The notes under the pieces are model-generated. The model did not search any database. It saw only the letters and a program-made list of their open reading frames with translations, and was not told the DNA's origin. 64,000 nucleotides of DNA, taken from Mycobacterium saskatchewanense. Lineage in GTDB: Bacteria > Actinomycetota > Actinomycetes > Mycobacteriales > Mycobacteriaceae. The DNA lies in contig NZ_AP022573.1 in the NCBI RefSeq assembly GCF_010729105.1, positions 1,798,001-1,862,000 on the forward strand. The letters run 5' to 3'. Positions 1 to 64,000 of this stretch are shown piece by piece; within the stretch, counting starts at the first letter, position 1, and every line of letters starts with the position of its first letter. Both the position numbers and the translations under genes were made by a program.

Positions 1-2373
1 GAGCTCGACGTGTCCGAATACGACGAATCGACCGGCATCCCGCTGCGCGGGCTCGAGGAGCACAACGTCCTCGTCGTCGAAGCCGACTGCCGCTACTCCA
101 ACACCGGGGAGGGACTGCACCTGTTCGTCGACCCGGTGGACAACGAGACCTACCTGTACTCGCAGTTCGAAACCGCCGACGCGAAGCGGATGTTCGCCTG
201 CTTCGACCAGCCCGACCTCAAGGCGACGTTCGACGTCACGGTGACCGCGCCCAGGCACTGGAAGGTCGTCTCCAACGGCGCCACCGTGTCGGTCTCCCAG
301 GCGGACGGGGCCGCCGTGCACACCTTTGCCACCACACCGCGGATGAGCACCTACCTGGTGGCGCTGATCGCCGGGCCGTACGAGAGGTGGCTGGACACCT
401 ACACCGACGAGCACGGCGAGATCCCGCTGGGCATCTACTGCCGGGCCTCGCTGGCCCCGTTCATGGACGCCGAGCGGCTCTTCACCCAGACCAAGCAGGG
501 ATTCGGGTTCTACCACAAGAACTTTGGACTGCCGTACGCGTTCGGCAAGTACGACCAGCTGTTCGTCCCCGAGTTCAACGCCGGAGCTATGGAAAACGCG
601 GGCGCGGTGACCTTCCTCGAGGACTACGTGTTCCGCAGCAAGGTCACCCGCGCGTCGTACGAGCGGCGCGCCGAGACCGTGCTGCACGAGATGGCGCACA
701 TGTGGTTCGGCGACCTGGTCACCATGACGTGGTGGGACGACCTGTGGCTCAACGAGTCTTTCGCGACCTTCGCGTCGGTCTTGTGCCAGGCCGAGGCGAC
801 CGAATTCACCGAGGCATGGACGACTTTCGCGACGGTCGAGAAGTCGTGGGCGTACCGCCAGGACCAGCTGCCGTCCACCCATCCGATCGCCGCCGACATT
901 CCCGACCTGGCCGCGGTCGAGGTCAACTTCGACGGCATCACGTATGCCAAGGGCGCGTCGGTGCTCAAGCAGTTGGTGGCCTACGTCGGGCTGGAGCACT
1001 TCCTGGCCGGCCTGCGGGACTACTTCCGCACCCACGCGTTCGGCAACGCCACGTTCGACGACCTGGTCGCCGCGCTCGAGAAGGCGTCCGGGCGCGATTT
1101 GTCCGACTGGGGGCAGCAGTGGCTGAAGACCACCGGGCTGAACACGCTGCGCCCCGAGTTCGACGTCGACACCGAGGGCAAGTTCACCCGGTTCACGGTG
1201 ACGCAGGGCGGCGCGGAGCCGGGTGCCGGTGAGACGCGCGTGCATCGGCTTGCGGTCGGCATCTACGACGACGACGCGGCCGGCAAGCTCGTGCGGGTGC
1301 ACCGCGAGGAACTCGACGTCGAGGGACCTGTCACGGAAGTGCCCGCGCTGACTGGAGTTTCGCGTGGGCAGCTGGTGCTGGTCAACGACGACGACTTCAC
1401 GTATTGCTCACTGCGGCTGGATCCGCAGTCGCTGCGGACCGCGCTGCGGCGCATCGCCGACATCGCCGAGCCGCTGCCGCGCACGCTGGTGTGGTCGGCG
1501 GCGTGGGAGATGACCCGCGCGGCCGAGCTCCGGGCCCGCGACTTCGTCGCGCTGGTGTCGGGCGGGGTGCAGGCCGAGACCGAGGTCGGCGTGGCGCAGC
1601 GGCTGCTGCTTCAGGCGCAGACCGCGCTGGGTTCCTACGCCGAGCCCGGCTGGGCCCGCGAGCGCGGTTGGCCGGAATTCGCCGATCGGCTACTGGAGTT
1701 GGCGCGCGGGGCGGAGCCCGGATCCGATCACCAGCTCGCGTTCGTCAACACCCTGTGCTCGTCGGTGCTCTCGACCCGCCATGTTGTGATGCTCGCCGAC
1801 CTCCTCGACCACGATCCCGCGGAGTCGGGGCTGGCCGGGCTGGTGATCGACACCGACCTGCGGTGGCGCATCGTCACCGCGCTGGCCACCGCCGGACACA
1901 TCGACGCCGACGGGGCCGCGACACCGTTCATCGATGCCGAGGTGGAGCGCGACCCGACCGCCGCGGGCAAGCGGCACGGTGCTCAGGCCGCGGCGGCGCG
2001 CCCACAACTGGCGGTCAAGGAGCAGGCGTGGGCCACGGTGGTCGAGGACGACACCTTGCCCAACACCACCGCGCGGGCGATCATCGCGGGCATCGCGGCG
2101 CCCGGTCAGCACGAGCTGCTCAAGCCATTCACCGGCCGCTACTTCGAGGCGATTCCCGGCGTCTGGACGCGGCGATCCAGTGAGGTCGCCCAAACGGTGG
2201 TGATCGGCCTGTATCCGCACTGGGATATCAGCGACGAAGCCGTCGCAGCGGCGGACGAGTTCCTGTCCGCGCCCGATTCGGAGGTGCCGCCGGCATTGCG
2301 GCGCCTGGTGCTCGAGGGGCAGGCCGGGGTGAAGCGGTCGCTGCGGGCGCGCAAGTTCGACAGCACCGAGTAG
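1..2373 (+). CDS. pepN: Aminopeptidase N (M1 metallopeptidase), 5' end outside window
   Basis: Zinc aminopeptidase of the M1 family that removes N-terminal residues from peptides in the cytoplasm. The frame is open from base 1, and the first visible residues align with the region about 75 residues into mycobacterial PepN, so the start lies upstream of the window. The GAMEN substrate-binding motif is at nt 583-597, the HEMAH zinc motif (HExxH) at about nt 685-699, and the third zinc ligand is in the following LWLNESFA segment. The C-terminal ERAP1-like helical domain is complete and ends at a TAG. It is the first gene of the block conserved with M. tuberculosis Rv2467 onward. Internal GTG and ATG codons, such as nt 10, are not the true start. 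Confidence 0.95.
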   Translation, partial: ELDVSEYDESTGIPLRGLEEHNVLVVEADCRYSNTGEGLHLFVDPVDNETYLYSQFETADAKRMFACFDQPDLKATFDVTVTAPRHWKVVSNGATVSVSQADGAAVHTFATTPRMSTYLVALIAGPYERWLDTYTDEHGEIPLGIYCRASLAPFMDAERLFTQTKQGFGFYHKNFGLPYAFGKYDQLFVPEFNAGAMENAGAVTFLEDYVFRSKVTRASYERRAETVLHEMAHMWFGDLVTMTWWDDLWLNESFATFASVLCQAEATEFTEAWTTFATVEKSWAYRQDQLPSTHPIAADIPDLAAVEVNFDGITYAKGASVLKQLVAYVGLEHFLAGLRDYFRTHAFGNATFDDLVAALEKASGRDLSDWGQQWLKTTGLNTLRPEFDVDTEGKFTRFTVTQGGAEPGAGETRVHRLAVGIYDDDAAGKLVRVHREELDVEGPVTEVPALTGVSRGQLVLVNDDDFTYCSLRLDPQSLRTALRRIADIAEPLPRTLVWSAAWEMTRAAELRARDFVALVSGGVQAETEVGVAQRLLLQAQTALGSYAEPGWARERGWPEFADRLLELARGAEPGSDHQLAFVNTLCSSVLSTRHVVMLADLLDHDPAESGLAGLVIDTDLRWRIVTALATAGHIDADGAATPFIDAEVERDPTAAGKRHGAQAAAARPQLAVKEQAWATVVEDDTLPNTTARAIIAGIAAPGQHELLKPFTGRYFEAIPGVWTRRSSEVAQTVVIGLYPHWDISDEAVAAADEFLSAPDSEVPPALRRLVLEGQAGVKRSLRARKFDSTE

Positions 2374-2463
2374 CGGGCGGGCCCGGCTCGACGCCCTCCG
2401 CGCCATCAGCGCCTCATCGAGACGCCCGCGACGGTGGCGCCCCCGAAATCCAGGCCGCGGAAA

Positions 2464-2982
2464 CTACGCCGGGGAGATCGCCGCGCTCATGACGCGGATG
2501 GCGCTGACCAGCCCGTCGACCAGGTCACCGCGCTCGAAGGACGCCGACGCGGCGGCCACCCCGAGCGGCGCGGCCGATTCGGCGCCGCGTCCGCGGACTG
2601 CCGACCCGTAGACGACCTCGATGGCGCGCTGGTCGGGCGAGACGGCGAGCAGCACGGCGTCGTCCGGCGTGGGAACCCTGGCCAGCAGCTCGCGCGCGCG
2701 TGCGGCGGTGTCGGCGCCGAGGTCGCCCAGGTACACGGCGAACCGCGCATGCGAGGCCCGCGACCCATACTTCAGGGCGTCGTCGATGGCCACCAGGTCC
2801 TTGATCGGGAAGGGGTAGTGCACGGACAGCTCGCCGGGCTCGGTGACCCCCGAGATCCGGCCGCTGGTCGTGATCACCGAGCCCGGGGGCAGTTCCGCCG
2901 GGTCGATTGTCGCTACGTCACCACTTGCCACTGGCGCCACCTCCCACCGAAAACTCCGACTTGCCGTGTCCCCCGTGGCCAT
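2464..2982 (-). CDS. DUF5130 conserved hypothetical protein (Rv2468c-like)
   Basis: Conserved mycobacterial protein of about 172 residues. Its body resembles TPM/DUF5130 proteins: a soluble alpha/beta domain with the segment [12 protein letters not shown] followed by a helical [11 protein letters not shown] stretch. No enzymatic motif is evident. The chosen start is the ATG at 2982 (MATGDTAS); an ATG five codons upstream (2997) is also in frame. Either start lies inside the 3' end of the small membrane-protein gene 2918-3154, so the two overlap in different frames. The position in the Rv2467-Rv2470 order supports the call; the function is unknown. Confidence 0.75.
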
Positions 2983-3154
2983 GGCAGACGTCCTCATCGA
3001 CCGCGGCCCAGAGGATCGGCGGGTGTGTCCACTTCTCGCCCAGCTTGTAGGTCGCGGGGTGCGGCCCCTTGCGGGACCAGATCAGCACCGAAAGCACGAC
3101 CACCAGCAGCAACGGTATGCCGATCAAGTACAGGTGGATCTCCAGCATGCTCAC
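2918..3154 (-). CDS. Small single-pass membrane protein (Rv2468A-like)
   Basis: 78-residue protein with one strongly hydrophobic N-terminal segment (about residues 6-26, [19 protein letters not shown]). A soluble tail follows, with a His/Gly-rich patch (CHGHGGHGK) near residues 57-65 and a glycine-rich end. This is the layout of a short mycobacterial membrane protein usually encoded between the HNH nuclease and DUF5130 genes. The His/Cys patch might bind a metal, but this is only a guess. Its 3' end overlaps the start of the DUF5130 gene, suggesting coupled translation. Confidence 0.7.
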
Positions 3155-3202
3155 GACGCAAACGGTATCCCACGGGATGCTTCACCGATACACGTGATCG
3201 GC

Positions 3203-3868
3203 TTATGCGGCGCCTTCGCCGAGATACCGGGCCCACGCGGGATCGAGCTCCTTGACCGTCGACAGCAGTCGCCAGTGCTGCCCGGTCGGGGGCAGCGGCG
3301 TGCGGCGCAGCGCCCAGCCGAGCTCGGCGAGCAGCTTGTCGCCCTTGCGGTGGTTGCAGGTCGAGCAGCACGCGACGCAGTTCTCCCACGAGTGGTCGCC
3401 CCCGCGGCTGCGCGGCACCACGTGGTCGATCGTGTCGGCCTTGGCCCCGCAGTAGGCGCAGCAGAATCGGTCGCGGTGCATGAGCGCGGCGCGGGTCATC
3501 GGGACGCGGGCGCGGTAGGGCACCCGGACATACGTCCGCAGCTGGATCACCGACGGCACGACGATGGACTTGCTCGCCGAATGGATCACGGGCCCGGCCG
3601 GGTCGTGGTGCACCACGTCGGCCTTGCCGCAGATCACCATGACGATCGCGCGCCGCATCGGGAGCGCGGTCAGCGGCTCGTAGGTGGAATTCAGCAGCAG
3701 CACCCGTCGGCGACTCCAGATTGAGGCGGTGTCGCTGCGGGTAAGCGGGTGCGTGTCGGCGCGGGGATGACTCTCGAAGCTGTGCAGGGACGACGCGGTT
3801 GGGGGCCCGGTTAACCCTGCCGCGGCACCGGTACTGCGGTGGGTGCGGCGTCTCTTGCCCTGCGCCAT
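3203..3868 (-). CDS. HNH endonuclease family protein
   Basis: 221-residue protein corresponding to M. tuberculosis Rv2469c. The C-terminal half carries a zinc-stabilised HNH fold: two CxxC pairs (CAYCGA and CSTCNH) flank the catalytic-type segment DTIDHVVPRSRGG with the WENCVACC stretch. The N-terminal 60 residues are basic and low in complexity. The ATG at 3868 is preceded by a GGAGG ribosome-binding site and was preferred to the longer reading frame. HNH proteins of this type nick or cut DNA, but the role of this housekeeping-located copy is not established. It is divergent from glbO. Confidence 0.85.
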   Translation of the reverse strand: MAQGKRRRTHRSTGAAAGLTGPPTASSLHSFESHPRADTHPLTRSDTASIWSRRRVLLLNSTYEPLTALPMRRAIVMVICGKADVVHHDPAGPVIHSASKSIVVPSVIQLRTYVRVPYRARVPMTRAALMHRDRFCCAYCGAKADTIDHVVPRSRGGDHSWENCVACCSTCNHRKGDKLLAELGWALRRTPLPPTGQHWRLLSTVKELDPAWARYLGEGAA

Positions 3869-4011
3869 AGATCCTCCGGGGACAGTCCACCATGATTCGC
3901 CGCCGACCGCACGCCTATTGCTGGTGCGCGCCGTGTCGAAACGGTGAACACCCGGCACAGCTTCGGCCCGCCGCGGTTTGCCGCCCGGGCCATGCACCAC
4001 AATGGAGGGCG

Positions 4012-4401
4012 ATGGATCAAGTGACTTTCTACGACGCCGTCGGCGGCGCCGAAACCTTCAACGCGATCGTGTCCCGCTTCTACACGCAAGTCGCCGAGGA
4101 CGAGATATTGCGCAGGATCTACCCCGAGGACGACCTCGCGGGCGCCGAAGACCGGCTCCGCATGTTCCTCGAGCAGTACTGGGGCGGCCCGCGGACCTAC
4201 TCCGACCAGCGCGGGCATCCGCGGCTGAGGATGCGCCACATGCCCTTCCGGATCACCCCACTCGAGCGCGACGCCTGGCTGCGGTGCATGCACACCGCGG
4301 TCGCCTCGATCGACTCGCAGACCCTCGACGACGAGCACCGGCGCCAGCTGCTCGACTACCTCGAGATGGCCGCCCACTCCCTCGTGAACGCGGCCCTGTG
4401 A
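4012..4401 (+). CDS. glbO: Truncated hemoglobin O (group II)
   Basis: 129-residue 2-on-2 globin that binds haem and O2 and is linked to oxygen and redox handling at the membrane in mycobacteria. The sequence contains [11 protein letters not shown], the Trp-containing block [11 protein letters not shown] and the proximal-His region [11 protein letters not shown]. These are near-identical to M. tuberculosis GlbO, as is the C-terminal [14 protein letters not shown]. The ATG at 4012 follows GGAGG. Its TGA overlaps the ATG of the next gene (TGATG), so it is translationally coupled to aglA. Confidence 0.96.
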
Positions 4402-5969
4402 TGGCGGACCCGATGGCGTGGTGGTCGGACGCCGTGTTCTACCAGGTCTATCCGCGGTCGTTCGCCGACAGCGACGGCGACGGCGTCGGCGACCTGGACG
4501 GTTTGGCCGGCGGGCTGGACTACCTGGAACGGCTCGGCGTCGACGCCATCTGGATCAATCCGGTCACGGTGTCGCCGATGGCCGACCACGGCTATGACGT
4601 CGCCGACCCGCGTGACATCGACCCGCTCTTCGGGGGGCTGGCCGCGTTCGAGCGGCTGGTCGCCGCGGCGCACGAGCGGGGCATCAAGGTCACCATGGAC
4701 GTGGTCCCCAACCACACCAGTTCCCAACACCCCTGGTTCCAGGCGGCGCTGGCCGCGGGACCCGGCACGGAGGCGCGTGACCGCTACTTCTTCCGAGACG
4801 GGCGGGGCCCTCGCGGGGAGCTGCCGCCGAACAACTGGGAGTCGGTGTTCGGCGGCCCCGCCTGGACGCGCGTGATCGAGCCCGACGGCAACCCCGGCCA
4901 GTGGTACCTGCACCTCTTCGACACCGAGCAGCCCGACCTCAACTGGGACAACCCCGAGGTGTTCGACGACTTCGAGAAGACGCTGCGGTTCTGGCTGGAG
5001 CGTGGCGTCGACGGGTTTCGCATCGACGTGGCGCACGGAATGGCCAAGCCGGCGGGCCTGCCGGACTCGACGGACGACAGCACGGTGCTGCGCCACACCG
5101 ACGATGACCCGCGCTTCAACAACCCGAACGTGCACGCCATCCACCGCGACATCCGCGCGGTCGTCAACGACTACCCGGGCGCGGTGACCGTCGGCGAGGT
5201 GTGGGTCACCGACAATCATCGGTGGGCCGAGTATCTGCGGCCCGACGAGCTGCACCTGGGGTTCAATTTCCGCCTCACCCGAACCGACTTCGACGCCGAC
5301 GAGATCCACGACGCGGTCCAGAACTCGCTGGCGGCCGCCGCGATCGTCGACGCCACCCCGACCTGGACGCTGTCCAACCACGACGTGGGCCGGGAGGTCA
5401 CCCGGTACGGCGGCGGCGAGGTCGGGCTGCGCCGGGCGCGGGCCATGGCCATGGTGATGCTCGCCCTGCCGGGCGCGGTGTTCATCTACAACGGCGAGGA
5501 GTTGGGCCTGGCCGACGTCGACCTGCCCGACGAGGTGCTGCAGGACCCCACGTGGGAGCGCTCGGGGCACACCGAACGCGGCCGCGACGGCTGCCGGGTT
5601 CCGCTCCCCTGGTCGGGCGACGAGCCGCCCTTCGGCTTCTCGGCCAACCCCGACACCTGGCTGCCGATGCCCCCCGAATGGGCGGCGCTCACCATCGAAA
5701 AGCAGGATGCCGACGCCGGCTCGACGCTGTCCTTCTTCCGGCGCATCATCCAATTGCACAGGGAGAGGCCGGAATTCGACGGCGGCGAGATCGACTGGCT
5801 GGCCGCACCGGCCGGCGCGTTGGTGTTCCGGCGGCGCGGCGGCGGTCTCGTCTGCGCGCTGAACGCGGGCACCCACCCGATCCCGCTCCCGCCGGGCGAG
5901 GTGATCGCAGCCAGCGCGCCGCTGAGCGACGGCGAACTTCCCCCGGACGCCGCGGCCTGGCTGGTCTAG
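4401..5969 (+). CDS. aglA: Alpha-glucosidase, GH13 family
   Basis: 522-residue cytoplasmic glycoside hydrolase of the alpha-amylase superfamily that cleaves alpha-glucosidic bonds in oligosaccharides. The conserved regions appear in order: DVVPNHTS (region I), GFRIDVAH with the nucleophile Asp (region II), VGEVWV with the acid/base Glu (region III) and LSNHDVGRE with the third acid (region IV). The N-terminal WWSDAVFYQVYPRSF is typical of oligo-1,6/alpha-1,4-glucosidases. The ATG at 4401 overlaps the glbO stop by one base. The order matches Rv2470-Rv2471. Exact substrate specificity cannot be read from the sequence. Confidence 0.93.
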   Translation: MADPMAWWSDAVFYQVYPRSFADSDGDGVGDLDGLAGGLDYLERLGVDAIWINPVTVSPMADHGYDVADPRDIDPLFGGLAAFERLVAAAHERGIKVTMDVVPNHTSSQHPWFQAALAAGPGTEARDRYFFRDGRGPRGELPPNNWESVFGGPAWTRVIEPDGNPGQWYLHLFDTEQPDLNWDNPEVFDDFEKTLRFWLERGVDGFRIDVAHGMAKPAGLPDSTDDSTVLRHTDDDPRFNNPNVHAIHRDIRAVVNDYPGAVTVGEVWVTDNHRWAEYLRPDELHLGFNFRLTRTDFDADEIHDAVQNSLAAAAIVDATPTWTLSNHDVGREVTRYGGGEVGLRRARAMAMVMLALPGAVFIYNGEELGLADVDLPDEVLQDPTWERSGHTERGRDGCRVPLPWSGDEPPFGFSANPDTWLPMPPEWAALTIEKQDADAGSTLSFFRRIIQLHRERPEFDGGEIDWLAAPAGALVFRRRGGGLVCALNAGTHPIPLPPGEVIAASAPLSDGELPPDAAAWLV

Positions 5970-6020
5970 GCGGGACCACGTGGCAAGCGCTTCGCCGCCC
6001 GCTGCTCTATATGTAATTAC

Positions 6021-7058
6021 GTGACACCCTATGAGTGGGCGGTGGTCGGGGCGGGTCCCGCGGGAATCGCGGCGGTGGGCAGGCTCCTCGATCGCGGGAT
6101 CGCCCCCGACGAGATCGCCTGGATAGACCCCGCCTTCGCGGCGGGCGACCTCGGCCGGAAGTGGCGGTCGGTGTCGAGCAACACCATCGCCGGGACCTTC
6201 CTGAGCTTCCTGCAGGGCTCGGCGGCGTTCAGGTTCGACGAGGCGCCGCCCATGCCGCTGCGGGAGATCGACCCCGACGAGACGTGCGCCCTGGCCCTGG
6301 TGGCGGAGCCCCTCGCGTGGGTCACCGGGCACCTGCGCGAACGGGTGCACATCCACGAGACGACGGCGACCGCCCTCTTCCTGGAGAGACGGCGGTGGCG
6401 AATCGAAACCGAGCTGCGAGAACTCCTTTCGAAGAACGTGGTGTTGGCCGTCGGCGCCGTCCCCAAGCGGCTCTCGTATCCGCACTTGACCGAGATCCCC
6501 GTGGAGATCGCCCTCGATCCAGAAAGGCTCGCGGAGCAGCCGCTGGACGGTGCGACGGTGGCGGTCTTCGGCTCGTCGCACTCGTCGATGATCGTCCTGC
6601 CCAACCTCCTGCACCAACCGGTCGCCAAAGTGATCAACTTCTACCGCAGCCCCCTCAAATACGCCGTCTACCTGGATGATTGGATCCTCTTCGACGACAC
6701 CGGCCTCAAGGGCCGAGCGGCGCAATGGGCTCGCGAGAACATCGACGGGGTGTACCCGGACCGATTGGAGAGGTGCTGGGTCTCCAGCCCGGACTTCGCG
6801 GCGAAGCTCGACGAGTGCGACCGCGTCGTCTACACCGTCGGCTTCGAGCGCAGGAAACTCCCCGCGACGCCGCAGTGGGGCGAGCTGGGTTACAACCGCA
6901 TCAACGGAATCATCGCTCCCGGCCTGTTCGGCCTCGGCATCGCTTTCCCGGAGTACGCGGAAGATCCCTTCGGCTACGGGCAGTTCCGGGTGGGCCTCAA
7001 GAAGTTCATGGACTACCTCAACGCCGTTCTCCCGCTGTGGTTGATGTACGGCACCTGA
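6021..7058 (+). CDS. FAD/NAD(P)-dependent oxidoreductase (pyridine nucleotide-disulphide-like)
   Basis: 345-residue flavoprotein. An N-terminal FAD-binding Rossmann motif (VGAGPAGIAAVGRL) is followed by a second dinucleotide motif (VAVFGSSHSSMIVL, about residue 180). No CxxC redox pair is visible, so it resembles N-hydroxylating or pyridine-nucleotide monooxygenase-like proteins more than disulphide reductases. The start is a GTG at 6021. The gene stands alone behind aglA and is not part of the M. tuberculosis order as I know it, so it looks like a local insertion. The substrate is unknown. Confidence 0.7.
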   Translation: MTPYEWAVVGAGPAGIAAVGRLLDRGIAPDEIAWIDPAFAAGDLGRKWRSVSSNTIAGTFLSFLQGSAAFRFDEAPPMPLREIDPDETCALALVAEPLAWVTGHLRERVHIHETTATALFLERRRWRIETELRELLSKNVVLAVGAVPKRLSYPHLTEIPVEIALDPERLAEQPLDGATVAVFGSSHSSMIVLPNLLHQPVAKVINFYRSPLKYAVYLDDWILFDDTGLKGRAAQWARENIDGVYPDRLERCWVSSPDFAAKLDECDRVVYTVGFERRKLPATPQWGELGYNRINGIIAPGLFGLGIAFPEYAEDPFGYGQFRVGLKKFMDYLNAVLPLWLMYGT

Positions 7059-7080
7059 TCGCCGGGCCGCAGCCCACGAC

Positions 7081-7278
7081 TCAACGTGATTCTTTATCCG
7101 GCTGCGCCTGGGAAGCCCCGTCGGCCAATGCGGTGACGCGGGCCAACCCGTGCCGCAACGCGCGCAAGTCGGCCGGCGCGAGATCGGCGGCCAGTTGCTC
7201 GTCGAGCGCGACCATATCGACGTCAGCTTTGGCGTAGACGCGCCCAGTCGGCTCACGGTGCTGTTCATGGTCTGCGGT
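7081..7278 (-). pseudogene. C-terminal fragment of a possible MarR-like regulator
   Basis: On the minus strand a coding-like stretch reads GRVYAKADVDMVALDEQLAADL, then LAPADLRALRHGLARVTALADG, and ends at a stop at 7081. The long C-terminal helix with the APADLRAL pattern resembles the dimerisation helix of MarR winged-helix regulators. No winged-helix core is found upstream, where the frame runs into unrelated sequence at about 7280. That is the same point where the truncated amidohydrolase on the plus strand begins. I infer a gene broken by the same rearrangement. The family call is weak. Confidence 0.35.
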
Positions 7279-7279
7279 G

Positions 7280-8006
7280 TGACGACGAACTGGCGCCGTC
7301 GCCCAATATCCCGACCGGTTCGGCGGATTCGCCCTGTTGCCCTGGCAGGCGCCGCAGGGCGCCGTCGACGAGCTTGACCGCGCGGTCAACGATCTACGAC
7401 TCTGCGGCGTCCTCATTGTGGGACGGCCGGGCGCCGATTTCCTCGACCACCCGCGCTATGCCCCCGTGCTTCAGAAGCTCAACGACCTTCGGATCCCGTT
7501 GTACATGCACCCCTTTCATCCGATCCCGGCGGTGCAAAGCGCCTATTACGGCGGCTTTGCCCCGGAGGTCACGGCGCAAGTCTCGCTTGGGGGGGTGGGG
7601 CTGGCACCACGGAGCCGGCATCCATGTGCTGCGCCTGATCCTGTCCAGAGCGTTCGAGCGCTTCCCGCAGTTGCAGATCGTCAGCGGCCACTGGGGCGAA
7701 ATGGTGCCGTTCTATCTACCGCGGCTCGACGACGTCATGCCGCCACACGTCACCGGCTTGGCCACGACCATTTCCGACGCCTACCTCCAGCACGTGTGGA
7801 TCACCCCCAGCGGAATGTTCTATCCGGCCCAATTCGACTTCATCGCACGGACAGTCGGTCTTGACCAACTGATTTGGTCCGTGGACTACCCGTACCTCAC
7901 GTTGGACGGGACCCGCAGCTTTCTCGAGCAGCTTCCGATCGGGGACGACGACCGCCACCGCATCGCCCATCGCAACGCCGAAGACCTTCTGCGCCTCGCT
8001 TTTTGA
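7280..8006 (+). pseudogene. Amidohydrolase (ACMSD-type), 5'-truncated and frameshifted
   Basis: Two consecutive plus-strand frames give one amidohydrolase barrel. The first reads DRFGGFALLPWQAPQ and then LRIPLYMHPFHPIP. The second resumes with WGWHHGAGIHVLR, IVSGHWGEMVPFYLPRLDD and SVDYPYLTLDGT. The shift lies in a run of seven G at 7589-7595. The normal N-terminal metal-binding DxH part is missing: a stop codon sits just upstream, at about 7275-7277. A homopolymer sequencing error could explain the shift but not the missing 5' part. Proteins of this family hydrolyse or decarboxylate cyclic substrates; this copy is probably inactive. Confidence 0.75.
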
Positions 8007-8020
8007 CACGCCGTTGCCGA

Positions 8021-8686
8021 TCAGCTCAGGAGCAGCGCCGGATCGCCGCGCCGCCGGTACACCGAGCCGAAGCGCGCGTCGACCCGCAGCCACGTCGGCG
8101 ATATCCGGACGCGGATGATCTCGTCGGCGCCTTCGGGCGACTGCGGCAGGAAACCCATTGCGGTCAAGGCGAACACGCACCGCAGGGGCAGTCCCACGCT
8201 GGCGTCGGCCGAGCTGACCTGGACGACCTCCTGGTCCAGCAGCGAGACGGGAGGGCCATGGGCGCCGCTGTGCTCCTTGGCAAGTCGGCCGCCCTGCTGC
8301 GCCAGGTCGAGCAGCACCCGCGCGGGGACGTCGTCGAGGTAGGTGAAGCCGGATTCCGGGGGCAGCGCGCCTCGCCACGCGGAGTCCATGGCGAACCCCG
8401 GATCGACGTAGCCGGAGGCGTCCATCGCGGACAGGCCGCGCGCCAGCGCCTCCGCGGCCACCGTCATGTCGCCGGGGCGGACCGTGCCGCCCACCACCCG
8501 GCTGGCGAGCACGTCGAAACCCGTTGCGACCCAGGCCGTCAGTAACCCGTCGGACCGCGTGCGCAGCCGGATGACGGCGGAGTCGTCCATCCGCAGCGCG
8601 TTGTCGACGAAGGCCGCCAGATCGCCGCGGTGGGCGGCCCTGGCTTCCGGGCCGACCCACAGCCCGCGCTCGGTTACCGGATCCAC
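8021..8686 (-). CDS. Conserved hypothetical protein (Rv2474c-like)
   Basis: 221-residue mycobacterial protein with no recognised catalytic motif or membrane segment. It begins [20 protein letters not shown]. The middle (GDMTVAAEALARGLSAMDASGY) is mostly helical and the C-terminus (SPTWLRVDARFGSVYRRRG) looks like beta structure. It overlaps the thioesterase gene upstream by 13 bp, so the two are co-transcribed and probably translationally coupled downstream of gdh. The function is not known. Confidence 0.75.
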   Translation of the reverse strand: MDPVTERGLWVGPEARAAHRGDLAAFVDNALRMDDSAVIRLRTRSDGLLTAWVATGFDVLASRVVGGTVRPGDMTVAAEALARGLSAMDASGYVDPGFAMDSAWRGALPPESGFTYLDDVPARVLLDLAQQGGRLAKEHSGAHGPPVSLLDQEVVQVSSADASVGLPLRCVFALTAMGFLPQSPEGADEIIRVRISPTWLRVDARFGSVYRRRGDPALLLS

Positions 8687-9087
8687 CGTTGCAGATACTC
8701 CCGATGCTGGGGGCTGAGCCGCACCAGCCGCTGCTCCTCGATATGGACGGCGGCCAGTTGCGATTCCGCGATGACGGCCGGTTTCGAATCCGGGTCGGCG
8801 AGGACGGACCGCACCTCGTAGCCCAGCGTGAAGTCGACCGCCCGCAGCCGCTTGGTCCAGATGGTCACCTGCAGCGGCGAATCGACCAGCCGCAGCTGAT
8901 CCTTATAGGTGACCCGGACGTCCGCGATCAGCAGGCCGATGGTGGTGATGTCCGCGGCGAACGGCTCGCGCAGAAAGGGCACGCGCGCCTCTTCCAGGAT
9001 GGTCACCATGGTCGCGTGGTTGACGTGCTGATACATGTCGATGTCGGACCACCGGACGGGCACCGGGGCGACGAAGCCGGCGCTCAA
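8674..9087 (-). CDS. Acyl-CoA thioesterase, 4HBT/hot-dog fold
   Basis: 137-residue single hot-dog-domain protein. The segment [18 protein letters not shown] contains the conserved Asp and the HVNH pattern of 4-hydroxybenzoyl-CoA-thioesterase-like enzymes, with EEAR and [10 protein letters not shown] further on. It is expected to hydrolyse an acyl-CoA thioester. Its ATG overlaps the stop of the glutamate dehydrogenase gene (ATGA), and its 3' end overlaps the next gene, so the three form one minus-strand operon. The natural acyl chain is unknown. Confidence 0.88.
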
Positions 9088-12000
9088 CTCGACGACCCCC
9101 GTCCACTGGTGCGGGTCATGCGCCGGATCTGGCGCGCCGCCACCGACAACGTCGCGAGGTCCTTCTCACCGCTCTCCTGGATCTCCAACAGCGTGCGGCG
9201 GGCACGCTCCACGCGGGACGCGCTGATGTGCTCCCATTCGGCGATCTTCTGCTCGCCGCTTTCGTCGGGCTCCCCCACGGCGAGCACGTCGAAACACAAG
9301 GAGCGCAGCGAGGCGTAGATATCGTCGCGAATCGCCAAGCGCGCCAACGAATGCCAGCGGTCGTTACGGGGCAGCTCGGAAACCGCGGTCAACAGGCTGT
9401 CGGTGCCGAGCCGGTCCATCAGGGCGAAATAGGTGTCCGCCACCTCGGCGGCGTCTATCTCGGTGATGTCGCCGACGTCGATGATGTCCAGCAGGCTGAA
9501 GCGGTAGAGGCCGGCGGCGATAGTGTAGGCCAGGTCTTCGGGCGCGCCCTGCGACGCGAACTCCGCCGCCTCCTTCTCGACGATGGCCTTGTCGTCACCG
9601 CGCAGCCACTGCGACATCCGCGGCGTCAAATCCCCTACCTTGGCGGCGAACCGGTTGATCTCGGCGCCGACCGCGAGCGGCTGGGGGCGGTAGTTGAGCA
9701 GCCAGCGGCCGGCCCGGTCGATCAGCCGCCGGGTGTCCAGCGTGAGCCGGTCCGACACGGCGACAGGCAGGTTCGCCGCGCGGATCCGGCGCCAGATGTC
9801 CCCGACCCCGAATATCGCGTCGGTGGCGACGTAGGTGCGCACCGCATCGACCGACTTCACCCCGACGTCCTCGGTGATCCGGAAGGCGTAGCTGATGCCG
9901 GCGGTGTCCACCAGATCGTTGATGAGCATGGTGGTGACGATTTCGCGGCGTAGCTGGTGGTTGCGGATCTCGGGGGTGAACCGCTCCCGTAGCGGGGTCG
10001 GGAAGTAGAGCGGTATCCGGGAGGCGAAGACGTCTTGTTCGGGCAGCTCGGTGCCGAGCATCTCCTCTTTGAGCCCCAGCTTGACGTGCGCCATCAGCGT
10101 GGACAGCTCCGGCGAGGTCAGGCCGATGCCGGCCTCCGAGCGCCGGTGGATCTCCTTCTCCGTCGGCAGGGCTTCCAGTTCGCGGTTGAGCCCGCGTTCG
10201 TCGACCAGGTTCTGGATCAGCCGCGCATGCACGGGCAACAGGCTGGCCGCGTTGGCGCGACTGGTGCCGATCAGGTCGTTCTGCTCCTCGTTGTCGGTGA
10301 GTACCAACGTGGAAACCTCGTCGGTCATCGACTCCAGCAACGCTTTGCGTTCGTCGGCCCGCACTTTCCCGGCGGTCACCAGCGAGTCGATCAGGATCTT
10401 GATGTTGACCTCGTGGTCCGAGCAGTCCACCCCCGCCGAGTTGTCCATCGCGTCGGTGTTGATCCGCCCGCCCGACAGGTCGAACTCGACGCGGCCCAGC
10501 GCCGTGACGCCCAGGTTCCCGCCTTCGCCGATCACCTTGGCGCGCACCTGATGTGCGTTGACGCGCACCGGGTCGTTGGCGCGGTCGCCGACGTCGGCGT
10601 CGGACTCCGATTCGGCCTTGATGTAGGTGCCGATGCCGCCGTTGAAGAGCAGGTCCACCGGCGCCTGCAGGATCGCCTTGATCAGGTTGGGCGGGGACAT
10701 GTCGCTCACGTCGTCGTCGATGCCGAGCGCGTCGCGAACCTGAGGGCTGACCGGGATGGCCTTGTGTTCGCGGCTGTAGACCCCGCCGCCCTCGCTGATC
10801 AACGACTTGTCGTAATCGTCCCAGCTGGACCGCGGCAGGTCGAACATGCGCCGGCGTTCCGCCCACGACGCGGCGGCATCGGGATTGGGGTCGAGGAAGA
10901 TGTGCCGGTGGTCGAACGCGGCGATCAGCCTGATGTGCTCGCTCAGCAGCATGCCGTTGCCGAACACGTCGCCGCTCATGTCGCCGATGCCCACGACGGT
11001 GAAGTCCTCGGTCTGGGTGTCCACGCCCATTTCGCGGAAGTGCCGTTTGACGGCCTCCCACGCGCCCTTGGCGGTGATGCCCATGGCCTTGTGGTCGTAG
11101 CCGACCGATCCGCCGGACGCGAACGCGTCACCCAGCCAGAAGCCGTAGGACTTCGCGACGTCGTTGGCGATGTCGGAGAACGTCGCGGTGCCCTTGTCCG
11201 CAGCCACCACCAGGTAGGCGTCGTCGCCGTCGCGCCGCACCACGCCGGGCGGCGGGCTGACCTTCCCGGTGCCGTGGTCGACGTTGTCGGTCACGTCGAG
11301 CAGCCCGGAGATGAACAGCTGATAGCACGCGACGCCCTCGGCGCGGGTGGCGTCGCGGTCCGCGGCCTGGTCGCCGGTGGCCAGCGGCGGTCGCTTGACG
11401 ACGAAACCGCCCTTGGCCCCGACCGGCACGATGACGGCGTTCTTCACCGCCTGCGCCTTGACCAGGCCCAGGATCTCGGTGCGGAAGTCGTCGCGGCGGT
11501 CCGACCAGCGCAGGCCGCCCCGCGCCACCGGACCGAACCTCAGGTGCACGCCCTCCACCCGCGGGGAGTAGACGAAAATCTCGTACTTCGGGCGCGGCAG
11601 CGGCAGCTCGTCGACGAGCTGTGCGTCGAGCTTGAGCGCCAAGACATTGCGGCGGCGGGCCGAACCCTCGCGCGTCACAAAGTAATTGGTGCGCAACGTG
11701 GCCTGCACCAGCGACGCGAACGCGCGCAGGATGCGGTCGGTGTCCAGACTCACCAGCGCGTCGATGTCCTGCGCGACCGCCGTAGCGGCGGCCTGCGCGT
11801 CGCGGCTCGTGGACGACCGTTCGGGGTCGAAGAGGGCCTCGAACAGCGTGACCAGTGACCGGGCGGTCCTTGGGTGCTCGTTGAGCACCGACTCGATGTA
11901 CGACTGGCTGTACGGAAAGCCTGCCTGCCGAAGGTATTTCGCGTACGCCCGCAGGAGCACCACCTGCTGCCACGTCAGCCGCGCGCGCATGACCAGTTCG

Positions 12001-13928
12001 TTGAACCGGTCGACCTCGACGCGGCCCTGCCAGATGGCGGTGACCGCGTCGGCGAAACGCTGGGCGGTCGACTCGCGTTCCTCGGCCGTCGACGCTGCCG
12101 GGATGGTGGGGTGGGGCTGGATCTTGAACTGGTAGATCCACACTGACAGCCCGTCCGCGCGGGTGACCGTGAATGGCCGCTCCTCGAGCACCACGACGCC
12201 CATGCTCTGCAGCATGGGCAGCAGCTGGCTCAGCGAGGCGGCTCGGCCGCCGAGGAACCAGGTCAGCTGGGCGGCCCCCTCCTCGGCCCGGTCGGAGAAC
12301 ACCAGCTTGACCGAATCGTCCTGCAGCCGTTTGATGATCGCGATGTGATCGATGGCCTCGCCGGGAGTGACGGCCTGCTTGTAGACCTCAGAGAAGGCGG
12401 CGGCATAGTGCTCGGCATCGGTGTGGGAGACCGAGCCGTCCGGAAGGTCGGCGGCCGCGCCGATCAGCCGGTCGGTCCAGGTGCGCGCCGCCTCGCTCAG
12501 CAGACCCTGAATCCGGAGCCGGTTGCCTTCGGAGACATCGACCGCGTCCGCATCCTCGGGCAGGCGGACCATGAAATGCATGAGAGCCCAAGGTGATTCG
12601 CTCACACGGGCGGTGAATTCCAGTCGGGTACCGCCGAATTCGCGAACGAGGATGTCCTCGATCTGCAGCCGCACCTGGGTGGTGTAGCGGTCGCGGGGCA
12701 GGTAGACCAGGCAGGAGACGAAATACTGCAGCCGGTCGGCGCGCAGGAACAACAGCGCGTGCCGCTGCGATCCCAGGTCCACCACCGCTTTGGCCATCTT
12801 CAACAGCCGTTCGGCGCTGAGCGTGAACAGCTCCGAGCGCGGGACGGTCTGGATGACGTCGAGCAACAGCTGCCCGGGGTGAATCGGGTCGCTCTCGGCC
12901 ATCGTCAGCGCCTCGCGGACCCGCCGCGAAATCGTCGGAATCTCAAGCACATCGGCGTTCATGGCGGCGACGGTGAAGAGCCCGACGAACCGGTGCTCAA
13001 TGACGCCGTCGTCACCGCCGACGTCGTCGCGAACCGCGACGACATACGGGTACGCGCCGTAGCGCAGGTAGCTGCCCACCACCGACTGCGCCAGCACCAG
13101 CAGCTTGTCGTCGTCGGTCAGCCGGGGCCGCGAACCGGCGCGGGTACGCAGTACGCCCAGGCCCGGTGATCCGTCGCCGGACACCAGACCGTCGTGCACG
13201 CGGCAACGCTGGTAGCCCAGCAGGAGGAAGTTGCCGTCGGCCAGCCAGCGCAGGAGCCCGGCGACGTCGTCGCGGTCGGGCGCCGAGAAGCGCCCGCCGG
13301 CATTGGCCTCGACCTCCGAGGCCAGGTCGCACAGGGTGGAGATCAGTGTCGACGCGTCGCTGGCGACCTGCTGCACGTCGGACAGCACCTTGGGCAGCAG
13401 GCGCTCGACCTCGACGAGGCCCTTGCTGTCGACGGAAGGCTCCAGCTGCACGTGGATCCACGCCTCGCCGACGTATTGCGACGCGTCCGCCGGCTTCGGT
13501 TCGACGCTCTGCAGATCGCCCGCCGGATCGCGCCGCACATCGAAGACCGGGGTCATGATCGCGGCGTAGGCGACGCCGAGCCGGTGCAGCAGCACGGTGA
13601 CGGAGTCCATCAACATGCCACCGTGATCGGTGACGACCTGCAAAGCGGGCCCGAACCCGGCGGGGTCGTCCGGGGCGTAGACGGCGACACGGCTTTCACC
13701 GGCGGGGCGGCGCTCGCCGAGCCGATAGTGCGCGCCCAGCATCCCGGGACTCACGATGGTGGCGGGGACCGTCAGATCGACGGGTCCGGTCGCGGTGCCG
13801 GGCTCGTCACTGTGCGGACCGCGGTAGCTCTCGATGTAGGCGTTCGAGATCCACTCGGGAATGTCCTCGAAGTGACTGAAAGCGGTCCACGGCTTGAGAT
13901 CCTGCTTAGCCCCCGGATCGATCGTCAT
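9084..13928 (-). CDS. gdh: NAD-specific glutamate dehydrogenase, large (about 180 kDa) type
   Basis: 1614-residue enzyme converting glutamate to 2-oxoglutarate and ammonia with NAD, of the large L-GDH class. The N-terminal regulatory half contains ACT-like regions. The catalytic part lies around residues 770-1100. It includes [20 protein letters not shown], the substrate lysine region [14 protein letters not shown], and [16 protein letters not shown] for the nucleotide site. The ATG at 13928 (MTIDPGAK) matches the mycobacterial start; the upstream extension is not conserved. Length fits the M. tuberculosis protein (about 1620 residues). It heads an operon with the thioesterase and the Rv2474c-like gene. 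Confidence 0.95.
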
Positions 13929-14013
13929 GCCGACTGCTCCCAACTCACGACGGTGCGACGCTGCCCCATCCGCCGACACTCCACGGCGTTCGCGGAGCGC
14001 GGCACAGCTGACC

Positions 14014-15690
<1,677 letters not shown>

Positions 15691-15770
15691 GCCGCGGTAT
15701 CGCCTTTCTGGTCTGCAGAGTGATCTCGCGGACCATCCTAGGCACCACCGCGGGGGTGCCGGGCCAGCGC

Positions 15771-16253
15771 CTAAGCCGACAGTGGCAGCCGAGCGGCCTG
15801 AGTGGGGTCGGCCTCGCCGCCCGACCCCTCGTCAGCGCCGGCGTCGGACGTTGCGGGGACCGTCCGGGTGGGAGCCTCCTCCGGGGAGGGACCCGTGTAG
15901 CCGGGCTTCTCGATGCGCACGATCGCGCGGGAGACATCCGGCCCCACCGACGTGGCGCGCATCTCCAGAGACGACCGACGATTGCCGTCGCGGTCCTCAT
16001 ACTCGCTCGTGTAGACGTGGCCCACCACGATCACCGGGGCGCCCTTGCCCAACGCCGCACCCACTCCGGTGACCAGCCTCCCCCAGCAACTCACGTTGAT
16101 GAACAGGGAGTTGCCCGGCTCCCAGCCGCCGTCGGCGGTGCGTCGTCGGGAATTGCTGGCCACCCGGAACTTCATGACCTCCTGGTTGCCGACCTGCCGG
16201 CGCTCGGGGTTGGTGACGATGTGGCCGACGACGGTAAGCGGGGTTTCGAACAT
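15771..16253 (-). CDS. Single-stranded DNA-binding protein, SsbB-like
   Basis: 160-residue protein with an OB-fold SSB domain over residues 1-110 (TVVGHIVTNPERR, SLFINVSCWGRLV, VVGHVYTSEYEDRDGNRR). A low-complexity acidic tail lacks the classical DDDIPF end. This is the second SSB type found in mycobacteria (Rv2478c position), associated with stress or recombination rather than replication; that role is family knowledge. The ATG at 16253 is preferred because the upstream extension is not SSB-like, and an AAGGAA motif lies just upstream. Confidence 0.9.
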   Translation of the reverse strand: MFETPLTVVGHIVTNPERRQVGNQEVMKFRVASNSRRRTADGGWEPGNSLFINVSCWGRLVTGVGAALGKGAPVIVVGHVYTSEYEDRDGNRRSSLEMRATSVGPDVSRAIVRIEKPGYTGPSPEEAPTRTVPATSDAGADEGSGGEADPTQAARLPLSA

Positions 16254-16433
16254 GGACTCATTCCTTTCGTGTTGCATGTGTCTGGTGCCCATTGGGCGCC
16301 AGACCACCGACAAACCGAACCGGATCGTGGTCAGGACGCTCGAAGCCTGTGCAGAAACCCGCGACTGTGGATGGATCGCGGAACCGCGGGCGTAACGTCG
16401 CCGCGAGAATCGGTCGCCGAAAGCGCGGTGGCG

Positions 16434-18521
16434 TTACGCTCGCGGATTCCCGTTGGGTTGGCCTGCGGTGGGACCAGATGTCTCCCGGCGCGCCAGCTCG
16501 GCCAGCATCGCGTTGTAGGCCGCCAGCTCGGCGTCGTCGTCGCGGTCGGCGGCGCGGTCGAGCCGCCGGGCGGTCCGCTCGTCGCTGCGCGCCCACTGCA
16601 CCAGCAGCGCGAGCATCACGATGACCAGCGGCACCTCCCCCGCCGCCCAGGCGATGCCGCCGCCCAAGCGCTGGTCGCCGAGCAGGTCGGTGTGCCAGCT
16701 CAATCCGAGCGACCGGTAATAGTCGGCGCCGAGCACCTTCCGGGTGCCCATCAGCACCACCCCGAAGAACGCGTGCAGCGGCAGGGACGCGAACACGACG
16801 CCCACCTTGGCCAGCGGCGGGATGGGCCGCGGTGTGGGGTCGACCCCGATCACGATCCAATAGAACACGTAGCCGCTGAGCAGGAAGTGCACGTTCATCG
16901 CCACGTGTCCGGCGTGGCTGCTGACCGCGGTGTCGAAGAGGTTCGAGAGGTACAGCCCGTAGAACCCGGAGACGAACAGCACGGTGGCCACCACCGGGTT
17001 CGTGACGAATCTCGAGTACCGGCTGTGCAGTGCGGCCAGCAGCCATTCGCGCATCCCGGGCGGGTCGTCACGGCCGGCGGCCGGCAGGGCCCGCAGCGCC
17101 AGGCTGACCGGGGCGCCGAGCACCAACAGGATCGGGACGAGCATCGAAAGCCCCATGTGGGCGACCATGTGCACGCTGAACATCGCCGGCATGTAGCGGC
17201 CGACGCCCGACGACGTCACGAACAGCAACGCGAAGCAGCCGAGCAGCCAGGCCAGGATCCGGCCCCGCGGCCAACTGTCGCCGCGGCGGCGCAGCCGTAC
17301 GACCGCCGCCACGTAGAGCACGGCAAAGACGATCGCGGCCGTGCCGAAGATCAGGTCGAAGCGCCAGTCGAAGAGGATGCGGGCCACGGTCGGCGGTCCG
17401 TCGAAGTCGTATCCGATCTCCGCCTCGGGGATCGACGGCAACCGGTTGCGAGGCGGTGGCGGTGGCGTGCGGCCCAGCCCGACGGCGACGCCGAACGTGA
17501 CGCCGAATAACGCCGCCTCGGTCAGCGCGAGCCGGACGAGGGCGCGTCGTGCGGCGGCGCGTCCCGGGTTGGTTTGCAACCCGGCCACCGCGGTGCGCCG
17601 CTGGCGCCAGCCGAGCACGCCGAGCGCGCACAGCGCGGCGAGCTTGGCCACCACGAGCCGGCCGTAGTCGGTGGTCAGCAGGTCCGACGGCACCACGCGC
17701 ACCAGTGCGTTGACGACGCCGCTGAGCGCCATCGCGACCCAGCACCACAGTGCGAGCGCGGAAAATCGCCGGGCCGCCAGGCCGAGGTGGTCGCCGCCGC
17801 GCAGCGCATGCGCGAGCAGTGCGAGGAGGCCGCCGGCCCACAGGCTGGCGGCGACCAGGTGGATCAGCAGGGCGTTGGTGCCCAGGTCGTGCGAACCGCC
17901 GGCCGACGAGTGACCGGTCAGCCCGAGCGGAATGAGAGTCACCAGCGATCCCAGGAGCAGCAGCGGCGTCCAGGACCAGCGCAGCACCGACAGGCTGGCC
18001 AGCGTGACCACGGCGGCCAGCACCGCGGTCCAGCGCCAGGCTGAGGCGGTGTTGATCAGGCCGGCCAGCGACCAGATTTGCACCGGGTTGAGGTGATCGC
18101 TCAGGCGCTGGCCCGAGACGTCGGACACGGTCAGCGGGACCAGCAGGGCGGCGCACACCGCCCACGCCCCCGACGCCACCGTGCCCACGCGAAGCGCTCG
18201 GTACCCGCCGGCGTCGAGGACGCCGCTGCGTTGCGGCGGTGTCAGGAACGCCGCGAAGAGGAACGACCCGACCGCCAGGACCGCCGCGATCTCCCCCGCC
18301 GCGCGGACGAACGGCAGCCCCAGGGTGGTGGCCGGTCCCGGGTCGGGCAGGCCGGTGGCGGTCAGCGCGTCGGCCAGCGACAGCGCCCCGACGCCGGCCG
18401 CCGTGCAGCCGGCGAGGATCGCGACGCCGAGCAGCAGCGGCCATACGGGCGCGCGGCGCCCGGTCGGCGCCGTTTCGATGGCCCGGTCAGCGTTCTCACC
18501 GACGGGCCGGGTAACGGTCAT
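16434..18521 (-). CDS. CopD/CtaG-like multi-pass membrane protein (copper import or cytochrome oxidase assembly)
   Basis: 695-residue integral membrane protein with more than ten hydrophobic segments. The N-terminal 400 residues resemble the copper resistance D (CopD) family (HSSAGGSHDLGTNALLIHLVAASLW contains conserved His). The C-terminal 280 residues resemble CtaG of caa3 oxidase assembly (MFSVHMVAHMGLSMLVP, HFLLSGYVFYWIVIGVDP, MGTRKVL). Mycobacteria have homologues such as Rv0102. It lies between the SSB and plsB2, where I do not expect it in M. tuberculosis. Copper handling for respiratory oxidase assembly is the likely role, by family. Confidence 0.82.
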   Translation of the reverse strand: MTVTRPVGENADRAIETAPTGRRAPVWPLLLGVAILAGCTAAGVGALSLADALTATGLPDPGPATTLGLPFVRAAGEIAAVLAVGSFLFAAFLTPPQRSGVLDAGGYRALRVGTVASGAWAVCAALLVPLTVSDVSGQRLSDHLNPVQIWSLAGLINTASAWRWTAVLAAVVTLASLSVLRWSWTPLLLLGSLVTLIPLGLTGHSSAGGSHDLGTNALLIHLVAASLWAGGLLALLAHALRGGDHLGLAARRFSALALWCWVAMALSGVVNALVRVVPSDLLTTDYGRLVVAKLAALCALGVLGWRQRRTAVAGLQTNPGRAAARRALVRLALTEAALFGVTFGVAVGLGRTPPPPPRNRLPSIPEAEIGYDFDGPPTVARILFDWRFDLIFGTAAIVFAVLYVAAVVRLRRRGDSWPRGRILAWLLGCFALLFVTSSGVGRYMPAMFSVHMVAHMGLSMLVPILLVLGAPVSLALRALPAAGRDDPPGMREWLLAALHSRYSRFVTNPVVATVLFVSGFYGLYLSNLFDTAVSSHAGHVAMNVHFLLSGYVFYWIVIGVDPTPRPIPPLAKVGVVFASLPLHAFFGVVLMGTRKVLGADYYRSLGLSWHTDLLGDQRLGGGIAWAAGEVPLVIVMLALLVQWARSDERTARRLDRAADRDDDAELAAYNAMLAELARRETSGPTAGQPNGNPRA

Positions 18522-18550
18522 GCACCCAGGGTATGGGCGGCGAGCGGCAA

Positions 18551-20905
18551 CTACGGAGCCTGGCCGTCCGGTCGGCTCCGTCGCGCCTCGGCCTCGCGGG
18601 CGACGAACTGGGCGCGGGCGAGCTTGCCCACGTAGTCACAGTCGCGCAGGATGTCGCGCAACTCCCGACGGAAGGCGGCGCGCCGCTCGGGCAGGCCGGG
18701 CCCGGGCGCGATCAGGTCTTGGTCGGCCACCACCTGATAGGCGGTGGTGAACAGTAGCGTCGACACGGATTCGCTGCTGCGCACCCGGGTCTGTGCCACG
18801 TATTGCCGGCCGACGCCGAGTGCCGCCTTCGTGAGCTCCTTCTGGCTGACATCCGCCGCCGCATCACGCAAGACGTCGGCGACGATCTCGTAAGCCTCGA
18901 AGAACACGCGCAACATCGCGTCTGCCATGAGCGGACGCTTGGCGAGCAGCAGCCCCTCGATCTCGTCGCCGCCGGCGGTGACGTGCGCCTCCCAATCGTC
19001 GTGCCACGCCATTTCTTCGGCGACGTTGGCGCGGAACGCCGCCGAGTCGGCGAAGTAGAAGTCGAATTTCAGCAGATCGCGCAGCCGCATGGCCTGGGAC
19101 CAGAACGCCTCCATGCGGTCACCGCCGGCCCGTTTGGCGTGCGCCAGAGCCAGCTCGACGATGGAGGTCTCGAGGAAGGCGTGGATGACCGAGTTCCGGT
19201 AGAACGCCGCGGCGTGTTCCTCGTCGGGCCCGATCAGCCACACCGGTTCCCGGCCGCCGTCGACGCGGGTGATCGGGTGCTCGTTGGACAGGGTGTCGAC
19301 CGCCGCGCGCACGCCCTCGCGCGTACGGAGCCGCAGCGCGCTCGTCGACATCGGGATCTGTTTGCGCTCGAGGTAGTCCAGCGAGTCCTGCAAGGTGTGG
19401 TGCAGCTGACCGAGCGTCAACGCCGCGCCGCGGGTGGTCAACAGCAGCGCGCACACCAAACCGGTGGCCGTGACCGGCGTCGACTGCAGGATCCGCCAAG
19501 CCACCTCGAACGACATCTTCTGCAGCGCAAGCTTTTTGGCGTCAGGATCATGGACCAACGAGCCGTGCGGTGGACCGAGGTATTGGCGCATCGAGACCGC
19601 CTCGGGGAAGCGGACATAGATCTTGCCGTAGTTGCGCTCCCCCTGCGCCCGGATGAAGTTGTACAGCCAGCCGAGGCCCTCGGGAGTCTTTTCCCCGCCG
19701 CGGGCGTACGCGGCGTACTCGGCGGTCTCGTGTAACTGGTCGAAACTGATCGACACCGGCTGCAAGAGGATGTCTTCGCTGCGGCCGTCCAGGTAGGCGT
19801 CGGCCACATAGGCCAACAGACCGAGCTTGGGCGGCAACATCTTTCCGGTGCGCGACCGGGTGCCCTCGATGGACCAGCTCAGGTTGAACCGCTTCTCGAC
19901 GATGTAGCCGACGTACTCGCGCAGGACGTACTTGTAGAGCGCGTTGTCGCCGATGTTGCGGCGAATGAAGATGACGCCGGAACGGCGCAGCAGCGGTCCC
20001 ATCGCCCCGAACGACAGGTTGATGCCCGCGAACACGTGCACCGGCGGGAGCCGGTTCTCCTGCATCGCCACCGGCAGCACCGCGCCGTCGATGTAGGACC
20101 GGTGGGAGAACAGCAGCACGGCCGGGTGCGTCTCCAGGGCGGCGCGCATCGCCGCGACCTGGTATTCGTCGTAGTCGAATTCGGGGTCGAATCCGCGGCT
20201 GAGCGCCCTGCCCAGGACGCCGACCAGGTCGACGGACACCCGGCTCCAGCCGGTGGAGAGCTCGTCGAGCATCCGCCCGGCCTCTTCGACGGTGGCGCCG
20301 GGAATCTTCTTGAGGCCGGCGCGAAACCGGGCCGATGCCAAAATTTCCGGCTTCACCAGCCGCGGGGACTTGTACTGCGGCCCCAGGATTCGATACTCGA
20401 CGCGTTCGATCGCCAGGATGGCGCGGCGGATGACGAACTGGGCGAAGTCGCTCTTCTCCTGCCCGACGGTGGTGTCGCGCCACTGCTGGCGGAGTTCAGA
20501 CACCTTGGCGGACTCGCCGGCCACCACCCGGGCACGGTACGGGGCGCTGCGCAGGATCTGTCGCTGCCGCCGCTCGTTGGGGTGGTAGGGGTCACGCCCG
20601 GGCAGCAGCCCGGCCACCTTGGCGACCCGGCCCCGGTCCGCGGGCGGCAGCCAGAACACCCGCACCGGGACGATCGAGCGGTCGTCCCCGGATTCGAACT
20701 GCGCCGCCAGCGCAGTCAGCACCGCGGGCGGCGCGTCGGGCTGCGGCAGCTCGATCACGTCGAAATGCGCCGCCGGGTTGGCGGCGCGTTGCCGGGCCAA
20801 CCAGGCCGTCACCAACTCTTTTTCGACCGGCGAGGTCATGGACGCCAACACCAGCGAGTCTTGGGCGGTCAGGACTGCGCTGGTGTCCGCGGCCGGCTGG
20901 GTCAT
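18551..20905 (-). CDS. plsB2: Glycerol-3-phosphate acyltransferase
   Basis: 784-residue membrane-associated enzyme that acylates glycerol-3-phosphate at the first step of phospholipid and triacylglycerol synthesis. The acyltransferase motifs are in order: block [10 protein letters not shown] (HxxxxD, about residue 278), [12 protein letters not shown], block [14 protein letters not shown] and VSISFDQL. The ATG at 20905 overlaps the 3' end of plsC by 4 bp (ATGG with TGA). Together with plsC and the WS/DGAT gene it makes a lipid-assembly operon, all on the minus strand with overlapping ends. Confidence 0.95.
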
Positions 20906-22584
20906 GGCGGCGAGCCCGCCGACTCGGCACTGGGCAGGTCGGCCTGGGCTGGCGCTGTTTTCGGCGTGACCTTCTTCGCCGGGGCCTTGGCGGCCGCCTT
21001 GGCCGGTGCCTTCTTGGGGGCAGCCTTCTTCGCGGGCGTCTTCTGGCCCTTGGCTTTGGCCGCCGCCTTCTTCTCGGCGTACAGGTTCACCTCGGGCAGC
21101 GCGTCGACGGGCCAGTTGGCCAGCGTGTCCAGATACAGCTGGCGGACCGCGGCGATGCGTTCGGGCAGGTCCTCGAGCGTCCAGTCCTGCACCGAGATGG
21201 GCGGGAAGACGGCGACGTCGACGGTGCCGGGGTTGATCGTGGTCGAGTTGCGGGCCGCGACAATTTCCGCGTTGCGGATGACGATCGGCACGATCGGGAT
21301 CCCGACCGCCATCGCGATTCGGAACGCGCCCTTCTTGAACGGCCCCACCTCGGTGGTGTCGATCCGGGTGCCCTCCGGGGCGATCACGATCGACAGCCCC
21401 TTTCGGGCGAGCTCTTCGACCTGGTGCAGCGACTCCACCGCGGCGACCGGATCGTCGCGATCGATGAACGCGGCGTCCATCGCCTTGCCGATCGTGCCCA
21501 TGATCGGATCCTTGGCCAGTTCCTTCTTGCCCACCGCGGTCCAGTTGTCGCGCACGAGGGCGCCGGTGATCACCGGGTCGACCTGGTTGCGGTGGTTGAA
21601 GATGAAGACCGCGGGGCGCTGCGCGGTGAGGTTCTCTCTGCCGATGACGTTGAGGTTCACGCCGGTCGTCGCCAGCAGCATCTGCGAGAACGTGGAGGTG
21701 AAGAAGTTGACGCCGCGGCGCCGGCTGCGGGTCAGGACGCCGATCCCGACCGCGCCGGCCGCGACCGGGAAGAGCGAACCGAAACCGGCCAGCGTCCGCA
21801 GTTGCCGGCGCAGGCCCACGGGTCCGCGGCTGTTGAACCTCAGGATCGGCCAGCCGCGGCGCCTGGCGACGGCGGCCATCTTGCCCTCGGGGTTGGTCGG
21901 CCGGGGATTGCCGACCAGGTACATCAGCGCGACGTCCTCGTCGCCGTCGGCGTAGAAGTAGCTGTCCTTGAGGTCGATGCCGTGCTCGGCGGCGAATCGC
22001 TGCACCGCGGCGGCCTTCCCCGGTCCCCACAGGATCGGCTTCTCCACCCCGCCGGTGAGCAGCCCGTCCTCGGTGGTCTCGAACTTGTTGGTGAGCATGT
22101 TGGAGATGCCGAGGAATCGCGCCACCGGGTTGACCTGGATGGTCAGCGCCGACGAGCTCAGGACGACGGTGTGTCCGCGCGCGACATGCGCGCGCACCAG
22201 TTCGCGCATCTCGGGGTAGATGCGCGACTCGATCCGCTGGACGAACAACCGCTCGCCGATCTCCTCCAGGTCGTCGATCAGCCGTCCGGCCAGCGCCGCG
22301 GCGGCCTTGCCGATCAGGTCTTCGAACTCGATGCGCCCGAGCGTGTGGCTCAGGCCGGCCTGAATCATGCTGAGTAGCTCGCCCACACCCATGTCGCGGC
22401 GCAGGAGGCGCTCCTGGGTGAGGATGACGGCGGTGAAGCCGGCCACCAGCGTTCCGTCGAGGTCGAAGAAGGCCCCGATTTGGGGTCCGGGCGGACTGGC
22501 CATGATCTCGGCCACCGAGCCGGGCAGCCGCATATCCGTTGACTGGTTGGTCGTTTCGCGGGCGCTTTCTTCTGAGGCGCTCAT
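20902..22584 (-). CDS. plsC: Bifunctional HAD phosphatase / 1-acylglycerol-3-phosphate acyltransferase
   Basis: 560-residue fusion. The N-terminal domain is HAD-type (motif [13 protein letters not shown] about residue 39, motif II VLSSSA, motif [15 protein letters not shown]). The C-terminal domain is a PlsC acyltransferase (HRNQVDP HxxxxD-like block, then APEGTRIDT). It produces phosphatidic acid from lyso-phosphatidic acid; the HAD part is annotated as phosphoserine-phosphatase-like in mycobacteria. The final 55 residues are a Lys/Ala/Pro-rich, histone-H1-like tail. The start ATG at 22584 overlaps the stop of the upstream WS/DGAT gene (ATGA). It corresponds to Rv2483c. Confidence 0.93.
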
Positions 22585-24050
22585 GAGCCCGCCGCCGGCC
22601 GCGTCGAGGTAGCCGGTTCGCTGAACGAAGCGGGCACTGCGCGGGGTGGCGGGTCGCCGGCGAGCGCCAGGATCTCGTCGAAGCCGTCGAGCAGGCACTG
22701 GGCGAACAGCGGCTCGTTGCGCACGGCCGCCCGGTCGTAGCGCACGGTGATGGTGCACCAGCCGCCGCGCGAGATCAGCACCACCATCATCGCCACGCCG
22801 GGCAGTGGGCCGATGCCGTACTGGCGCAGCACTTTTGCACCGGCGATGTAGGTGTCTCCCGGGTACACCGGGACGTTGCTGGCCTGCACGTCCGAGCCGA
22901 TCACCGAGCCGGTGATGCCCTCGAGGATCGCGGTCGGCAGGACGCTCAGCACCGGCGCGATGGAGCCGATGATGTTCATCGCCGGCTCGTCGCGGCGCTG
23001 CGTCATCTGCGCACGGATCTTCTTCATCCGCGAGACCGGGTCGACGGTGCCCACCGGCGCCGCGAGGTTGACGCCGGTGAACCGGTTGCCGCCGGCGGTG
23101 TCCGCGTCGGCGCGCAGGTTCACCGGGACCGCCATGGGCAGCGTGCTGATCGGCACGCCCCAGGCCTCGTGGTAGCGCCGCAGCGCGCCGCACAAGCCCG
23201 CGAGGTAGGCGTCGTTGATCGATCCGCCGCCCGCCTTCGCGGCCCTGTGCAGGTCGGAGAGCGGGATGTCGATCGCCTCCGTGCGGGTGGCGAGGCTGCG
23301 CCGGCGCAGCAGCGGGGACGGCTCGGCGGCCCGGTTCATCACCCGCATCCCGGACAGGGCGTAGCTGACGATGCCCGACGCCGTCGATGCCGGCTCCAGC
23401 ACGGCCCGCCCGGCCACCGACACCGCGCCGGCCACCGCGCCGACGACGCCGTTGACGATGGCGATGGGCAGGCGGTTGAGGCCCTGCCGCATGAGATCGT
23501 TGGGCGTCAGATCCTGCGGGATTGGCAGCGGCGGCGTCGGCTTGGCCGGCGGTTCGCGCTCCAGGTCGTAGATTTCGGCGAACATCTCCACCCCGCCGAC
23601 GCCGTCGGTGACGGCGTGGCTGACGTGCAGCAGCGTCGCGGCCCTGCCCTCGGGGAGACCCTCGACCAGGGTGGCCGTCCACAGCGGCCGGGAGATGTCC
23701 ATCGGGGACTGCAGGATCACCTCGGCGAGATCGAAGACCTCGCGCAGGGTGCCGGGCTCGGCGACGCGCACCCGCCGCACATGGAAGTCGAGGTTGAAGT
23801 CGGGGTCGACCACCCAGCGCGGCGACGCCGTCGGCAGCGTCGGTACGACCACCTTCTGCCGTAGCCGCAGCACCTTCCGGGAGGCGTTCTCGAACCGCGT
23901 TCGGAAGCGGTTCCAATCGGGCGTCAAGTCGAGCAGTTCCAGCGCCATGATTCCCGAGCGCGTGCGGGGATTCGCCTCCCCGCGGTGCATCAGGTAATCG
24001 ACCGGCCCGAGCTGGTCGGACAGCTTGATGGTGCCGGTGGACTCAGTCAT
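22581..24050 (-). CDS. Wax ester synthase / diacylglycerol acyltransferase (WS/DGAT)
   Basis: 489-residue acyltransferase of the mycobacterial Tgs family, catalysing the last step of triacylglycerol or wax ester synthesis. The active-site motif reads [12 protein letters not shown] (about residue 142). The first His of the usual HHxxxDG is replaced by Ser, as in several weakly active mycobacterial paralogues. The second conserved block [15 protein letters not shown] and the C-terminal [14 protein letters not shown] region are present. It is first in the overlapping operon with plsC and plsB2 and corresponds to Rv2484c. Confidence 0.92.
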
Positions 24051-24202
24051 GGTCGTTGTTCCGACGCGTCAACCTTGTCACCGTCGATCAAGCCTCCTCC
24101 TCGGACTGCCCGTCCAGTCGCCACCACAACGCTAGTCGGGTTGCCGCGCCGGTGAAAGCAGTGGCTTGGGTGCCGACACCCTGGGCCGAGCGTCCAGTGA
24201 GC

Positions 24203-25444
24203 TCAGCTCGCCGGGGCCGCGGCCAGCGAGAACGCGTCCATGAGCGAGGTGGTGCGGCGTCCGTAGACGACTCCGAGGAAGTCGGAGACCGCACCGGCCG
24301 CCAGCCGCGAGCGGACGGTCGGGGTGATGTCGAACGCGTGGTGGGCGTTGGCCAGCTCGGCGAAGGCCACCGTGGGCGCGCCGGCCGCGCGCAGCGCCGC
24401 GCAGAAGGTCCGGCCCTGGGCGCTGGGCACCAGTTCGTCCTTGTCGCCGTGTAGCACGAAGAACGGCGGCGCCCCGCTGTGCACGTACGAGATCGGCGAC
24501 GCGGCCCTGAACCGCTCGGGGTCGTCGTCGTAGCGGGCCTTCAGCACGAAATGCTCGAGGAACGGCAACATCAGCTCGTGCATGTTCTCGAAGTCGGTGA
24601 AGTCGTACACGCCGTAGTACGGCGCGACGGCCTGCACCGTCGTGTCGGCGTGCTCGAATCCCGGCTGGAACTGCGGGTCGTTCGGGGTCAGGCCGGCCAG
24701 CGAAGCCAGGTGCCCGCCCGCGGACCCGCCGGTGATCGCGATGAAGTCGGGGTCGCCGCCGTAGTCGGCGATGTTCTCGCGTACCCAGGCGATCGCCCTC
24801 TTCACGTCGATGAGGTGGGTGGGGAAGGCGCAACGCGGGCTCTTGCTGTAGTTGATCGAGACGCAGATCCAACCGAGTTCGACCATCCGGCTCATCAGCG
24901 TGTACGCCTGGGGGCGTTTGTCGTTGACGGCCCACGCGCCTCCCGGCACCTGGATGAGTACGGGCGCGCGGCGGCCGGGGGCCAGGTCGTCGCGGCGCCA
25001 GATGTCGAGCAGGTGTTCGCGCCCGCCGGGACCGTAGGGGATGTCGGAGGTCTGCGCGGCGTAGCGGCGGCGCGGCCCGGGCCTGTTCAACAGTCCGCCG
25101 CGCGGGGCGCATCCGGACTGGGCGCAGGCCGGGTGCGAGACCTGGTCGCGGTAATCCGGCCCGAACGAATCCTCGAGCGCGGCGGTGAGCGCGTGGTCCG
25201 CCCGCTGCGCGGCCCATGTGTTGGCAACACGTCCGATCGACGGGTGCGCCACGCGGGACAGCGCGTGCCCGGTCACGACGTGCGGTGGGAACTCGGCGAC
25301 GAGCCAGCCGGCGACCCAGCCGAGCGCGAACGGGGAGCCGCGCAGCAACAGCGCGCCGGCCCGGTAGGTGTCCTTGGCATCGGACAAAAGCGCCTCGATA
25401 CCTGCTCGCGAGCATCGCGAAGTCAGGTTCATGGCCACGCTCAT
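24203..25444 (-). CDS. lipQ: Carboxylesterase/lipase of the HSL-like alpha/beta hydrolase family
   Basis: 413-residue esterase. The oxyanion-hole segment VLIQVPGGAW precedes the nucleophile elbow ITGGSAGGHLAS (GxSxG, about residue 239). The acid is in LHGDKDELVP and the catalytic His in ANAHHAFDI. This is the LipQ position in the Rv2467-Rv2485c order. The ATG at 25444 (MSVAMN) is chosen; a second ATG four codons later is also possible. No signal peptide is evident, though a hydrophobic stretch near residues 30-55 may associate with membrane. It is the last core gene before the tRNA. Confidence 0.88.
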   Translation of the reverse strand: MSVAMNLTSRCSRAGIEALLSDAKDTYRAGALLLRGSPFALGWVAGWLVAEFPPHVVTGHALSRVAHPSIGRVANTWAAQRADHALTAALEDSFGPDYRDQVSHPACAQSGCAPRGGLLNRPGPRRRYAAQTSDIPYGPGGREHLLDIWRRDDLAPGRRAPVLIQVPGGAWAVNDKRPQAYTLMSRMVELGWICVSINYSKSPRCAFPTHLIDVKRAIAWVRENIADYGGDPDFIAITGGSAGGHLASLAGLTPNDPQFQPGFEHADTTVQAVAPYYGVYDFTDFENMHELMLPFLEHFVLKARYDDDPERFRAASPISYVHSGAPPFFVLHGDKDELVPSAQGRTFCAALRAAGAPTVAFAELANAHHAFDITPTVRSRLAAGAVSDFLGVVYGRRTTSLMDAFSLAAAPAS

Positions 25445-25629
25445 AGCAACGCCACCCCTCGACGTCAGGCACACGCTCCGTTGCGGTGAACGGCTGTTTA
25501 TCAACCGTTGTTGTACGTGTGTCGAGGTTCACACCATAGCCGGTAAGGCCGGTGGCGGAACATATTTCGGGCGTGGCGCGTTGCGAAAAGTTCGCCGGGC
25601 GTGTCGTTCGATAGACTGACCTGCGCATT

Positions 25630-25703
25630 GCCTCCGTAGCTCAGGTGGATAGAGCAAGGGCCTTCTAATCCCTAGGTCGCACGTTCGAGTCGTGCCGGGG
25701 GCA
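25630..25703 (+). tRNA. tRNA-Arg (anticodon TCT)
   Basis: Folds by eye into a full cloverleaf. Acceptor GCCTCCG (25630-25636) pairs with CGGGGGC (25696-25702) with one G-T pair. The D stem is GCTC/GAGC, and the anticodon loop CTTCTAA gives TCT at 25664-25666. The T arm is GCACG TTCGAGT CGTGC, with discriminator A at 25703 and no encoded CCA. One anticodon-stem position is mismatched. It reads AGA codons. It lies exactly between the conserved core and the mobile/accessory region, a typical island anchor. Confidence 0.95.
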
Positions 25704-25709
25704 CTGGTC

Positions 25710-25855
25710 AGAGGGTATTTCGGGGCCGCCGCAGTTCGGGTCATCGTTGATGTCCGTAACGATGCGATCCAGCAGGTCGGTGACCTGACTGCGGACACGC
25801 CCCCGGCGACATGGCCGGTCAAGTCCTGGGACGTGGTGTACGACGTCGTCGTGTG
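25710..25855 (+). pseudogene. C-terminal remnant of an unidentified protein cut at the IS boundary
   Basis: Directly after the tRNA a plus-strand frame without a start codon reads AVRVIVDVRNDAIQQVGDL, then TPPATWPVKSWDVVYDVVV. It stops in a TGA that lies inside the left inverted repeat of the IS element. Codon use looks coding-like (G/C third positions). It may be the tail of a gene brought in next to the tRNA and truncated by the IS. I do not recognise the family. Confidence 0.3.
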
Positions 25856-25873
25856 ATTCTTCGAGGTAATGGT

Positions 25874-27127
25874 TCAGGCGGTCAGTGCCGCCGGGGTGTC
25901 CTCCTGTTCTGTCGATGGTGTGTGGTCGACACGGGATTTGCTGAGAACCTCAAGTCCGAGGTAGCGCCGCGATTCGGCCCATTCGTCATGTTGTTCGGCC
26001 AGCACCGCACCGACGAGGCGGATCAGGGCGTTGCGATCGGGGAAGATGCCGACAACGTCGGTGCGACGTCGGATCTCTTTGTTGAGCCGTTCCTGGGGAT
26101 TGTTCGACCAGATCTGGCGCCAGATCTGTTTGGGGAAGGCGGTGAACGCCAGCAGGTCGTCGCGGGCGTCCTCCAAGTGCGCGGCCACCTTGGGCATTTT
26201 GTCGACCAGTGCGTCGATGACCCGATCGTATTGCGCGGCAACAGAGTCGGCGTCAGGCTGGTCGAACACCGAGTGCACCAGGGTGCGCACCCACGGCCAG
26301 GAGCTCTTCGGAGTAACCGCCATCAGATTGGTCGTGTAATGGGTACGACACCGCTGCCACGACGCTCCGGGCAAGGTGGCGCCGATCGCGCTGACCAGCC
26401 CGGCGTGGGCGTCAGAGGTGACCAGTCGAACTCCGGACAGACCGCGGGCGGTCAGCGCCCGCAGGAACGTCAACCAGCCGGCCCCGTCCTCGGCGGTGGT
26501 GACGTCAATGCCCAGGATTTCGCGGTAGCCCTCGGCGTTGACCCCGGTCGCGATCAGGGCGTGCACGTTGACCACCCGGCCGGCCTCGCGGACTTTGAGG
26601 ACCAGGGCGTCAGCAGCCATGAACGTGTAGGGACCGGCATCGAGCGGTCGGGTCCGGAAGGCTTCCACGGCGGCGTCGAGCTCTTTGGCCATCACCGACA
26701 CCTGCGACTTCGACAGCGACGTGATCCCGAGGGTCTCGACGAGTTTGTCCATCCGCCGCGTCGACACCCCAAGCAGATAGGACACCCCAAGCAGATAGCA
26801 GGTGGCCACCACGGTGGTCAGGGCGCGCTCGGCGCGTTTGCGGCGTTCCAGCAGCCAGTCCGGGAAGTAGGAGCCGTGGCGCAGCTTGGGGATCGCCAGA
26901 TCCAACGAGCCTGCGCGGGTGTCGAACTGGCGTTGCCGATAGCCGTTGCGCTGATTCGTCCGCTCGGCGCTGCGCTGGCCGTATCCGGCACCGCACAGGG
27001 CATCGGCTTCGGCACCCATCAGGGTATGGATGAACGTGGCCAACAACTCGCGCAGCACGTCGGGGTGGCAGCTAGTGAGTCGTTCGGCCAACACCGCGGG
27101 CAGGTCGATATCGTGGGCACTGGTCAT
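25874..27127 (-). CDS. IS256-family transposase with an internal 6-residue duplication
   Basis: 417-residue DDE transposase. The acidic triad is visible: Asp in FMAADALVLKV, Asp in LVTSDAHAGL and Glu in NNPQERLNKEIRRR. The C/H region CRTHYTTNLM is typical of IS256 Mutator-type enzymes. The ATG at 27127 (MTSAHDIDLP) is preferred to a longer frame that begins outside the element. Residues YLLGVS are repeated in tandem (YLLGVSYLLGVS, about residue 110), caused by an 18-bp direct duplication. It lies in the helical region before the first Asp; activity may be affected. Confidence 0.93.
   Translation of the reverse strand: MTSAHDIDLPAVLAERLTSCHPDVLRELLATFIHTLMGAEADALCGAGYGQRSAERTNQRNGYRQRQFDTRAGSLDLAIPKLRHGSYFPDWLLERRKRAERALTTVVATCYLLGVSYLLGVSTRRMDKLVETLGITSLSKSQVSVMAKELDAAVEAFRTRPLDAGPYTFMAADALVLKVREAGRVVNVHALIATGVNAEGYREILGIDVTTAEDGAGWLTFLRALTARGLSGVRLVTSDAHAGLVSAIGATLPGASWQRCRTHYTTNLMAVTPKSSWPWVRTLVHSVFDQPDADSVAAQYDRVIDALVDKMPKVAAHLEDARDDLLAFTAFPKQIWRQIWSNNPQERLNKEIRRRTDVVGIFPDRNALIRLVGAVLAEQHDEWAESRRYLGLEVLSKSRVDHTPSTEQEDTPAALTA
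26763..26798 (-). repeat. 18-bp perfect tandem duplication inside the transposase gene
   Basis: Two identical 18-bp units (GACACCCCAAGCAGATAG on the plus strand) at 26763-26780 and 26781-26798. The duplication keeps the frame and adds one YLLGVS unit to the protein. Confidence 0.95.
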
Positions 27128-27329
27128 CGCGTTGATTCCTTTGCTCGAGTGACTTTGGTCGGTCTCTCGAAGAATCACGCGATGACCTTCAATCACTCGG
27201 CTACGACACGCCGGTCCTCAACTCCTGGCCCGACTCATACACCACCTTGGTGGACGCAACCGACATGGCCTCGCGGACCAACCGTCGGAAGTGTTATTCC
27301 TGCGCTGAGAAGCGCTCCCATACGCCTCC

Positions 27330-27822
27330 GCTTGTTTGCATGCTGGGCCGGCTCTGGTTCTCCAGGTCATCGACATCGCCGGCACTATCCCCGTGGTTGC
27401 CACCGGTGGTATCGCCGACGGTCGAGGGCTCGCGGCCGTGCCGGCATTGGGAGCGCAGGCGGTGAACCGTGGAACCCTCTCCCCACCGAGTTCGCGGGAA
27501 GTCATGACTCGAAGAAGATGGTGGTCGTCGACGCCGCCGCCGCCGCCGCTGAGGACACGGTAACGGCGCGGTACGGCAACCAGCGGGTGCTTCGTAGTAC
27601 GCCAGTCCTGGCGGCGCAGCGGGAGGGCCGAGGTGGCAGCCTGGCCGACCTCGTCGGTGAACTCGGCCCCCAAACATTCGAGGGACCCTGATGGGCAAAG
27701 GGCACGAGTGCATCCCTTCCGGGGGCCGACCCGCTGGACTGATCCGCGGCAGCCTACCCGCTGCGGAGATTGTGCGCCGCGTCGTGACACTCGCGCCACG
27801 ACGCTATTGCACAAGCGCGTAG
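27330..27822 (+). pseudogene. Nitronate monooxygenase (2-nitropropane dioxygenase) remnant
   Basis: Pieces of the C-terminal half of an FMN-dependent nitronate monooxygenase appear in three plus-strand frames. First come VIDIAGTIPVVATGGIADGR and GLAAVPALGAQAVNRGTL, the phosphate-binding signature of the family (nt 27336-27480). Next, in another frame, are TARYGNQRVLRST and DLVGELGPQ. Last is AGLIRGSLPAAEIVRRVV, the family's usual C-terminus, ending at TAG 27820-27822. At least two frameshifts and the loss of the N-terminal half make it a pseudogene. It sits against the right end of the IS element. Confidence 0.7.
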
Positions 27823-27928
27823 ACCACGACGGCTGGACGATGACGGGCACCGCGGACCTGGGCTGCTTAGACTTGCCGTTGTCCTGTGATCCACCAGGGA
27901 CAGTTGTGTAGAGCTAGGCAGGGTCGTG

Positions 27929-28774
27929 ATGGACAGCAAGGATGGCCATCGGCTCATCACGGTGCCGGATAGGCATGCGCTCGCGCAATTCCTGCGCGCG
28001 CGCCGAAAAGCGGTGCAGCCCGACAGTGTTGGGCTGCCGGCCAATGGGCGGCGTCGGGTGGCCGGGTTGCGCCGCGACGAGGTCGCGCGGCTGGCGGACA
28101 TCAGCGTCGAGTACTACCAGCGCCTGGAGCAGGGCCGGCATCGACATCCGTCCGAGGCCGTCATCCGCGGGATTATCCGTGCCCTGCAACTGGATTCCGA
28201 CGCCGCGGCCTACTTGCGCCAGCTGGCTGGTCGCCGTGAGTCCGGTCAGCGGCATCCAGAACGTGGTCCTCAGCTCCACCCCGCGGTCCAGCACCTGATC
28301 GACAGCTGGCCGCTCACGCCCGCGCATGTCTTTCGCAGCCCCACGCTGACGGTCGTGGCCGCCAACCGGCTGGCGTTGTCACTCTCACCGCTGTTCGGTC
28401 CGGGCCACAACTCGCTGCGTGCGTTGTTCTTCGAACCGGAGATGCGCGAGTTCTACCGCAACTGGAACGATCTGGCTACGCGAGCGGTACCGTATCTTCG
28501 CTCCCTGCTGGGCGCCGATCGGGACGACCCGGAACTGATCGACTTGATCGGCGAGCTGAGCAACCGAAGCGCTCAATTCCGCGAGCTATGGGCGCGCCAG
28601 GAGGTCAAGCGCGACCCCCGCGGGTTCGTGCTCATCAACCACCCGCAGGTCGGTCCGATTGATCTGCACTACCAGCAACTGGTCCTTCCAGACACCGGCC
28701 ATCTGCTCGTACCTTACTGGGCCGATCCGGGTTCGTCTTCCGAGGCCAAGCTGCGCCAGCTCGCCTCCATGTGA
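27929..28774 (+). CDS. XRE-family regulator with MmyB-like ligand-binding domain
   Basis: 281-residue transcription factor. Residues about 10-85 form a helix-turn-helix (RRDEVARLADISVEYYQRLEQG), and the rest matches the MmyB-type PAS-like C-terminal domain (SPTLTVVAANRLALSLSPLFG, ALFFEPEMREFYRNW, GPIDLHYQQLVLPDTGH). Such proteins usually regulate an adjacent reductase or hydrolase and may bind a fatty-acid-like ligand. The ATG at 27929 directly follows an in-frame GTG at 27926; a GGCAGGG ribosome-binding site precedes both. It is convergent with the alpha/beta hydrolase gene. Confidence 0.9.
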   Translation: MDSKDGHRLITVPDRHALAQFLRARRKAVQPDSVGLPANGRRRVAGLRRDEVARLADISVEYYQRLEQGRHRHPSEAVIRGIIRALQLDSDAAAYLRQLAGRRESGQRHPERGPQLHPAVQHLIDSWPLTPAHVFRSPTLTVVAANRLALSLSPLFGPGHNSLRALFFEPEMREFYRNWNDLATRAVPYLRSLLGADRDDPELIDLIGELSNRSAQFRELWARQEVKRDPRGFVLINHPQVGPIDLHYQQLVLPDTGHLLVPYWADPGSSSEAKLRQLASM

Positions 28775-28806
28775 GCCGTTTGGTCTTGCCGCTGCAGCTC
28801 AGCCAT

Positions 28807-29538
28807 TCATAGCGTGGCTGCCCGAGTGAGTGCACCGGCGAGTGCAGGGGCTTGCGTCAGCTGGGCTTCGTGGCTTCCCGGCGTGTAAATGACGGGCGCG
28901 CCGTGCAGACGGTCGGGGAAGCGCGGTATCCACCCGAATTCGCCTGCGGGCAAGGCGATGTCATCTTTGGAGATGACGTAGCTCGACGGAAGTTGCAGCT
29001 GCTGCAACTGTTCCAGCTCGAGCGACTCGGTCATGGTGTGCAACGGCTGGCGTTCGAGCAGCGGGTAAATGATGCGTTGGGTTTCCGCAGTAGCGTCCTG
29101 CATGAGCGCCGACGCGAAGATCTCGAATGGGAAGATGACGGAGTTATCGTCGGATGCGGCGGCGCTCGCCCGGAACAACTCTCCGTAGGCGGGCGGGCAC
29201 AGGTCAATCATGGATTCGCCGCTCGCCGGGACAAAAGCGCTCCAATACACCAGCCTGGATATGCGAGCGGCGAGCCGAACGCCGGCCCCGGAGATCACAA
29301 AGCCGCCCCAACTGTGTCCGACAAGGGCGATGTCGGTCAGCTGATGGCTTTCGACATAGTCGACGAGGTAGTCGACGGCGTCCGACAGGTGAATGTCGGC
29401 GCGCCGGTCCTCGGGATTCAAACCCGGGAGTGTGGGTGCATAGACGGTGTGGCCACCTGTGCGTAGGCACTCGGCGACCGGACGCCACGACCAGCCGCCG
29501 TGGCAGGCCGCGTGAACGAGGACGAAGGTGGTCGGCAC
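28807..29538 (-). CDS. Alpha/beta hydrolase (esterase-like)
   Basis: 243-residue single-domain alpha/beta hydrolase. The N-terminal FVLVHAACHGGWSWRPV is the oxyanion-hole strand typical of plant-esterase-like (salicylate/methyl-ester esterase) hydrolases. The nucleophile elbow is VGHSWGGFV (about residue 80), and the catalytic His is near the C-terminus in TPGSHEAQL. Probably a cytoplasmic ester hydrolase of unknown substrate. It is preceded by the divergently or tandemly placed LLM gene. Confidence 0.85.
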   Translation of the reverse strand: MPTTFVLVHAACHGGWSWRPVAECLRTGGHTVYAPTLPGLNPEDRRADIHLSDAVDYLVDYVESHQLTDIALVGHSWGGFVISGAGVRLAARISRLVYWSAFVPASGESMIDLCPPAYGELFRASAAASDDNSVIFPFEIFASALMQDATAETQRIIYPLLERQPLHTMTESLELEQLQQLQLPSSYVISKDDIALPAGEFGWIPRFPDRLHGAPVIYTPGSHEAQLTQAPALAGALTRAATL

Positions 29539-29578
29539 AAGGCTTCCCTATGTCAACTCTGGTGTGCTGCCGCTTAAG

Positions 29579-30475
29579 TTAATCCGAGCGTTCCGCGCCG
29601 ACCTGCTCCCGTACCTCAGGGACCACTTCGGCGGCGAATCTTTCGATGACGTCGGCAGATTCCACACGGAAGAGGATGAAGACGCTGACGCCCTCGGCCA
29701 GGGCGACGTCGGTCAGCTGCTCGGCCCACTTGGCCGGCGGGCCGTGCAGGAAGCCGCCTTGGGCGGCGGTGAATTCCCCGGCGATGTTGTAGGCGCGGCG
29801 CACGGTCGCCGGTTCGCGCCGCGCGGCCACCGCCGCGTTATCGATGATCTTGTTAGCCGCGGAGAGCTGATCCGGTCCCAGGAACGGTGAGCTGGAGATC
29901 CAGACGTCACCCCGACGGCCGACCATTCTCAGCAGCCGCGGTTGGTAGGCGCCCAGCCACACATTGATGTCATGTGACGGTCGCGGTCCCGGCGTGGCGC
30001 CGTCGACGTGGTAATGGTTGCCGCGGAAGTGGACCGGCTCATTCTGCGTCCAGAGAGCGCGGATGATCTGGATGGCCTCGTCGAGGGCATCGACCGATTC
30101 GCCGGGGCCGCGGCGCGGACCACCCTCCGCGACGATCGCATCCCACATCTGTTGGGCGCCGGCGCCGATGCCGAGCTCAAAGCGCCCGCCGCTGAGTAGA
30201 TCCAGCGTCGTCGCGTTGCGGGCGAGCATGACGGGCGGGCGCAACGGCAGGTTCGCCAGATTGGACAGCACCCGCACCCGGTCGGTGACCGCGCAGATGG
30301 CCGCGAGCAGCGCGAAGGTGTCCAGTCGGTCGGGCCAGTAAGGGTGATCGGACAAACTCACCAGATCCAATTCCGCGCGCTCAGTGACCTCGGCCAATCG
30401 CGTCACTTCGAGCGGTCGACCGGGGGGCGGTTCCAGCAGCGTCCCGAACACGAGCGGGTGGCCGTAGTCGGTCAT
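29579..30475 (-). CDS. F420-dependent LLM-class oxidoreductase
   Basis: 298-residue luciferase-like (TIM-barrel) protein. ERAELDLVSLSDHPYWPDRLD near the start and RFELGIGAGAQQMWDAI are typical of the coenzyme-F420-using branch in mycobacteria. WLGAYQPRLLRMVGRRGDVWI marks the C-terminal cofactor-binding region. It should reduce or oxidise an unknown substrate with F420. The ATG at 30475 has GAGGG nine bases upstream; the overlapping GTG at 30481 is too close to that site. It shares its upstream region with a decayed gene fragment. Confidence 0.88.
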   Translation of the reverse strand: MTDYGHPLVFGTLLEPPPGRPLEVTRLAEVTERAELDLVSLSDHPYWPDRLDTFALLAAICAVTDRVRVLSNLANLPLRPPVMLARNATTLDLLSGGRFELGIGAGAQQMWDAIVAEGGPRRGPGESVDALDEAIQIIRALWTQNEPVHFRGNHYHVDGATPGPRPSHDINVWLGAYQPRLLRMVGRRGDVWISSSPFLGPDQLSAANKIIDNAAVAARREPATVRRAYNIAGEFTAAQGGFLHGPPAKWAEQLTDVALAEGVSVFILFRVESADVIERFAAEVVPEVREQVGAERSD

Positions 30476-30477
30476 CG

Positions 30478-30732
30478 TCACAAACCCTCGTCAGAGGGCG
30501 GGGGTAGGCGTGCCGTGGACCCGGCTTGAGTGCTCAGCGAAGATGTGTGCCGCCTGGTAGCCGATCTCCGGATCGCCGTGATCAGATCCAAGCGGGCAAC
30601 GACGCTCGCGCGGTCGTCGGAGCCACTGCCAACGGCGCGGATGGCCGCGGGGGCCGGTGCGAACTCACGCCGCAGCATGGCGTGCACCATCTGCGTTTCT
30701 CGCAGGACGAAATGCCCCTCGCCATCGCACAC
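30478..30732 (-). pseudogene. Hemerythrin-like domain remnant
   Basis: A minus-strand frame reads VLRETQMVHAMLRREFAPAP and RASVVARLDLIT. This matches the first helices of mycobacterial hemerythrin-like proteins (pattern VHxxLRREF...LPxLVxxV). The expected HHHHxxED iron-binding helix is absent. Another frame instead continues with GDPEIGYQAAHIFAEHS and stops at about 30495. The pieces look like two gene fragments joined by a deletion. No intact start is evident. Probably not functional. Confidence 0.4.
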
Positions 30733-30978
30733 CGGTGTCTCCTTGCTGAAATCGTCGACAGAGCGTCTCCGTCACACCCATGCAACGAGAAAACTAACCC
30801 GCAGGGTTCACCTTTAGGGTGGCCCAACGACTACCAGTGAACGCGCGGGGGTGGGCGCCCCGCATGGGGTCAGGTACGAATGAGGGGTACCGGATCCCCG
30901 CGAGCTCCATTGCTTTACAGAGCGACCCGGACTGGACAACAACTGCCGCTGTACCGATGAGAAGTGAGGCGGGCGACG

Positions 30979-31395
30979 ATGTGGGAACACAACGCGGCGG
31001 TCATCGAAGAATTTCGAGCCAATGGCGGCAGGGTCGGCGGTCATCTGGCGAGGGTGGACCTCATGCTCGTCACCGTCGCCGGGGCCAGAACTGGCACGCC
31101 AAGAACTTTGCCGTTGGCCTACTTCCGCGATGGGGATGATGTCTTCGTCATCGCCTCCGCAGCAGGATCACCGATGACACCCGCCTGGTACTACAACATG
31201 CTCGCCAACCCGAAAGTCATCGCCGAGGTCGGATCTGGACGTTACCGGGCCACGGCGGTTCCCGTCGAAGACCACTCCGAACGCGAACGACTATTTGCTA
31301 TTGCGATCGCCCTCCAGCCTCCGTTTGCCGACTATAAGAGGAAGGCGCGGCGCAGCATTCCAATTATCCGACTTGTGCGCGATCCACGTCACTAG
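30979..31395 (+). CDS. Deazaflavin (F420)-dependent nitroreductase, DDN family
   Basis: 138-residue split-barrel protein of the DDN/FDOR family, which uses reduced F420 to reduce quinone-like or nitro substrates. Diagnostic features are LVTVAGARTGTPRTLPLAYF, the FVIASAAGSPMTPAWYYNMLANP block, and the C-terminal FADYKRKARRSIPIIRL pattern. The ATG at 30979 (MWEHN) has GAGG at the right spacing; a GTG five codons earlier is possible. It stands alone between decayed fragments. Confidence 0.9.
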   Translation: MWEHNAAVIEEFRANGGRVGGHLARVDLMLVTVAGARTGTPRTLPLAYFRDGDDVFVIASAAGSPMTPAWYYNMLANPKVIAEVGSGRYRATAVPVEDHSERERLFAIAIALQPPFADYKRKARRSIPIIRLVRDPRH

Positions 31396-31419
31396 CCACT
31401 CCGCCCGTATCGCGGCGAT

Positions 31420-31587
31420 TCAGTGCGGTTTCAGAGCGGTGCGAGTCGAACGGGGTTGGGCAATAATGCGATTAGCGGGGGCAGCGGCGATAGTTGGGAA
31501 GAGAGAGGGGGCGGCGTTGACGATCGCGGCGCGCTTGCGGGGCATCAGCACCGCCTTCGGATTATCCGCCGACCAAGTCTTGACCAT
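31420..31587 (-). pseudogene. N-terminal TetR-like remnant
   Basis: A short minus-strand frame begins MVKTWSADNPKAVLMPRKRA and continues AAIVNAAPSLF. This is the usual opening of TetR-family regulators before the recognition helices. It then loses similarity (PTIAAAPANRIIAQ) and stops at 31420. No helix-turn-helix follows. It is one more broken gene in this junction zone; the call rests on pattern only. Confidence 0.3.
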
Positions 31588-31702
31588 CACCACCCGCTCT
31601 GTTTGACGACTGATACGACAGCGGTCACTGTCGTGAGGCGCGTTGGACCTGCGGCGAGAGGCTTGAGGCGCTGGTGTCACGCACTGCGCCGACGGGTGTC
31701 GA

Positions 31703-32464
31703 TCAGTGACCCCGTGCGTTCCCGGCGAAGCCGCTGGCCTGAATCGCCGCAGCCATGCTCGCAAACGTCTCCTCCCCACCATGATTGAGCGGCCGTGGTA
31801 TCAATCCGTTCAGCATGCGCTTGTACATGGCCCGGCCCAACGGGCTCGTCGCCCGCACCTCCGCGATGAGCTCCTCCACCCGGCCGGCGAGTTGCCCCTC
31901 TGGCACCACCTCGCCGATGATCCCGTAGCGTTCGGCCTCCACGGCGCTGATCGATTTGCCGGTGAACAGCATCTGCTTGACTTTCGGCAGTGGCGTGCGA
32001 CCGAACAACAGGCACGGCGTGAACCCGTCGGCGGTGCCCATCTTTGCCTCGGTCAGAGCGAATCTCGCGTTGTCCGACGCTACCGTGAGATCGCACCACA
32101 GCGCCGTCACCAGACCCCCCGCATAGCAGGCGCCATTGATCGCGGCGATGACGGTCTTGTCGGTGTCCCTGATGTCGTAATACGGGAGATTGTCGAAGAA
32201 CTGGTGCATGGCCAGCACACCGCCTTCGCTGATTCGCCGGTACGACTCCTTGAGGTCACCCCCCGCCGAGAAGGCGCTGCCGGCCCCCGTGATCACGATG
32301 ATGTCCACCGAGTCGTCCACGTTCGCATTACGGACGGCCCAGCGAAGTTCCTCGTACATTCGCGGGGTGAACGCGTTCCTCGCCTCGGGACGGTTGAGGG
32401 TGACTCGCGCCACCCCGTCCTCGACCGCGTAGATCAGCTGTTGGAAGTCGTCGGGTAACAACAT
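31703..32464 (-). CDS. Enoyl-CoA hydratase/isomerase family protein
   Basis: 253-residue crotonase-fold enzyme acting on an acyl-CoA. Residues IVITGAGSAFSAGGDLKES give the first oxyanion-hole block, and INGACYAGGLVTALWCDLTVAS the second. The position of one usual catalytic Glu reads LTEAKMGTADGFTP, so the mechanism (hydratase, isomerase or other) is uncertain. The ATG at 32464 has AAGGA upstream. It lies downstream of the ferredoxin-flavin oxidoreductase pair on the same strand, with an 82-bp gap, and could belong to that transcript. Confidence 0.85.
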   Translation of the reverse strand: MLLPDDFQQLIYAVEDGVARVTLNRPEARNAFTPRMYEELRWAVRNANVDDSVDIIVITGAGSAFSAGGDLKESYRRISEGGVLAMHQFFDNLPYYDIRDTDKTVIAAINGACYAGGLVTALWCDLTVASDNARFALTEAKMGTADGFTPCLLFGRTPLPKVKQMLFTGKSISAVEAERYGIIGEVVPEGQLAGRVEELIAEVRATSPLGRAMYKRMLNGLIPRPLNHGGEETFASMAAAIQASGFAGNARGH

Positions 32465-32546
32465 GGCGTCCTTCGTGATCGGAGGGTCTAGCTTGGCTCA
32501 GCGATTCCAAGACGTATGTCGAGGGCAGAGATTTGGGCCCGACTCA

Positions 32547-34532
32547 TCACGCTGTCGCGGCACTTGTCGCCGTCACGCCGACTGCGAGTCCAGCTCGCCG
32601 GCCCTCTTGGACCGCGCGCTGCCAACCGAACGACCCATTGGCGTCCCCGATGGCGATCCGGGTCGGGCCTTCCGCCGGTAGGGCCGCATACAGCTCTCGG
32701 TTTGGCCGGTTGCGGCCGACCAGCACGACAATGTCGGCGTCCACCTCGGGACCGGCGCCACCGTGCAGATATTCGAAAGAGACTGCTTTGGAACGGATCT
32801 CGATCGGAACGACATCGGTGAGGATGCCGGTCAGCGCCACGCGCAGTCGTCGGTAGGCCAGCCCGGCCGTCAGGTTGCGCCCCGGGACGCGTTCACCGAG
32901 CGCGCTGAACCGGGTGGCGTAAACGACTCGGCAGCCCATCGCCAGCAGGTGTTCCGCGACCGCGACGCCTTCATGCTCGGCCAAGTCGTCGAAGACGACG
33001 GCACTCGAACCGGCGGGAGGACGCCAGCGTGACGACAGCACCTCCCATGAGGTGTGAACGTGGGAACGAGTATGACCGGCGAGGGGCGATGCCGGACGGG
33101 CGATTTGAAACCCGTCGTCGCGTGGCGACGACCCGGTGGCCACGATGACGACGTCGGGCGACAGCGCGAGGACGTCCTCGTGATCCACCGGGCATCGCAG
33201 CCGAACCGCGGCGCCCAGACGTTCCAACTCATCGGCGTACCAGCGCACCAGCGCGGTCAGATCGCTGCGATACGGAGCCCTCGAGGCGATCGCGAGTTGG
33301 CCACCGAGCTGGGGACGCATCTCGAGCACGGTCACCTCGTGCCCCACAAGGGCGGCCGTGCGCGCGGCCTCCAGCCCTGCGGGACCTCCCCCGACCACGA
33401 CCACGCGCCGCGGTGACAGGGTCCGTCCCGATATCAGCTGACGACGATCCAGTTCGAGGCCGGCTTCGGGATTGTTCACGCATCGCAGGCCTCGGGCCAT
33501 GTTGCCCAGGCACCCCTGGTTGGACGACGTGCAGGGCCGTACCTGCGCCTCGCGCCCCACCATCGTCTTGCGCACGAGCTCGGGGTCGGCGATGAGCGCG
33601 CGGACCATACTCACCAGCGATGCACGCCCCTCGGCGAGGATGGCGTCGGCCTGCTCGAGCGTCATGATCCGGCCGTTGACCATGGTGTCAACCTCGGCGG
33701 CCGCGGTGACGATGTCGCTGACCGGCAATTCGTAGCCGAGCGGGGCCTCCATCGTGGCCGAGGTCAGCGCGGGGTTGTAATAAGAGCCGGTCGACACGTC
33801 GATGAGCTGTACCGTCCGACCGAGCAGTCGCGCCACCTCCGCCGTCTCCGTCACGACGGTGCCACCGTGGGTGTCGTCCGCCGAGGACAACTTCACGGCG
33901 ATGGGATACTCGGGCGCCGTGCTGGCGCGTACCGCGGCGATCACCTCCCGCAGGAAACGTGCGCGGTTCACGAGGTCGCCGCCATAGCCGTCGGTCCGGT
34001 TGTTGGTCAATGGCGACAGAAACTGGCTGAACAGGTAACCGTGCGCAGCGTGCAACTCCACCCCGTCGATGCCCGCGTCCATCGACCGTCGTGCGGCCAT
34101 CGCGAAGGCTTCGACTATCTCGTCGATCATCGCCTGTGTCATCGGCTCGGCGACGGCCCCGGAGGCGGGATTCGGTACGTCGCTAGCCGACCACCGCGGC
34201 GCGTAGCGCAGCGTCCTCGGCGCCGAACTTCCCCCATGCCAGAGCTGTTGGAACAGCACCATGCCGTGACTGTGCGCCATGTCCGCCAGCCGGGACAGCC
34301 CCGACCGTACGTCGTCCCGGTACGCAGGTATGGCCGACGGGGACGTCTCATGCACCCCGCTGATCTCGAGGATGCTCATCCCCACCCCGCCCTTTGCCCG
34401 CGCTTCGTGATACGCCAGCATGCTGTCGTCAACGTCCAGCCAGGGCATCCCGGTCAAGTGTGCGGAGCGCGCAATCCTGTTGGCCAACAGGACATTACCG
34501 AGTCTCAGTGGGACGAACAGCCTGTCGTACAT
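32547..34532 (-). CDS. NADH:flavin oxidoreductase, 2,4-dienoyl-CoA-reductase/BaiCD-like (OYE fused to FAD/NAD domain)
   Basis: 661-residue fusion. The N-terminal Old-Yellow-Enzyme barrel has HAAHGYLFSQFLSP followed by NNRTDGYGG, and the C-terminal half is an FAD/NAD(P) reductase (VVVVGGGPAGLEAARTA about residue 388). Relatives reduce enoyl/dienoyl-CoA or enone bonds. The [4Fe-4S] loop between the domains reads CTSSNQGC, then RGLRCVNNP: the second cysteine of the usual CxxCxxxC motif is Ser, and the spacing to the last Cys is short. The cluster may be altered or use a different ligand. It starts 9 bp after the ferredoxin stop, so it is coupled to it. Confidence 0.88.
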   Translation of the reverse strand: MYDRLFVPLRLGNVLLANRIARSAHLTGMPWLDVDDSMLAYHEARAKGGVGMSILEISGVHETSPSAIPAYRDDVRSGLSRLADMAHSHGMVLFQQLWHGGSSAPRTLRYAPRWSASDVPNPASGAVAEPMTQAMIDEIVEAFAMAARRSMDAGIDGVELHAAHGYLFSQFLSPLTNNRTDGYGGDLVNRARFLREVIAAVRASTAPEYPIAVKLSSADDTHGGTVVTETAEVARLLGRTVQLIDVSTGSYYNPALTSATMEAPLGYELPVSDIVTAAAEVDTMVNGRIMTLEQADAILAEGRASLVSMVRALIADPELVRKTMVGREAQVRPCTSSNQGCLGNMARGLRCVNNPEAGLELDRRQLISGRTLSPRRVVVVGGGPAGLEAARTAALVGHEVTVLEMRPQLGGQLAIASRAPYRSDLTALVRWYADELERLGAAVRLRCPVDHEDVLALSPDVVIVATGSSPRDDGFQIARPASPLAGHTRSHVHTSWEVLSSRWRPPAGSSAVVFDDLAEHEGVAVAEHLLAMGCRVVYATRFSALGERVPGRNLTAGLAYRRLRVALTGILTDVVPIEIRSKAVSFEYLHGGAGPEVDADIVVLVGRNRPNRELYAALPAEGPTRIAIGDANGSFGWQRAVQEGRRAGLAVGVTATSAATA

Positions 34533-34541
34533 GCGATGCGG

Positions 34542-34736
34542 TCAGGCTTCCTCGACTGCGATGGCGCGCTCGGGGCAGTTCGCCGCCGCCAGTCGGACGG
34601 CTTCGTGTTCGCCGTCAGGCACGGTGCCGTCTCCGACCACCTGGACGAAACCGAGATCGTCGGCCTCGAGCACGGCGAGGTCGAATATCAAGCAACGCCC
34701 ATGGCCCTGGCAGGCGCTGCTGACACCAACTTTCAT
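34542..34736 (-). CDS. [3Fe-4S] ferredoxin, CxxHxxC type
   Basis: 64-residue ferredoxin. Residues ACQGHGRC give the CxxHxxC motif with His in place of the fourth cluster ligand. ANCPERAI carries the third Cys followed by Pro. This is the mycobacterial P450-partner type. Here it lies directly before the flavin oxidoreductase gene instead of a P450 gene. It may supply electrons to that enzyme or to the two P450s elsewhere in the cluster. It is a close paralogue of the ferredoxin at 46993-47193. The start is an ATG at 34736; site J lies 96 bp upstream. Confidence 0.9.
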   Translation of the reverse strand: MKVGVSSACQGHGRCLIFDLAVLEADDLGFVQVVGDGTVPDGEHEAVRLAAANCPERAIAVEEA

Positions 34737-34831
34737 GTTTCCTTCCAAGTCAACGACCCCCGGGCTTTGCATCAACGCCCGAGCCGGCCGCACGTACACC
34801 CCGAGCCGGGCGCCGCCCGCCGGACACGCTA

Positions 34832-34848
34832 ATCAAACGGTGAGTGGT
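34832..34848 (+). promoter_or_regulatory. Candidate operator, site J
   Basis: ATCAAACGGTGAGTGGT, flanked by CTA and TAG. It fits the cluster-wide 17-bp pattern (see findings) and lies 96 bp upstream of the ferredoxin start. TTAGC/GCTAA flanks extend the dyad. Confidence 0.55.
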
Positions 34849-34856
34849 TAGCAAGG

Positions 34857-36089
34857 TCAGGGCAGCAACCACTTGCCGTTGTCGCGGAAGATCTTCTCGA
34901 CGACGTCCCGACCGAACGGCTCCACCTTGCCGTACACCTTCGTGACCGCGTTGCGGCCGCCCTCGACGTGCGGGTAGTCGGTCGAAAAGGCCAGCACGTC
35001 CGCAACGTCGTGGCGTTGCAAATACACGTCGACCGGCTCGAACGGGAAGAAGGACACCCGCACATTGTTCTTGACGTACGTCGACGGCAGCTCGGTCAGC
35101 TTGTGCGGGTTGTCGGACATGTGACCCATGTTCTTGGCCCACATGTCCATGTTCTCCATCAGCGGCCCGATCCAATGGCCGCCCACCTCGATCACGCCGA
35201 ACCGCAAACGCGGATGCCGGGCAAACACTCCGCCGGTCACCATGGCCGTCAGGAAGTTCTGGAACGGAATGTGCAGCATGGATGTGGAATAAGGATCGAC
35301 GCTGAACTCGCCAAGCGAGCGGAACCCTTCGAACGGCTCGGCCCGAGCCCACGCATCGCTTTCGAGCAGCTTGCCCTCGCCGCCGATGTGCAGGGTGACG
35401 GTGACGTCGGCTTCGGCGCACATCGCCCACAGCCCATCGAGACTGGAGTGCGCCGGGGACACCCCGCCCGGCGGGATACCGGCAGGCAGCCAGATCGCCC
35501 GCAGCCCACTGTCGATCAATCGTCGCGCCGTCGCGATGATGCCGTCGACGGTGTCTTCGGCGATGGGCGCCACCGGACGCACGCGTGGCGAAAAGGAGGC
35601 CAGGCCTTCCAGCCATTCCTGGTACCGCGCGATGCACCGGTTGGCGACGTCGATCCGCCTCTCCGTCGTCGGGCCGATCGTCGGAAACAGGGAGTGGTCG
35701 TGGGCTTCGACCCGCAGGATCGTCCCATAAAGACCGACGCTGCCCGGAAACATCAGCTGCTTGCTGACGCCCATCTTGTCCATCACGTCCAGCCGCCTGC
35801 TGGTCAGGACGGCGCCCGGGGCGGTCACGCCCTTGACGTTGACGATGTCGTCGTCGATCGGTTTGACGTCGCCGGCATAGGTCGGGTCGTTCGGATGGTT
35901 CTTGTCCATCGGTCCCGCGGCCTCGCCCGTCGCGGTCCAGGCATCGATGAGGGGCTGCACGTCTGGCCCGAAGTAGTCGAGCCACTCCTGGACCGGCATC
36001 ATCTCGTGGCTGTCGACGTCGATGATCTGCCCGGCGAGCGGTTCGAGCCCCGCTGGCATCACGGGCAGCGTTGCGACGGTTTCCACCAT
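34857..36089 (-). CDS. Amidohydrolase, ACMSD-type (TIM-barrel metal-dependent hydrolase/decarboxylase)
   Basis: 410-residue amidohydrolase_2 protein. Metal-binding features are DVDSHEMMP (DxH-like, about residue 25), VTLHIGGEG (barrel His), a GVIEVGGHWIGP segment and FSTDYPHVEG (final Asp). Family members decarboxylate or hydrolyse ring-derived acids such as aminocarboxymuconate semialdehyde. It is divergent from a GlxA/AraC regulator 122 bp away, and the same pairing recurs at 53504-55914. No cluster operator was seen in its promoter, so it may answer to the AraC protein instead. Confidence 0.87.
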   Translation of the reverse strand: MVETVATLPVMPAGLEPLAGQIIDVDSHEMMPVQEWLDYFGPDVQPLIDAWTATGEAAGPMDKNHPNDPTYAGDVKPIDDDIVNVKGVTAPGAVLTSRRLDVMDKMGVSKQLMFPGSVGLYGTILRVEAHDHSLFPTIGPTTERRIDVANRCIARYQEWLEGLASFSPRVRPVAPIAEDTVDGIIATARRLIDSGLRAIWLPAGIPPGGVSPAHSSLDGLWAMCAEADVTVTLHIGGEGKLLESDAWARAEPFEGFRSLGEFSVDPYSTSMLHIPFQNFLTAMVTGGVFARHPRLRFGVIEVGGHWIGPLMENMDMWAKNMGHMSDNPHKLTELPSTYVKNNVRVSFFPFEPVDVYLQRHDVADVLAFSTDYPHVEGGRNAVTKVYGKVEPFGRDVVEKIFRDNGKWLLP

Positions 36090-36211
36090 GGAATCCTTTC
36101 CCTCGGAGTGGTGTCAACGCTAAGCAACCCGGCGCTGATAGACCATGGCCGCGGACGACGATGTACTGGCCGATTGCGCCACATCGGCAGCCTCGCGTAG
36201 CGTCCGGCACC

Positions 36212-37180
36212 ATGGCCGACCTCGTGGTGTTCGCGCCGGCGGCGGCGATCGCCAGCAGTGTTGCGTTGGCGAACGACATTCTGGCCCCGGCAAGCGCCGG
36301 CGCTGCACGGATTGCCGGCGGCGAGCCGGATCGCGTCTTGCTGGCGTCACTGGACGGCGCACCCGTGACATGCCGCGGCGGCCTGACGATCCCGTGTGAC
36401 GCGGCGATCGCGGAGATCCGTTCCTGCACCCTCGTCTGGGTGGCCAGTTATGCCACGCCGCTGGCGGTCGGCGCCGAGCAGAACGCCGAGGTCGCACCCT
36501 GGCTGGCCGAGCAGCACCGCGGCGGCGCCCTCATCGCCGGGCACGGGCCGGGAACATACCTGCTTGCCGAGGCGGGCCTGCTCACCGGCAGGCTGGCGAC
36601 CACGTACCGGCCATTGGCCGCCGAGTTCCGGCGACGACACCCCGAGGTCGATCTGCGGCCCGAGCGGCTCATCACCGATGCCGGCGGGGTCTACTGTTGC
36701 GTCGGCCTCAACTCGGCTGCCGATCTTTTGGTCACCCTGGTCGGCAAGTTGTATGGCCGTGCCGTTGCCACTTCGGTGGGGGCATGGGCGCTCGTCGACT
36801 CCGCGCGCAGTTATCGGGCGGTCACGACCGCGTTCGACGGAATGAAGTATCACGCCGACACCCAGGTGCTTGACATCCAGCTCTGGATCGAAGAGAACTA
36901 CGGCAGCTCGGTGACCGTTGCCGAGATCGCGGCGATGTTCGCGATGAGTACCAGGACACTGATCCGACGGTTCCGGGCGGCGGTCGGGATGCCGCCGAGT
37001 GAGTATCTCGCCCGGGTTCGTGTCGAAGTCGCCAAAGACCTGCTCCGGAGCACGCGCATGACGGTGGCCGAGATCGCCGGCGCCGTTGGATACCGTGACC
37101 TGGGCGCCTTCTACGACTTGTTCGGCAAGCACGTCGGGGGCCGTCCCACAGCGTTCCGGAAGGCCGGGGCGCCGCCGTGA
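36212..37180 (+). CDS. GlxA-type AraC-family transcriptional regulator
   Basis: 322-residue regulator. The N-terminal half is a DJ-1/PfpI-like domain (LVVFAPAAAIASSVALANDIL; the usual nucleophile elbow reads IAGHGPGTYLLAEAGLL, without Cys). The C-terminal half is an AraC DNA-binding domain with two helix-turn-helices (VTVAEIAAMFAMSTRTLIRRF and MTVAEIAGAVGYRDLGAFYDLF). A vicinal Cys-Cys occurs in GGVYCCVGLNSAADLL and is kept in the second copy at 53504. It is divergent from the amidohydrolase gene and probably controls it. The start ATG at 36212 excludes a non-conserved upstream extension. Confidence 0.88.
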   Translation: MADLVVFAPAAAIASSVALANDILAPASAGAARIAGGEPDRVLLASLDGAPVTCRGGLTIPCDAAIAEIRSCTLVWVASYATPLAVGAEQNAEVAPWLAEQHRGGALIAGHGPGTYLLAEAGLLTGRLATTYRPLAAEFRRRHPEVDLRPERLITDAGGVYCCVGLNSAADLLVTLVGKLYGRAVATSVGAWALVDSARSYRAVTTAFDGMKYHADTQVLDIQLWIEENYGSSVTVAEIAAMFAMSTRTLIRRFRAAVGMPPSEYLARVRVEVAKDLLRSTRMTVAEIAGAVGYRDLGAFYDLFGKHVGGRPTAFRKAGAPP

Positions 37181-37184
37181 TGAT

Positions 37185-38324
37185 TCACGGGCGAGCCGGG
37201 AACTCGCCGCCCGCCAGGAACAGCTGCGCCCTGATCTCGGCGGAGTGCTGGCCCGACTCCTCGAGCGCGGGTCCGGGCCACCCGGGCGTGTCCGACAACA
37301 GCGGAGACGGTCGTCCCTCGATCCCCCGCGCTGTGCGGGCAAACAAGCCGCGTTCCTTCAGATGTGGGTGCAGGGGCAGCTCCTCGATGTCGAGGACGGG
37401 GGCACCGCAGATCTCCTCGTCCTCGAGCGCCTTGCTCCACTCGTCCCTTGTCCGGGTGAGGAAGATCTCGGCGATGCGCGCGCGCAACACCGGCCAACGC
37501 TCCTGTCGGTTCTGGTCGGCGACGTCTTCGTCGTCAAGCCCGAGGACCCGCAACAGGTTGGCATAGAACTTGGCTTCGACCGCGCCCACCGAGTACCAGC
37601 CGCCGTCCGCGCAGCGGTAGCAGCCGTAGTAGGGGGCCATGCCGTCCACGACGTTCGTGCCGCGGGGCCCGATGACACCGCAGGCATGGAGCTCGAGCAT
37701 CGGCGCCATCAACTGCGCCGCCCCGTCCATGATCGCGGCGTCGACCACCTGGCCGCGCCCCGTCTTGTGCCGCGCCTGCAATGCGAGCAGCACGCCGATG
37801 ACAGCGGTCAGTGAACCACCGGCCAGGTCGCCCACAAATGCGCCCGGAGGGACCGGAGCCTCGGCGCCGATCTGCCCGAGCGGGCCGGCGAGCGCGATGT
37901 AGTTGATGTCGTGCCCGACGTTGTGCGCGTAAGGACCGGACTGTCCCCAGCCGCTGACCCGGGTGTAGATGAGCCGCGGGTTCAGCTCACACAGCACCTC
38001 GGGACCGAGTCCGAGCCGCTCCATGACCCCCGGCCGGAAGCCCTCCACCAGCACGTCGGCGTGTTCCGCGATTCGGGTGGCGACCTCCACGTCGTCGGGG
38101 ACGGAGAGGTCCAATATGATCGAGCGCTTGCCCCGCGAGAGAATGGGCGGCCCGTCGACCTGTATGCCCGCCCGCGTACCGCCCGGACGCTCGATGAGTA
38201 CGACGTCGGCGCCGAAGTCCCCCAGGATCATGGCGGCGAAGGGCGCGGGAGCGATTGAGCTGAACTCAACTATCTTCAAGCCGCGCAACGGCCTTCGGTC
38301 GGCATCTGGGTGCTCGTCTACCAC
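37185..38324 (-). CDS. Family III CoA-transferase (CaiB/BaiF-like)
   Basis: About 379-residue CoA-transferase. Hallmarks are LKIVEFSSIAPAPFAAMILGDFGADV near the N-terminus, the RGKRSIILDLS block and the catalytic Asp in FVGDLAGGSL. GRGQVVDAAIMDGA follows. It moves CoA between carboxylic acids without ATP. The GTG at 38324 is chosen because the longer ATG start at 38360 would press against site A. It is divergent from an acyl-CoA ligase, so the two could provide alternative routes to the same CoA ester. Confidence 0.88.
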   Translation of the reverse strand: MVDEHPDADRRPLRGLKIVEFSSIAPAPFAAMILGDFGADVVLIERPGGTRAGIQVDGPPILSRGKRSIILDLSVPDDVEVATRIAEHADVLVEGFRPGVMERLGLGPEVLCELNPRLIYTRVSGWGQSGPYAHNVGHDINYIALAGPLGQIGAEAPVPPGAFVGDLAGGSLTAVIGVLLALQARHKTGRGQVVDAAIMDGAAQLMAPMLELHACGVIGPRGTNVVDGMAPYYGCYRCADGGWYSVGAVEAKFYANLLRVLGLDDEDVADQNRQERWPVLRARIAEIFLTRTRDEWSKALEDEEICGAPVLDIEELPLHPHLKERGLFARTARGIEGRPSPLLSDTPGWPGPALEESGQHSAEIRAQLFLAGGEFPARP

Positions 38325-38362
38325 GCTCCGCCCTTCCCGTCGGGATCGATGCCAGAGCATAT

Positions 38363-38379
38363 ACCAATCATTGTTTGAT
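38363..38379 (+). promoter_or_regulatory. Candidate operator, site A (divergent CoA-transferase/ligase promoter)
   Basis: ACCAATCATTGTTTGAT between the two divergent starts, 39 bp from the CoA-transferase GTG and 57 bp from the ligase ATG. It is also part of a broader dyad: TATA and AATCA on the left are mirrored by TGATT and TATA on the right (38360-38386). Confidence 0.6.
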
Positions 38380-38436
38380 TCATATAGCGTATGGGATTAC
38401 GTCCGGTCCCTTACGTGCATTGAGGAGGCACTGCCA

Positions 38437-40086
38437 ATGAGTCGGCGCCCACCATCCGATCTCCCCCATGGGGGCCATGCCTTCGGCATGGAATCCATCT
38501 ACGCGGCATTGGACTGGCGCGCTACCGCAACACCACAGCGGCCGTTCATCAAAGCGGGCGAACGCTGGCGGACATTTGCCGAGATCGACTATGACGCACG
38601 CAGTTTCGCCGCTGGACTCGCCCAACGCGGGGTGAAACCGGGCGACACCGTCGCCCACATTGCGCCTAACTGCGAGGAGCTGATCGTCTCCTTCATGGCG
38701 TGCGCATACCTTGGGGCGGTCAACGTCTCGCTGAACATCTACCTCAAGGGCGACTTCCTCCGGCACCAACTCGTCGACAGCGGCGCCACCGTCCTGGTCG
38801 CCGACCGCGCCGGCGCGGCGACCGGCGCGCCGTTGCTTGCCGGTACGGATATAGCGCACGTCGTGCTCATCGACAAGGCGGATAACACCGGCCTCGGTTT
38901 GCCGGCGACGGTCGAGGTCGCCGACTTCGCGGCCCTCATGGTGCCGCCTGTGAGCGAGCTACGGGCCCACTCGAAGCCGACCGACATCTTCGGCATCGTC
39001 TACACCTCGGGCACGACGGGCCCGTCCAAGGGCTGCATGCTCAGCAACGGCTATTACCTGCAACTGCCCGAACCGTTCTTACTTCACAACTGGGTTGCGC
39101 CGGGTGACCGGATCTTCACCGCGTTGCCCCTATTCCACTCCGCCGCGCAGGTGGTCCTGATGAAGGCACTTACCGTCGAGGGCGTCTCGGCGTGCTTCGA
39201 AAGACAGTTTTCTGCCAGTCGATTTCTTGACCAGGCGGCCGCCGCAGAGGCGACCATCACCTGGGGAGTGGGGCCCATGGCGGCAGTGATGTTGGCCCAG
39301 CCCCCAGACAGATCGGACACGGCGTGGCCACTGCGCCTGGCGATTTGGCACAGTGCGGACCGCGCCCTGCTAGAGCGCTGGGAGACCCGCTTCGGCTCCC
39401 CGGTGGTCGGCGGCGGCTACGGACAGACGGAGGTGGCCGCGGTGACCCTGGCCAGGCCGGAGGACCGTGCGGCGCGCGGGACGATGGGCACGCCGTGTGC
39501 GAACTTCGAGATACGCGTCGCCGACGACGACGACCAACCTGTCGGGCCGGGCGAGGTGGGCGAACTACTCATCCGGCCCCGCGCTCCATTGACCACCTTC
39601 TCCGGTTATTGGCGCAATCCGCAGGCCACCGTCGCGGCCTGGCGCAACCTGTGGCACCACACCGGCGACTACGTGACGGCAGACGCCAACGGCAACATTG
39701 TCTTTGCAGACCGCAAGAAGGACGCTGTTCGTCGGCGCGGTGAGAACGTCTCCTCGTTCGAACTCGAGACGGCGATCGCACAGCACCCAGACGTTCAGCG
39801 CGTCGCCGTCACGGCGGTGCACGCCGTGGTGGGAGACGACGAGATCAAGGTCAGCGTCGTACCGACGCCGGGGTCGACGATCGTTCCCGGCGAGCTCTAC
39901 GAGTTCTTCGCCCAGACCCTCCCGTATTTCGCCATTCCGCGATATCTCGACGTCCGGGAGTCGCTTCCACTCACACCGACCGACCGCGTGCAAAAGCACG
40001 TGCTGCGGGCCGAGGGGGTCCAGCCGCACATGGTGGACTTCGAACAGTTGGGCCTGTCGGTGGCTCGATCGGCCCGGCGCGCATGA
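38437..40086 (+). CDS. ATP-dependent acyl-CoA ligase (ANL superfamily)
   Basis: 549-residue adenylate-forming ligase that activates a carboxylic acid to its CoA thioester. The P-loop motif is VYTSGTTGPSKGCMLSNGY (about residue 190), the A5-type block is GGGYGQTE, then the hinge ADRKKDAVRRRGENVSS, and the C-terminal catalytic Lys is in TDRVQKHVLRAEG. The true start is the ATG at 38437 with GAGGAG upstream; the long upstream extension is antisense to the CoA-transferase. It is followed by an NTF2-like gene and an SDR on the same strand. It shares KGCMLS and NIYLKG with the other two ligases here. Confidence 0.92.
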   Translation: MSRRPPSDLPHGGHAFGMESIYAALDWRATATPQRPFIKAGERWRTFAEIDYDARSFAAGLAQRGVKPGDTVAHIAPNCEELIVSFMACAYLGAVNVSLNIYLKGDFLRHQLVDSGATVLVADRAGAATGAPLLAGTDIAHVVLIDKADNTGLGLPATVEVADFAALMVPPVSELRAHSKPTDIFGIVYTSGTTGPSKGCMLSNGYYLQLPEPFLLHNWVAPGDRIFTALPLFHSAAQVVLMKALTVEGVSACFERQFSASRFLDQAAAAEATITWGVGPMAAVMLAQPPDRSDTAWPLRLAIWHSADRALLERWETRFGSPVVGGGYGQTEVAAVTLARPEDRAARGTMGTPCANFEIRVADDDDQPVGPGEVGELLIRPRAPLTTFSGYWRNPQATVAAWRNLWHHTGDYVTADANGNIVFADRKKDAVRRRGENVSSFELETAIAQHPDVQRVAVTAVHAVVGDDEIKVSVVPTPGSTIVPGELYEFFAQTLPYFAIPRYLDVRESLPLTPTDRVQKHVLRAEGVQPHMVDFEQLGLSVARSARRA

Positions 40087-40207
40087 CCTCGCACCCACCG
40101 ACCGACCGGACCGCGACCGCCGGGTGTGCACCCGGCGTGCCCGGTGACGCCCACCGCAGTGCGGGCGCCTCCCCGGCATACCGGTGCCGCGAAGGGCGGC
40201 GGGGACA

Positions 40208-40708
40208 ATGACCTTGGCGGCCAGCGACATTGAACTGAACAAGGACATCGCGTTGGAATGGACGCGAGCGCTGCTCCAAGGCGACGGCTCGGCGTTCCGC
40301 AAACTGACTCATCCCGATTTCGTGGCAACGCTCTCGGGCGACATGCGTGCGAGCGGGACACGCAACATCGGCGAGTTCGTCTCTTTCATGGACAGCCTAC
40401 GACGTGAGCAATTCGCACCCGGTGAGTTCACGATGGCCATCGGTGCCGTCACCGCCGAGGCGGAGCGGGTTGTGATCGAAGCCGAGTCGAGGATCCCGCT
40501 GCGTAACGGTGGTTTGTACAACAACCACTACATATGGTCGTTCCGGATTCGGGATCACAAAGTCGTTCGCTTCACCGAGGTTATGGACACCCTGCACGTA
40601 CATACGGTGTTGGTGGGTGCGGAATTCGTCCACCGTCGAACGAGAGCGAATTTGATATTCGACCAACCGACCCGCGTCATCACGGGTGAGATGGCCCCGC
40701 CGCGATGA
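40208..40708 (+). CDS. NTF2/SnoaL-like protein (possible dehydratase or isomerase)
   Basis: 166-residue cone-fold protein of the SnoaL/ketosteroid-isomerase superfamily. The N-terminal helix (DIALEWTRALLQGDGSAFRKLTHPDF) is followed by curved strands ending in NHYIWSFRIRDHKVVRFTEVMD, typical of the fold. Active-site residues cannot be assigned by eye. In CoA-linked pathways such proteins act as dehydratases or isomerases on ring substrates. The ATG at 40208 has GGCGGGGA upstream. Its TGA overlaps the ATG of the SDR gene (ATGA), so the two are translationally coupled. Confidence 0.8.
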   Translation: MTLAASDIELNKDIALEWTRALLQGDGSAFRKLTHPDFVATLSGDMRASGTRNIGEFVSFMDSLRREQFAPGEFTMAIGAVTAEAERVVIEAESRIPLRNGGLYNNHYIWSFRIRDHKVVRFTEVMDTLHVHTVLVGAEFVHRRTRANLIFDQPTRVITGEMAPPR

Positions 40709-41532
40709 CCGACCAGACCCGTAGCCGGGTATTGGCCGGACACTCGGTGGTGATCACCGGTGCCGGAAGGGGGTTGGGCGCCGCATTCGCTCGCCTGGCC
40801 GCCGCCGAAGGCGCACGCCTGGTGGTCAACGACATCAACGCGGCCGCGGCCCGTCAGATAGCCGTCGAGCTCGGCGAGGTGACCGAGGCGATCGCCGATA
40901 GTTCCGATGTCTCATCCTGGCATGGCGCCGAGCGGTTGATCGGCACATGCATCGCCCGCTACGGGTCGATCGATGGCTTGGTCAGTAACGCCGGCGTGAT
41001 CGCCGTCGGCAGACCGGAAGAGGCGACCGAGGCCGATCTACGCCACGTGATCGAGGTCAACCTCCTCGGCACCGCCTTTTGCGGCGTGCATGCCCTACGG
41101 GCGATGCTCCTGCAGGGCAGGGGGTCGATCGTCAACGTCACATCGGGCGCTCAGTTGGGCCTCCCAACCGTTGCCGCGTATGCCGCAAGCAAGGGCGGGA
41201 TAACCTCGCTCACCTATTCCTGGGCGGCCGCCACCAAGGGGTCGGGAGTCCGCGTCAACGCCGTATCCCCCGATGCGGCAACACCACTCGCCGCAGAGGT
41301 CGCGCAGCACTTCCCCGACACACCCGCCGGCGACAAGTCTCCCGAAAGCAACGCACCCGCCGTCGTCTACCTGCTCTCCGATCTGGCGTCCAGCGTCACC
41401 GGCCAGGTCGTGCTCACCGGCGGTGAGCGGCTGTCGGTGCTGGATCCTCCCTCGCCTCGCCGGCCCGCCGCCCGCCAACCCGAGTGGACGGTCGAGTTGG
41501 TCGCGCAGGCTTTCCGCGAGCGATGGTCGTGA
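40705..41532 (+). CDS. Short-chain dehydrogenase/reductase
   Basis: 275-residue SDR that oxidises or reduces an alcohol/ketone with NAD(P). The cofactor motif is VITGAGRGLGAAFARLA, the NAG-type motif LVSNAGVIA, the catalytic Ser lies in IVNVTSGAQ and the YxxxK pair in AAYAASKGG. The C-terminal 30 residues form a Pro/Arg-rich extension. It is the third gene of the ligase-NTF2-SDR unit and starts inside the stop of the NTF2 gene. Confidence 0.92.
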   Translation: MTDQTRSRVLAGHSVVITGAGRGLGAAFARLAAAEGARLVVNDINAAAARQIAVELGEVTEAIADSSDVSSWHGAERLIGTCIARYGSIDGLVSNAGVIAVGRPEEATEADLRHVIEVNLLGTAFCGVHALRAMLLQGRGSIVNVTSGAQLGLPTVAAYAASKGGITSLTYSWAAATKGSGVRVNAVSPDAATPLAAEVAQHFPDTPAGDKSPESNAPAVVYLLSDLASSVTGQVVLTGGERLSVLDPPSPRRPAARQPEWTVELVAQAFRERWS

Positions 41533-41555
41533 CGAGGGGGTCCGGCCGAGCCCGG

Positions 41556-42779
41556 TCAGACCGTCCAGCGCAACGGCAGGCTATCGATCCCCCACGTTCC
41601 GGCGGTTCGCTCCAGCACCTGCGTACCCGGGGCTATGGAGTATTCGGGAATCCGCTTGTGCCACTCTTCCAGCGCGATCCGTAGCTCGACACGGGCGAGG
41701 TGGGACCCGAGGCAGCGGTGCGGTCCAACGCCAAAAGCCAAGTGGCGGTTGACCTCCCGGTCGAGATCGAAGGTGTCGGCATGCGGGAAGGCTTGCTGGT
41801 CGCGATTAGCGCCCGCCAGCGGCAGACTCACCATCTCACCGGCCCTGATCGGGCAACCGCCCAGTTCCGTGTCGACTACGGCCTTGCGCGCCGTTGCGAT
41901 GATCGTGTAATAGCGCAAGAACTCCTCGACCGCGCGGGCGTGGATCTGCGGTTCGGCCACGATCCGCTCTCGGTCAGCCGGATTGCTCGCCAGGTGAAAG
42001 AAGGTGTAGCCGAGCTGGGACGTAACGGTGTCGAGCCCGGCGATGAACATGAAGAGGCACAGCGAGAGCAGGTCCTGATCGGGGATCGGTTTGCCGTCGA
42101 TCTCCCAGCCGAGCGCGATCGAGAGCAGGTCGTCGCGGGTAGTGTCTTGCTCCGCCCGACGCTTACCGATCAGCTCCGAGAAGTAGCCCGTGACGTCATT
42201 AAGCGCTGCAAGGAACTTCGCGCGGTCCGGATCGACCTCGTTGTCGGGGTGCATGATCAAGAACTCCCACTCGAGGAACTGGTCCAGATCCTCGTGCGGA
42301 AGACCGAACAGTTCGAGAAAGACGCTCGTCGGGAACCGCCGGGCGAAGTCGTCGACGAACTCGGCCTCTCCCTCCTCGATGAAGCCATCGATGATGTCGG
42401 CGCAGCGCCGGCGTATGGCGTCGCTCATCCCCTCGGCTTGTTTCGGTGTAAAATACGGCGCGAGCAGGCGCCGCCACGCGGTGTGCTGCGGCGGGTCGAC
42501 CATCAACGGGATCCACGCGTAGGGCGGGTCCGGCTCAATCGGAATCACCGCACTATTGGAGAAGCGGGACGGATCACGTAACACCTCGGCGGTGAGCTCT
42601 TGGTCGGTGACCAGGTAGTAACCCTGGGCCTCGTCCACCCGAACGATCCGCTGGTCGGGACCGAACCGCTTCATCCGGTCATGCGCCGCCGGGGCCGGCA
42701 AGGGGCCCTCGCCGAATTCCCAATGGACGACTGGACAGCGCGCCTTCTGCGCTTGGACCGACTGATCGATCTGTCCCAC
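41556..42779 (-). CDS. Cytochrome P450
   Basis: 407-residue bacterial P450. The I-helix oxygen-activating motif is FIAGLDTVTSQ, the K-helix ExxR is in VEEFLRYY, and the haem-thiolate loop is FGVGPHRCLGSHLAR (Cys about residue 355). The GTG at 42779 is used because GAGGGAGA precedes it and the N-terminus then matches other P450s; the extra upstream frame is unsupported. It is convergent with the SDR gene. No ferredoxin is directly next to it, so it may use the ferredoxin at 46993 or 34542. Substrate unknown. Confidence 0.92.
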   Translation of the reverse strand: MGQIDQSVQAQKARCPVVHWEFGEGPLPAPAAHDRMKRFGPDQRIVRVDEAQGYYLVTDQELTAEVLRDPSRFSNSAVIPIEPDPPYAWIPLMVDPPQHTAWRRLLAPYFTPKQAEGMSDAIRRRCADIIDGFIEEGEAEFVDDFARRFPTSVFLELFGLPHEDLDQFLEWEFLIMHPDNEVDPDRAKFLAALNDVTGYFSELIGKRRAEQDTTRDDLLSIALGWEIDGKPIPDQDLLSLCLFMFIAGLDTVTSQLGYTFFHLASNPADRERIVAEPQIHARAVEEFLRYYTIIATARKAVVDTELGGCPIRAGEMVSLPLAGANRDQQAFPHADTFDLDREVNRHLAFGVGPHRCLGSHLARVELRIALEEWHKRIPEYSIAPGTQVLERTAGTWGIDSLPLRWTV

Positions 42780-42965
42780 GTCGAGTCTCCCTCTGTGTGT
42801 TCGTCGTTCATCGCTGCATGAAGGGCGCGTTGCGCTTCGGGCAAAGGATACGGCCATGCCCGCGTCGGAGAAGTACGTTTCCCTCTCTCACTCCAGGCGA
42901 CTCGCCAGCTCCTGGCCACCCCGGCGCCGGATGATCAATACGGACGACGGTCGTGAACTCCCTAT

Positions 42966-42982
42966 ATCTGTCGCCGTTAGGT
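42966..42982 (-). promoter_or_regulatory. Candidate operator, site I
   Basis: Minus-strand ACCTAACGGCGACAGAT, preceded by TTA. It lies 187 bp upstream of the P450 start. It is one of the weaker members of the motif set: the left half is good, the right half poorer. Confidence 0.4.
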
Positions 42983-43123
42983 TAAGCTCCGCGGACGCCC
43001 ATGGTCAAGGCTCTTGGATGGATGCGGCCCACTTCGAAATGACGTTGCGCTCCGTCGTGGGCACCTTCTCCGCCGGGCCCGGCGATTGAACAAGCTGTGA
43101 CGGCGAGCCAGAATGCGACATTA

Positions 43124-43140
43124 ACCATACGTTGTTTGGT
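43124..43140 (+). promoter_or_regulatory. Candidate operator, site B
   Basis: ACCATACGTTGTTTGGT preceded by TTA, an imperfect dyad (ACCA...TGGT, AC...GT) 85 bp upstream of the AceE-like start. Confidence 0.6.
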
Positions 43141-43224
43141 ATGCTGCGCTACCCATGCCTCGCACTGGCGGAGAGGCTTCAGGGGCCGCACATTCCACGG
43201 CAGGCGCGGAGTGAGGAGACTTGC

Positions 43225-45576
43225 GTGACGGTCACAACGGCCCGGGGCCATCACTCGGCCCGTCAAGGCTTCTCGACCGGTTCGGCAATCGACCTGAACA
43301 CGATGCAGCTGATCCAGCAGCGCGTGCTCTGGCTTTCCACAGCAATGATCCACCACGCCAACCGGGTGCGCCCTAATCCCTCCGGGCTCAAGGTCGGGGG
43401 TCACCAGGCATCCAGCGCATCGATGGTATCGATCATGACCTCACTCTGGTTCGAGCACTTGCAGCCGGGTGATCGAGTGTCGGTGAAACCACATGCATCT
43501 CCGGTGCTGCACAGCATCAACTATCTGCTCGGCGGGCTCGACGAGTCATACATGTCCATGTTGCGGCAGTTCGGCGGTCTGCAGTCGTATCCGAGTCGGC
43601 TCAAGGACCCCGACCCGGTGGACTATTCAACCGGCTCTGTCGGGATCGGAGCTACCGCGCCGATTTGGGGTGCTGTGGCCCGTAGGTATGTGCAATCATT
43701 CGGCGGCGCGACAGGGACCGGGCGGCAGTATTCGCTCGTTGGCGACGCCGAACTCGACGAGGGTGCGGTATGGGAGGCGATCCTCGACCCCGGAATCTGC
43801 GATCTGGGCGAGGTCGTGTGGATCGTCGATCTCAACCGGCAATCCCTGGATCGCGTCATACCCAACATTGCGGCACGCCGGCTGGAGAAGATGTTCGACG
43901 CCGCGGGTTGGCAAGTGATCACGGTGAAATTCGGTCGTCTCCTCGAAGAGCTCTTCACGCGGGCGGGCGGGCCACAGTTGCGGACCCGAATTTTGGAAAT
44001 GTCCAATCCCGAGTACCAGAGGTTATTGCGGTGCAGTGCCCACGAGGTTCGCGGTCGATTACCCGGCACTGGCACGGGCAGCGATGAAATCAATCGCCTG
44101 GTCGGTGAACTCGATGACGCGACGCTGGTGGCGGCGATCCGCAATCTGGGCGGCCACGACCTGGCCGCCCTGCGGGCGGCTTACCGCGCTATCGACGACA
44201 CCCGCCCCACCGTGATCGTCGCCTACACCATCAAGGGTTATGGCCTTCCAATAGAAGGACACCCACAGAATCATTCCTCCGTTCTCACCGTGAAAGAGTT
44301 CGAGGCGCTCGCGGCGTCGATGGGAACGGATGCCGCCTTTCCATGGGAGCGCTTCGCGGTGGATAGCGCGGCGGGACGCGCGTGCGCCGCAACCGCGGAG
44401 CGCCTTCGGCGGCCTCCGGTTTGCGCAGCGGCGCCACCGGCAGTGCCCAACGACATGGGTCGCACACCGAGGGGGGTTGCGACAACCCAGGCGAGCCTCG
44501 GTCGCACGCTGATGGATCTGACCCGCGAAGCTCCCGAGGCCGCAAAGAGGATCGTCACCGTCAGCCCCGACGTGAGCTCAACCACCAACCTTGGTGGTTG
44601 GGTGAACAAGGTCGGTGTGTGGTCGGCGGCGGAGCGGCGCAACTGGTTTGCCGACGACCGTGAAACGCTGATCCACTGGCGCGAGAAACCGACCGGTCAA
44701 CACATGGAATTGGGGATCGCCGAAACCAATCTCGTCGGTCTGATCGGCGAACTGGGCGCCACGTGGAGCCGTTGGGGCCAACCGCTTTTCCCCATCGGGG
44801 TCCTCTACGACCCCTTCGTCGAGCGTGCGCTCGAGCCGTGGTCCTACGGCATCTATGCGGGCGGCCAGTCGATCCTCGTCGGCACTCCATCCGGTGTCAC
44901 CCTGGCCGCCGAAGGCGGTGCCCACCAATCGATCACGACGCCATCGGTCGGCGTCGAGCAGCCCGGGTGCATCAGCTACGAACCCGCGTTCACGATCGAT
45001 GTCGAGTGGACTCTGCTGGCCAGCCTTGCCCGGCTCGGTCGACCGGACGGAACCTCCGCGTACCTGCGGTTGTCCACCCGGCCAGTGGACCAGACGTTAG
45101 CCGCTGTTCCCGCCGATCCGGCCGCGCGCGAGCGACGGCGCCGACAGGTGGTGGCGGGCGGATACCCGCTTGTTCGCCGGGAGAGCCCGATAGTCACGAT
45201 CGCGGCCATGGGCGCGATGATGACCGAGGCGATCGCCGCGGCGCAACGCCTCGAACGAATGGGCGTGGGCGCAGACGTCGTCTGCGTCACCAGTGCGGGG
45301 CTACTGTTCAAAGCACTGCAAGCCCGACAGGGCCGCGCGCCGGGGGAAACCTGGATCCTCGACCAGACGTTTCCCGCACACCGCGCCACGCCGTTGGTAA
45401 CCGTCCTCGACGGTCACCCGCACACGCTGGCGTTCCTCGCGTCGATTAACCAGGTGCGTGCTACGGCGTTGGGTGTCAGCCAGTTTGGTCAGGTCGGTTC
45501 CCTCGATGAGGTGTATCGCCACCACGGCATCGACACCGACAGCATCGTCGCTGCCGCACTCGATGTCGCTCGCTGA
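43225..45576 (+). CDS. AceE-like thiamine-diphosphate enzyme (homodimeric pyruvate dehydrogenase E1 type)
   Basis: 783-residue protein of the transketolase/AceE superfamily. The N-terminal domain has GHQASSASM, KPHASPVLHS and the thiamine-diphosphate motif GDAELDEGAVWEA...VDLNRQSLD (about residue 172). The middle pyrimidine domain has QHMELGIAETNLVGLIGELG. The C-terminal transketolase-like domain ends SLDEVYRHHGID. True AceE proteins are around 900 residues; this one is shorter, and no E2 or E3 gene is nearby. It may decarboxylate a 2-oxoacid or transfer a ketol group in the pathway. The GTG at 43225 follows GAGGAG. Confidence 0.85.
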   Translation: MTVTTARGHHSARQGFSTGSAIDLNTMQLIQQRVLWLSTAMIHHANRVRPNPSGLKVGGHQASSASMVSIMTSLWFEHLQPGDRVSVKPHASPVLHSINYLLGGLDESYMSMLRQFGGLQSYPSRLKDPDPVDYSTGSVGIGATAPIWGAVARRYVQSFGGATGTGRQYSLVGDAELDEGAVWEAILDPGICDLGEVVWIVDLNRQSLDRVIPNIAARRLEKMFDAAGWQVITVKFGRLLEELFTRAGGPQLRTRILEMSNPEYQRLLRCSAHEVRGRLPGTGTGSDEINRLVGELDDATLVAAIRNLGGHDLAALRAAYRAIDDTRPTVIVAYTIKGYGLPIEGHPQNHSSVLTVKEFEALAASMGTDAAFPWERFAVDSAAGRACAATAERLRRPPVCAAAPPAVPNDMGRTPRGVATTQASLGRTLMDLTREAPEAAKRIVTVSPDVSSTTNLGGWVNKVGVWSAAERRNWFADDRETLIHWREKPTGQHMELGIAETNLVGLIGELGATWSRWGQPLFPIGVLYDPFVERALEPWSYGIYAGGQSILVGTPSGVTLAAEGGAHQSITTPSVGVEQPGCISYEPAFTIDVEWTLLASLARLGRPDGTSAYLRLSTRPVDQTLAAVPADPAARERRRRQVVAGGYPLVRRESPIVTIAAMGAMMTEAIAAAQRLERMGVGADVVCVTSAGLLFKALQARQGRAPGETWILDQTFPAHRATPLVTVLDGHPHTLAFLASINQVRATALGVSQFGQVGSLDEVYRHHGIDTDSIVAAALDVAR

Positions 45577-45627
45577 CGGCGAATCGCCGGACACAACGCG
45601 ATCAAAACACCTTCGAACTACTGTACA

Positions 45628-45644
45628 ATCAATCGACGTTGGAT
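45628..45644 (-). promoter_or_regulatory. Candidate operator, site D
   Basis: Minus-strand ATCCAACGTCGATTGAT flanked by TTA, 152 bp upstream of the P450-ferredoxin-SDR unit. It is nearly the same as site H. Confidence 0.55.
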
Positions 45645-45795
45645 TAACGTGCTCTGAGTAACACGTTCCGCGCCGCACTGACTGGCGAGCTCCGCTGCCC
45701 TGGGCCTCAGTTGGGCTTCGCGACCACTGTTGGTGGGCTGCGGACCAATAACCACCTACGGGCTACCGCCCTCCGAGCACGCAAGGAAGTGTTGC

Positions 45796-46977
45796 ATGGT
45801 GAGCGTCGAAGAGGTCGCTCGATCGTTCAGCCTTTACAACCAGGAGACGATGCGCGACCCGCACTCCGCATACGACCAACTCCGGAGTAAGTGCCCGGTC
45901 GCCCACAGTGACATGGATGACGGCTTCTACATCGTCACCAAATATGACGACGTGGCAGCGGTCACCAGGGACACCGATACCTTCTCTTCGCGGGAAGTCG
46001 TCATCCCGAAGACCCAATTCGGTCCCGAGTTCAAAGACCGGCCGCCTGTCACCGCTGACCCACCCCTGCACGCCCGTTACCGCAGACTGCTACTCCCCGC
46101 CTTCACCCAGGTCCGCGCCCAAAAATGGGAGCCGACGATTCGCAAGATCGTGCAGGAAACCCTGGAACCCCTGCGCGGCACCACACACTGCGACGTCGCT
46201 CGGGTCTACGCCAAGCGCATCCCACTCCGCTTCATGTGCGCGCTCATGGGAGTTCCGTCCGAGATGGAGGATAAGTTCACCCAGTGGGCGCACGACTGCA
46301 TCGAATCGATCGACCAGGATGCCATGCTGCACTCGGTCGGCGAGCTCGGGCAGTTCCTCGGCGAACAGGTTGCCAGGCGCGTCGAGCAGCCCACCGATGA
46401 CCTGATCTCCACGTTGATGGCAACCGAAGTCGACGGGTGGCGCTTGGAAGGTCAGGACCTCGTCGCCTTGCTGATGGTCGTGCTGCTCGCCGGCCTGGAC
46501 ACCACGTGGACCGTGCTGAGCAGCACATTCCTGCACCTCGCAACGCACCCGGAAGACCGGCGGCGCCTGGTCTCGGAACCGGAACTCATCCCGACAGCCG
46601 TCGAGGAAGCGCTGCGGTTCTACTCGCCGGTTGCCCTCAGCCGTGAAACGACCAGGGACGCCCGCGTGGGTGGGGTGACCATACCGGCGGAGTCGATGGT
46701 GCTGCTTTCCTGGCCGGCAGCGAACAGAGACCCCGACGCGTTTCCTGACGCAGACAAATTCGTCGTCGACCGCGCCGAAAACCGCCACATCGCCTTCGGT
46801 TCCGGAATCCACCGCTGTGTCGGCGCGCCGATCGCCCGCTTGGAGCTGCGGATAGCCCTCGAGGAATGGTTGCAGGTCATACCGGAGTTCGAGCTGGAGG
46901 ACCCTGACAGCGTTACGTTCGCCACGGGGCACGTCTGGGGGCCGCGTACCGTGCGGCTGGTGTACCCCCCGGCCTGA
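45796..46977 (+). CDS. Cytochrome P450 with adjacent ferredoxin
   Basis: 393-residue P450. Motifs: I-helix LLAGLDTTWTVL, K-helix VEEALRFY, haem loop FGSGIHRCVGAPIARLEL (Cys about residue 341). The ATG at 45796 has AAGGAAG upstream; the longer frame is not conserved. It is immediately followed by its probable electron donor ferredoxin (15 bp after the stop) and an SDR, giving a hydroxylation-oxidation unit. It is only distantly similar to the other P450 in the window, so the two probably act on different positions or intermediates. Confidence 0.94.
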   Translation: MVSVEEVARSFSLYNQETMRDPHSAYDQLRSKCPVAHSDMDDGFYIVTKYDDVAAVTRDTDTFSSREVVIPKTQFGPEFKDRPPVTADPPLHARYRRLLLPAFTQVRAQKWEPTIRKIVQETLEPLRGTTHCDVARVYAKRIPLRFMCALMGVPSEMEDKFTQWAHDCIESIDQDAMLHSVGELGQFLGEQVARRVEQPTDDLISTLMATEVDGWRLEGQDLVALLMVVLLAGLDTTWTVLSSTFLHLATHPEDRRRLVSEPELIPTAVEEALRFYSPVALSRETTRDARVGGVTIPAESMVLLSWPAANRDPDAFPDADKFVVDRAENRHIAFGSGIHRCVGAPIARLELRIALEEWLQVIPEFELEDPDSVTFATGHVWGPRTVRLVYPPA

Positions 46978-46992
46978 CGGGAGGGAAGACCT

Positions 46993-47193
46993 ATGAAGGT
47001 AACCGTGAGCGGCGCCTGCCAGGGGCATAACCGCTGCCTGCTGTTCGACACCGACGTCTTCGTATCCGACGATCTCGGATATGTCACCGCCGCCGGAGAC
47101 GGCGTAGTGCCCGATAACGAACGGGAAGCCGTTGCACTGGCGGCGTTGAACTGCCCAGAACGCGCAATCATCATCGCCGAGGAGAACAGCTGA
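46993..47193 (+). CDS. [3Fe-4S] ferredoxin, CxxHxxC type (P450 partner)
   Basis: 66-residue ferredoxin with ACQGHNRC (His in place of the fourth Cys) and LNCPERAI. Gene position makes it the electron donor of the P450 just upstream; a ferredoxin reductase gene is not in the window. It is the paralogue of 34542-34736, with the same MKV start and the same VPDxExEAVxLAA pattern. The ATG at 46993 follows GAGGGAAG. Confidence 0.95.
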   Translation: MKVTVSGACQGHNRCLLFDTDVFVSDDLGYVTAAGDGVVPDNEREAVALAALNCPERAIIIAEENS

Positions 47194-47284
47194 ACACCGA
47201 GACCGGGAGTGAGAACCTCGCCTTGGGCGGCGCCGTGCTGCTCGGCCCACCCTGCACCAGACGGCACCCAAGACGGAGCAAACG

Positions 47285-48052
47285 ATGAGAGCGCTCGACG
47301 ACAAGGTCATCCTGGTAGCAGGCGGCGGATCGGGTATCGGCGCCGCTGCCGCGTGCAGATTGGGGCAAGAGGGCGCCACGGTCGCCGTGGGGGATCTCGA
47401 CGCCGACGCGGCGCGGGATACCGCCGGGAAGATCGAGAGCGCCGGCGGTCGCGCGATAGGCCTGTGCTATGACCAGGGTGACGAAGAGTCCATCAAGAAG
47501 CTGGTTCAATCGACGACGAAGACGCTCGGCGGCTTGCACGGGGTGCATGCGAATGCGGCAGACCTGAGGCCCGAGCACCTCAAGGCCGACCGCGCGCTGC
47601 TTCAGATGGATGTCGCCACGTGGACCCGGACGCTCTCGGTGAACCTGGTGGGGTATGCCGTCATCATTCGGGAGTCGCTGCCCCATCTGCTCGCCGCGGG
47701 AGGCGGCGCGATCGTCTGCACGTCCTCCTCGGCGTCCCAGCAGGGTCTCCCCGCTCAACCCGCATACGCCGCGTCCAAGGCAGGGATCGAATCGCTGGTG
47801 CGGCATCTGGCAACTCGATATGGACGAGACGGTATCCGCGCCAACGCCATCGCGCCGGGGATTGTGCTCACCGAGGCTGCGCGCCGGGCCCAGACCGAAG
47901 AGAGCATGGCCGCCTTTCGCGCTTCGACGCACAGCCCTCGGGTAGGCGTCCCCGAGGACATCGCGGCTGCGGTCGCTTACCTGATGTCCCAAGACGGAGA
48001 GTGGGTCAACGGACAGGTGTGGGAGATCGACGGAGGCATGGTCTACCGGTGA
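47285..48052 (+). CDS. Short-chain dehydrogenase/reductase
   Basis: 255-residue classical SDR. Cofactor motif VAGGGSGIGAAAACRL, catalytic Ser in VCTSSSASQ, YxxxK in AYAASKAG, and C-terminal NGQVWEIDGGMVYR. It is third in the P450-ferredoxin-SDR unit and likely oxidises the alcohol made by the P450. Between ferredoxin and SDR there are 91 bp without a gene. The ATG at 47285 is preceded by a weak purine-rich site. Confidence 0.92.
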   Translation: MRALDDKVILVAGGGSGIGAAAACRLGQEGATVAVGDLDADAARDTAGKIESAGGRAIGLCYDQGDEESIKKLVQSTTKTLGGLHGVHANAADLRPEHLKADRALLQMDVATWTRTLSVNLVGYAVIIRESLPHLLAAGGGAIVCTSSSASQQGLPAQPAYAASKAGIESLVRHLATRYGRDGIRANAIAPGIVLTEAARRAQTEESMAAFRASTHSPRVGVPEDIAAAVAYLMSQDGEWVNGQVWEIDGGMVYR

Positions 48053-48180
48053 ACGGTTGACCGACCACCGGCGGCGGGGTGCTATCGGCAGCGGTTGAGC
48101 GCATTACCGACGTGAGTGATGCTGTCTGGTAAGGGAATGCACGGTGCCCGCAGCGGAGGACCCAACTGGAGGCCAGGCTA

Positions 48181-48200
48181 TCGCAGCGTGTCGCAGCGTG
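48181..48200. repeat. 10-bp tandem duplication
   Basis: TCGCAGCGTG occurs twice in a row in the non-coding gap between the convergent SDR and monooxygenase-like genes. No function is evident. Confidence 0.8.
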
Positions 48201-48293
48201 TGGGCTTTGGGCGCCGCCAGTGACGGTGGCGTGGGCGATCCCTCCGTGAACGGATGCTTTCCCGTGCCACCGATGACGGTAGCCGCCTCCGCC

Positions 48294-48647
48294 CTACATG
48301 CTGTGGAACATGATGCCGCCGTTACGAATCAGCACCTTCTTCGCCTTTTCGGAGGGACATCCATGGACCTCGACGCGCACGAGTTTGGCATGCCGTTCGA
48401 GGCCGGGCAGTAGGACGACCGCGGCCTCACCCTTGACGTGGTCGATGAAGGCCTGCGAAGTGTCATAGATCTCCAGGACATGGCACCGGCCGCGGCTGTC
48501 ATCCCAATACCAGTCATAACCGCTGATACCAGGTTCGTTGCGCGCAACGCTGTCTCGGACGGCACGGCTCGCCTCGGCGAACTCGGTCGGGTCGTCGACT
48601 TCGAACTCGACCCACAGCATGAAGCCATCTGGCCCGTGGCCGATCAA
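48294..48647 (-). CDS. Antibiotic-biosynthesis-monooxygenase-like (ABM, dimeric alpha/beta barrel) protein
   Basis: About 117 residues with a ferredoxin-like ABM fold: strand FMLWVEFEVDDPTEF, helix, GISGYDWYWDDSRGRCHVLEIY, helix, LVRVEVHG. Related proteins are small cofactor-free monooxygenases or isomerases acting on polycyclic or quinone substrates. The likely start is TTG at 48647, which overlaps the stop of the flavoprotein gene (TTGA) and has CGGAG eight bases upstream; an ATG at 48620 is the alternative. It is coupled to the ketosteroid-dehydrogenase-like gene. Confidence 0.7.
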   Translation of the reverse strand: MIGHGPDGFMLWVEFEVDDPTEFAEASRAVRDSVARNEPGISGYDWYWDDSRGRCHVLEIYDTSQAFIDHVKGEAAVVLLPGLERHAKLVRVEVHGCPSEKAKKVLIRNGGIMFHSM

Positions 48648-50335
48648 TTCTGTATCTCCGTTCCCAGCAGGGCCGAGGATCGGACCTTCTCGGCGGCCGC
48701 ATTTCTTCCAGCGATATAACCGAACGTCAGGCCCTGCCCCAGTGTCGTGCCGGGTCCCCAATATGCTTGGCCAGTGATACTGGCGGCGCAGTTGCCGGCG
48801 GCAAACAGTCCTGGGATCGCTTGACCAGACCAGCCGACAACCCGCGCGGCCGCGTCTATGCGTGGGCCGCCCTTGGTGTCCAGGGCGCCGGGGCCGAGCA
48901 GGATACAGTAGTAGGGCCCACCGCCGAATGGCGCCATGGCAGGGTTCGGCCATGCCGAATCGCCGACCTCCCAGGCTTTCTCGATCGCGGTCTCACCGCG
49001 CAGAAACTCGGGGTCGTACCCCGCCCTGGCATACTGGCCGAAGCGCTCGATTGTCTGACGCAGTCGAGCCGAGAAGTCTGACGCCAGGCGCACTTCACCT
49101 ATCTGCGGCGCGAGGGCGGCAAGCCGTGTGCCGATGTTGGCCGCGAGGTCCTCGAGTGTTTCACCGCAAATCAGGTATTCCGGTGACTCGTCCGGGTACG
49201 GCACCGGGAAGCGGCCGGTGCGAGTACCGGCCGGTGCGGGCAGACCGCGGCTGTCCGTATGGCGGACGGATTCGTCGAAGACCATGAAGAGGATGCGATT
49301 GGGATACTCGTGCCGGCCCGAGTCCCAAAAGAAGTGGGCCAGACCCCGTTCTGAGTAGGGCGATTTCTCGTTGAGCACCCTCTCGGCCCGGCTGTTCACC
49401 ACAACCATGGCATCCCCGTGGACGTGCAGGACGTCGCGTGCCGTTTGTCGATTGCGCAGCGCCAGCTCGACCACGACTTGATCCCACCAAGCCTGGCTCA
49501 TCGCCGACAACTGGGCGCCCGCGCGTGCGCCGATCGCAACGAAATCGCCTGTCGCGGTGGGTGCTCCCACTCCCCCGAGGACGGGAGCGCGAAGAAAATC
49601 CGCAACCAGTCGGGTGTTGTGGAGGAAGCCTCCGGTGGCGAACACCACGCCTTTCCTGGCGCCGATGAGTCGGGTCTGCCGACCACGTCGCGCCTCGACA
49701 CCGATGACCTCGTCATCCGTGTTCTTCAACAGGTCGATTACCGTGTGCCTGAGCAGGATCTTGGCTCCCAGGCGTTCGGATCCGCTCAGAAGTTGCTGAA
49801 CGACCAGCATTCCGCCAGCTGGCCCTCCGGGCCGCCAGTCGGGGGGCAATTTGGGAGCGAGTGCATGACCCCACTGCACTGCCTCGGGCAGGTCCGAGTA
49901 GTAATCGGGCATGTCGAAACCCTCGAGTTGCAGCGCTCCGGCCGCGACGAGTTCGTCGACGGCGGCGGCGGACTCGTCGAAAAAGGTCTCGATCAGCCAG
50001 TAGTCCTCAGCCGCGAGTCCAAGGGTGGGGGAGTCGGCAATGTAGCTTGCCGGGAATGCGCTTCGGGCCATGTACCGGATAAGTCGGTCGCGGTCGTCTT
50101 CGATCCCGTGTTCGTGCAGGGCGAAGTTGTCGGGAATCCAGATCGCGCCCCCTGACAGCGCCGTGGTGCCGCCGACGCCTGCGGCCTTTTCGAGGACCAG
50201 CACCGAGGAGCCCGAGCCGGCGGCCGCCACAGCGGCCGCACCGCCGGCAATCCCCGTTCCCACCACGACAACGTCGGCGACCGCATCCCATTCGGCTTCT
50301 TGCCATTGATCGTGCGGTGCCAGCTGCTCTGGCAT
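48644..50335 (-). CDS. FAD-binding dehydrogenase, 3-ketosteroid-Delta1-dehydrogenase-like
   Basis: 563-residue FAD-binding_2 flavoprotein. The FAD motif is VVVVGTGIAGGAAAVAAA with the second block EKAAGVGGTTALSGGAIWIPDN. The C-terminal cap/FAD end is GALDTKGGPRIDAAARVVGW, then IPGLFAAGNCAASITGQAYWGPGTTLGQGLTFGYIAGRNA, the pattern of KstD and related steroid dehydrogenases or reductases. It probably introduces or removes a double bond next to a ketone in a ring. The ATG at 50335 has AGGAGG upstream, and site C lies 87 bp further up. The ABM-like gene is overlapped downstream. Confidence 0.9.
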   Translation of the reverse strand: MPEQLAPHDQWQEAEWDAVADVVVVGTGIAGGAAAVAAAGSGSSVLVLEKAAGVGGTTALSGGAIWIPDNFALHEHGIEDDRDRLIRYMARSAFPASYIADSPTLGLAAEDYWLIETFFDESAAAVDELVAAGALQLEGFDMPDYYSDLPEAVQWGHALAPKLPPDWRPGGPAGGMLVVQQLLSGSERLGAKILLRHTVIDLLKNTDDEVIGVEARRGRQTRLIGARKGVVFATGGFLHNTRLVADFLRAPVLGGVGAPTATGDFVAIGARAGAQLSAMSQAWWDQVVVELALRNRQTARDVLHVHGDAMVVVNSRAERVLNEKSPYSERGLAHFFWDSGRHEYPNRILFMVFDESVRHTDSRGLPAPAGTRTGRFPVPYPDESPEYLICGETLEDLAANIGTRLAALAPQIGEVRLASDFSARLRQTIERFGQYARAGYDPEFLRGETAIEKAWEVGDSAWPNPAMAPFGGGPYYCILLGPGALDTKGGPRIDAAARVVGWSGQAIPGLFAAGNCAASITGQAYWGPGTTLGQGLTFGYIAGRNAAAEKVRSSALLGTEIQN

Positions 50336-50421
50336 GACCTGGACCTCCTGCGCAGGAAGGGATCTTCGCGTCAAGGCCGAAGGAAGACGATGGAAATTGC
50401 AATGTCTGGAAAGACCAATTA

Positions 50422-50438
50422 ACCATACGGTGATTGAT
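50422..50438 (+). promoter_or_regulatory. Candidate operator, site C
   Basis: ACCATACGGTGATTGAT preceded by TTA, 87 bp upstream of the flavoprotein start. The left half is identical to sites B and E. Confidence 0.6.
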
Positions 50439-50473
50439 AAATAACGTCAACCACGTTCGAGAATCGACGAGAG

Positions 50474-51610
50474 TCACTGACGCGGCAAAAGCACCCATTC
50501 CCGCGGTCCGCCCTCGCCGGCGTCAAATGCCGCGTTGTAGCGGTCGACGTAACCAGTCGATGCTTGCTGCGCGAACGGTGCAAGCCCGCGACGAGCGCTC
50601 TGCCATGCCGAGATGAGACGGTCCTCGGCCTCGTAGTCGAAGGGGTCCCCGCTCCGGCTAATGTACGCGGCATTCTCGGGCGGATTGTCCAAGAGCCAAC
50701 GCGCCGTCCGGGCATACCCTTCGTGCACGGAGACCGGATTGACATGCCCGAGCTGGTAGAAGGCCTTGTCATGGGGAGTGAGTCGATGAAATGGGTCCGC
50801 GTACAGCATCAGCGGCCATGCCGGGGTGGCCAGATCGAATGGCATGTCGATAATCTCGATCTCGCGCCCTACGGCAGCACTGAGGATTTCCACGAACTGC
50901 CGCAGTGTCGGAGTCCAGTCGTCGCAGACGTTGTATGTCTGGCCGGCCGCCAACTCTGACCGATCGACGGCGGCGATCAGCGCGCTCGCAGCGTTCTCCG
51001 AGTAGGCGACGGTTCGTAGCGTCAGGCCACCGTCGGGCAGGATGATGTGGCGCCGACCGTCGAGCAGGCGACGAAGAACCATCCATTCACGTGGCATCAC
51101 TTGCCGCGGACCATAAATCGTTGGATACCTGAAGTGAGTCGCCGTCGGATGACACTCGAATATCGTCTTTTCGGTGAGCACCATCCGGGCGATCTTCGTG
51201 TTGGTCTGTGGGCCCGGCTCGCTGTCGGCGAGCTGGTCGCCCTCCCGAGCCGGCACGGGCAAGCCGGCGGGATCGCGCGCTGCCGGCGTGCCGTGACCCA
51301 GATAGACGGGGTTTCCCCCCACGGTGACCAGCTTGCCGACGCGGCCCTGCAGCAGCCGAACGGTGTCGCGAGTCCTGCCATACATGACCAGTGCAAGGTC
51401 AAAAGTCCTGTCCGACAATGCACTGCATAGCTGATCAGCTGAAAACGCATCGGCGTAGATGCGCTCAACCGAATTTGGCACCGCACCGGTCTCGTGGTGT
51501 CCACGATTGAGCATCGTGACCCGATACCCACGTTGCAGAAGACCGGCGATCACAAACGGCCCCGTCGGGCCGGTGCCACCGATCACCAGCGCGGTGAGGC
51601 TATGCGTCAT
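50474..51610 (-). CDS. NAD-dependent epimerase/dehydratase family protein
   Basis: 378-residue extended-SDR-type protein. The nucleotide motif is ALVIGGTGPTGPFVIAGLLQRGY, and IYGPRQVMPREWM sits where extended SDRs bind cofactor and substrate. YNVCDDWTPTLRQFVEILSAAVG follows. The classical YxxxK pair is not obvious, so it may be a reductase-like or 3-beta-hydroxysteroid-dehydrogenase-like member. It is downstream of the DUF35/thiolase pair on the same strand (gap 83 bp). Confidence 0.8.
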   Translation of the reverse strand: MTHSLTALVIGGTGPTGPFVIAGLLQRGYRVTMLNRGHHETGAVPNSVERIYADAFSADQLCSALSDRTFDLALVMYGRTRDTVRLLQGRVGKLVTVGGNPVYLGHGTPAARDPAGLPVPAREGDQLADSEPGPQTNTKIARMVLTEKTIFECHPTATHFRYPTIYGPRQVMPREWMVLRRLLDGRRHIILPDGGLTLRTVAYSENAASALIAAVDRSELAAGQTYNVCDDWTPTLRQFVEILSAAVGREIEIIDMPFDLATPAWPLMLYADPFHRLTPHDKAFYQLGHVNPVSVHEGYARTARWLLDNPPENAAYISRSGDPFDYEAEDRLISAWQSARRGLAPFAQQASTGYVDRYNAAFDAGEGGPREWVLLPRQ

Positions 51611-51693
51611 GCGCGCGACCCCACACCGGCGTTCCCCTACCTGGCATTTTTCCGAATGAGAGCTTCAACATGGTGCGGCAAGTGGTGTGCAGA

Positions 51694-52089
51694 CTATTCA
51701 GCGAGGACGAACGTGGGCAACGTAGCGCCGTTGTCGTATCTGCGAGGGGACACGCGGACTTTGGTGCCGACATGCACGCTGTCCACTTCGCAGTCGACGA
51801 CATGAGTCAGCATCGACCAACCATCATCGAGCTCCACGATCGCAAGCACGAACGGGGTCGGCTGGTCAGGACTCACGGTCTGGTGGACAACCGTGAACGA
51901 ATAGACCGAGCCGATTCCCTGACTGTTGACCCACCGCCAGTCGCCGCTACCACAGTACGGGCACAGCGGTTCGGGGACAAAGAAACGCCCACCGCACGAA
52001 ACGCACTCGGGCACGGTGAGTTTGCCGTCTTTTTCGAGAGCGTTCCAGAAAGCGGCACTCAGCTCGTTCGGCACTGGCTTCGGAGGCAT
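51694..52089 (-). CDS. Zn-ribbon/OB-fold protein (DUF35), thiolase partner
   Basis: 131-residue DUF35 protein. The rubredoxin-like zinc ribbon has two CxxC pairs (CVSCGGRF and CPYCGSGD), followed by an OB-fold (SVYSFTVVHQTVSP, PFVLAIVELDDGW). DUF35 proteins form obligate complexes with thiolase-like condensing or aldolase enzymes and present the acyl-CoA. The ATG at 52089 starts one base after the thiolase stop, so the two are translationally coupled and surely act together. Confidence 0.92.
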   Translation of the reverse strand: MPPKPVPNELSAAFWNALEKDGKLTVPECVSCGGRFFVPEPLCPYCGSGDWRWVNSQGIGSVYSFTVVHQTVSPDQPTPFVLAIVELDDGWSMLTHVVDCEVDSVHVGTKVRVSPRRYDNGATLPTFVLAE

Positions 52090-52090
52090 A

Positions 52091-53251
52091 TCAGACCTTT
52101 CCGAGGAGGATGACTTCCTGATGGCTCGCACCCGATCCCGCGTTGGCGGCGACGCCTGCCCGAGCGTTGGGCACCTGGTGCACCGCGGTCCCGCGCAATT
52201 GTCGAACGACTTCGATAATGCGCAGCGTTTGGTGCTGCATGCCGTTCCACGCGTACGACAGAAGGCCCCCGTCGACGTTTACCGGTAGCGGTGATTCAAG
52301 ACCAATCCCAACGCTTTCGACATACGGGCCGCCCTCCCCCTCCTTGCATACGCCCAGACACTCCAGGGTCCGGATGATCTCGAAGGAATTGGGGTCGTAC
52401 AACGCCATCACATCGATGTCCTCGATCGACAAACCAGATTGGGCGAACATCCGGGAAGCGGCGGCGGCGCCGACGCGACCGACGGTCCGGTAGATCGGGG
52501 GATTCTTGTAAGGTGCCTCATGGAACTGCATTCCGCCACCCAGGACGGCCACCGCTGGCTGCTTGAGATCGCGTGCGCGTTCGACCGACGTCAAGACCAC
52601 CGCACCGCCGCCCTCCGCGGACACACACAGATCCAGCAGGTGAAAAGGGCTGGCGACCATCCGCGATGCAAGCACATCAGCAATTGTGATCTGCGGCTTC
52701 CCGTACATTACCGCTTCGGGGTTGGTGTAGCCGTAATTGCGGATCGTCGCGGCCACGGTCGCCAACTGCTCGGGGGTCGTCCCGAACTCGTACATGTGCC
52801 GTTGTGCGACCAACGCGAAGAACGGCACAACGTAGGCATCCCAGATGTCGCTGAACTCCAGTGGGTCAGGGACATTTACCGGCCCGGAACTGAACATCCC
52901 GGTTTGCGCCCCGCCCACGACCGCCACCTCGCACAAGCCGGCAGCGATGCCCGAGGCCGCCTTGAGCACACCGCGGATTCCTGCCACGTCGGTGAAGCTA
53001 TCCGAAATCCAGGACAGATCATGGCCAAGGACGCGACCCCAGGACGCCGCGTCTCCCGTACGCCCTAATTCTGGCCGCCCTGGCCGGGGCCACTCGAGTG
53101 CGACGCCGTCCACGTCATCGCGAGTCAAGCCGGCATCGTCCAACGCCGAATCCATGGCGCTGACCACGAGGCCGAACAGCGTCTCTCCCTGGATCCGCTT
53201 GGCCTGTTCAGTTGCCCCGACTCCCACGATAGCTACGTCTTTGAGATTCAC
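52091..53251 (-). CDS. Thiolase-like lipid-transfer/aldolase protein (Ltp2/SCP-x type)
   Basis: 386-residue thiolase-fold protein. It starts VNLKDVAIVGVGATEQ and has GIRGVLKAASGIAAGLCEVAVVGG where thiolases normally carry the nucleophilic Cys; no Cys is present there. The C-terminal GGLLSYAWNGMQHQ replaces the GGxxSxGHP motif. These changes, with an adjacent DUF35 partner, are typical of Ltp2-like retro-aldolases of steroid side-chain degradation and other non-thiolytic members. The GTG at 53251 has GGCGGAG upstream; an ATG at 53275 is the alternative. Site E lies just upstream. Confidence 0.88.
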   Translation of the reverse strand: MNLKDVAIVGVGATEQAKRIQGETLFGLVVSAMDSALDDAGLTRDDVDGVALEWPRPGRPELGRTGDAASWGRVLGHDLSWISDSFTDVAGIRGVLKAASGIAAGLCEVAVVGGAQTGMFSSGPVNVPDPLEFSDIWDAYVVPFFALVAQRHMYEFGTTPEQLATVAATIRNYGYTNPEAVMYGKPQITIADVLASRMVASPFHLLDLCVSAEGGGAVVLTSVERARDLKQPAVAVLGGGMQFHEAPYKNPPIYRTVGRVGAAAASRMFAQSGLSIEDIDVMALYDPNSFEIIRTLECLGVCKEGEGGPYVESVGIGLESPLPVNVDGGLLSYAWNGMQHQTLRIIEVVRQLRGTAVHQVPNARAGVAANAGSGASHQEVILLGKV

Positions 53252-53294
53252 TGTCTGCACTCCGCCCAGTAGCATTCCGCGGTGGAATCCGATA

Positions 53295-53311
53295 ACCAAT
53301 CGGCGTATGGT
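53295..53311 (-). promoter_or_regulatory. Candidate operator, site E (best dyad)
   Basis: Minus-strand ACCATACGCCGATTGGT, an almost ideal ACCAnnCGnCGnnTGGT palindrome, 44 bp upstream of the thiolase GTG. It is the clearest member of the set. Confidence 0.65.
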
Positions 53312-53503
53312 AACAGCCCTCGCGGACGAGTCAACACCGCGCGGCCCAGCGGGGCACGCCACGTTGCGCCGCCGTCGGGCACGCCCCAAACGGACGTCGC
53401 CTGCAGCACGTTCGGACCAGAAAGCGCTGTGGGCAGGCAAGTTGGGTACGCCGCAGCCGGCGCGTGCACTGCTCAAACGGGTGGCGATGCCGGCAGGCCA
53501 CGT

Positions 53504-54553
53504 TCACGGCCCGGGCGGGAGGCGCGTGATGGGGCGGTAATCGGATGGTCGAGTCCCGTCGTGCTTGGCGAACATGCTGTATAGCGCCCCGGCGTCGCGA
53601 TAGCCCACACGCGAGGAGATCTCAGCGATGCTGAGCTGCGTCTCACGCAGCAAGTCTTTGGCTGCCTCGACCCGCAACCGTCCCAGATAGTCGCGGGGCC
53701 GTTCCCCCGTCGCCGCCTTGAACCGGCGGGTCAGAGTCCTCGCGCTCATACCGAACGTTCTCGCCACATCACGCAGCGCGAGCGGCTCGGTAAAGTGCTG
53801 CTCGAGATAGCCCTGCACCTTCGCGATGTCACTGTCGCCGTGGTACTTCTGGCCACCAAAGGCGGTCATGCCCGTCTCGTAGTTTCGCCGGGAGTCGCTC
53901 AATGCCCATTGGGCGACCGATCGTGCGACCTGGCGGCCGAAGGTCCGTTCGATGAGCATGACCAGCAGGTCAGCGGCCGAATTCATGCCCACGCAGCAAA
54001 AGACGCCGCCTGCGTCGGTGATCAATCGGCTCGGTTGCAGATCAACGGCCGGGAAGCGGCGCGCGAATTCGGCCGCCTGCGAGATAAATGCGGTGGCAAG
54101 CCGGCCGTCGAGCAGGCCGGCCTCCGCGAGCAAAAAGGCGGCCGGCCCATGACCGGCGATGAGCGATCCTTGTTCATGGCGCGCCGTCAACCAGGCCACG
54201 AGTTCAGCGTTATCGTCGATGCCGCGTGCCGGGGTGCCCCAGAATCCGGCAACCCAGATCACGTCACACTCTGTCGTCCGCGCGAGGACGGAGGTCGCAC
54301 GGAGAGTCGCCGTGCCGAATTGGACATCGCCGCCGTCGACGGATGCGATCACTGTCGAATGGGGCCCGGGCGGCCCGCCGGCAGTGACCGCAGCGACGCC
54401 CAGAAGGTCGGCCGCCAGCGCGACACTGCTCAGTGTCGCGTGTCTCGGTACCGCGATCACGCAACGAATCATGACCACTCGATTGTCCCCGGGGACGCCG
54501 CACGGCGCCGCCAAATCCACGTGCACGGGCCGTTCGTTGTCGCTATTTGCCAT
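53504..54553 (-). CDS. GlxA-type AraC-family transcriptional regulator (second copy)
   Basis: 349-residue paralogue of the regulator at 36212. The DJ-1/PfpI-like half includes LIAGHGPAAFLLAEAGLL (no nucleophile Cys) and GGVFCCVGMNSAADLLV (vicinal Cys-Cys kept). The AraC half has LRDVARTFGMSARTLTRRFK and SIAEISSRVGYRDAGALYSMF. An alternative start is the ATG 27 codons in (MIRCVIAVP), which aligns better with the paralogue. It is divergent from an ACMSD-type amidohydrolase, as in the first copy, so the regulator/amidohydrolase pair was duplicated. Confidence 0.88.
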   Translation of the reverse strand: MANSDNERPVHVDLAAPCGVPGDNRVVMIRCVIAVPRHATLSSVALAADLLGVAAVTAGGPPGPHSTVIASVDGGDVQFGTATLRATSVLARTTECDVIWVAGFWGTPARGIDDNAELVAWLTARHEQGSLIAGHGPAAFLLAEAGLLDGRLATAFISQAAEFARRFPAVDLQPSRLITDAGGVFCCVGMNSAADLLVMLIERTFGRQVARSVAQWALSDSRRNYETGMTAFGGQKYHGDSDIAKVQGYLEQHFTEPLALRDVARTFGMSARTLTRRFKAATGERPRDYLGRLRVEAAKDLLRETQLSIAEISSRVGYRDAGALYSMFAKHDGTRPSDYRPITRLPPGP

Positions 54554-54720
54554 GACTCCGTCCGTTGCGCCCCTCGCCGGGCCGACTTCACCCGAGATTT
54601 ACTCCAAGGTGAGGCCGGTACTCAAGCGCAACCGCGACGACCGGGCACCGCTCGAAACGACGCACCGCTGCAGCACTTCACCGCAGTTGACCTACCCACG
54701 CTGACCTGAGAGGGAGAGAC

Positions 54721-55914
54721 ATGACGGCGCAGCTACAAGCGACGTTCCCGGTCGCCGACGCCGACCAGCACTACTACGAGCCCCGCGACGCCTACACCCG
54801 GTACCTGGATCCGCAATATCGCTCCGAGTATCGCTGGGTGAGCACTGACGACGGGCGGGCCCACCTCGTCATCGGCGGCAAGCTCTTCAGGATGATCCCG
54901 AATCCCACGTTCAACCCGGTTGCCAGCCCCGGGGCACTCGTCGACTACCTCAAGGCAAGGAATAAGGGGGGTGCGTCGGGCAAGGAACTCGCCGGTGAGC
55001 TCGAGGCTCTTCGTCCCGAGTGGGTCGAGCGCGAAGCCCGGGTCAAGACCATGGACGCGCAGGGTCTCCACTCGGCTCTGCTGCTTCCGACGTTGTCGCT
55101 CGGAATAGAAGAGCTGCTGTATGACAACCCGCCGGCTCTGAACGCGCTGATCCGCGCCGGCAGCCGCTGGCTTGAAGAGGACTGGGGGCTCGGCCGCGAC
55201 GACCGGCTCATCTGCGCGCCGATGCTTAGCCTGGTCGACCCGGAGGCGGCCGAGTCCGAGCTGAATTGGGCTATCGAGCGCGGCGCCAGGGCGATTACCC
55301 TGCGGCCGGGGCCGGTACGCGCGATCAGTGGCAACCGCTCCCCCGGGGACAAGGCCCACGACCGGTTTTTCGCCCGGGCCGCGGAGGCGGGGGTTGTGAT
55401 CTGTTTCCATGCCGCTGACTCCGGTTATGGGATATATGCCGAGGATTACGGCGAACACAGCAGCATCAGCACTTTCGCCTCGGGAACCTTCGCCGAGGTG
55501 TTGTCCTTGCACCTCGAGCGGCCCATCTTCGACACGGCGGCCGCGTTGATTTGCCATGGCGTCTTCGACAGGCACCCGAACCTCAAAGTTGCCGCCCTCG
55601 AATTGGGTGCAGGTTGGGTGCCCGACCTACTGCGGCGGCTAGAGACCGCCTACGGACGCGTGCCCCAGCTGTTCGGGTCTGACCCGGTTGACGTGTTCCA
55701 CGAGCATTTTTGGGTCACGCCGTTTCACGAGCAGAGCATCCCCGAAACGCTCACATACATGCGCCCCGAGCGGGTGTTGTTCGGCTCGGACTGGCCGCAT
55801 CCCGAGGGCGTTGTCGAGCCGTTGGACTTCCTCGAAGAGCTCGAAGGCGTTCCCGCGGATCAGGTCAACATGATCATGGGCGACAACATGCGGCAGATGT
55901 TGAGCATGACCTAG
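54721..55914 (+). CDS. Amidohydrolase, ACMSD-type (second copy)
   Basis: 397-residue amidohydrolase_2 protein. DADQHYYEPRDAYTRYL at the N-terminus supplies the metal-binding His region. VICFHAADSGYG gives the barrel His, and VLFGSDWPHPEGVVEP the final Asp. VAALELGAGWVPDLLRRLE is the usual family block. The ATG at 54721 has GAGAGGGAGA directly upstream. It is only moderately similar to the copy at 34857, so the pair is ancient or acts on different intermediates. Confidence 0.88.
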   Translation: MTAQLQATFPVADADQHYYEPRDAYTRYLDPQYRSEYRWVSTDDGRAHLVIGGKLFRMIPNPTFNPVASPGALVDYLKARNKGGASGKELAGELEALRPEWVEREARVKTMDAQGLHSALLLPTLSLGIEELLYDNPPALNALIRAGSRWLEEDWGLGRDDRLICAPMLSLVDPEAAESELNWAIERGARAITLRPGPVRAISGNRSPGDKAHDRFFARAAEAGVVICFHAADSGYGIYAEDYGEHSSISTFASGTFAEVLSLHLERPIFDTAAALICHGVFDRHPNLKVAALELGAGWVPDLLRRLETAYGRVPQLFGSDPVDVFHEHFWVTPFHEQSIPETLTYMRPERVLFGSDWPHPEGVVEPLDFLEELEGVPADQVNMIMGDNMRQMLSMT

Positions 55915-56412
55915 CCATTGCATCGGCCGGCCCGGACGTCAGCGTTAGCGCTGACCGGCGATCATTCGCCAAGGGCTCCAATCGATCACTGCGCCGCGGG
56001 ACCAGAATCCAGGCCGTCTAGCCCGGTTTGCCCAACCAGCGGTCGGACCCGCACGCGCGCACGAATGGTGGCTGAGCCGGTCACCAGATCCGACGGCACC
56101 GACACACATCCCGCTCATCTCATTCGAGAAGACGCGTCACATGACAACAGCAGCCACGCCGACGCGGTGCGTGTCGAGGTTCATGGTCGCCATCGGACAA
56201 AGCCGCGAAGGCGCTGGCGGGCCACCGCGCGAAGATTTTCGACGCAATCGATATCGAGAACCGAATCGCTTGGACACCAGCGTTTTTCGCGGTCTCCGGC
56301 ACTATTTGTCGCAGACCCCTCGACGACTCGTCGGTGATTAGCAGAAACCTGGCTAAACGTGGCCGGTTCCGGCAACCGCGGTGCCGAAAAGCGTTCCGGT
56401 ATGGCGCGACTC
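55915..56412. other. Non-coding gap between convergent genes, with a possible decayed fragment
   Basis: No intact gene. A plus-strand stretch around 56195-56330 reads DKAAKALAGHRAKIFDAI and then WTPAFFAVSGTI with coding-like third positions, but no start is seen and similarity is not recognised. It is probably a remnant. No clear terminator hairpin was found. Confidence 0.35.
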
Positions 56413-58074
56413 CTACCCTCGGCGCTCGTCACGTCCGATGGCGAAGCCCAGCCGGTGTAGGTCCCACGTTCCGGGAGTGATCCCCTCCGCCCGCAGGACG
56501 GCCTTCTGCACCCGGTTGGTCGCCGGTGTCACCGGCAGACTCTCACGAATTTCGACGTATCGCGGAACCGCGAAGTAGGGTAATCGCTCCTTGAGAAAAG
56601 CGAAGAGCTCCCCCGGATCGATCTCCTCTCCCGGGATCGGGATGATGCAAGCCTTGATCTCGATGTCGGCCAGCTCGGAGGGAGCCGCACACACCGCGAC
56701 CTGCGCAACCTTCGGGTGCCCCGCGATGGCCTCTTCGAGCTGGAGTGAGGAGATGTTCTCGCCGCGCCGGCGCAAAGCATCGGCCTTGCGGTCGACGAAC
56801 GTGTAGAAGCCCTCCGCGTCGCGCGTGAAGTAGTCGCCGGTGTGGTGCCACAATCCCCGCCACGCGTGTACGGTGGCCTCCGGTTTGTTCCAGTAGCCGG
56901 AGAACATGGCGTCCGGAAGCTTCGGTCGAATGACGAGTTCCCCGATCTCGCCGTCACCGACCGCGAGCCCGTGCTCGTCGAAGAGCTCGACGTCAACGTG
57001 GTGGCAGGGCCTGCCGTTGGCACCGCGCCTGCGCGGGCCCTCGACGTAGTCGAGCAGGCCCGGCGTTATCTCCGTCTGGCCGATGCCTTCAGCGATAACC
57101 GGCGTCTTGAACCGATCCTCGAAACGGTCCTGATCGTCCGGGTGCATTGGCGGGAACCCCGCAATCCGGAAGGGATGCGCACCATCCGAAGGTCTCGCCG
57201 GTTGCCGCAGGATCGCCAGTGCATGCACGCCGATGCCGAACAGGCACGTGGCGTTTTCCTCGGCGGCCCGGGAAATGTAGGTCGATGCCGAGAAGCTGGT
57301 CTCGATGCACGCGGACGCACCTTCGAGCATCAGCGCGAACATGACCGCCATGTGAGCACCGCTATGAAATAGCGGAAACGCGGTGAAGATACGGTCGCCC
57401 GGGATCACCCAACCGCGCTCCGCCCATGGCGCGGCGTAATAGGTGTAGTAACCGTGGCTCAACATGCAGCCCTTGGCCAGTCCGGTGGTACCAGACGTAT
57501 ACATGATGGCCATGAGATCGGCTGGGGTGAGGTCCACGTCGGGGGCCTGCCGTCGCGAGGCCCCGAGCTGGCCCCAGCTTACGGTCGCATCGCCGATCGC
57601 GGGGACGTCGTCGAGCAGGACGATCCGCTCCAGCACCCCAACTGGCGACGATATGACCTCCTGATACCCGGCCGCATCGGTCACGACGACCTTGGCTCCC
57701 GAATCGGCCAGCTGGTAAGCAAGGAACTCGCCACGCAGGAACGGGTTGAGCGGCACCAATATCGAGCCCAGCTTCGCGGAGGCGAACATGAGCTCGATGC
57801 ACTCCTCGCGGTTTGTGCACAATGTGGCCACCCGGTCGCCGCGTCGGATCCCCAGCTCGGCCAAACCGGCGGCCAGCCCGTCGGATACGCCGTCCAATTC
57901 GGCAGCGGATGTCCACCGGCCGCCACACTTCAGGAAAGGCGCGTCTGGGTCTTTCGCGGCGCGTGACCGGAGGGCTGCGTCGATGGTGCGAATCTGGGGT
58001 TCGATATCGCTGCGCGGTTCGAAGGCGTGCCGGTCGGCGCCTTTGTCACACGCCGGGCTCGCTACCTTCGTCAT
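56413..58074 (-). CDS. ATP-dependent acyl-CoA ligase (ANL superfamily)
   Basis: 553-residue ligase. P-loop MYTSGTTGLAKGCMLSHGY, A5-type EGIGQTEITPG, hinge VDRKADALRRRGENISS, and the C-terminal Lys in TNRVQKAVLRAEG. It is paralogous to the ligases at 38437 and 63275 but lacks their NIYLKG segment (it has PLNPFLRGEFLAYQ). The ATG at 58074 is used; the upstream frame is non-conserved. Candidate site K lies 327 bp upstream, too far to be convincing for this gene. Confidence 0.9.
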   Translation of the reverse strand: MTKVASPACDKGADRHAFEPRSDIEPQIRTIDAALRSRAAKDPDAPFLKCGGRWTSAAELDGVSDGLAAGLAELGIRRGDRVATLCTNREECIELMFASAKLGSILVPLNPFLRGEFLAYQLADSGAKVVVTDAAGYQEVISSPVGVLERIVLLDDVPAIGDATVSWGQLGASRRQAPDVDLTPADLMAIMYTSGTTGLAKGCMLSHGYYTYYAAPWAERGWVIPGDRIFTAFPLFHSGAHMAVMFALMLEGASACIETSFSASTYISRAAEENATCLFGIGVHALAILRQPARPSDGAHPFRIAGFPPMHPDDQDRFEDRFKTPVIAEGIGQTEITPGLLDYVEGPRRRGANGRPCHHVDVELFDEHGLAVGDGEIGELVIRPKLPDAMFSGYWNKPEATVHAWRGLWHHTGDYFTRDAEGFYTFVDRKADALRRRGENISSLQLEEAIAGHPKVAQVAVCAAPSELADIEIKACIIPIPGEEIDPGELFAFLKERLPYFAVPRYVEIRESLPVTPATNRVQKAVLRAEGITPGTWDLHRLGFAIGRDERRG

Positions 58075-58400
58075 GGGCTCGCTTTCGTGACACGGAACGG
58101 CGCATTCCAACGTTAGGCCGGCCACGTACACCCCGCCATGGACGCAAACGTCGATTGTGGAGTCGGATGCGACATCGCACAACCCTGACGCTCGATACGC
58201 GATCCCGGACCCTGGCCGCTACCGCCGTGCCCGCGCATTGAATTCGGTTGCGCTGCCTCGACTGCGGCCAGGCTTCCCGCATCCCTGGCCAAGGCGGCCT
58301 CACGGCCTTGGATCATGATTGTCCGGCCGCGTCTCACCACCGGCGTTCCAGCTCCTCCGCGAGCCCGGGCCCGCTTGCCTGCTCAGTATCGCTACCGTGA

Positions 58401-58417
58401 ACCAAACGGCGCTTATT
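58401..58417 (+). promoter_or_regulatory. Candidate operator, site K (weak)
   Basis: ACCAAACGGCGCTTATT. The left half fits the motif, the right half does not. It lies 327 bp from the ligase start and 415 bp from tetR, so its role is doubtful. Confidence 0.3.
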
Positions 58418-58631
58418 TCGCCTCACTTACACCGACTTGCCGCATCGACTCCTCGGTGGCCTCACTCGGCGAGGTGCCCGGTCGGGCATACCGCCGGTGC
58501 CGGCGCTTTCGCCAGGTCGGACATCGCGGGCGGCGCGATCGGCAGCCGTGTCGCCCGCCGGGACCGATCGTCGCGCCGGCGCAGCGCACCGTTCGAACGT
58601 CGCGAAGCTCGGTCGAGCCCGGACCAGACGA

Positions 58632-58648
58632 CAACAACACCGATTGGT
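58632..58648 (+). promoter_or_regulatory. Candidate operator, site L, in the tetR promoter region
   Basis: CAACAACACCGATTGGT followed by TAA. The right half CCGATTGGT is identical to site E, the left half is degenerate. It lies 184 bp upstream of tetR and could mediate autoregulation. Confidence 0.4.
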
Positions 58649-58676
58649 TAAGGGGAGGCATTCAGAATTTAGGCGG

Positions 58677-58708
58677 TTAGCATGTTGTACGGCGCACTAC
58701 AACGCTAA
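58677..58708. repeat. Inverted repeat upstream of tetR
   Basis: Arms TTAGC plus GTTGTA (58677-58689, with two extra bases AT between them) and TACAAC plus GCTAA (58698-58708), around an 8-base loop. It could be a regulator-binding dyad. Confidence 0.6.
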
Positions 58709-58729
58709 TTCACCGTGCTAATCTCATAG

Positions 58730-58761
58730 TGTCAGATTTCTATGATGTCAGATTTCGATGA
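58730..58761. repeat. 16-bp tandem direct repeat upstream of tetR
   Basis: TGTCAGATTTCTATGA (58730-58745) followed directly by TGTCAGATTTCGATGA (58746-58761), one mismatch, ending 70 bp before the tetR start. It is AT-rich compared with the surroundings. Confidence 0.75.
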
Positions 58762-58831
58762 CTGCGGTCTCAACCGTGGGGGCGTGTCGGTGGCCCACCG
58801 GGAGTGACCAGCAAGCGCACAAGGACATTAG

Positions 58832-59569
58832 ATGGCTCGCCCCAAAGTTCCCTTGATATCACGCGAGAAGGCACTCGAGACGGCGCTTCGCATCATCGAC
58901 ACCGATGGCATCGACGCGCTGAGTATCCGCCGCTTGGGCGCTGAGCTCAAGGTGAACGGCGCCTCCCTTTACCATCATTTCGCCAATAAGGAAGCGATTC
59001 TCGTCGGCGCCACCGAACTCGCCCTCGAACGAACTCCGATCGACGTTCAGTCGGACGGCAGCGACTGGAAGCTTTGGATGCTCGATGGAACTCGCCAGCT
59101 GCGCGACGTTCTCGTCGCACATCCCGCTCTGATCCCGATAATCGTCAAGCGTCGCACTCTTGGCGTCCGTGCTGAAGCTCTGGAAACTATCACGCGCAAG
59201 CTCATCGGCAGGGGTGTGCCCGCCGAAATCATCCTTCCACTCTACGAGGCCCTTGAACGCTTCGTCATCGGCACCGCCGTGCGTCAGGTCAACGGGGAGG
59301 CGATGCCACCGACGACCAAGGAGGACGAAGCCTACCCCCACCTCCGATTGGCGACGGTCACCCGTGGATCGACTGACGACGAACTCTTCGACGTCGTAGC
59401 CCTTGGGATCATGGACGCCGTCGCCCGCACTGCCACCGAACATCCGGCCGGGGGCGAGCACGCGCAGCAGGACCAAGCGGTCTCCCCCGACGGTTCTCCC
59501 CGCGCGAAGAAATCTGCCCGGCGAGCCGTCTCGGCCTCACGACGTCGACGGCCGGCGAATACACCCTAG
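58832..59569 (+). CDS. TetR-family transcriptional regulator
   Basis: 245-residue repressor-type protein. The N-terminal helix-turn-helix spans about residues 10-55 (ALETALRIIDTDGIDALSIRRL, then GASLYHHFANKEAILVGA). The helical ligand-binding domain runs to about residue 200, and a basic, disordered tail (RAKKSARRAVSASRRRR) follows. It is the only TetR regulator in the catabolic region. With a candidate operator in its own promoter region it is the best candidate controller of the 17-bp motif regulon, but this is inference. The ATG at 58832 directly follows an AT-rich leader. Confidence 0.92.
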   Translation: MARPKVPLISREKALETALRIIDTDGIDALSIRRLGAELKVNGASLYHHFANKEAILVGATELALERTPIDVQSDGSDWKLWMLDGTRQLRDVLVAHPALIPIIVKRRTLGVRAEALETITRKLIGRGVPAEIILPLYEALERFVIGTAVRQVNGEAMPPTTKEDEAYPHLRLATVTRGSTDDELFDVVALGIMDAVARTATEHPAGGEHAQQDQAVSPDGSPRAKKSARRAVSASRRRRPANTP

Positions 59570-59643
59570 GCGAACGCACCGGCACTAAGGGTGACAGGCC
59601 GTCGACCCTTTCGACGCAACGCATTACAGCGATCAGCTCGCCG

Positions 59644-60114
59644 CTACCACCACTTGGGCATCCCGGCCAGACTGGCGTCCGGCCGGAACGTTCGGCTGAC
59701 AAATCGCCAGCCGTCATCGGTGAGCAGGAGTCGGTCGTCGTAGGAGCCGGAGGTTACCCATGACGATGAACCCGGTTCCCTGCGTTCCGACCGGCGTCCA
59801 AGGATCACCCTGGCCTGCTGGCGCGCGTGCGTTCCATCGATCGTGATGCGATGGTTCATGGTCAAGTGGACGAGTCCGGCCGGGATCATCGCGGAGACCA
59901 TCTTCCGCAGCGCCTCGTGCCCCTTTGTCTCAGGCACGCCCTTTTGAATGAACTCCCCGGCCGGGACGAACGTGTCCACCCATCCTTCAACGTCCCCGTT
60001 ATCCCAGGCGTCGTTGTAGGTCGAGGTCAGCTCGGCGATCGCGATATGGTCTTCGATCGCGGCGATTCTCGCATCGAGGGAAATGTCAGTCTGCATCGCC
60101 TTGGCAGGTCTCAC
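59644..60114 (-). CDS. SnoaL/NTF2-like protein (BaiE-type dehydratase fold)
   Basis: 156-residue protein of the SnoaL_4-like group. LDARIAAIEDHIAIAELTSTYNDAWDNGDVEGWVDTF is the long N-terminal helix with the Tyr/Asp pattern. HLTMNHRITIDG carries the conserved His, and the protein ends in the strand WRFVSRTFRPD. Members include ring dehydratases and dioxygenase small subunits. The start is GTG 60114 or ATG 60096; neither has a good ribosome-binding site. Site F sits 32-50 bp upstream, shared with the divergent dioxygenase-like gene. Confidence 0.82.
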   Translation of the reverse strand: MRPAKAMQTDISLDARIAAIEDHIAIAELTSTYNDAWDNGDVEGWVDTFVPAGEFIQKGVPETKGHEALRKMVSAMIPAGLVHLTMNHRITIDGTHARQQARVILGRRSERREPGSSSWVTSGSYDDRLLLTDDGWRFVSRTFRPDASLAGMPKWW

Positions 60115-60145
60115 GGTTCGAGTTTAGAGAGGTCGAAACCCTAGG

Positions 60146-60162
60146 GTCAAGCGGTGTTTGGT
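60146..60162 (-). promoter_or_regulatory. Candidate operator, site F (divergent SnoaL/dioxygenase promoter)
   Basis: Minus-strand ACCAAACACCGCTTGAC preceded by TTA, between divergent starts at 60114 and 60268. Confidence 0.5.
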
Positions 60163-60267
60163 TAATGCCGACGAATCCCTGCTCGCCGGCGCCGAACAAA
60201 GGTTGGTCGCATCACACATAATCCAACGCTGCTGGCTAAATTGGGCCGCCGGTGATACTTTCGCGCT

Positions 60268-61371
60268 ATGCGAACGCTCATCCAGTTCAGCAAGGGCCGA
60301 ACGAGTCGGCAGGCGCACCGGGACCTGCCGACTGTCTCGTCCGGCGAAGACCTTCTGAAAGACGACGAACTTACCCGCAAGGGGTTTGACGGACGTGAGG
60401 CAGTCTTGTATCGGGCCAATGACCCGACGACGTTTCGCACGGTGGGACGGTTCCGCTCGACAAACGTAATGTTGTCCGACATCACGCCTTCCGACTTGGC
60501 AGACCCGCGAGGGACGGCTCAGAGGCTCTACTACAACGCTGATGCGTGCATCTGGCTTTCCCGGCGACGCGAACCGATGCCGTTCTTCCGGCGCAATGTC
60601 GATGGCGACGAGTGCTGGTTCGTCCATCGCGGGACGGGGACCGTTGAAACCGAATTCGGCCCGATCACTTATGGCGAGGGTGATTACGTGGTGATTCCGA
60701 AGGCCATCACACATCGGTGGGTGGTCGACGGGGACGAGACCTTCCTTTTCGGAATCGAGACTGTGGACGAGCTTCGTGCCCCTACGTACGTGGGTCTGGG
60801 TCGGCATGCGCCGTTCGATCCTGACGTAATCCGGGTGCCCGAGCCCACGCCGGTGGCAGAAGCGACGGCAGAACACGAAATTTCGGTCAAGTACGACGGC
60901 GAGTATTCCTCGATCTGGGTCGACCATCATCCATGTGACGTCGAGGGCTGGAAGGGCGACTACTTTCCGTTCGCCTTCAACATTCGGGACTGGAACGTGA
61001 TCATGTCGGATTCGCTGCATCTGCCGCCTTCCATGCATGTGTTCCTTGTCGCGGAGGGCATAAACATCATCAACCTGCTGCCCCGGCCGTTTGAATCGGT
61101 TGACGGTGTCGAGCGGATCCCCTGGTTTCACCGTAACGCCGACTACGACGAGATCGCCTTGATCCATGGGGGCAAGTCGCTCGGGCGGCCGATGAAACCG
61201 GGCCTGGTGAGTCACGACCCACAGGGGATCCACCACGGTTTTCCGGATCGCGCACGAATAAAGTCCCGGCGTGAGCGAACCGACCATCCGCGAATCGAGT
61301 GGGAAATCATCATGATTGAGGCTGCCCGCCCCCTCAAACTCGATCCCGTAGTCGAAGCCATATCACAATGA
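60268..61371 (+). CDS. Homogentisate 1,2-dioxygenase-like cupin protein
   Basis: 367-residue cupin related to homogentisate dioxygenase (canonical about 440 residues). The first cupin domain has CWFVHRGTGTVETEFGPITY and DYVVIPKAITHRW. In the second, the metal-site region WFHRNADYDEIALIHG (His288, Asp294/Glu295) and SHDPQGIHHGFPD (His316/322/323) keep the His-acid-His type of iron ligands. It should be an Fe(II) ring-cleaving dioxygenase, but the substrate need not be homogentisate. The start is an ATG at 60268. The alpha/beta hydrolase downstream may act on its product. Confidence 0.82.
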   Translation: MRTLIQFSKGRTSRQAHRDLPTVSSGEDLLKDDELTRKGFDGREAVLYRANDPTTFRTVGRFRSTNVMLSDITPSDLADPRGTAQRLYYNADACIWLSRRREPMPFFRRNVDGDECWFVHRGTGTVETEFGPITYGEGDYVVIPKAITHRWVVDGDETFLFGIETVDELRAPTYVGLGRHAPFDPDVIRVPEPTPVAEATAEHEISVKYDGEYSSIWVDHHPCDVEGWKGDYFPFAFNIRDWNVIMSDSLHLPPSMHVFLVAEGINIINLLPRPFESVDGVERIPWFHRNADYDEIALIHGGKSLGRPMKPGLVSHDPQGIHHGFPDRARIKSRRERTDHPRIEWEIIMIEAARPLKLDPVVEAISQ

Positions 61372-61628
61372 CGCTCCGATGAGGCGCGGGTGCGCAACAC
61401 GCGGTATGCCGCCGTGCGGTTGCCCCACCGATGACATCGCACGCCCGGGTGCCGCCCGATCCGCCCCGAAACCCTGAACACTGCGAACGAGCCGAAGGTC
61501 GCCGACCTGAGACGGATGAAGCCCTACGAGCCGATGGGAAGCTCCCGTCGACCGGACTGATCGCTGCTCAGCGGACAATGGGTCACTTCCGAAGGAGCGA
61601 CGATTCCCCAAGTGAGGCAGGCCTACTC

Positions 61629-62792
61629 CTAGATGAGTAGGTCGTTGTCCGTGCCCCATGCCAGCACCGACTCCACCGCTTCGTCGAGATACTGTCGCTG
61701 CTCCCCGTCGCCGCTGAAATAGTGGTTCGCGCCCTTGATCACTGCCGAAACCTTCGACTCCGAAGCGACCCTCTCAAAGAAGTCTCGTTGATGCGAGGCG
61801 GGACATGCGTCGTCCGCAGAGTTCGTCACGACCAGCACAGGCACCGTGATGCGTGGCGCAGCATCGATGGCGTCAACTTGTGCATCGTCAATGCTCCACT
61901 GCGACAGCCATCCTCGTGTCGTGCAGAACCGGGCAAGGCCTGATGACGCATCGTTGGCGATGCGTGGATCGCCGAGGTAGGACCAGCCGGGCACCCGGTC
62001 GTTCGGATCGATCGCAGGATCCAGCCATCTCAGATCGGCCATTGTGCCGTGCACCACAAAGCAGTACTCGTCGTGAGGGCGACCCGTCGATTGCATGCGG
62101 TCGTACCGCTCACGCACACGGGCGGTGATGCGGCGATTGCGGTCCAGCTGCGCCAACCGGTACTTCTGCACGAATTCAGGCGAATAGGGGGGCTTATTCG
62201 GGTTCGCCGGGTCATAGATGTTGAGTTCTGGGTCCCGCTCGTCCGGTCGATCCTCGTCCTGAATGGACGGATCGAGAAAGTCGGTCAACAGATGGTGTCG
62301 GCTTCGATGGCTAGCCATCAACACCACGCCGTCGGCGCGCAGAAACTCGGTGTCGGCAATCACCGAAGGTTCGCCCGCGGCCGTGTGGGTGATCGTTTTG
62401 TGCTCCGCTTCAGCCTGATAGGCCGCAATAAGCGAGCCTCCACCGCTCCACCCGACCAATACGACGCGCTCGTAACCCAAGCGCTCCTTGGTCTCTCGTA
62501 TCAGTGCAGCCAGGTCGAGCAGTGCGTTCTCCATCTGCAGGCCGGCATCTCCCGTCGTGTAACGAGTCCCACCTGCAACGACGTGCAGTCCGAGACGGGC
62601 CAGATGGGAAAACGCGGGCAGGTAGGCCGGCGAGCCTATCGGATGCATCCCCACGAACGCGGTCCTCGAGTCTTCGTCGGTGCGTATCAACTGCGCCTGA
62701 CGCACCACCGAGTCGTCTATCGAGCCATAGACGTCTTTACGCGGCGATTTTTCTTTGTTGACAACAAGAAAGGGCGTTCGCGTGGTCTTCAT
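61629..62792 (-). CDS. Alpha/beta hydrolase
   Basis: 387-residue hydrolase. GYERVVLVGWSGGGSLIAAY is the nucleophile elbow (Ser116). VPVLVVTNSADDACPASHQRDFF gives the acid and GANHYFSGDGEQRQYL the His. A large insertion (about residues 150-250) forms a lid. It could hydrolyse a ring-fission product or a CoA/ester intermediate. The ATG at 62792 lies only 14 bp from site G, suggesting a short or absent leader or a blocking operator. It is convergent with the dioxygenase-like gene. Confidence 0.85.
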   Translation of the reverse strand: MKTTRTPFLVVNKEKSPRKDVYGSIDDSVVRQAQLIRTDEDSRTAFVGMHPIGSPAYLPAFSHLARLGLHVVAGGTRYTTGDAGLQMENALLDLAALIRETKERLGYERVVLVGWSGGGSLIAAYQAEAEHKTITHTAAGEPSVIADTEFLRADGVVLMASHRSRHHLLTDFLDPSIQDEDRPDERDPELNIYDPANPNKPPYSPEFVQKYRLAQLDRNRRITARVRERYDRMQSTGRPHDEYCFVVHGTMADLRWLDPAIDPNDRVPGWSYLGDPRIANDASSGLARFCTTRGWLSQWSIDDAQVDAIDAAPRITVPVLVVTNSADDACPASHQRDFFERVASESKVSAVIKGANHYFSGDGEQRQYLDEAVESVLAWGTDNDLLI

Positions 62793-62805
62793 GACCCAGG
62801 ATATT

Positions 62806-62822
62806 ATCCCACAGCGTTTGGT
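62806..62822 (+). promoter_or_regulatory. Candidate operator, site G
   Basis: ATCCCACAGCGTTTGGT, 14 bp upstream of the hydrolase ATG on the opposite strand; the reverse complement begins ACCAAACGC. An AT-rich GATAAT-like stretch adjoins it. Confidence 0.45.
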
Positions 62823-63199
62823 TTTTCCACATCATCGTCTGCACGGCGCGCGTAGAAGCGGGCATCGGGGCGAGCCGTTGAAGAGCCCCGGCGAGCCGAG
62901 CGGGCCGAAGACGCAGGCCTGACAGACACCTGGGTGACGACGTTGGGACCGCCTTCGCAGCGGCGCCATCGCACCACGGAGGGAGGAAGCCCCCGCGACC
63001 AGTCGATCGTCGGCCGTGAGATTGCCTCGCCCACCAGGTGGCTATGGCGGTAGCTGAAGCCTCAGCCCTCGACGACCTCCCCGCATTCGGCGGTGTGACG
63101 CGCAGCCCGTGACGTGTCCTTGGACTCGGCAACCAACGCGGATCGGCTGTCCGACGGAACGTGATGATGCCCTACTATCGGAGGCGTTATCTTCCACGA

Positions 63200-63216
63200 A
63201 CCGATCGATGTTGGAT
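63200..63216 (-). promoter_or_regulatory. Candidate operator, site H
   Basis: Minus-strand ATCCAACATCGATCGGT, matching site D at 14 of 17 positions, 58 bp upstream of the third ligase start. Confidence 0.55.
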
Positions 63217-63274
63217 TTACTCCGGTTGGAGCAATCCTGGTACCACGCCGTTCGATGGCAGGGAGGCCAATCAC

Positions 63275-64000
63275 ATGGATTACACGGTCGCCGACGCACT
63301 CCGTGCACGGGTAGCGGCTGATCCCCTCCAACGGCTGGTCAAGTGTGGTGGCGAGTGGCTTACCGCCGCGGAGGTAAATGAATTGTCTGCCCGGGTGGCC
63401 GCCGGGCTGCTGGGTCTGGGGATGCGCAAGGGCGACCGCCTGCTGGTGATGCTGCCCAACCGTCAGGAAATGGTCGAGGTCTTCTTTGCCTGCGCACGCT
63501 CGGGCGTGGTCCAGGTACCGGTAAACATCTACCTCAAGGGCGAATTCCTTGCCTACCAGGTGCGGGACAGTCAAAGCCGGGTGGCGATAACTGACCGCGC
63601 TGGGTTGCGGTCACTTACCCCGCTGCTCGACCAGACAGCCCTCGAGCAGATCGTCCTGGTCGACCAACTCGACGATGATGATGCCGATCTCGCAATTCCC
63701 GTTCTTCCCTACCTTTCGCTGAAGAACACCGCCGACGAAGCACCAGCGGTCGATCTGACCGACGCGGACCTCGTGTCGATTCTGTACACCTCGGGCACCA
63801 CCGGTCCATCGAAGGGCTGCATGCTCAGCAATGCCTACTACACGGTGGCACCGAAGGTATTCCTCGAACACCATTGGCTCGCCGCGGACGACAGGATCCT
63901 GACGCCGCTACAACTGTTCCACGGGGCAGCCCACAATGTGCTGATGCAGGGCCTCGTCGCCCCGCGGGGCGCCGTGTGCTTCGAGACGTCTTTTTCCGCA
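63275..64000 (+). CDS. ATP-dependent acyl-CoA ligase, 3' end outside window
   Basis: The first 242 residues of an ANL ligase, open to the last base. The start is an ATG at 63275 with GGGAGG upstream. Visible are LVKCGGEWLTAAEV, the NIYLKGEFLAYQVRDSQSRV segment shared with the ligase at 38437, the P-loop LYTSGTTGPSKGCMLSNAY (about residue 170) and LQLFHGAAHNVLM. The C-terminal catalytic Lys lies beyond the window. It is the third ligase of the cluster and has its own candidate operator (site H). Confidence 0.9.
   Translation, partial: MDYTVADALRARVAADPLQRLVKCGGEWLTAAEVNELSARVAAGLLGLGMRKGDRLLVMLPNRQEMVEVFFACARSGVVQVPVNIYLKGEFLAYQVRDSQSRVAITDRAGLRSLTPLLDQTALEQIVLVDQLDDDDADLAIPVLPYLSLKNTADEAPAVDLTDADLVSILYTSGTTGPSKGCMLSNAYYTVAPKVFLEHHWLAADDRILTPLQLFHGAAHNVLMQGLVAPRGAVCFETSFSA

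Follow-up and report, generated by a model that had tools for sequence, protein, structure and literature searches.

Genes and operator sites of the cluster

The window, a stretch of 64,000 nucleotides of the Mycobacterium saskatchewanense chromosome, contains the left part of a catabolic gene cluster whose last 47 kb lie past its right edge on the same chromosome. The features are given below in window coordinates, with matrix scores for the operator sites.

34542-34736, minus strand: ferredoxin-like ORF of 64 aa (assigned by eye)
34832..34848: operator, score 24.7, 104 bp upstream of the ferredoxin-like ORF, which is followed by an OYE/FadH-like gene
37185..38324 or 38360, minus strand: CoA-transferase-like gene, predicted target (below curated cutoffs)
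38363..38379: operator, score 29.9, between the divergent CoA-transferase (minus) and AMP ligase (plus) genes
38437..40086, plus strand: AMP-forming acyl-CoA ligase, predicted target (below curated cutoffs)
41556..42779 or 42857, minus strand: cytochrome P450, nearest solved structures SalCYP, CYP125-like, CYP143 and CYP101
42966..42982: operator, score 19.0 (leave-one-out 12.7), between this P450 gene (minus) and the AceE-like gene
43124..43140: operator, score 27.1, 93 bp upstream of the AceE-like gene
43225..45576, plus strand: AceE-like ThDP enzyme (homodimeric E1 type), predicted target
45628..45644: operator, score 25.7, 160 bp upstream of the second P450 gene
45796..46977, plus strand: cytochrome P450, MycG/P450cin-like, followed by a 66-aa ferredoxin-like ORF (by eye)
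48644..50335, minus strand: 3-ketosteroid-dehydrogenase-like (KstD-like) flavoprotein, predicted target (below curated cutoffs)
50422..50438: operator, score 30.6, 95 bp upstream of the KstD-like gene
51694..53275, minus strand: thiolase/lipid-transfer-like gene (52091-53275) and downstream ChsH2-type OB protein, predicted target
53295..53311: operator, score 24.0, 28 bp upstream of the thiolase/lipid-transfer-like gene
56413-58131, minus strand: AMP ligase
58401..58417: weak operator, score 15.5, between this ligase gene and tetR-A
58632..58648: weak operator-like site, score 13.7, 192 bp upstream of tetR-A
58721..58737: weak operator-like site, score 14.1, 103 bp upstream of tetR-A, absent from the original prediction
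58832..59569, plus strand: tetR-A, TetR family protein of 245 aa (Pfam PF00440 above cutoff), proposed operator reader
59644-60096, minus strand: SnoaL-like protein
60146..60162: operator, score 20.3, between the SnoaL-like and HgmA-like genes
60221..60237: second operator at the same promoter, score 19.3, also newly found here
60268..61371, plus strand: homogentisate-dioxygenase-like (HgmA-like) cupin, predicted target
61629..62792, minus strand: alpha/beta hydrolase, predicted target
62806..62822: operator, score 24.2, 22 bp upstream of the hydrolase gene
63200..63216: operator, score 21.8, 67 bp upstream of the following ligase gene
63275-64873, plus strand: AMP ligase, running past the window
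79.8-80.6 k, right of the window: tetR-B, TetR paralogue of 258 aa adjoining the Mce operon, 73% identical to TetR-A

To the right of the window, the cluster contains an Mce importer operon of two MlaE/YrbE permeases and six MlaD/Mce proteins, with operators at 79278 and 79308. Other site-bearing genes in this part encode two aldehyde dehydrogenases, a CoA-transferase with an HMG-CoA-lyase-like enzyme, a VOC protein, SDRs, a 779-aa double acyl-CoA dehydrogenase, an AMP ligase, a SnoaL-like protein, a zinc alcohol dehydrogenase, a flavin reductase, an amidohydrolase and a further P450, the last assigned by eye and by similarity. For 20 proteins, no NCBIfam model among the best 25 matches listed for each reached its curated cutoff. 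By analogy, the thiolase/lipid-transfer-like and ChsH2-type OB proteins might form a retro-aldolase-like pair. Together, the predicted functions point to the import of a ring compound, its oxidation, the formation of CoA esters and subsequent shortening. The steroid- or terpenoid-type gene set that had been recognized earlier is thus retained and now includes an Mce importer, and the genes appear compatible with a steroid, a terpenoid or an aromatic substrate alike, without telling the three apart. The P450s of the window were also considered as a source for the substrate name; one matches CYP101/CYP125-like structures and the other MycG/P450cin structures, and no single substrate was assigned from them.

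Definition and distribution of the operator palindrome

The consensus of the operator palindrome is AACCAAAC-RNY-GTTTGGTT. Sites were scored with a palindromised 25-bp matrix trained, in this genome alone, on the ten main sites of the original prediction; the counts of this matrix were symmetrised, and the evidence for symmetry in the operator comes from the site sequences themselves and from dyads found de novo. All ten sites were recovered at their positions, with leave-one-out scores of 12.7-28.5. Between 34,832 and 110,882, 27 sites score at least 15, of which 15 are located right of the window and 17 are outside the training set. The enrichment in the cluster that had been proposed as a check was observed, as 340 kb of control sequence (17 stretches of the same genome) gave one match, with a score of 15.0, versus 27 in the 77-kb cluster stretch, and at a cutoff of 18 the counts were 22 in the cluster versus 0 in the controls. 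No match of at least 15 was present in the 54 kb to the left or the 9 kb to the right of the cluster. Moreover, all 27 sites are intergenic according to the codon-based gene calls made in this analysis, and are spread over 21 intergenic regions of a block that is 87% coding.

A genome-wide search over 6.01 Mb with the degenerate pattern WWAYCNWACRNYGTWNGRTWW, allowing up to two mismatches, gave 25 matches, 23 of them in the cluster (1.3% of the chromosome) and two elsewhere, and the reversed pattern gave two matches in the same genome. The literal 17-bp pattern of the original prediction was too strict, since with up to two mismatches it matched 10 places in the window (5.65 expected; at least 10 in 11 of 100 shuffles), among them 5 of the 12 sites listed with it. 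Another candidate, ACCANNCGNNGNNTGGT alone, was rejected, with nine strand-matches genome-wide and just five (at four places) in the region. The operator is therefore confirmed as real and of greater extent than first described. The G+C content of the cluster is 0.62-0.67 in 5-kb steps, versus 0.65-0.71 in most of the flanks and a mean of 0.688 in the controls, which would fit an acquired origin of the block.

The gene types of the cluster resemble a steroid set, including KstD-like, Mce, ligase and thiolase genes, and the palindrome might accordingly be viewed as a degenerate operator of KstR or KstR2. For the KstR2 operator, ANCAAGNNCTTGNT, the cluster contains no exact match and two one-mismatch matches, both inside genes. 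Likewise, exact matches to the KstR core TNNAACNNGTTNNA, as given in PMC1995591, are absent from the scanned 140 kb, the cluster included, in line with the earlier claim that the shared operator differs from that of KstR. The KstR operator TnnAACnnGTTnnA is also without an exact match in the window or the whole cluster, and none of its eight one-mismatch matches in the cluster coincides with a site. A stricter KstR-type pattern gave 15 matches elsewhere in the genome versus 6 for the reversed control, so that a separate KstR-type regulon is likely present in this genome, and a steroid-operator origin of the palindrome has next to no probability.

With regard to position, the median distance from site centre to the start codon behind it is 80 bp over 128 site-gene rows, and in a promoter-like TTGACG-17-TATGGT the -10 hexamer falls inside the 50422 site. 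Over the same 128 rows, the -10 lies within 10 bases of the site centre in 21 of 32 promoter-like hexamer pairs, an uncontrolled and at most suggestive count that the letters of the operator themselves favour. The motif could on this basis be a promoter element, either a sigma-factor signature or an AT-rich shape, common to co-expressed catabolic genes; however, its palindromic form, its restriction to 1.3% of the genome and its association with one TetR from genome to genome make this explanation highly improbable.

TetR paralogues and conservation of the sites across genomes

The cluster encodes two TetR proteins with almost the same reading head, and the single regulator of the original prediction finds no support in its stated form. 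TetR-A and TetR-B are 85% identical over residues 1-60, 76% over residues 61-200 and 29% in their tails; their helix-turn-helix is nearly identical, with one reading-helix residue differing (H/Y), and the DNA-reading helix is near-invariant in an alignment of 40 sequences. TetR family regulators combine an N-terminal helix-turn-helix with a ligand domain built of helices, and the AlphaFold model of TetR-A (mean pLDDT 83.5) contains helices only and matches folds of the TetR/ActR type. Several of the closest folds contain multi-ring ligands according to their entry titles, which would fit a ring-compound ligand for this TetR. Autoregulation, a frequent but not universal trait of the family, is doubtful here, because the sites ahead of both tetR genes are weak, with scores of 13.3 before tetR-B, 13.7 and 14.1 before tetR-A, and 15.5 for the 58401 site in the same gap. 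Whether both proteins read the operator has been considered from the divergent tails and the H/Y difference, which would be expected if only one TetR read the operator while its paralogue was decaying or had taken on a new specificity; both reading frames are open, though, and the first 200 residues are well conserved at the identities given above, leaving the one-reader explanation as a sizeable minority possibility.

Homologues of this TetR are sparsely distributed, being found in 8 of 148 genus genomes at E<=1e-40 (own genome included) and, at E<=1e-38, in 5 of 397 order genomes and 4 of 401 family genomes, both of which include the own genome and G133 and are lower bounds, as the best few candidates were scored per genome. 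A search of genome contigs with TetR gave 25 loci, the best at 33% identity over most of the protein, and four of them (L037, L038, L039 and L042) were scanned with the matrix. Operators of at least 15 were present in all 12 other-genome loci with a TetR at E<=1e-38 and in the Rhodococcus locus L037 (33% identity). These 13 loci contain 75 such sites, 74 of them intergenic and 73 within 400 bp of a start, with 1 to 15 sites per locus (one each in G460 and G584), while Markov shuffles gave 0-0.4 sites per locus. The co-occurrence of sites and TetR in 13 of 13 loci supports the TetR-type reader that had been predicted. Seven short loci, 2.6-3.5 kb in length, whose TetR proteins are remote matches (E above 1e-20), showed no site of at least 13. 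In addition, L038 (36% over 110 residues), L039 and L042, with weaker TetR matches, have no site of at least 15, and therefore the edge of the family is blurred.

At the genome level, the seven other TetR-positive genomes of the genus have 6, 9, 10, 12, 13, 14 and 15 pattern matches, higher than the TetR-negative genomes (mean 2.83, n=140; p=7e-6). Genome-wide counts for the pattern versus the reversed control were 10 vs 9 in G031 and 12 vs 8 in G045, both TetR-positive, and three TetR-negative genomes reach 10-12 matches, which are scattered. The plasmid collection gave one place with a close TetR homologue at E<=1e-25, and plasmid pP7a of M. avium subsp. hominissuis encodes a 47% identical TetR with six sites of at least 15, five of them intergenic; this plasmid is not independent evidence, because its five intergenic sites equal or nearly equal those of G100. 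AceE-like loci without a close TetR homologue (four Rhodococcus plasmids and a separate part of pP7a) had a site of at least 15 in 0 of 5 cases, and the site thus tracks the regulator rather than the enzyme.

The consensus of the relatives' sites agrees with the operator, and a matrix-free search of the relatives' intergenic DNA recovered the dyads CAAA-5, AACC-11, AAAC-3, AACA-1 and ACCA-9 in operator register. The same DNA has as its top-ranked dyad TGAA-6, a motif other than the operator. The first genes behind the relatives' sites (n=78) include 12 P450, 7 AMP-binding, 6 aldehyde dehydrogenase, 5 CoA-transferase III, 5 enoyl-CoA hydratase and 2 MlaE genes. Among orthologue pairs (at least 50% identity, sites of at least 13), a site was kept in 22 of 34 pairs where our gene has one and was present in 3 of 15 where it has none (p=0.004). 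This contrast partly reflects operon position, with operon-internal genes enlarging the no-site group, and some of the pairs depend on one another. In the other 12 of the 34 pairs the relative has no site, including the AceE-like gene of G133. Conservation of the sites with tetR, which had been named as a further check, is seen both in these orthologues and in the TetR loci of relatives.

Other regulators encoded in the cluster might also read the sites, namely the GlxA/FtrA-type AraC proteins (36212 and 53504) or a flavin-reductase protein with a weak IclR-like domain (104 k). For the latter, the promoter itself carries an operator (103888), and relatives occur in 2 of 8 TetR-positive loci. 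The AraC-type proteins, by comparison, have relatives (E<=1e-10) in 0 of 8 such loci versus TetR in 8 of 8, loci that were chosen by TetR; their promoters carry no site, and at the two GlxA/amidohydrolase promoters, where none had been seen by eye, no match of at least 7.5 was found. A reader other than TetR is accordingly considered very unlikely.

Proposed regulon and comparison with known systems

Judged from sequence evidence, the palindrome is very probably the operator of a TetR repressor subfamily with two local members, TetR-A and TetR-B, and would control a catabolic and importer regulon, the best reading of which is the import and breakdown of a cyclic substrate that is activated with CoA. 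Binding by A and/or B, repression rather than activation, the ligand and the substrate are all inferred. In the proposed mechanism, a TetR dimer would occupy the 27 sites in 21 intergenic regions when ligand is absent and block transcription, while a pathway compound, probably the ring-containing substrate or its CoA ester, would release the dimer and jointly switch on the Mce importer, the P450s, the ligases and the ring and side-chain enzymes. The nearness of the sites to starts and the overlap of some of them with promoter-like hexamers suggest that RNA polymerase would be blocked, the usual mode of repression in the TetR family.

Twin candidate repressors for one operator are an unusual feature of the system. 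A tentative and rather doubtful extension is that A and B share operators and differ in ligand, so that both ligands, for example the substrate and a late intermediate, would be needed, or A/B heterodimers would form, and the regulon would open as a two-input gate when both are present. As part of the same tentative proposal, the TetR/operator pair may be a portable control module that, in several genera of the Mycobacteriales, took over different sets of P450/CoA catabolic and Mce genes.

The analysis delimits one predicted regulon of about 27 operators from sequence, covering an uncharacterised catabolic pathway and the Mce importer that belongs to it, and the operator pattern can be used as a search tool for sister pathways in other actinobacteria. 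Moreover, a compound releasing TetR from the operator would point to the pathway substrate and hence to the cargo of the Mce transporter. No account of the operator or the cluster was found among the open-licence PMC papers listed.

Among mycobacterial TetR regulators, KstR also governs the Mce importer mce4, KstR2 exerts local TetR control of ring catabolism, and the Mce3R-type regulator is a tandem double-TetR protein. An assignment to the Mce3R type was rejected, TetR-A being a 245-aa protein with one TetR_N match and TetR-B, at 258 aa, being 73% identical to it. Identity to the solved structures of TetR(D)/TetR(B) and ActR is about 17-26%, and no tetracycline efflux gene was present among the family matches in the region. 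The present system resembles KstR2 in its local TetR and ring catabolism and differs from it in operator sequence.

A mycobacterial TetR survey predicted palindromes for 30 conserved, divergently placed, Rv-numbered regulators (PMC4482099); unlike those conserved regulators, the present TetR occurs in few genomes of its genus, as given above. The KstR regulon of mycobacteria, as described in PMC1995591, consists of a TetR repressor and many palindrome copies before lipid-metabolism genes. Similar to KstR, the system described here combines one palindrome, a TetR-type regulator and genes of the lipid-catabolism type; unlike KstR, which is one TetR, it has another palindrome, with 23 of 25 pattern sites in one 76-kb block, and two TetR paralogues encoded in the same cluster. 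It would thus represent a system of a familiar type in a setting so far undescribed, in which a TetR regulon is well supported by the genomic comparisons.

Base composition and plasmid-borne relatives of the cluster

The G+C content of the catabolic cluster (34500-110900, its right part lying outside the window) is 0.62-0.67, below that of most of its flanks, and the cluster may represent an acquired island. A related TetR is encoded on plasmid pP7a of Mycobacterium avium subsp. hominissuis (locus L103; NZ_CP076857.1, 205000-254900), where operators precede three P450 genes as well as genes for an alpha/beta hydrolase, an enoyl-CoA hydratase and an NAD(P)H-binding protein; such clusters are, therefore, found on plasmids too. 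The TetR homologues of two other genomes, G133 and G274 (L068 and L091), each contain one in-frame stop inside the matched stretch.

AceE-like enzyme and amidohydrolase pairs

Three features of the window are considered here:
43225-45576, AceE-like enzyme gene
34857-37180, divergent pair of a GlxA/FtrA-type AraC regulator and an amidohydrolase, within the cluster
53504-55914, second such divergent pair, within the cluster

In Rhodococcus, Nocardia, Gordonia and M. smegmatis, conservation of the AceE-like enzyme is about 80%. An Lrp/AsnC gene lies close to the AceE-like gene on four Rhodococcus plasmids, three of which also have an E2 gene next to the AceE-like gene. No E2 gene was found among the searched neighbours of the window's copy. 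Both divergent pairs were without an operator in the matrix scan, unlike a related amidohydrolase (65%) in G133, which has two operator sites upstream.

Palindromes of probable other regulators

A second double palindrome, TGAA-N6-TTCA-N4-TGAA-N6-TTCA, unlike the cluster operator, occurs between genes in three related clusters (G045, G132 and G031), at these positions of the fetched loci:
L069: 3019, 19490
L074: 3749, 10412, 14538
L078: 18858
L079: 11741

A search of intergenic DNA across the window's 140-kb region gave no copy of it, and it is probably the operator of a different regulator. Outside the cluster, KstR-type palindromes (TAGAACNNGTTCTA and near variants) number 15 in the window's genome versus 6 for the reversed control (for example, at chromosomal positions G000:C1 2621462, 2639044, 3039081-3049261 and 3096122), and these probably belong to the ordinary KstR regulon.
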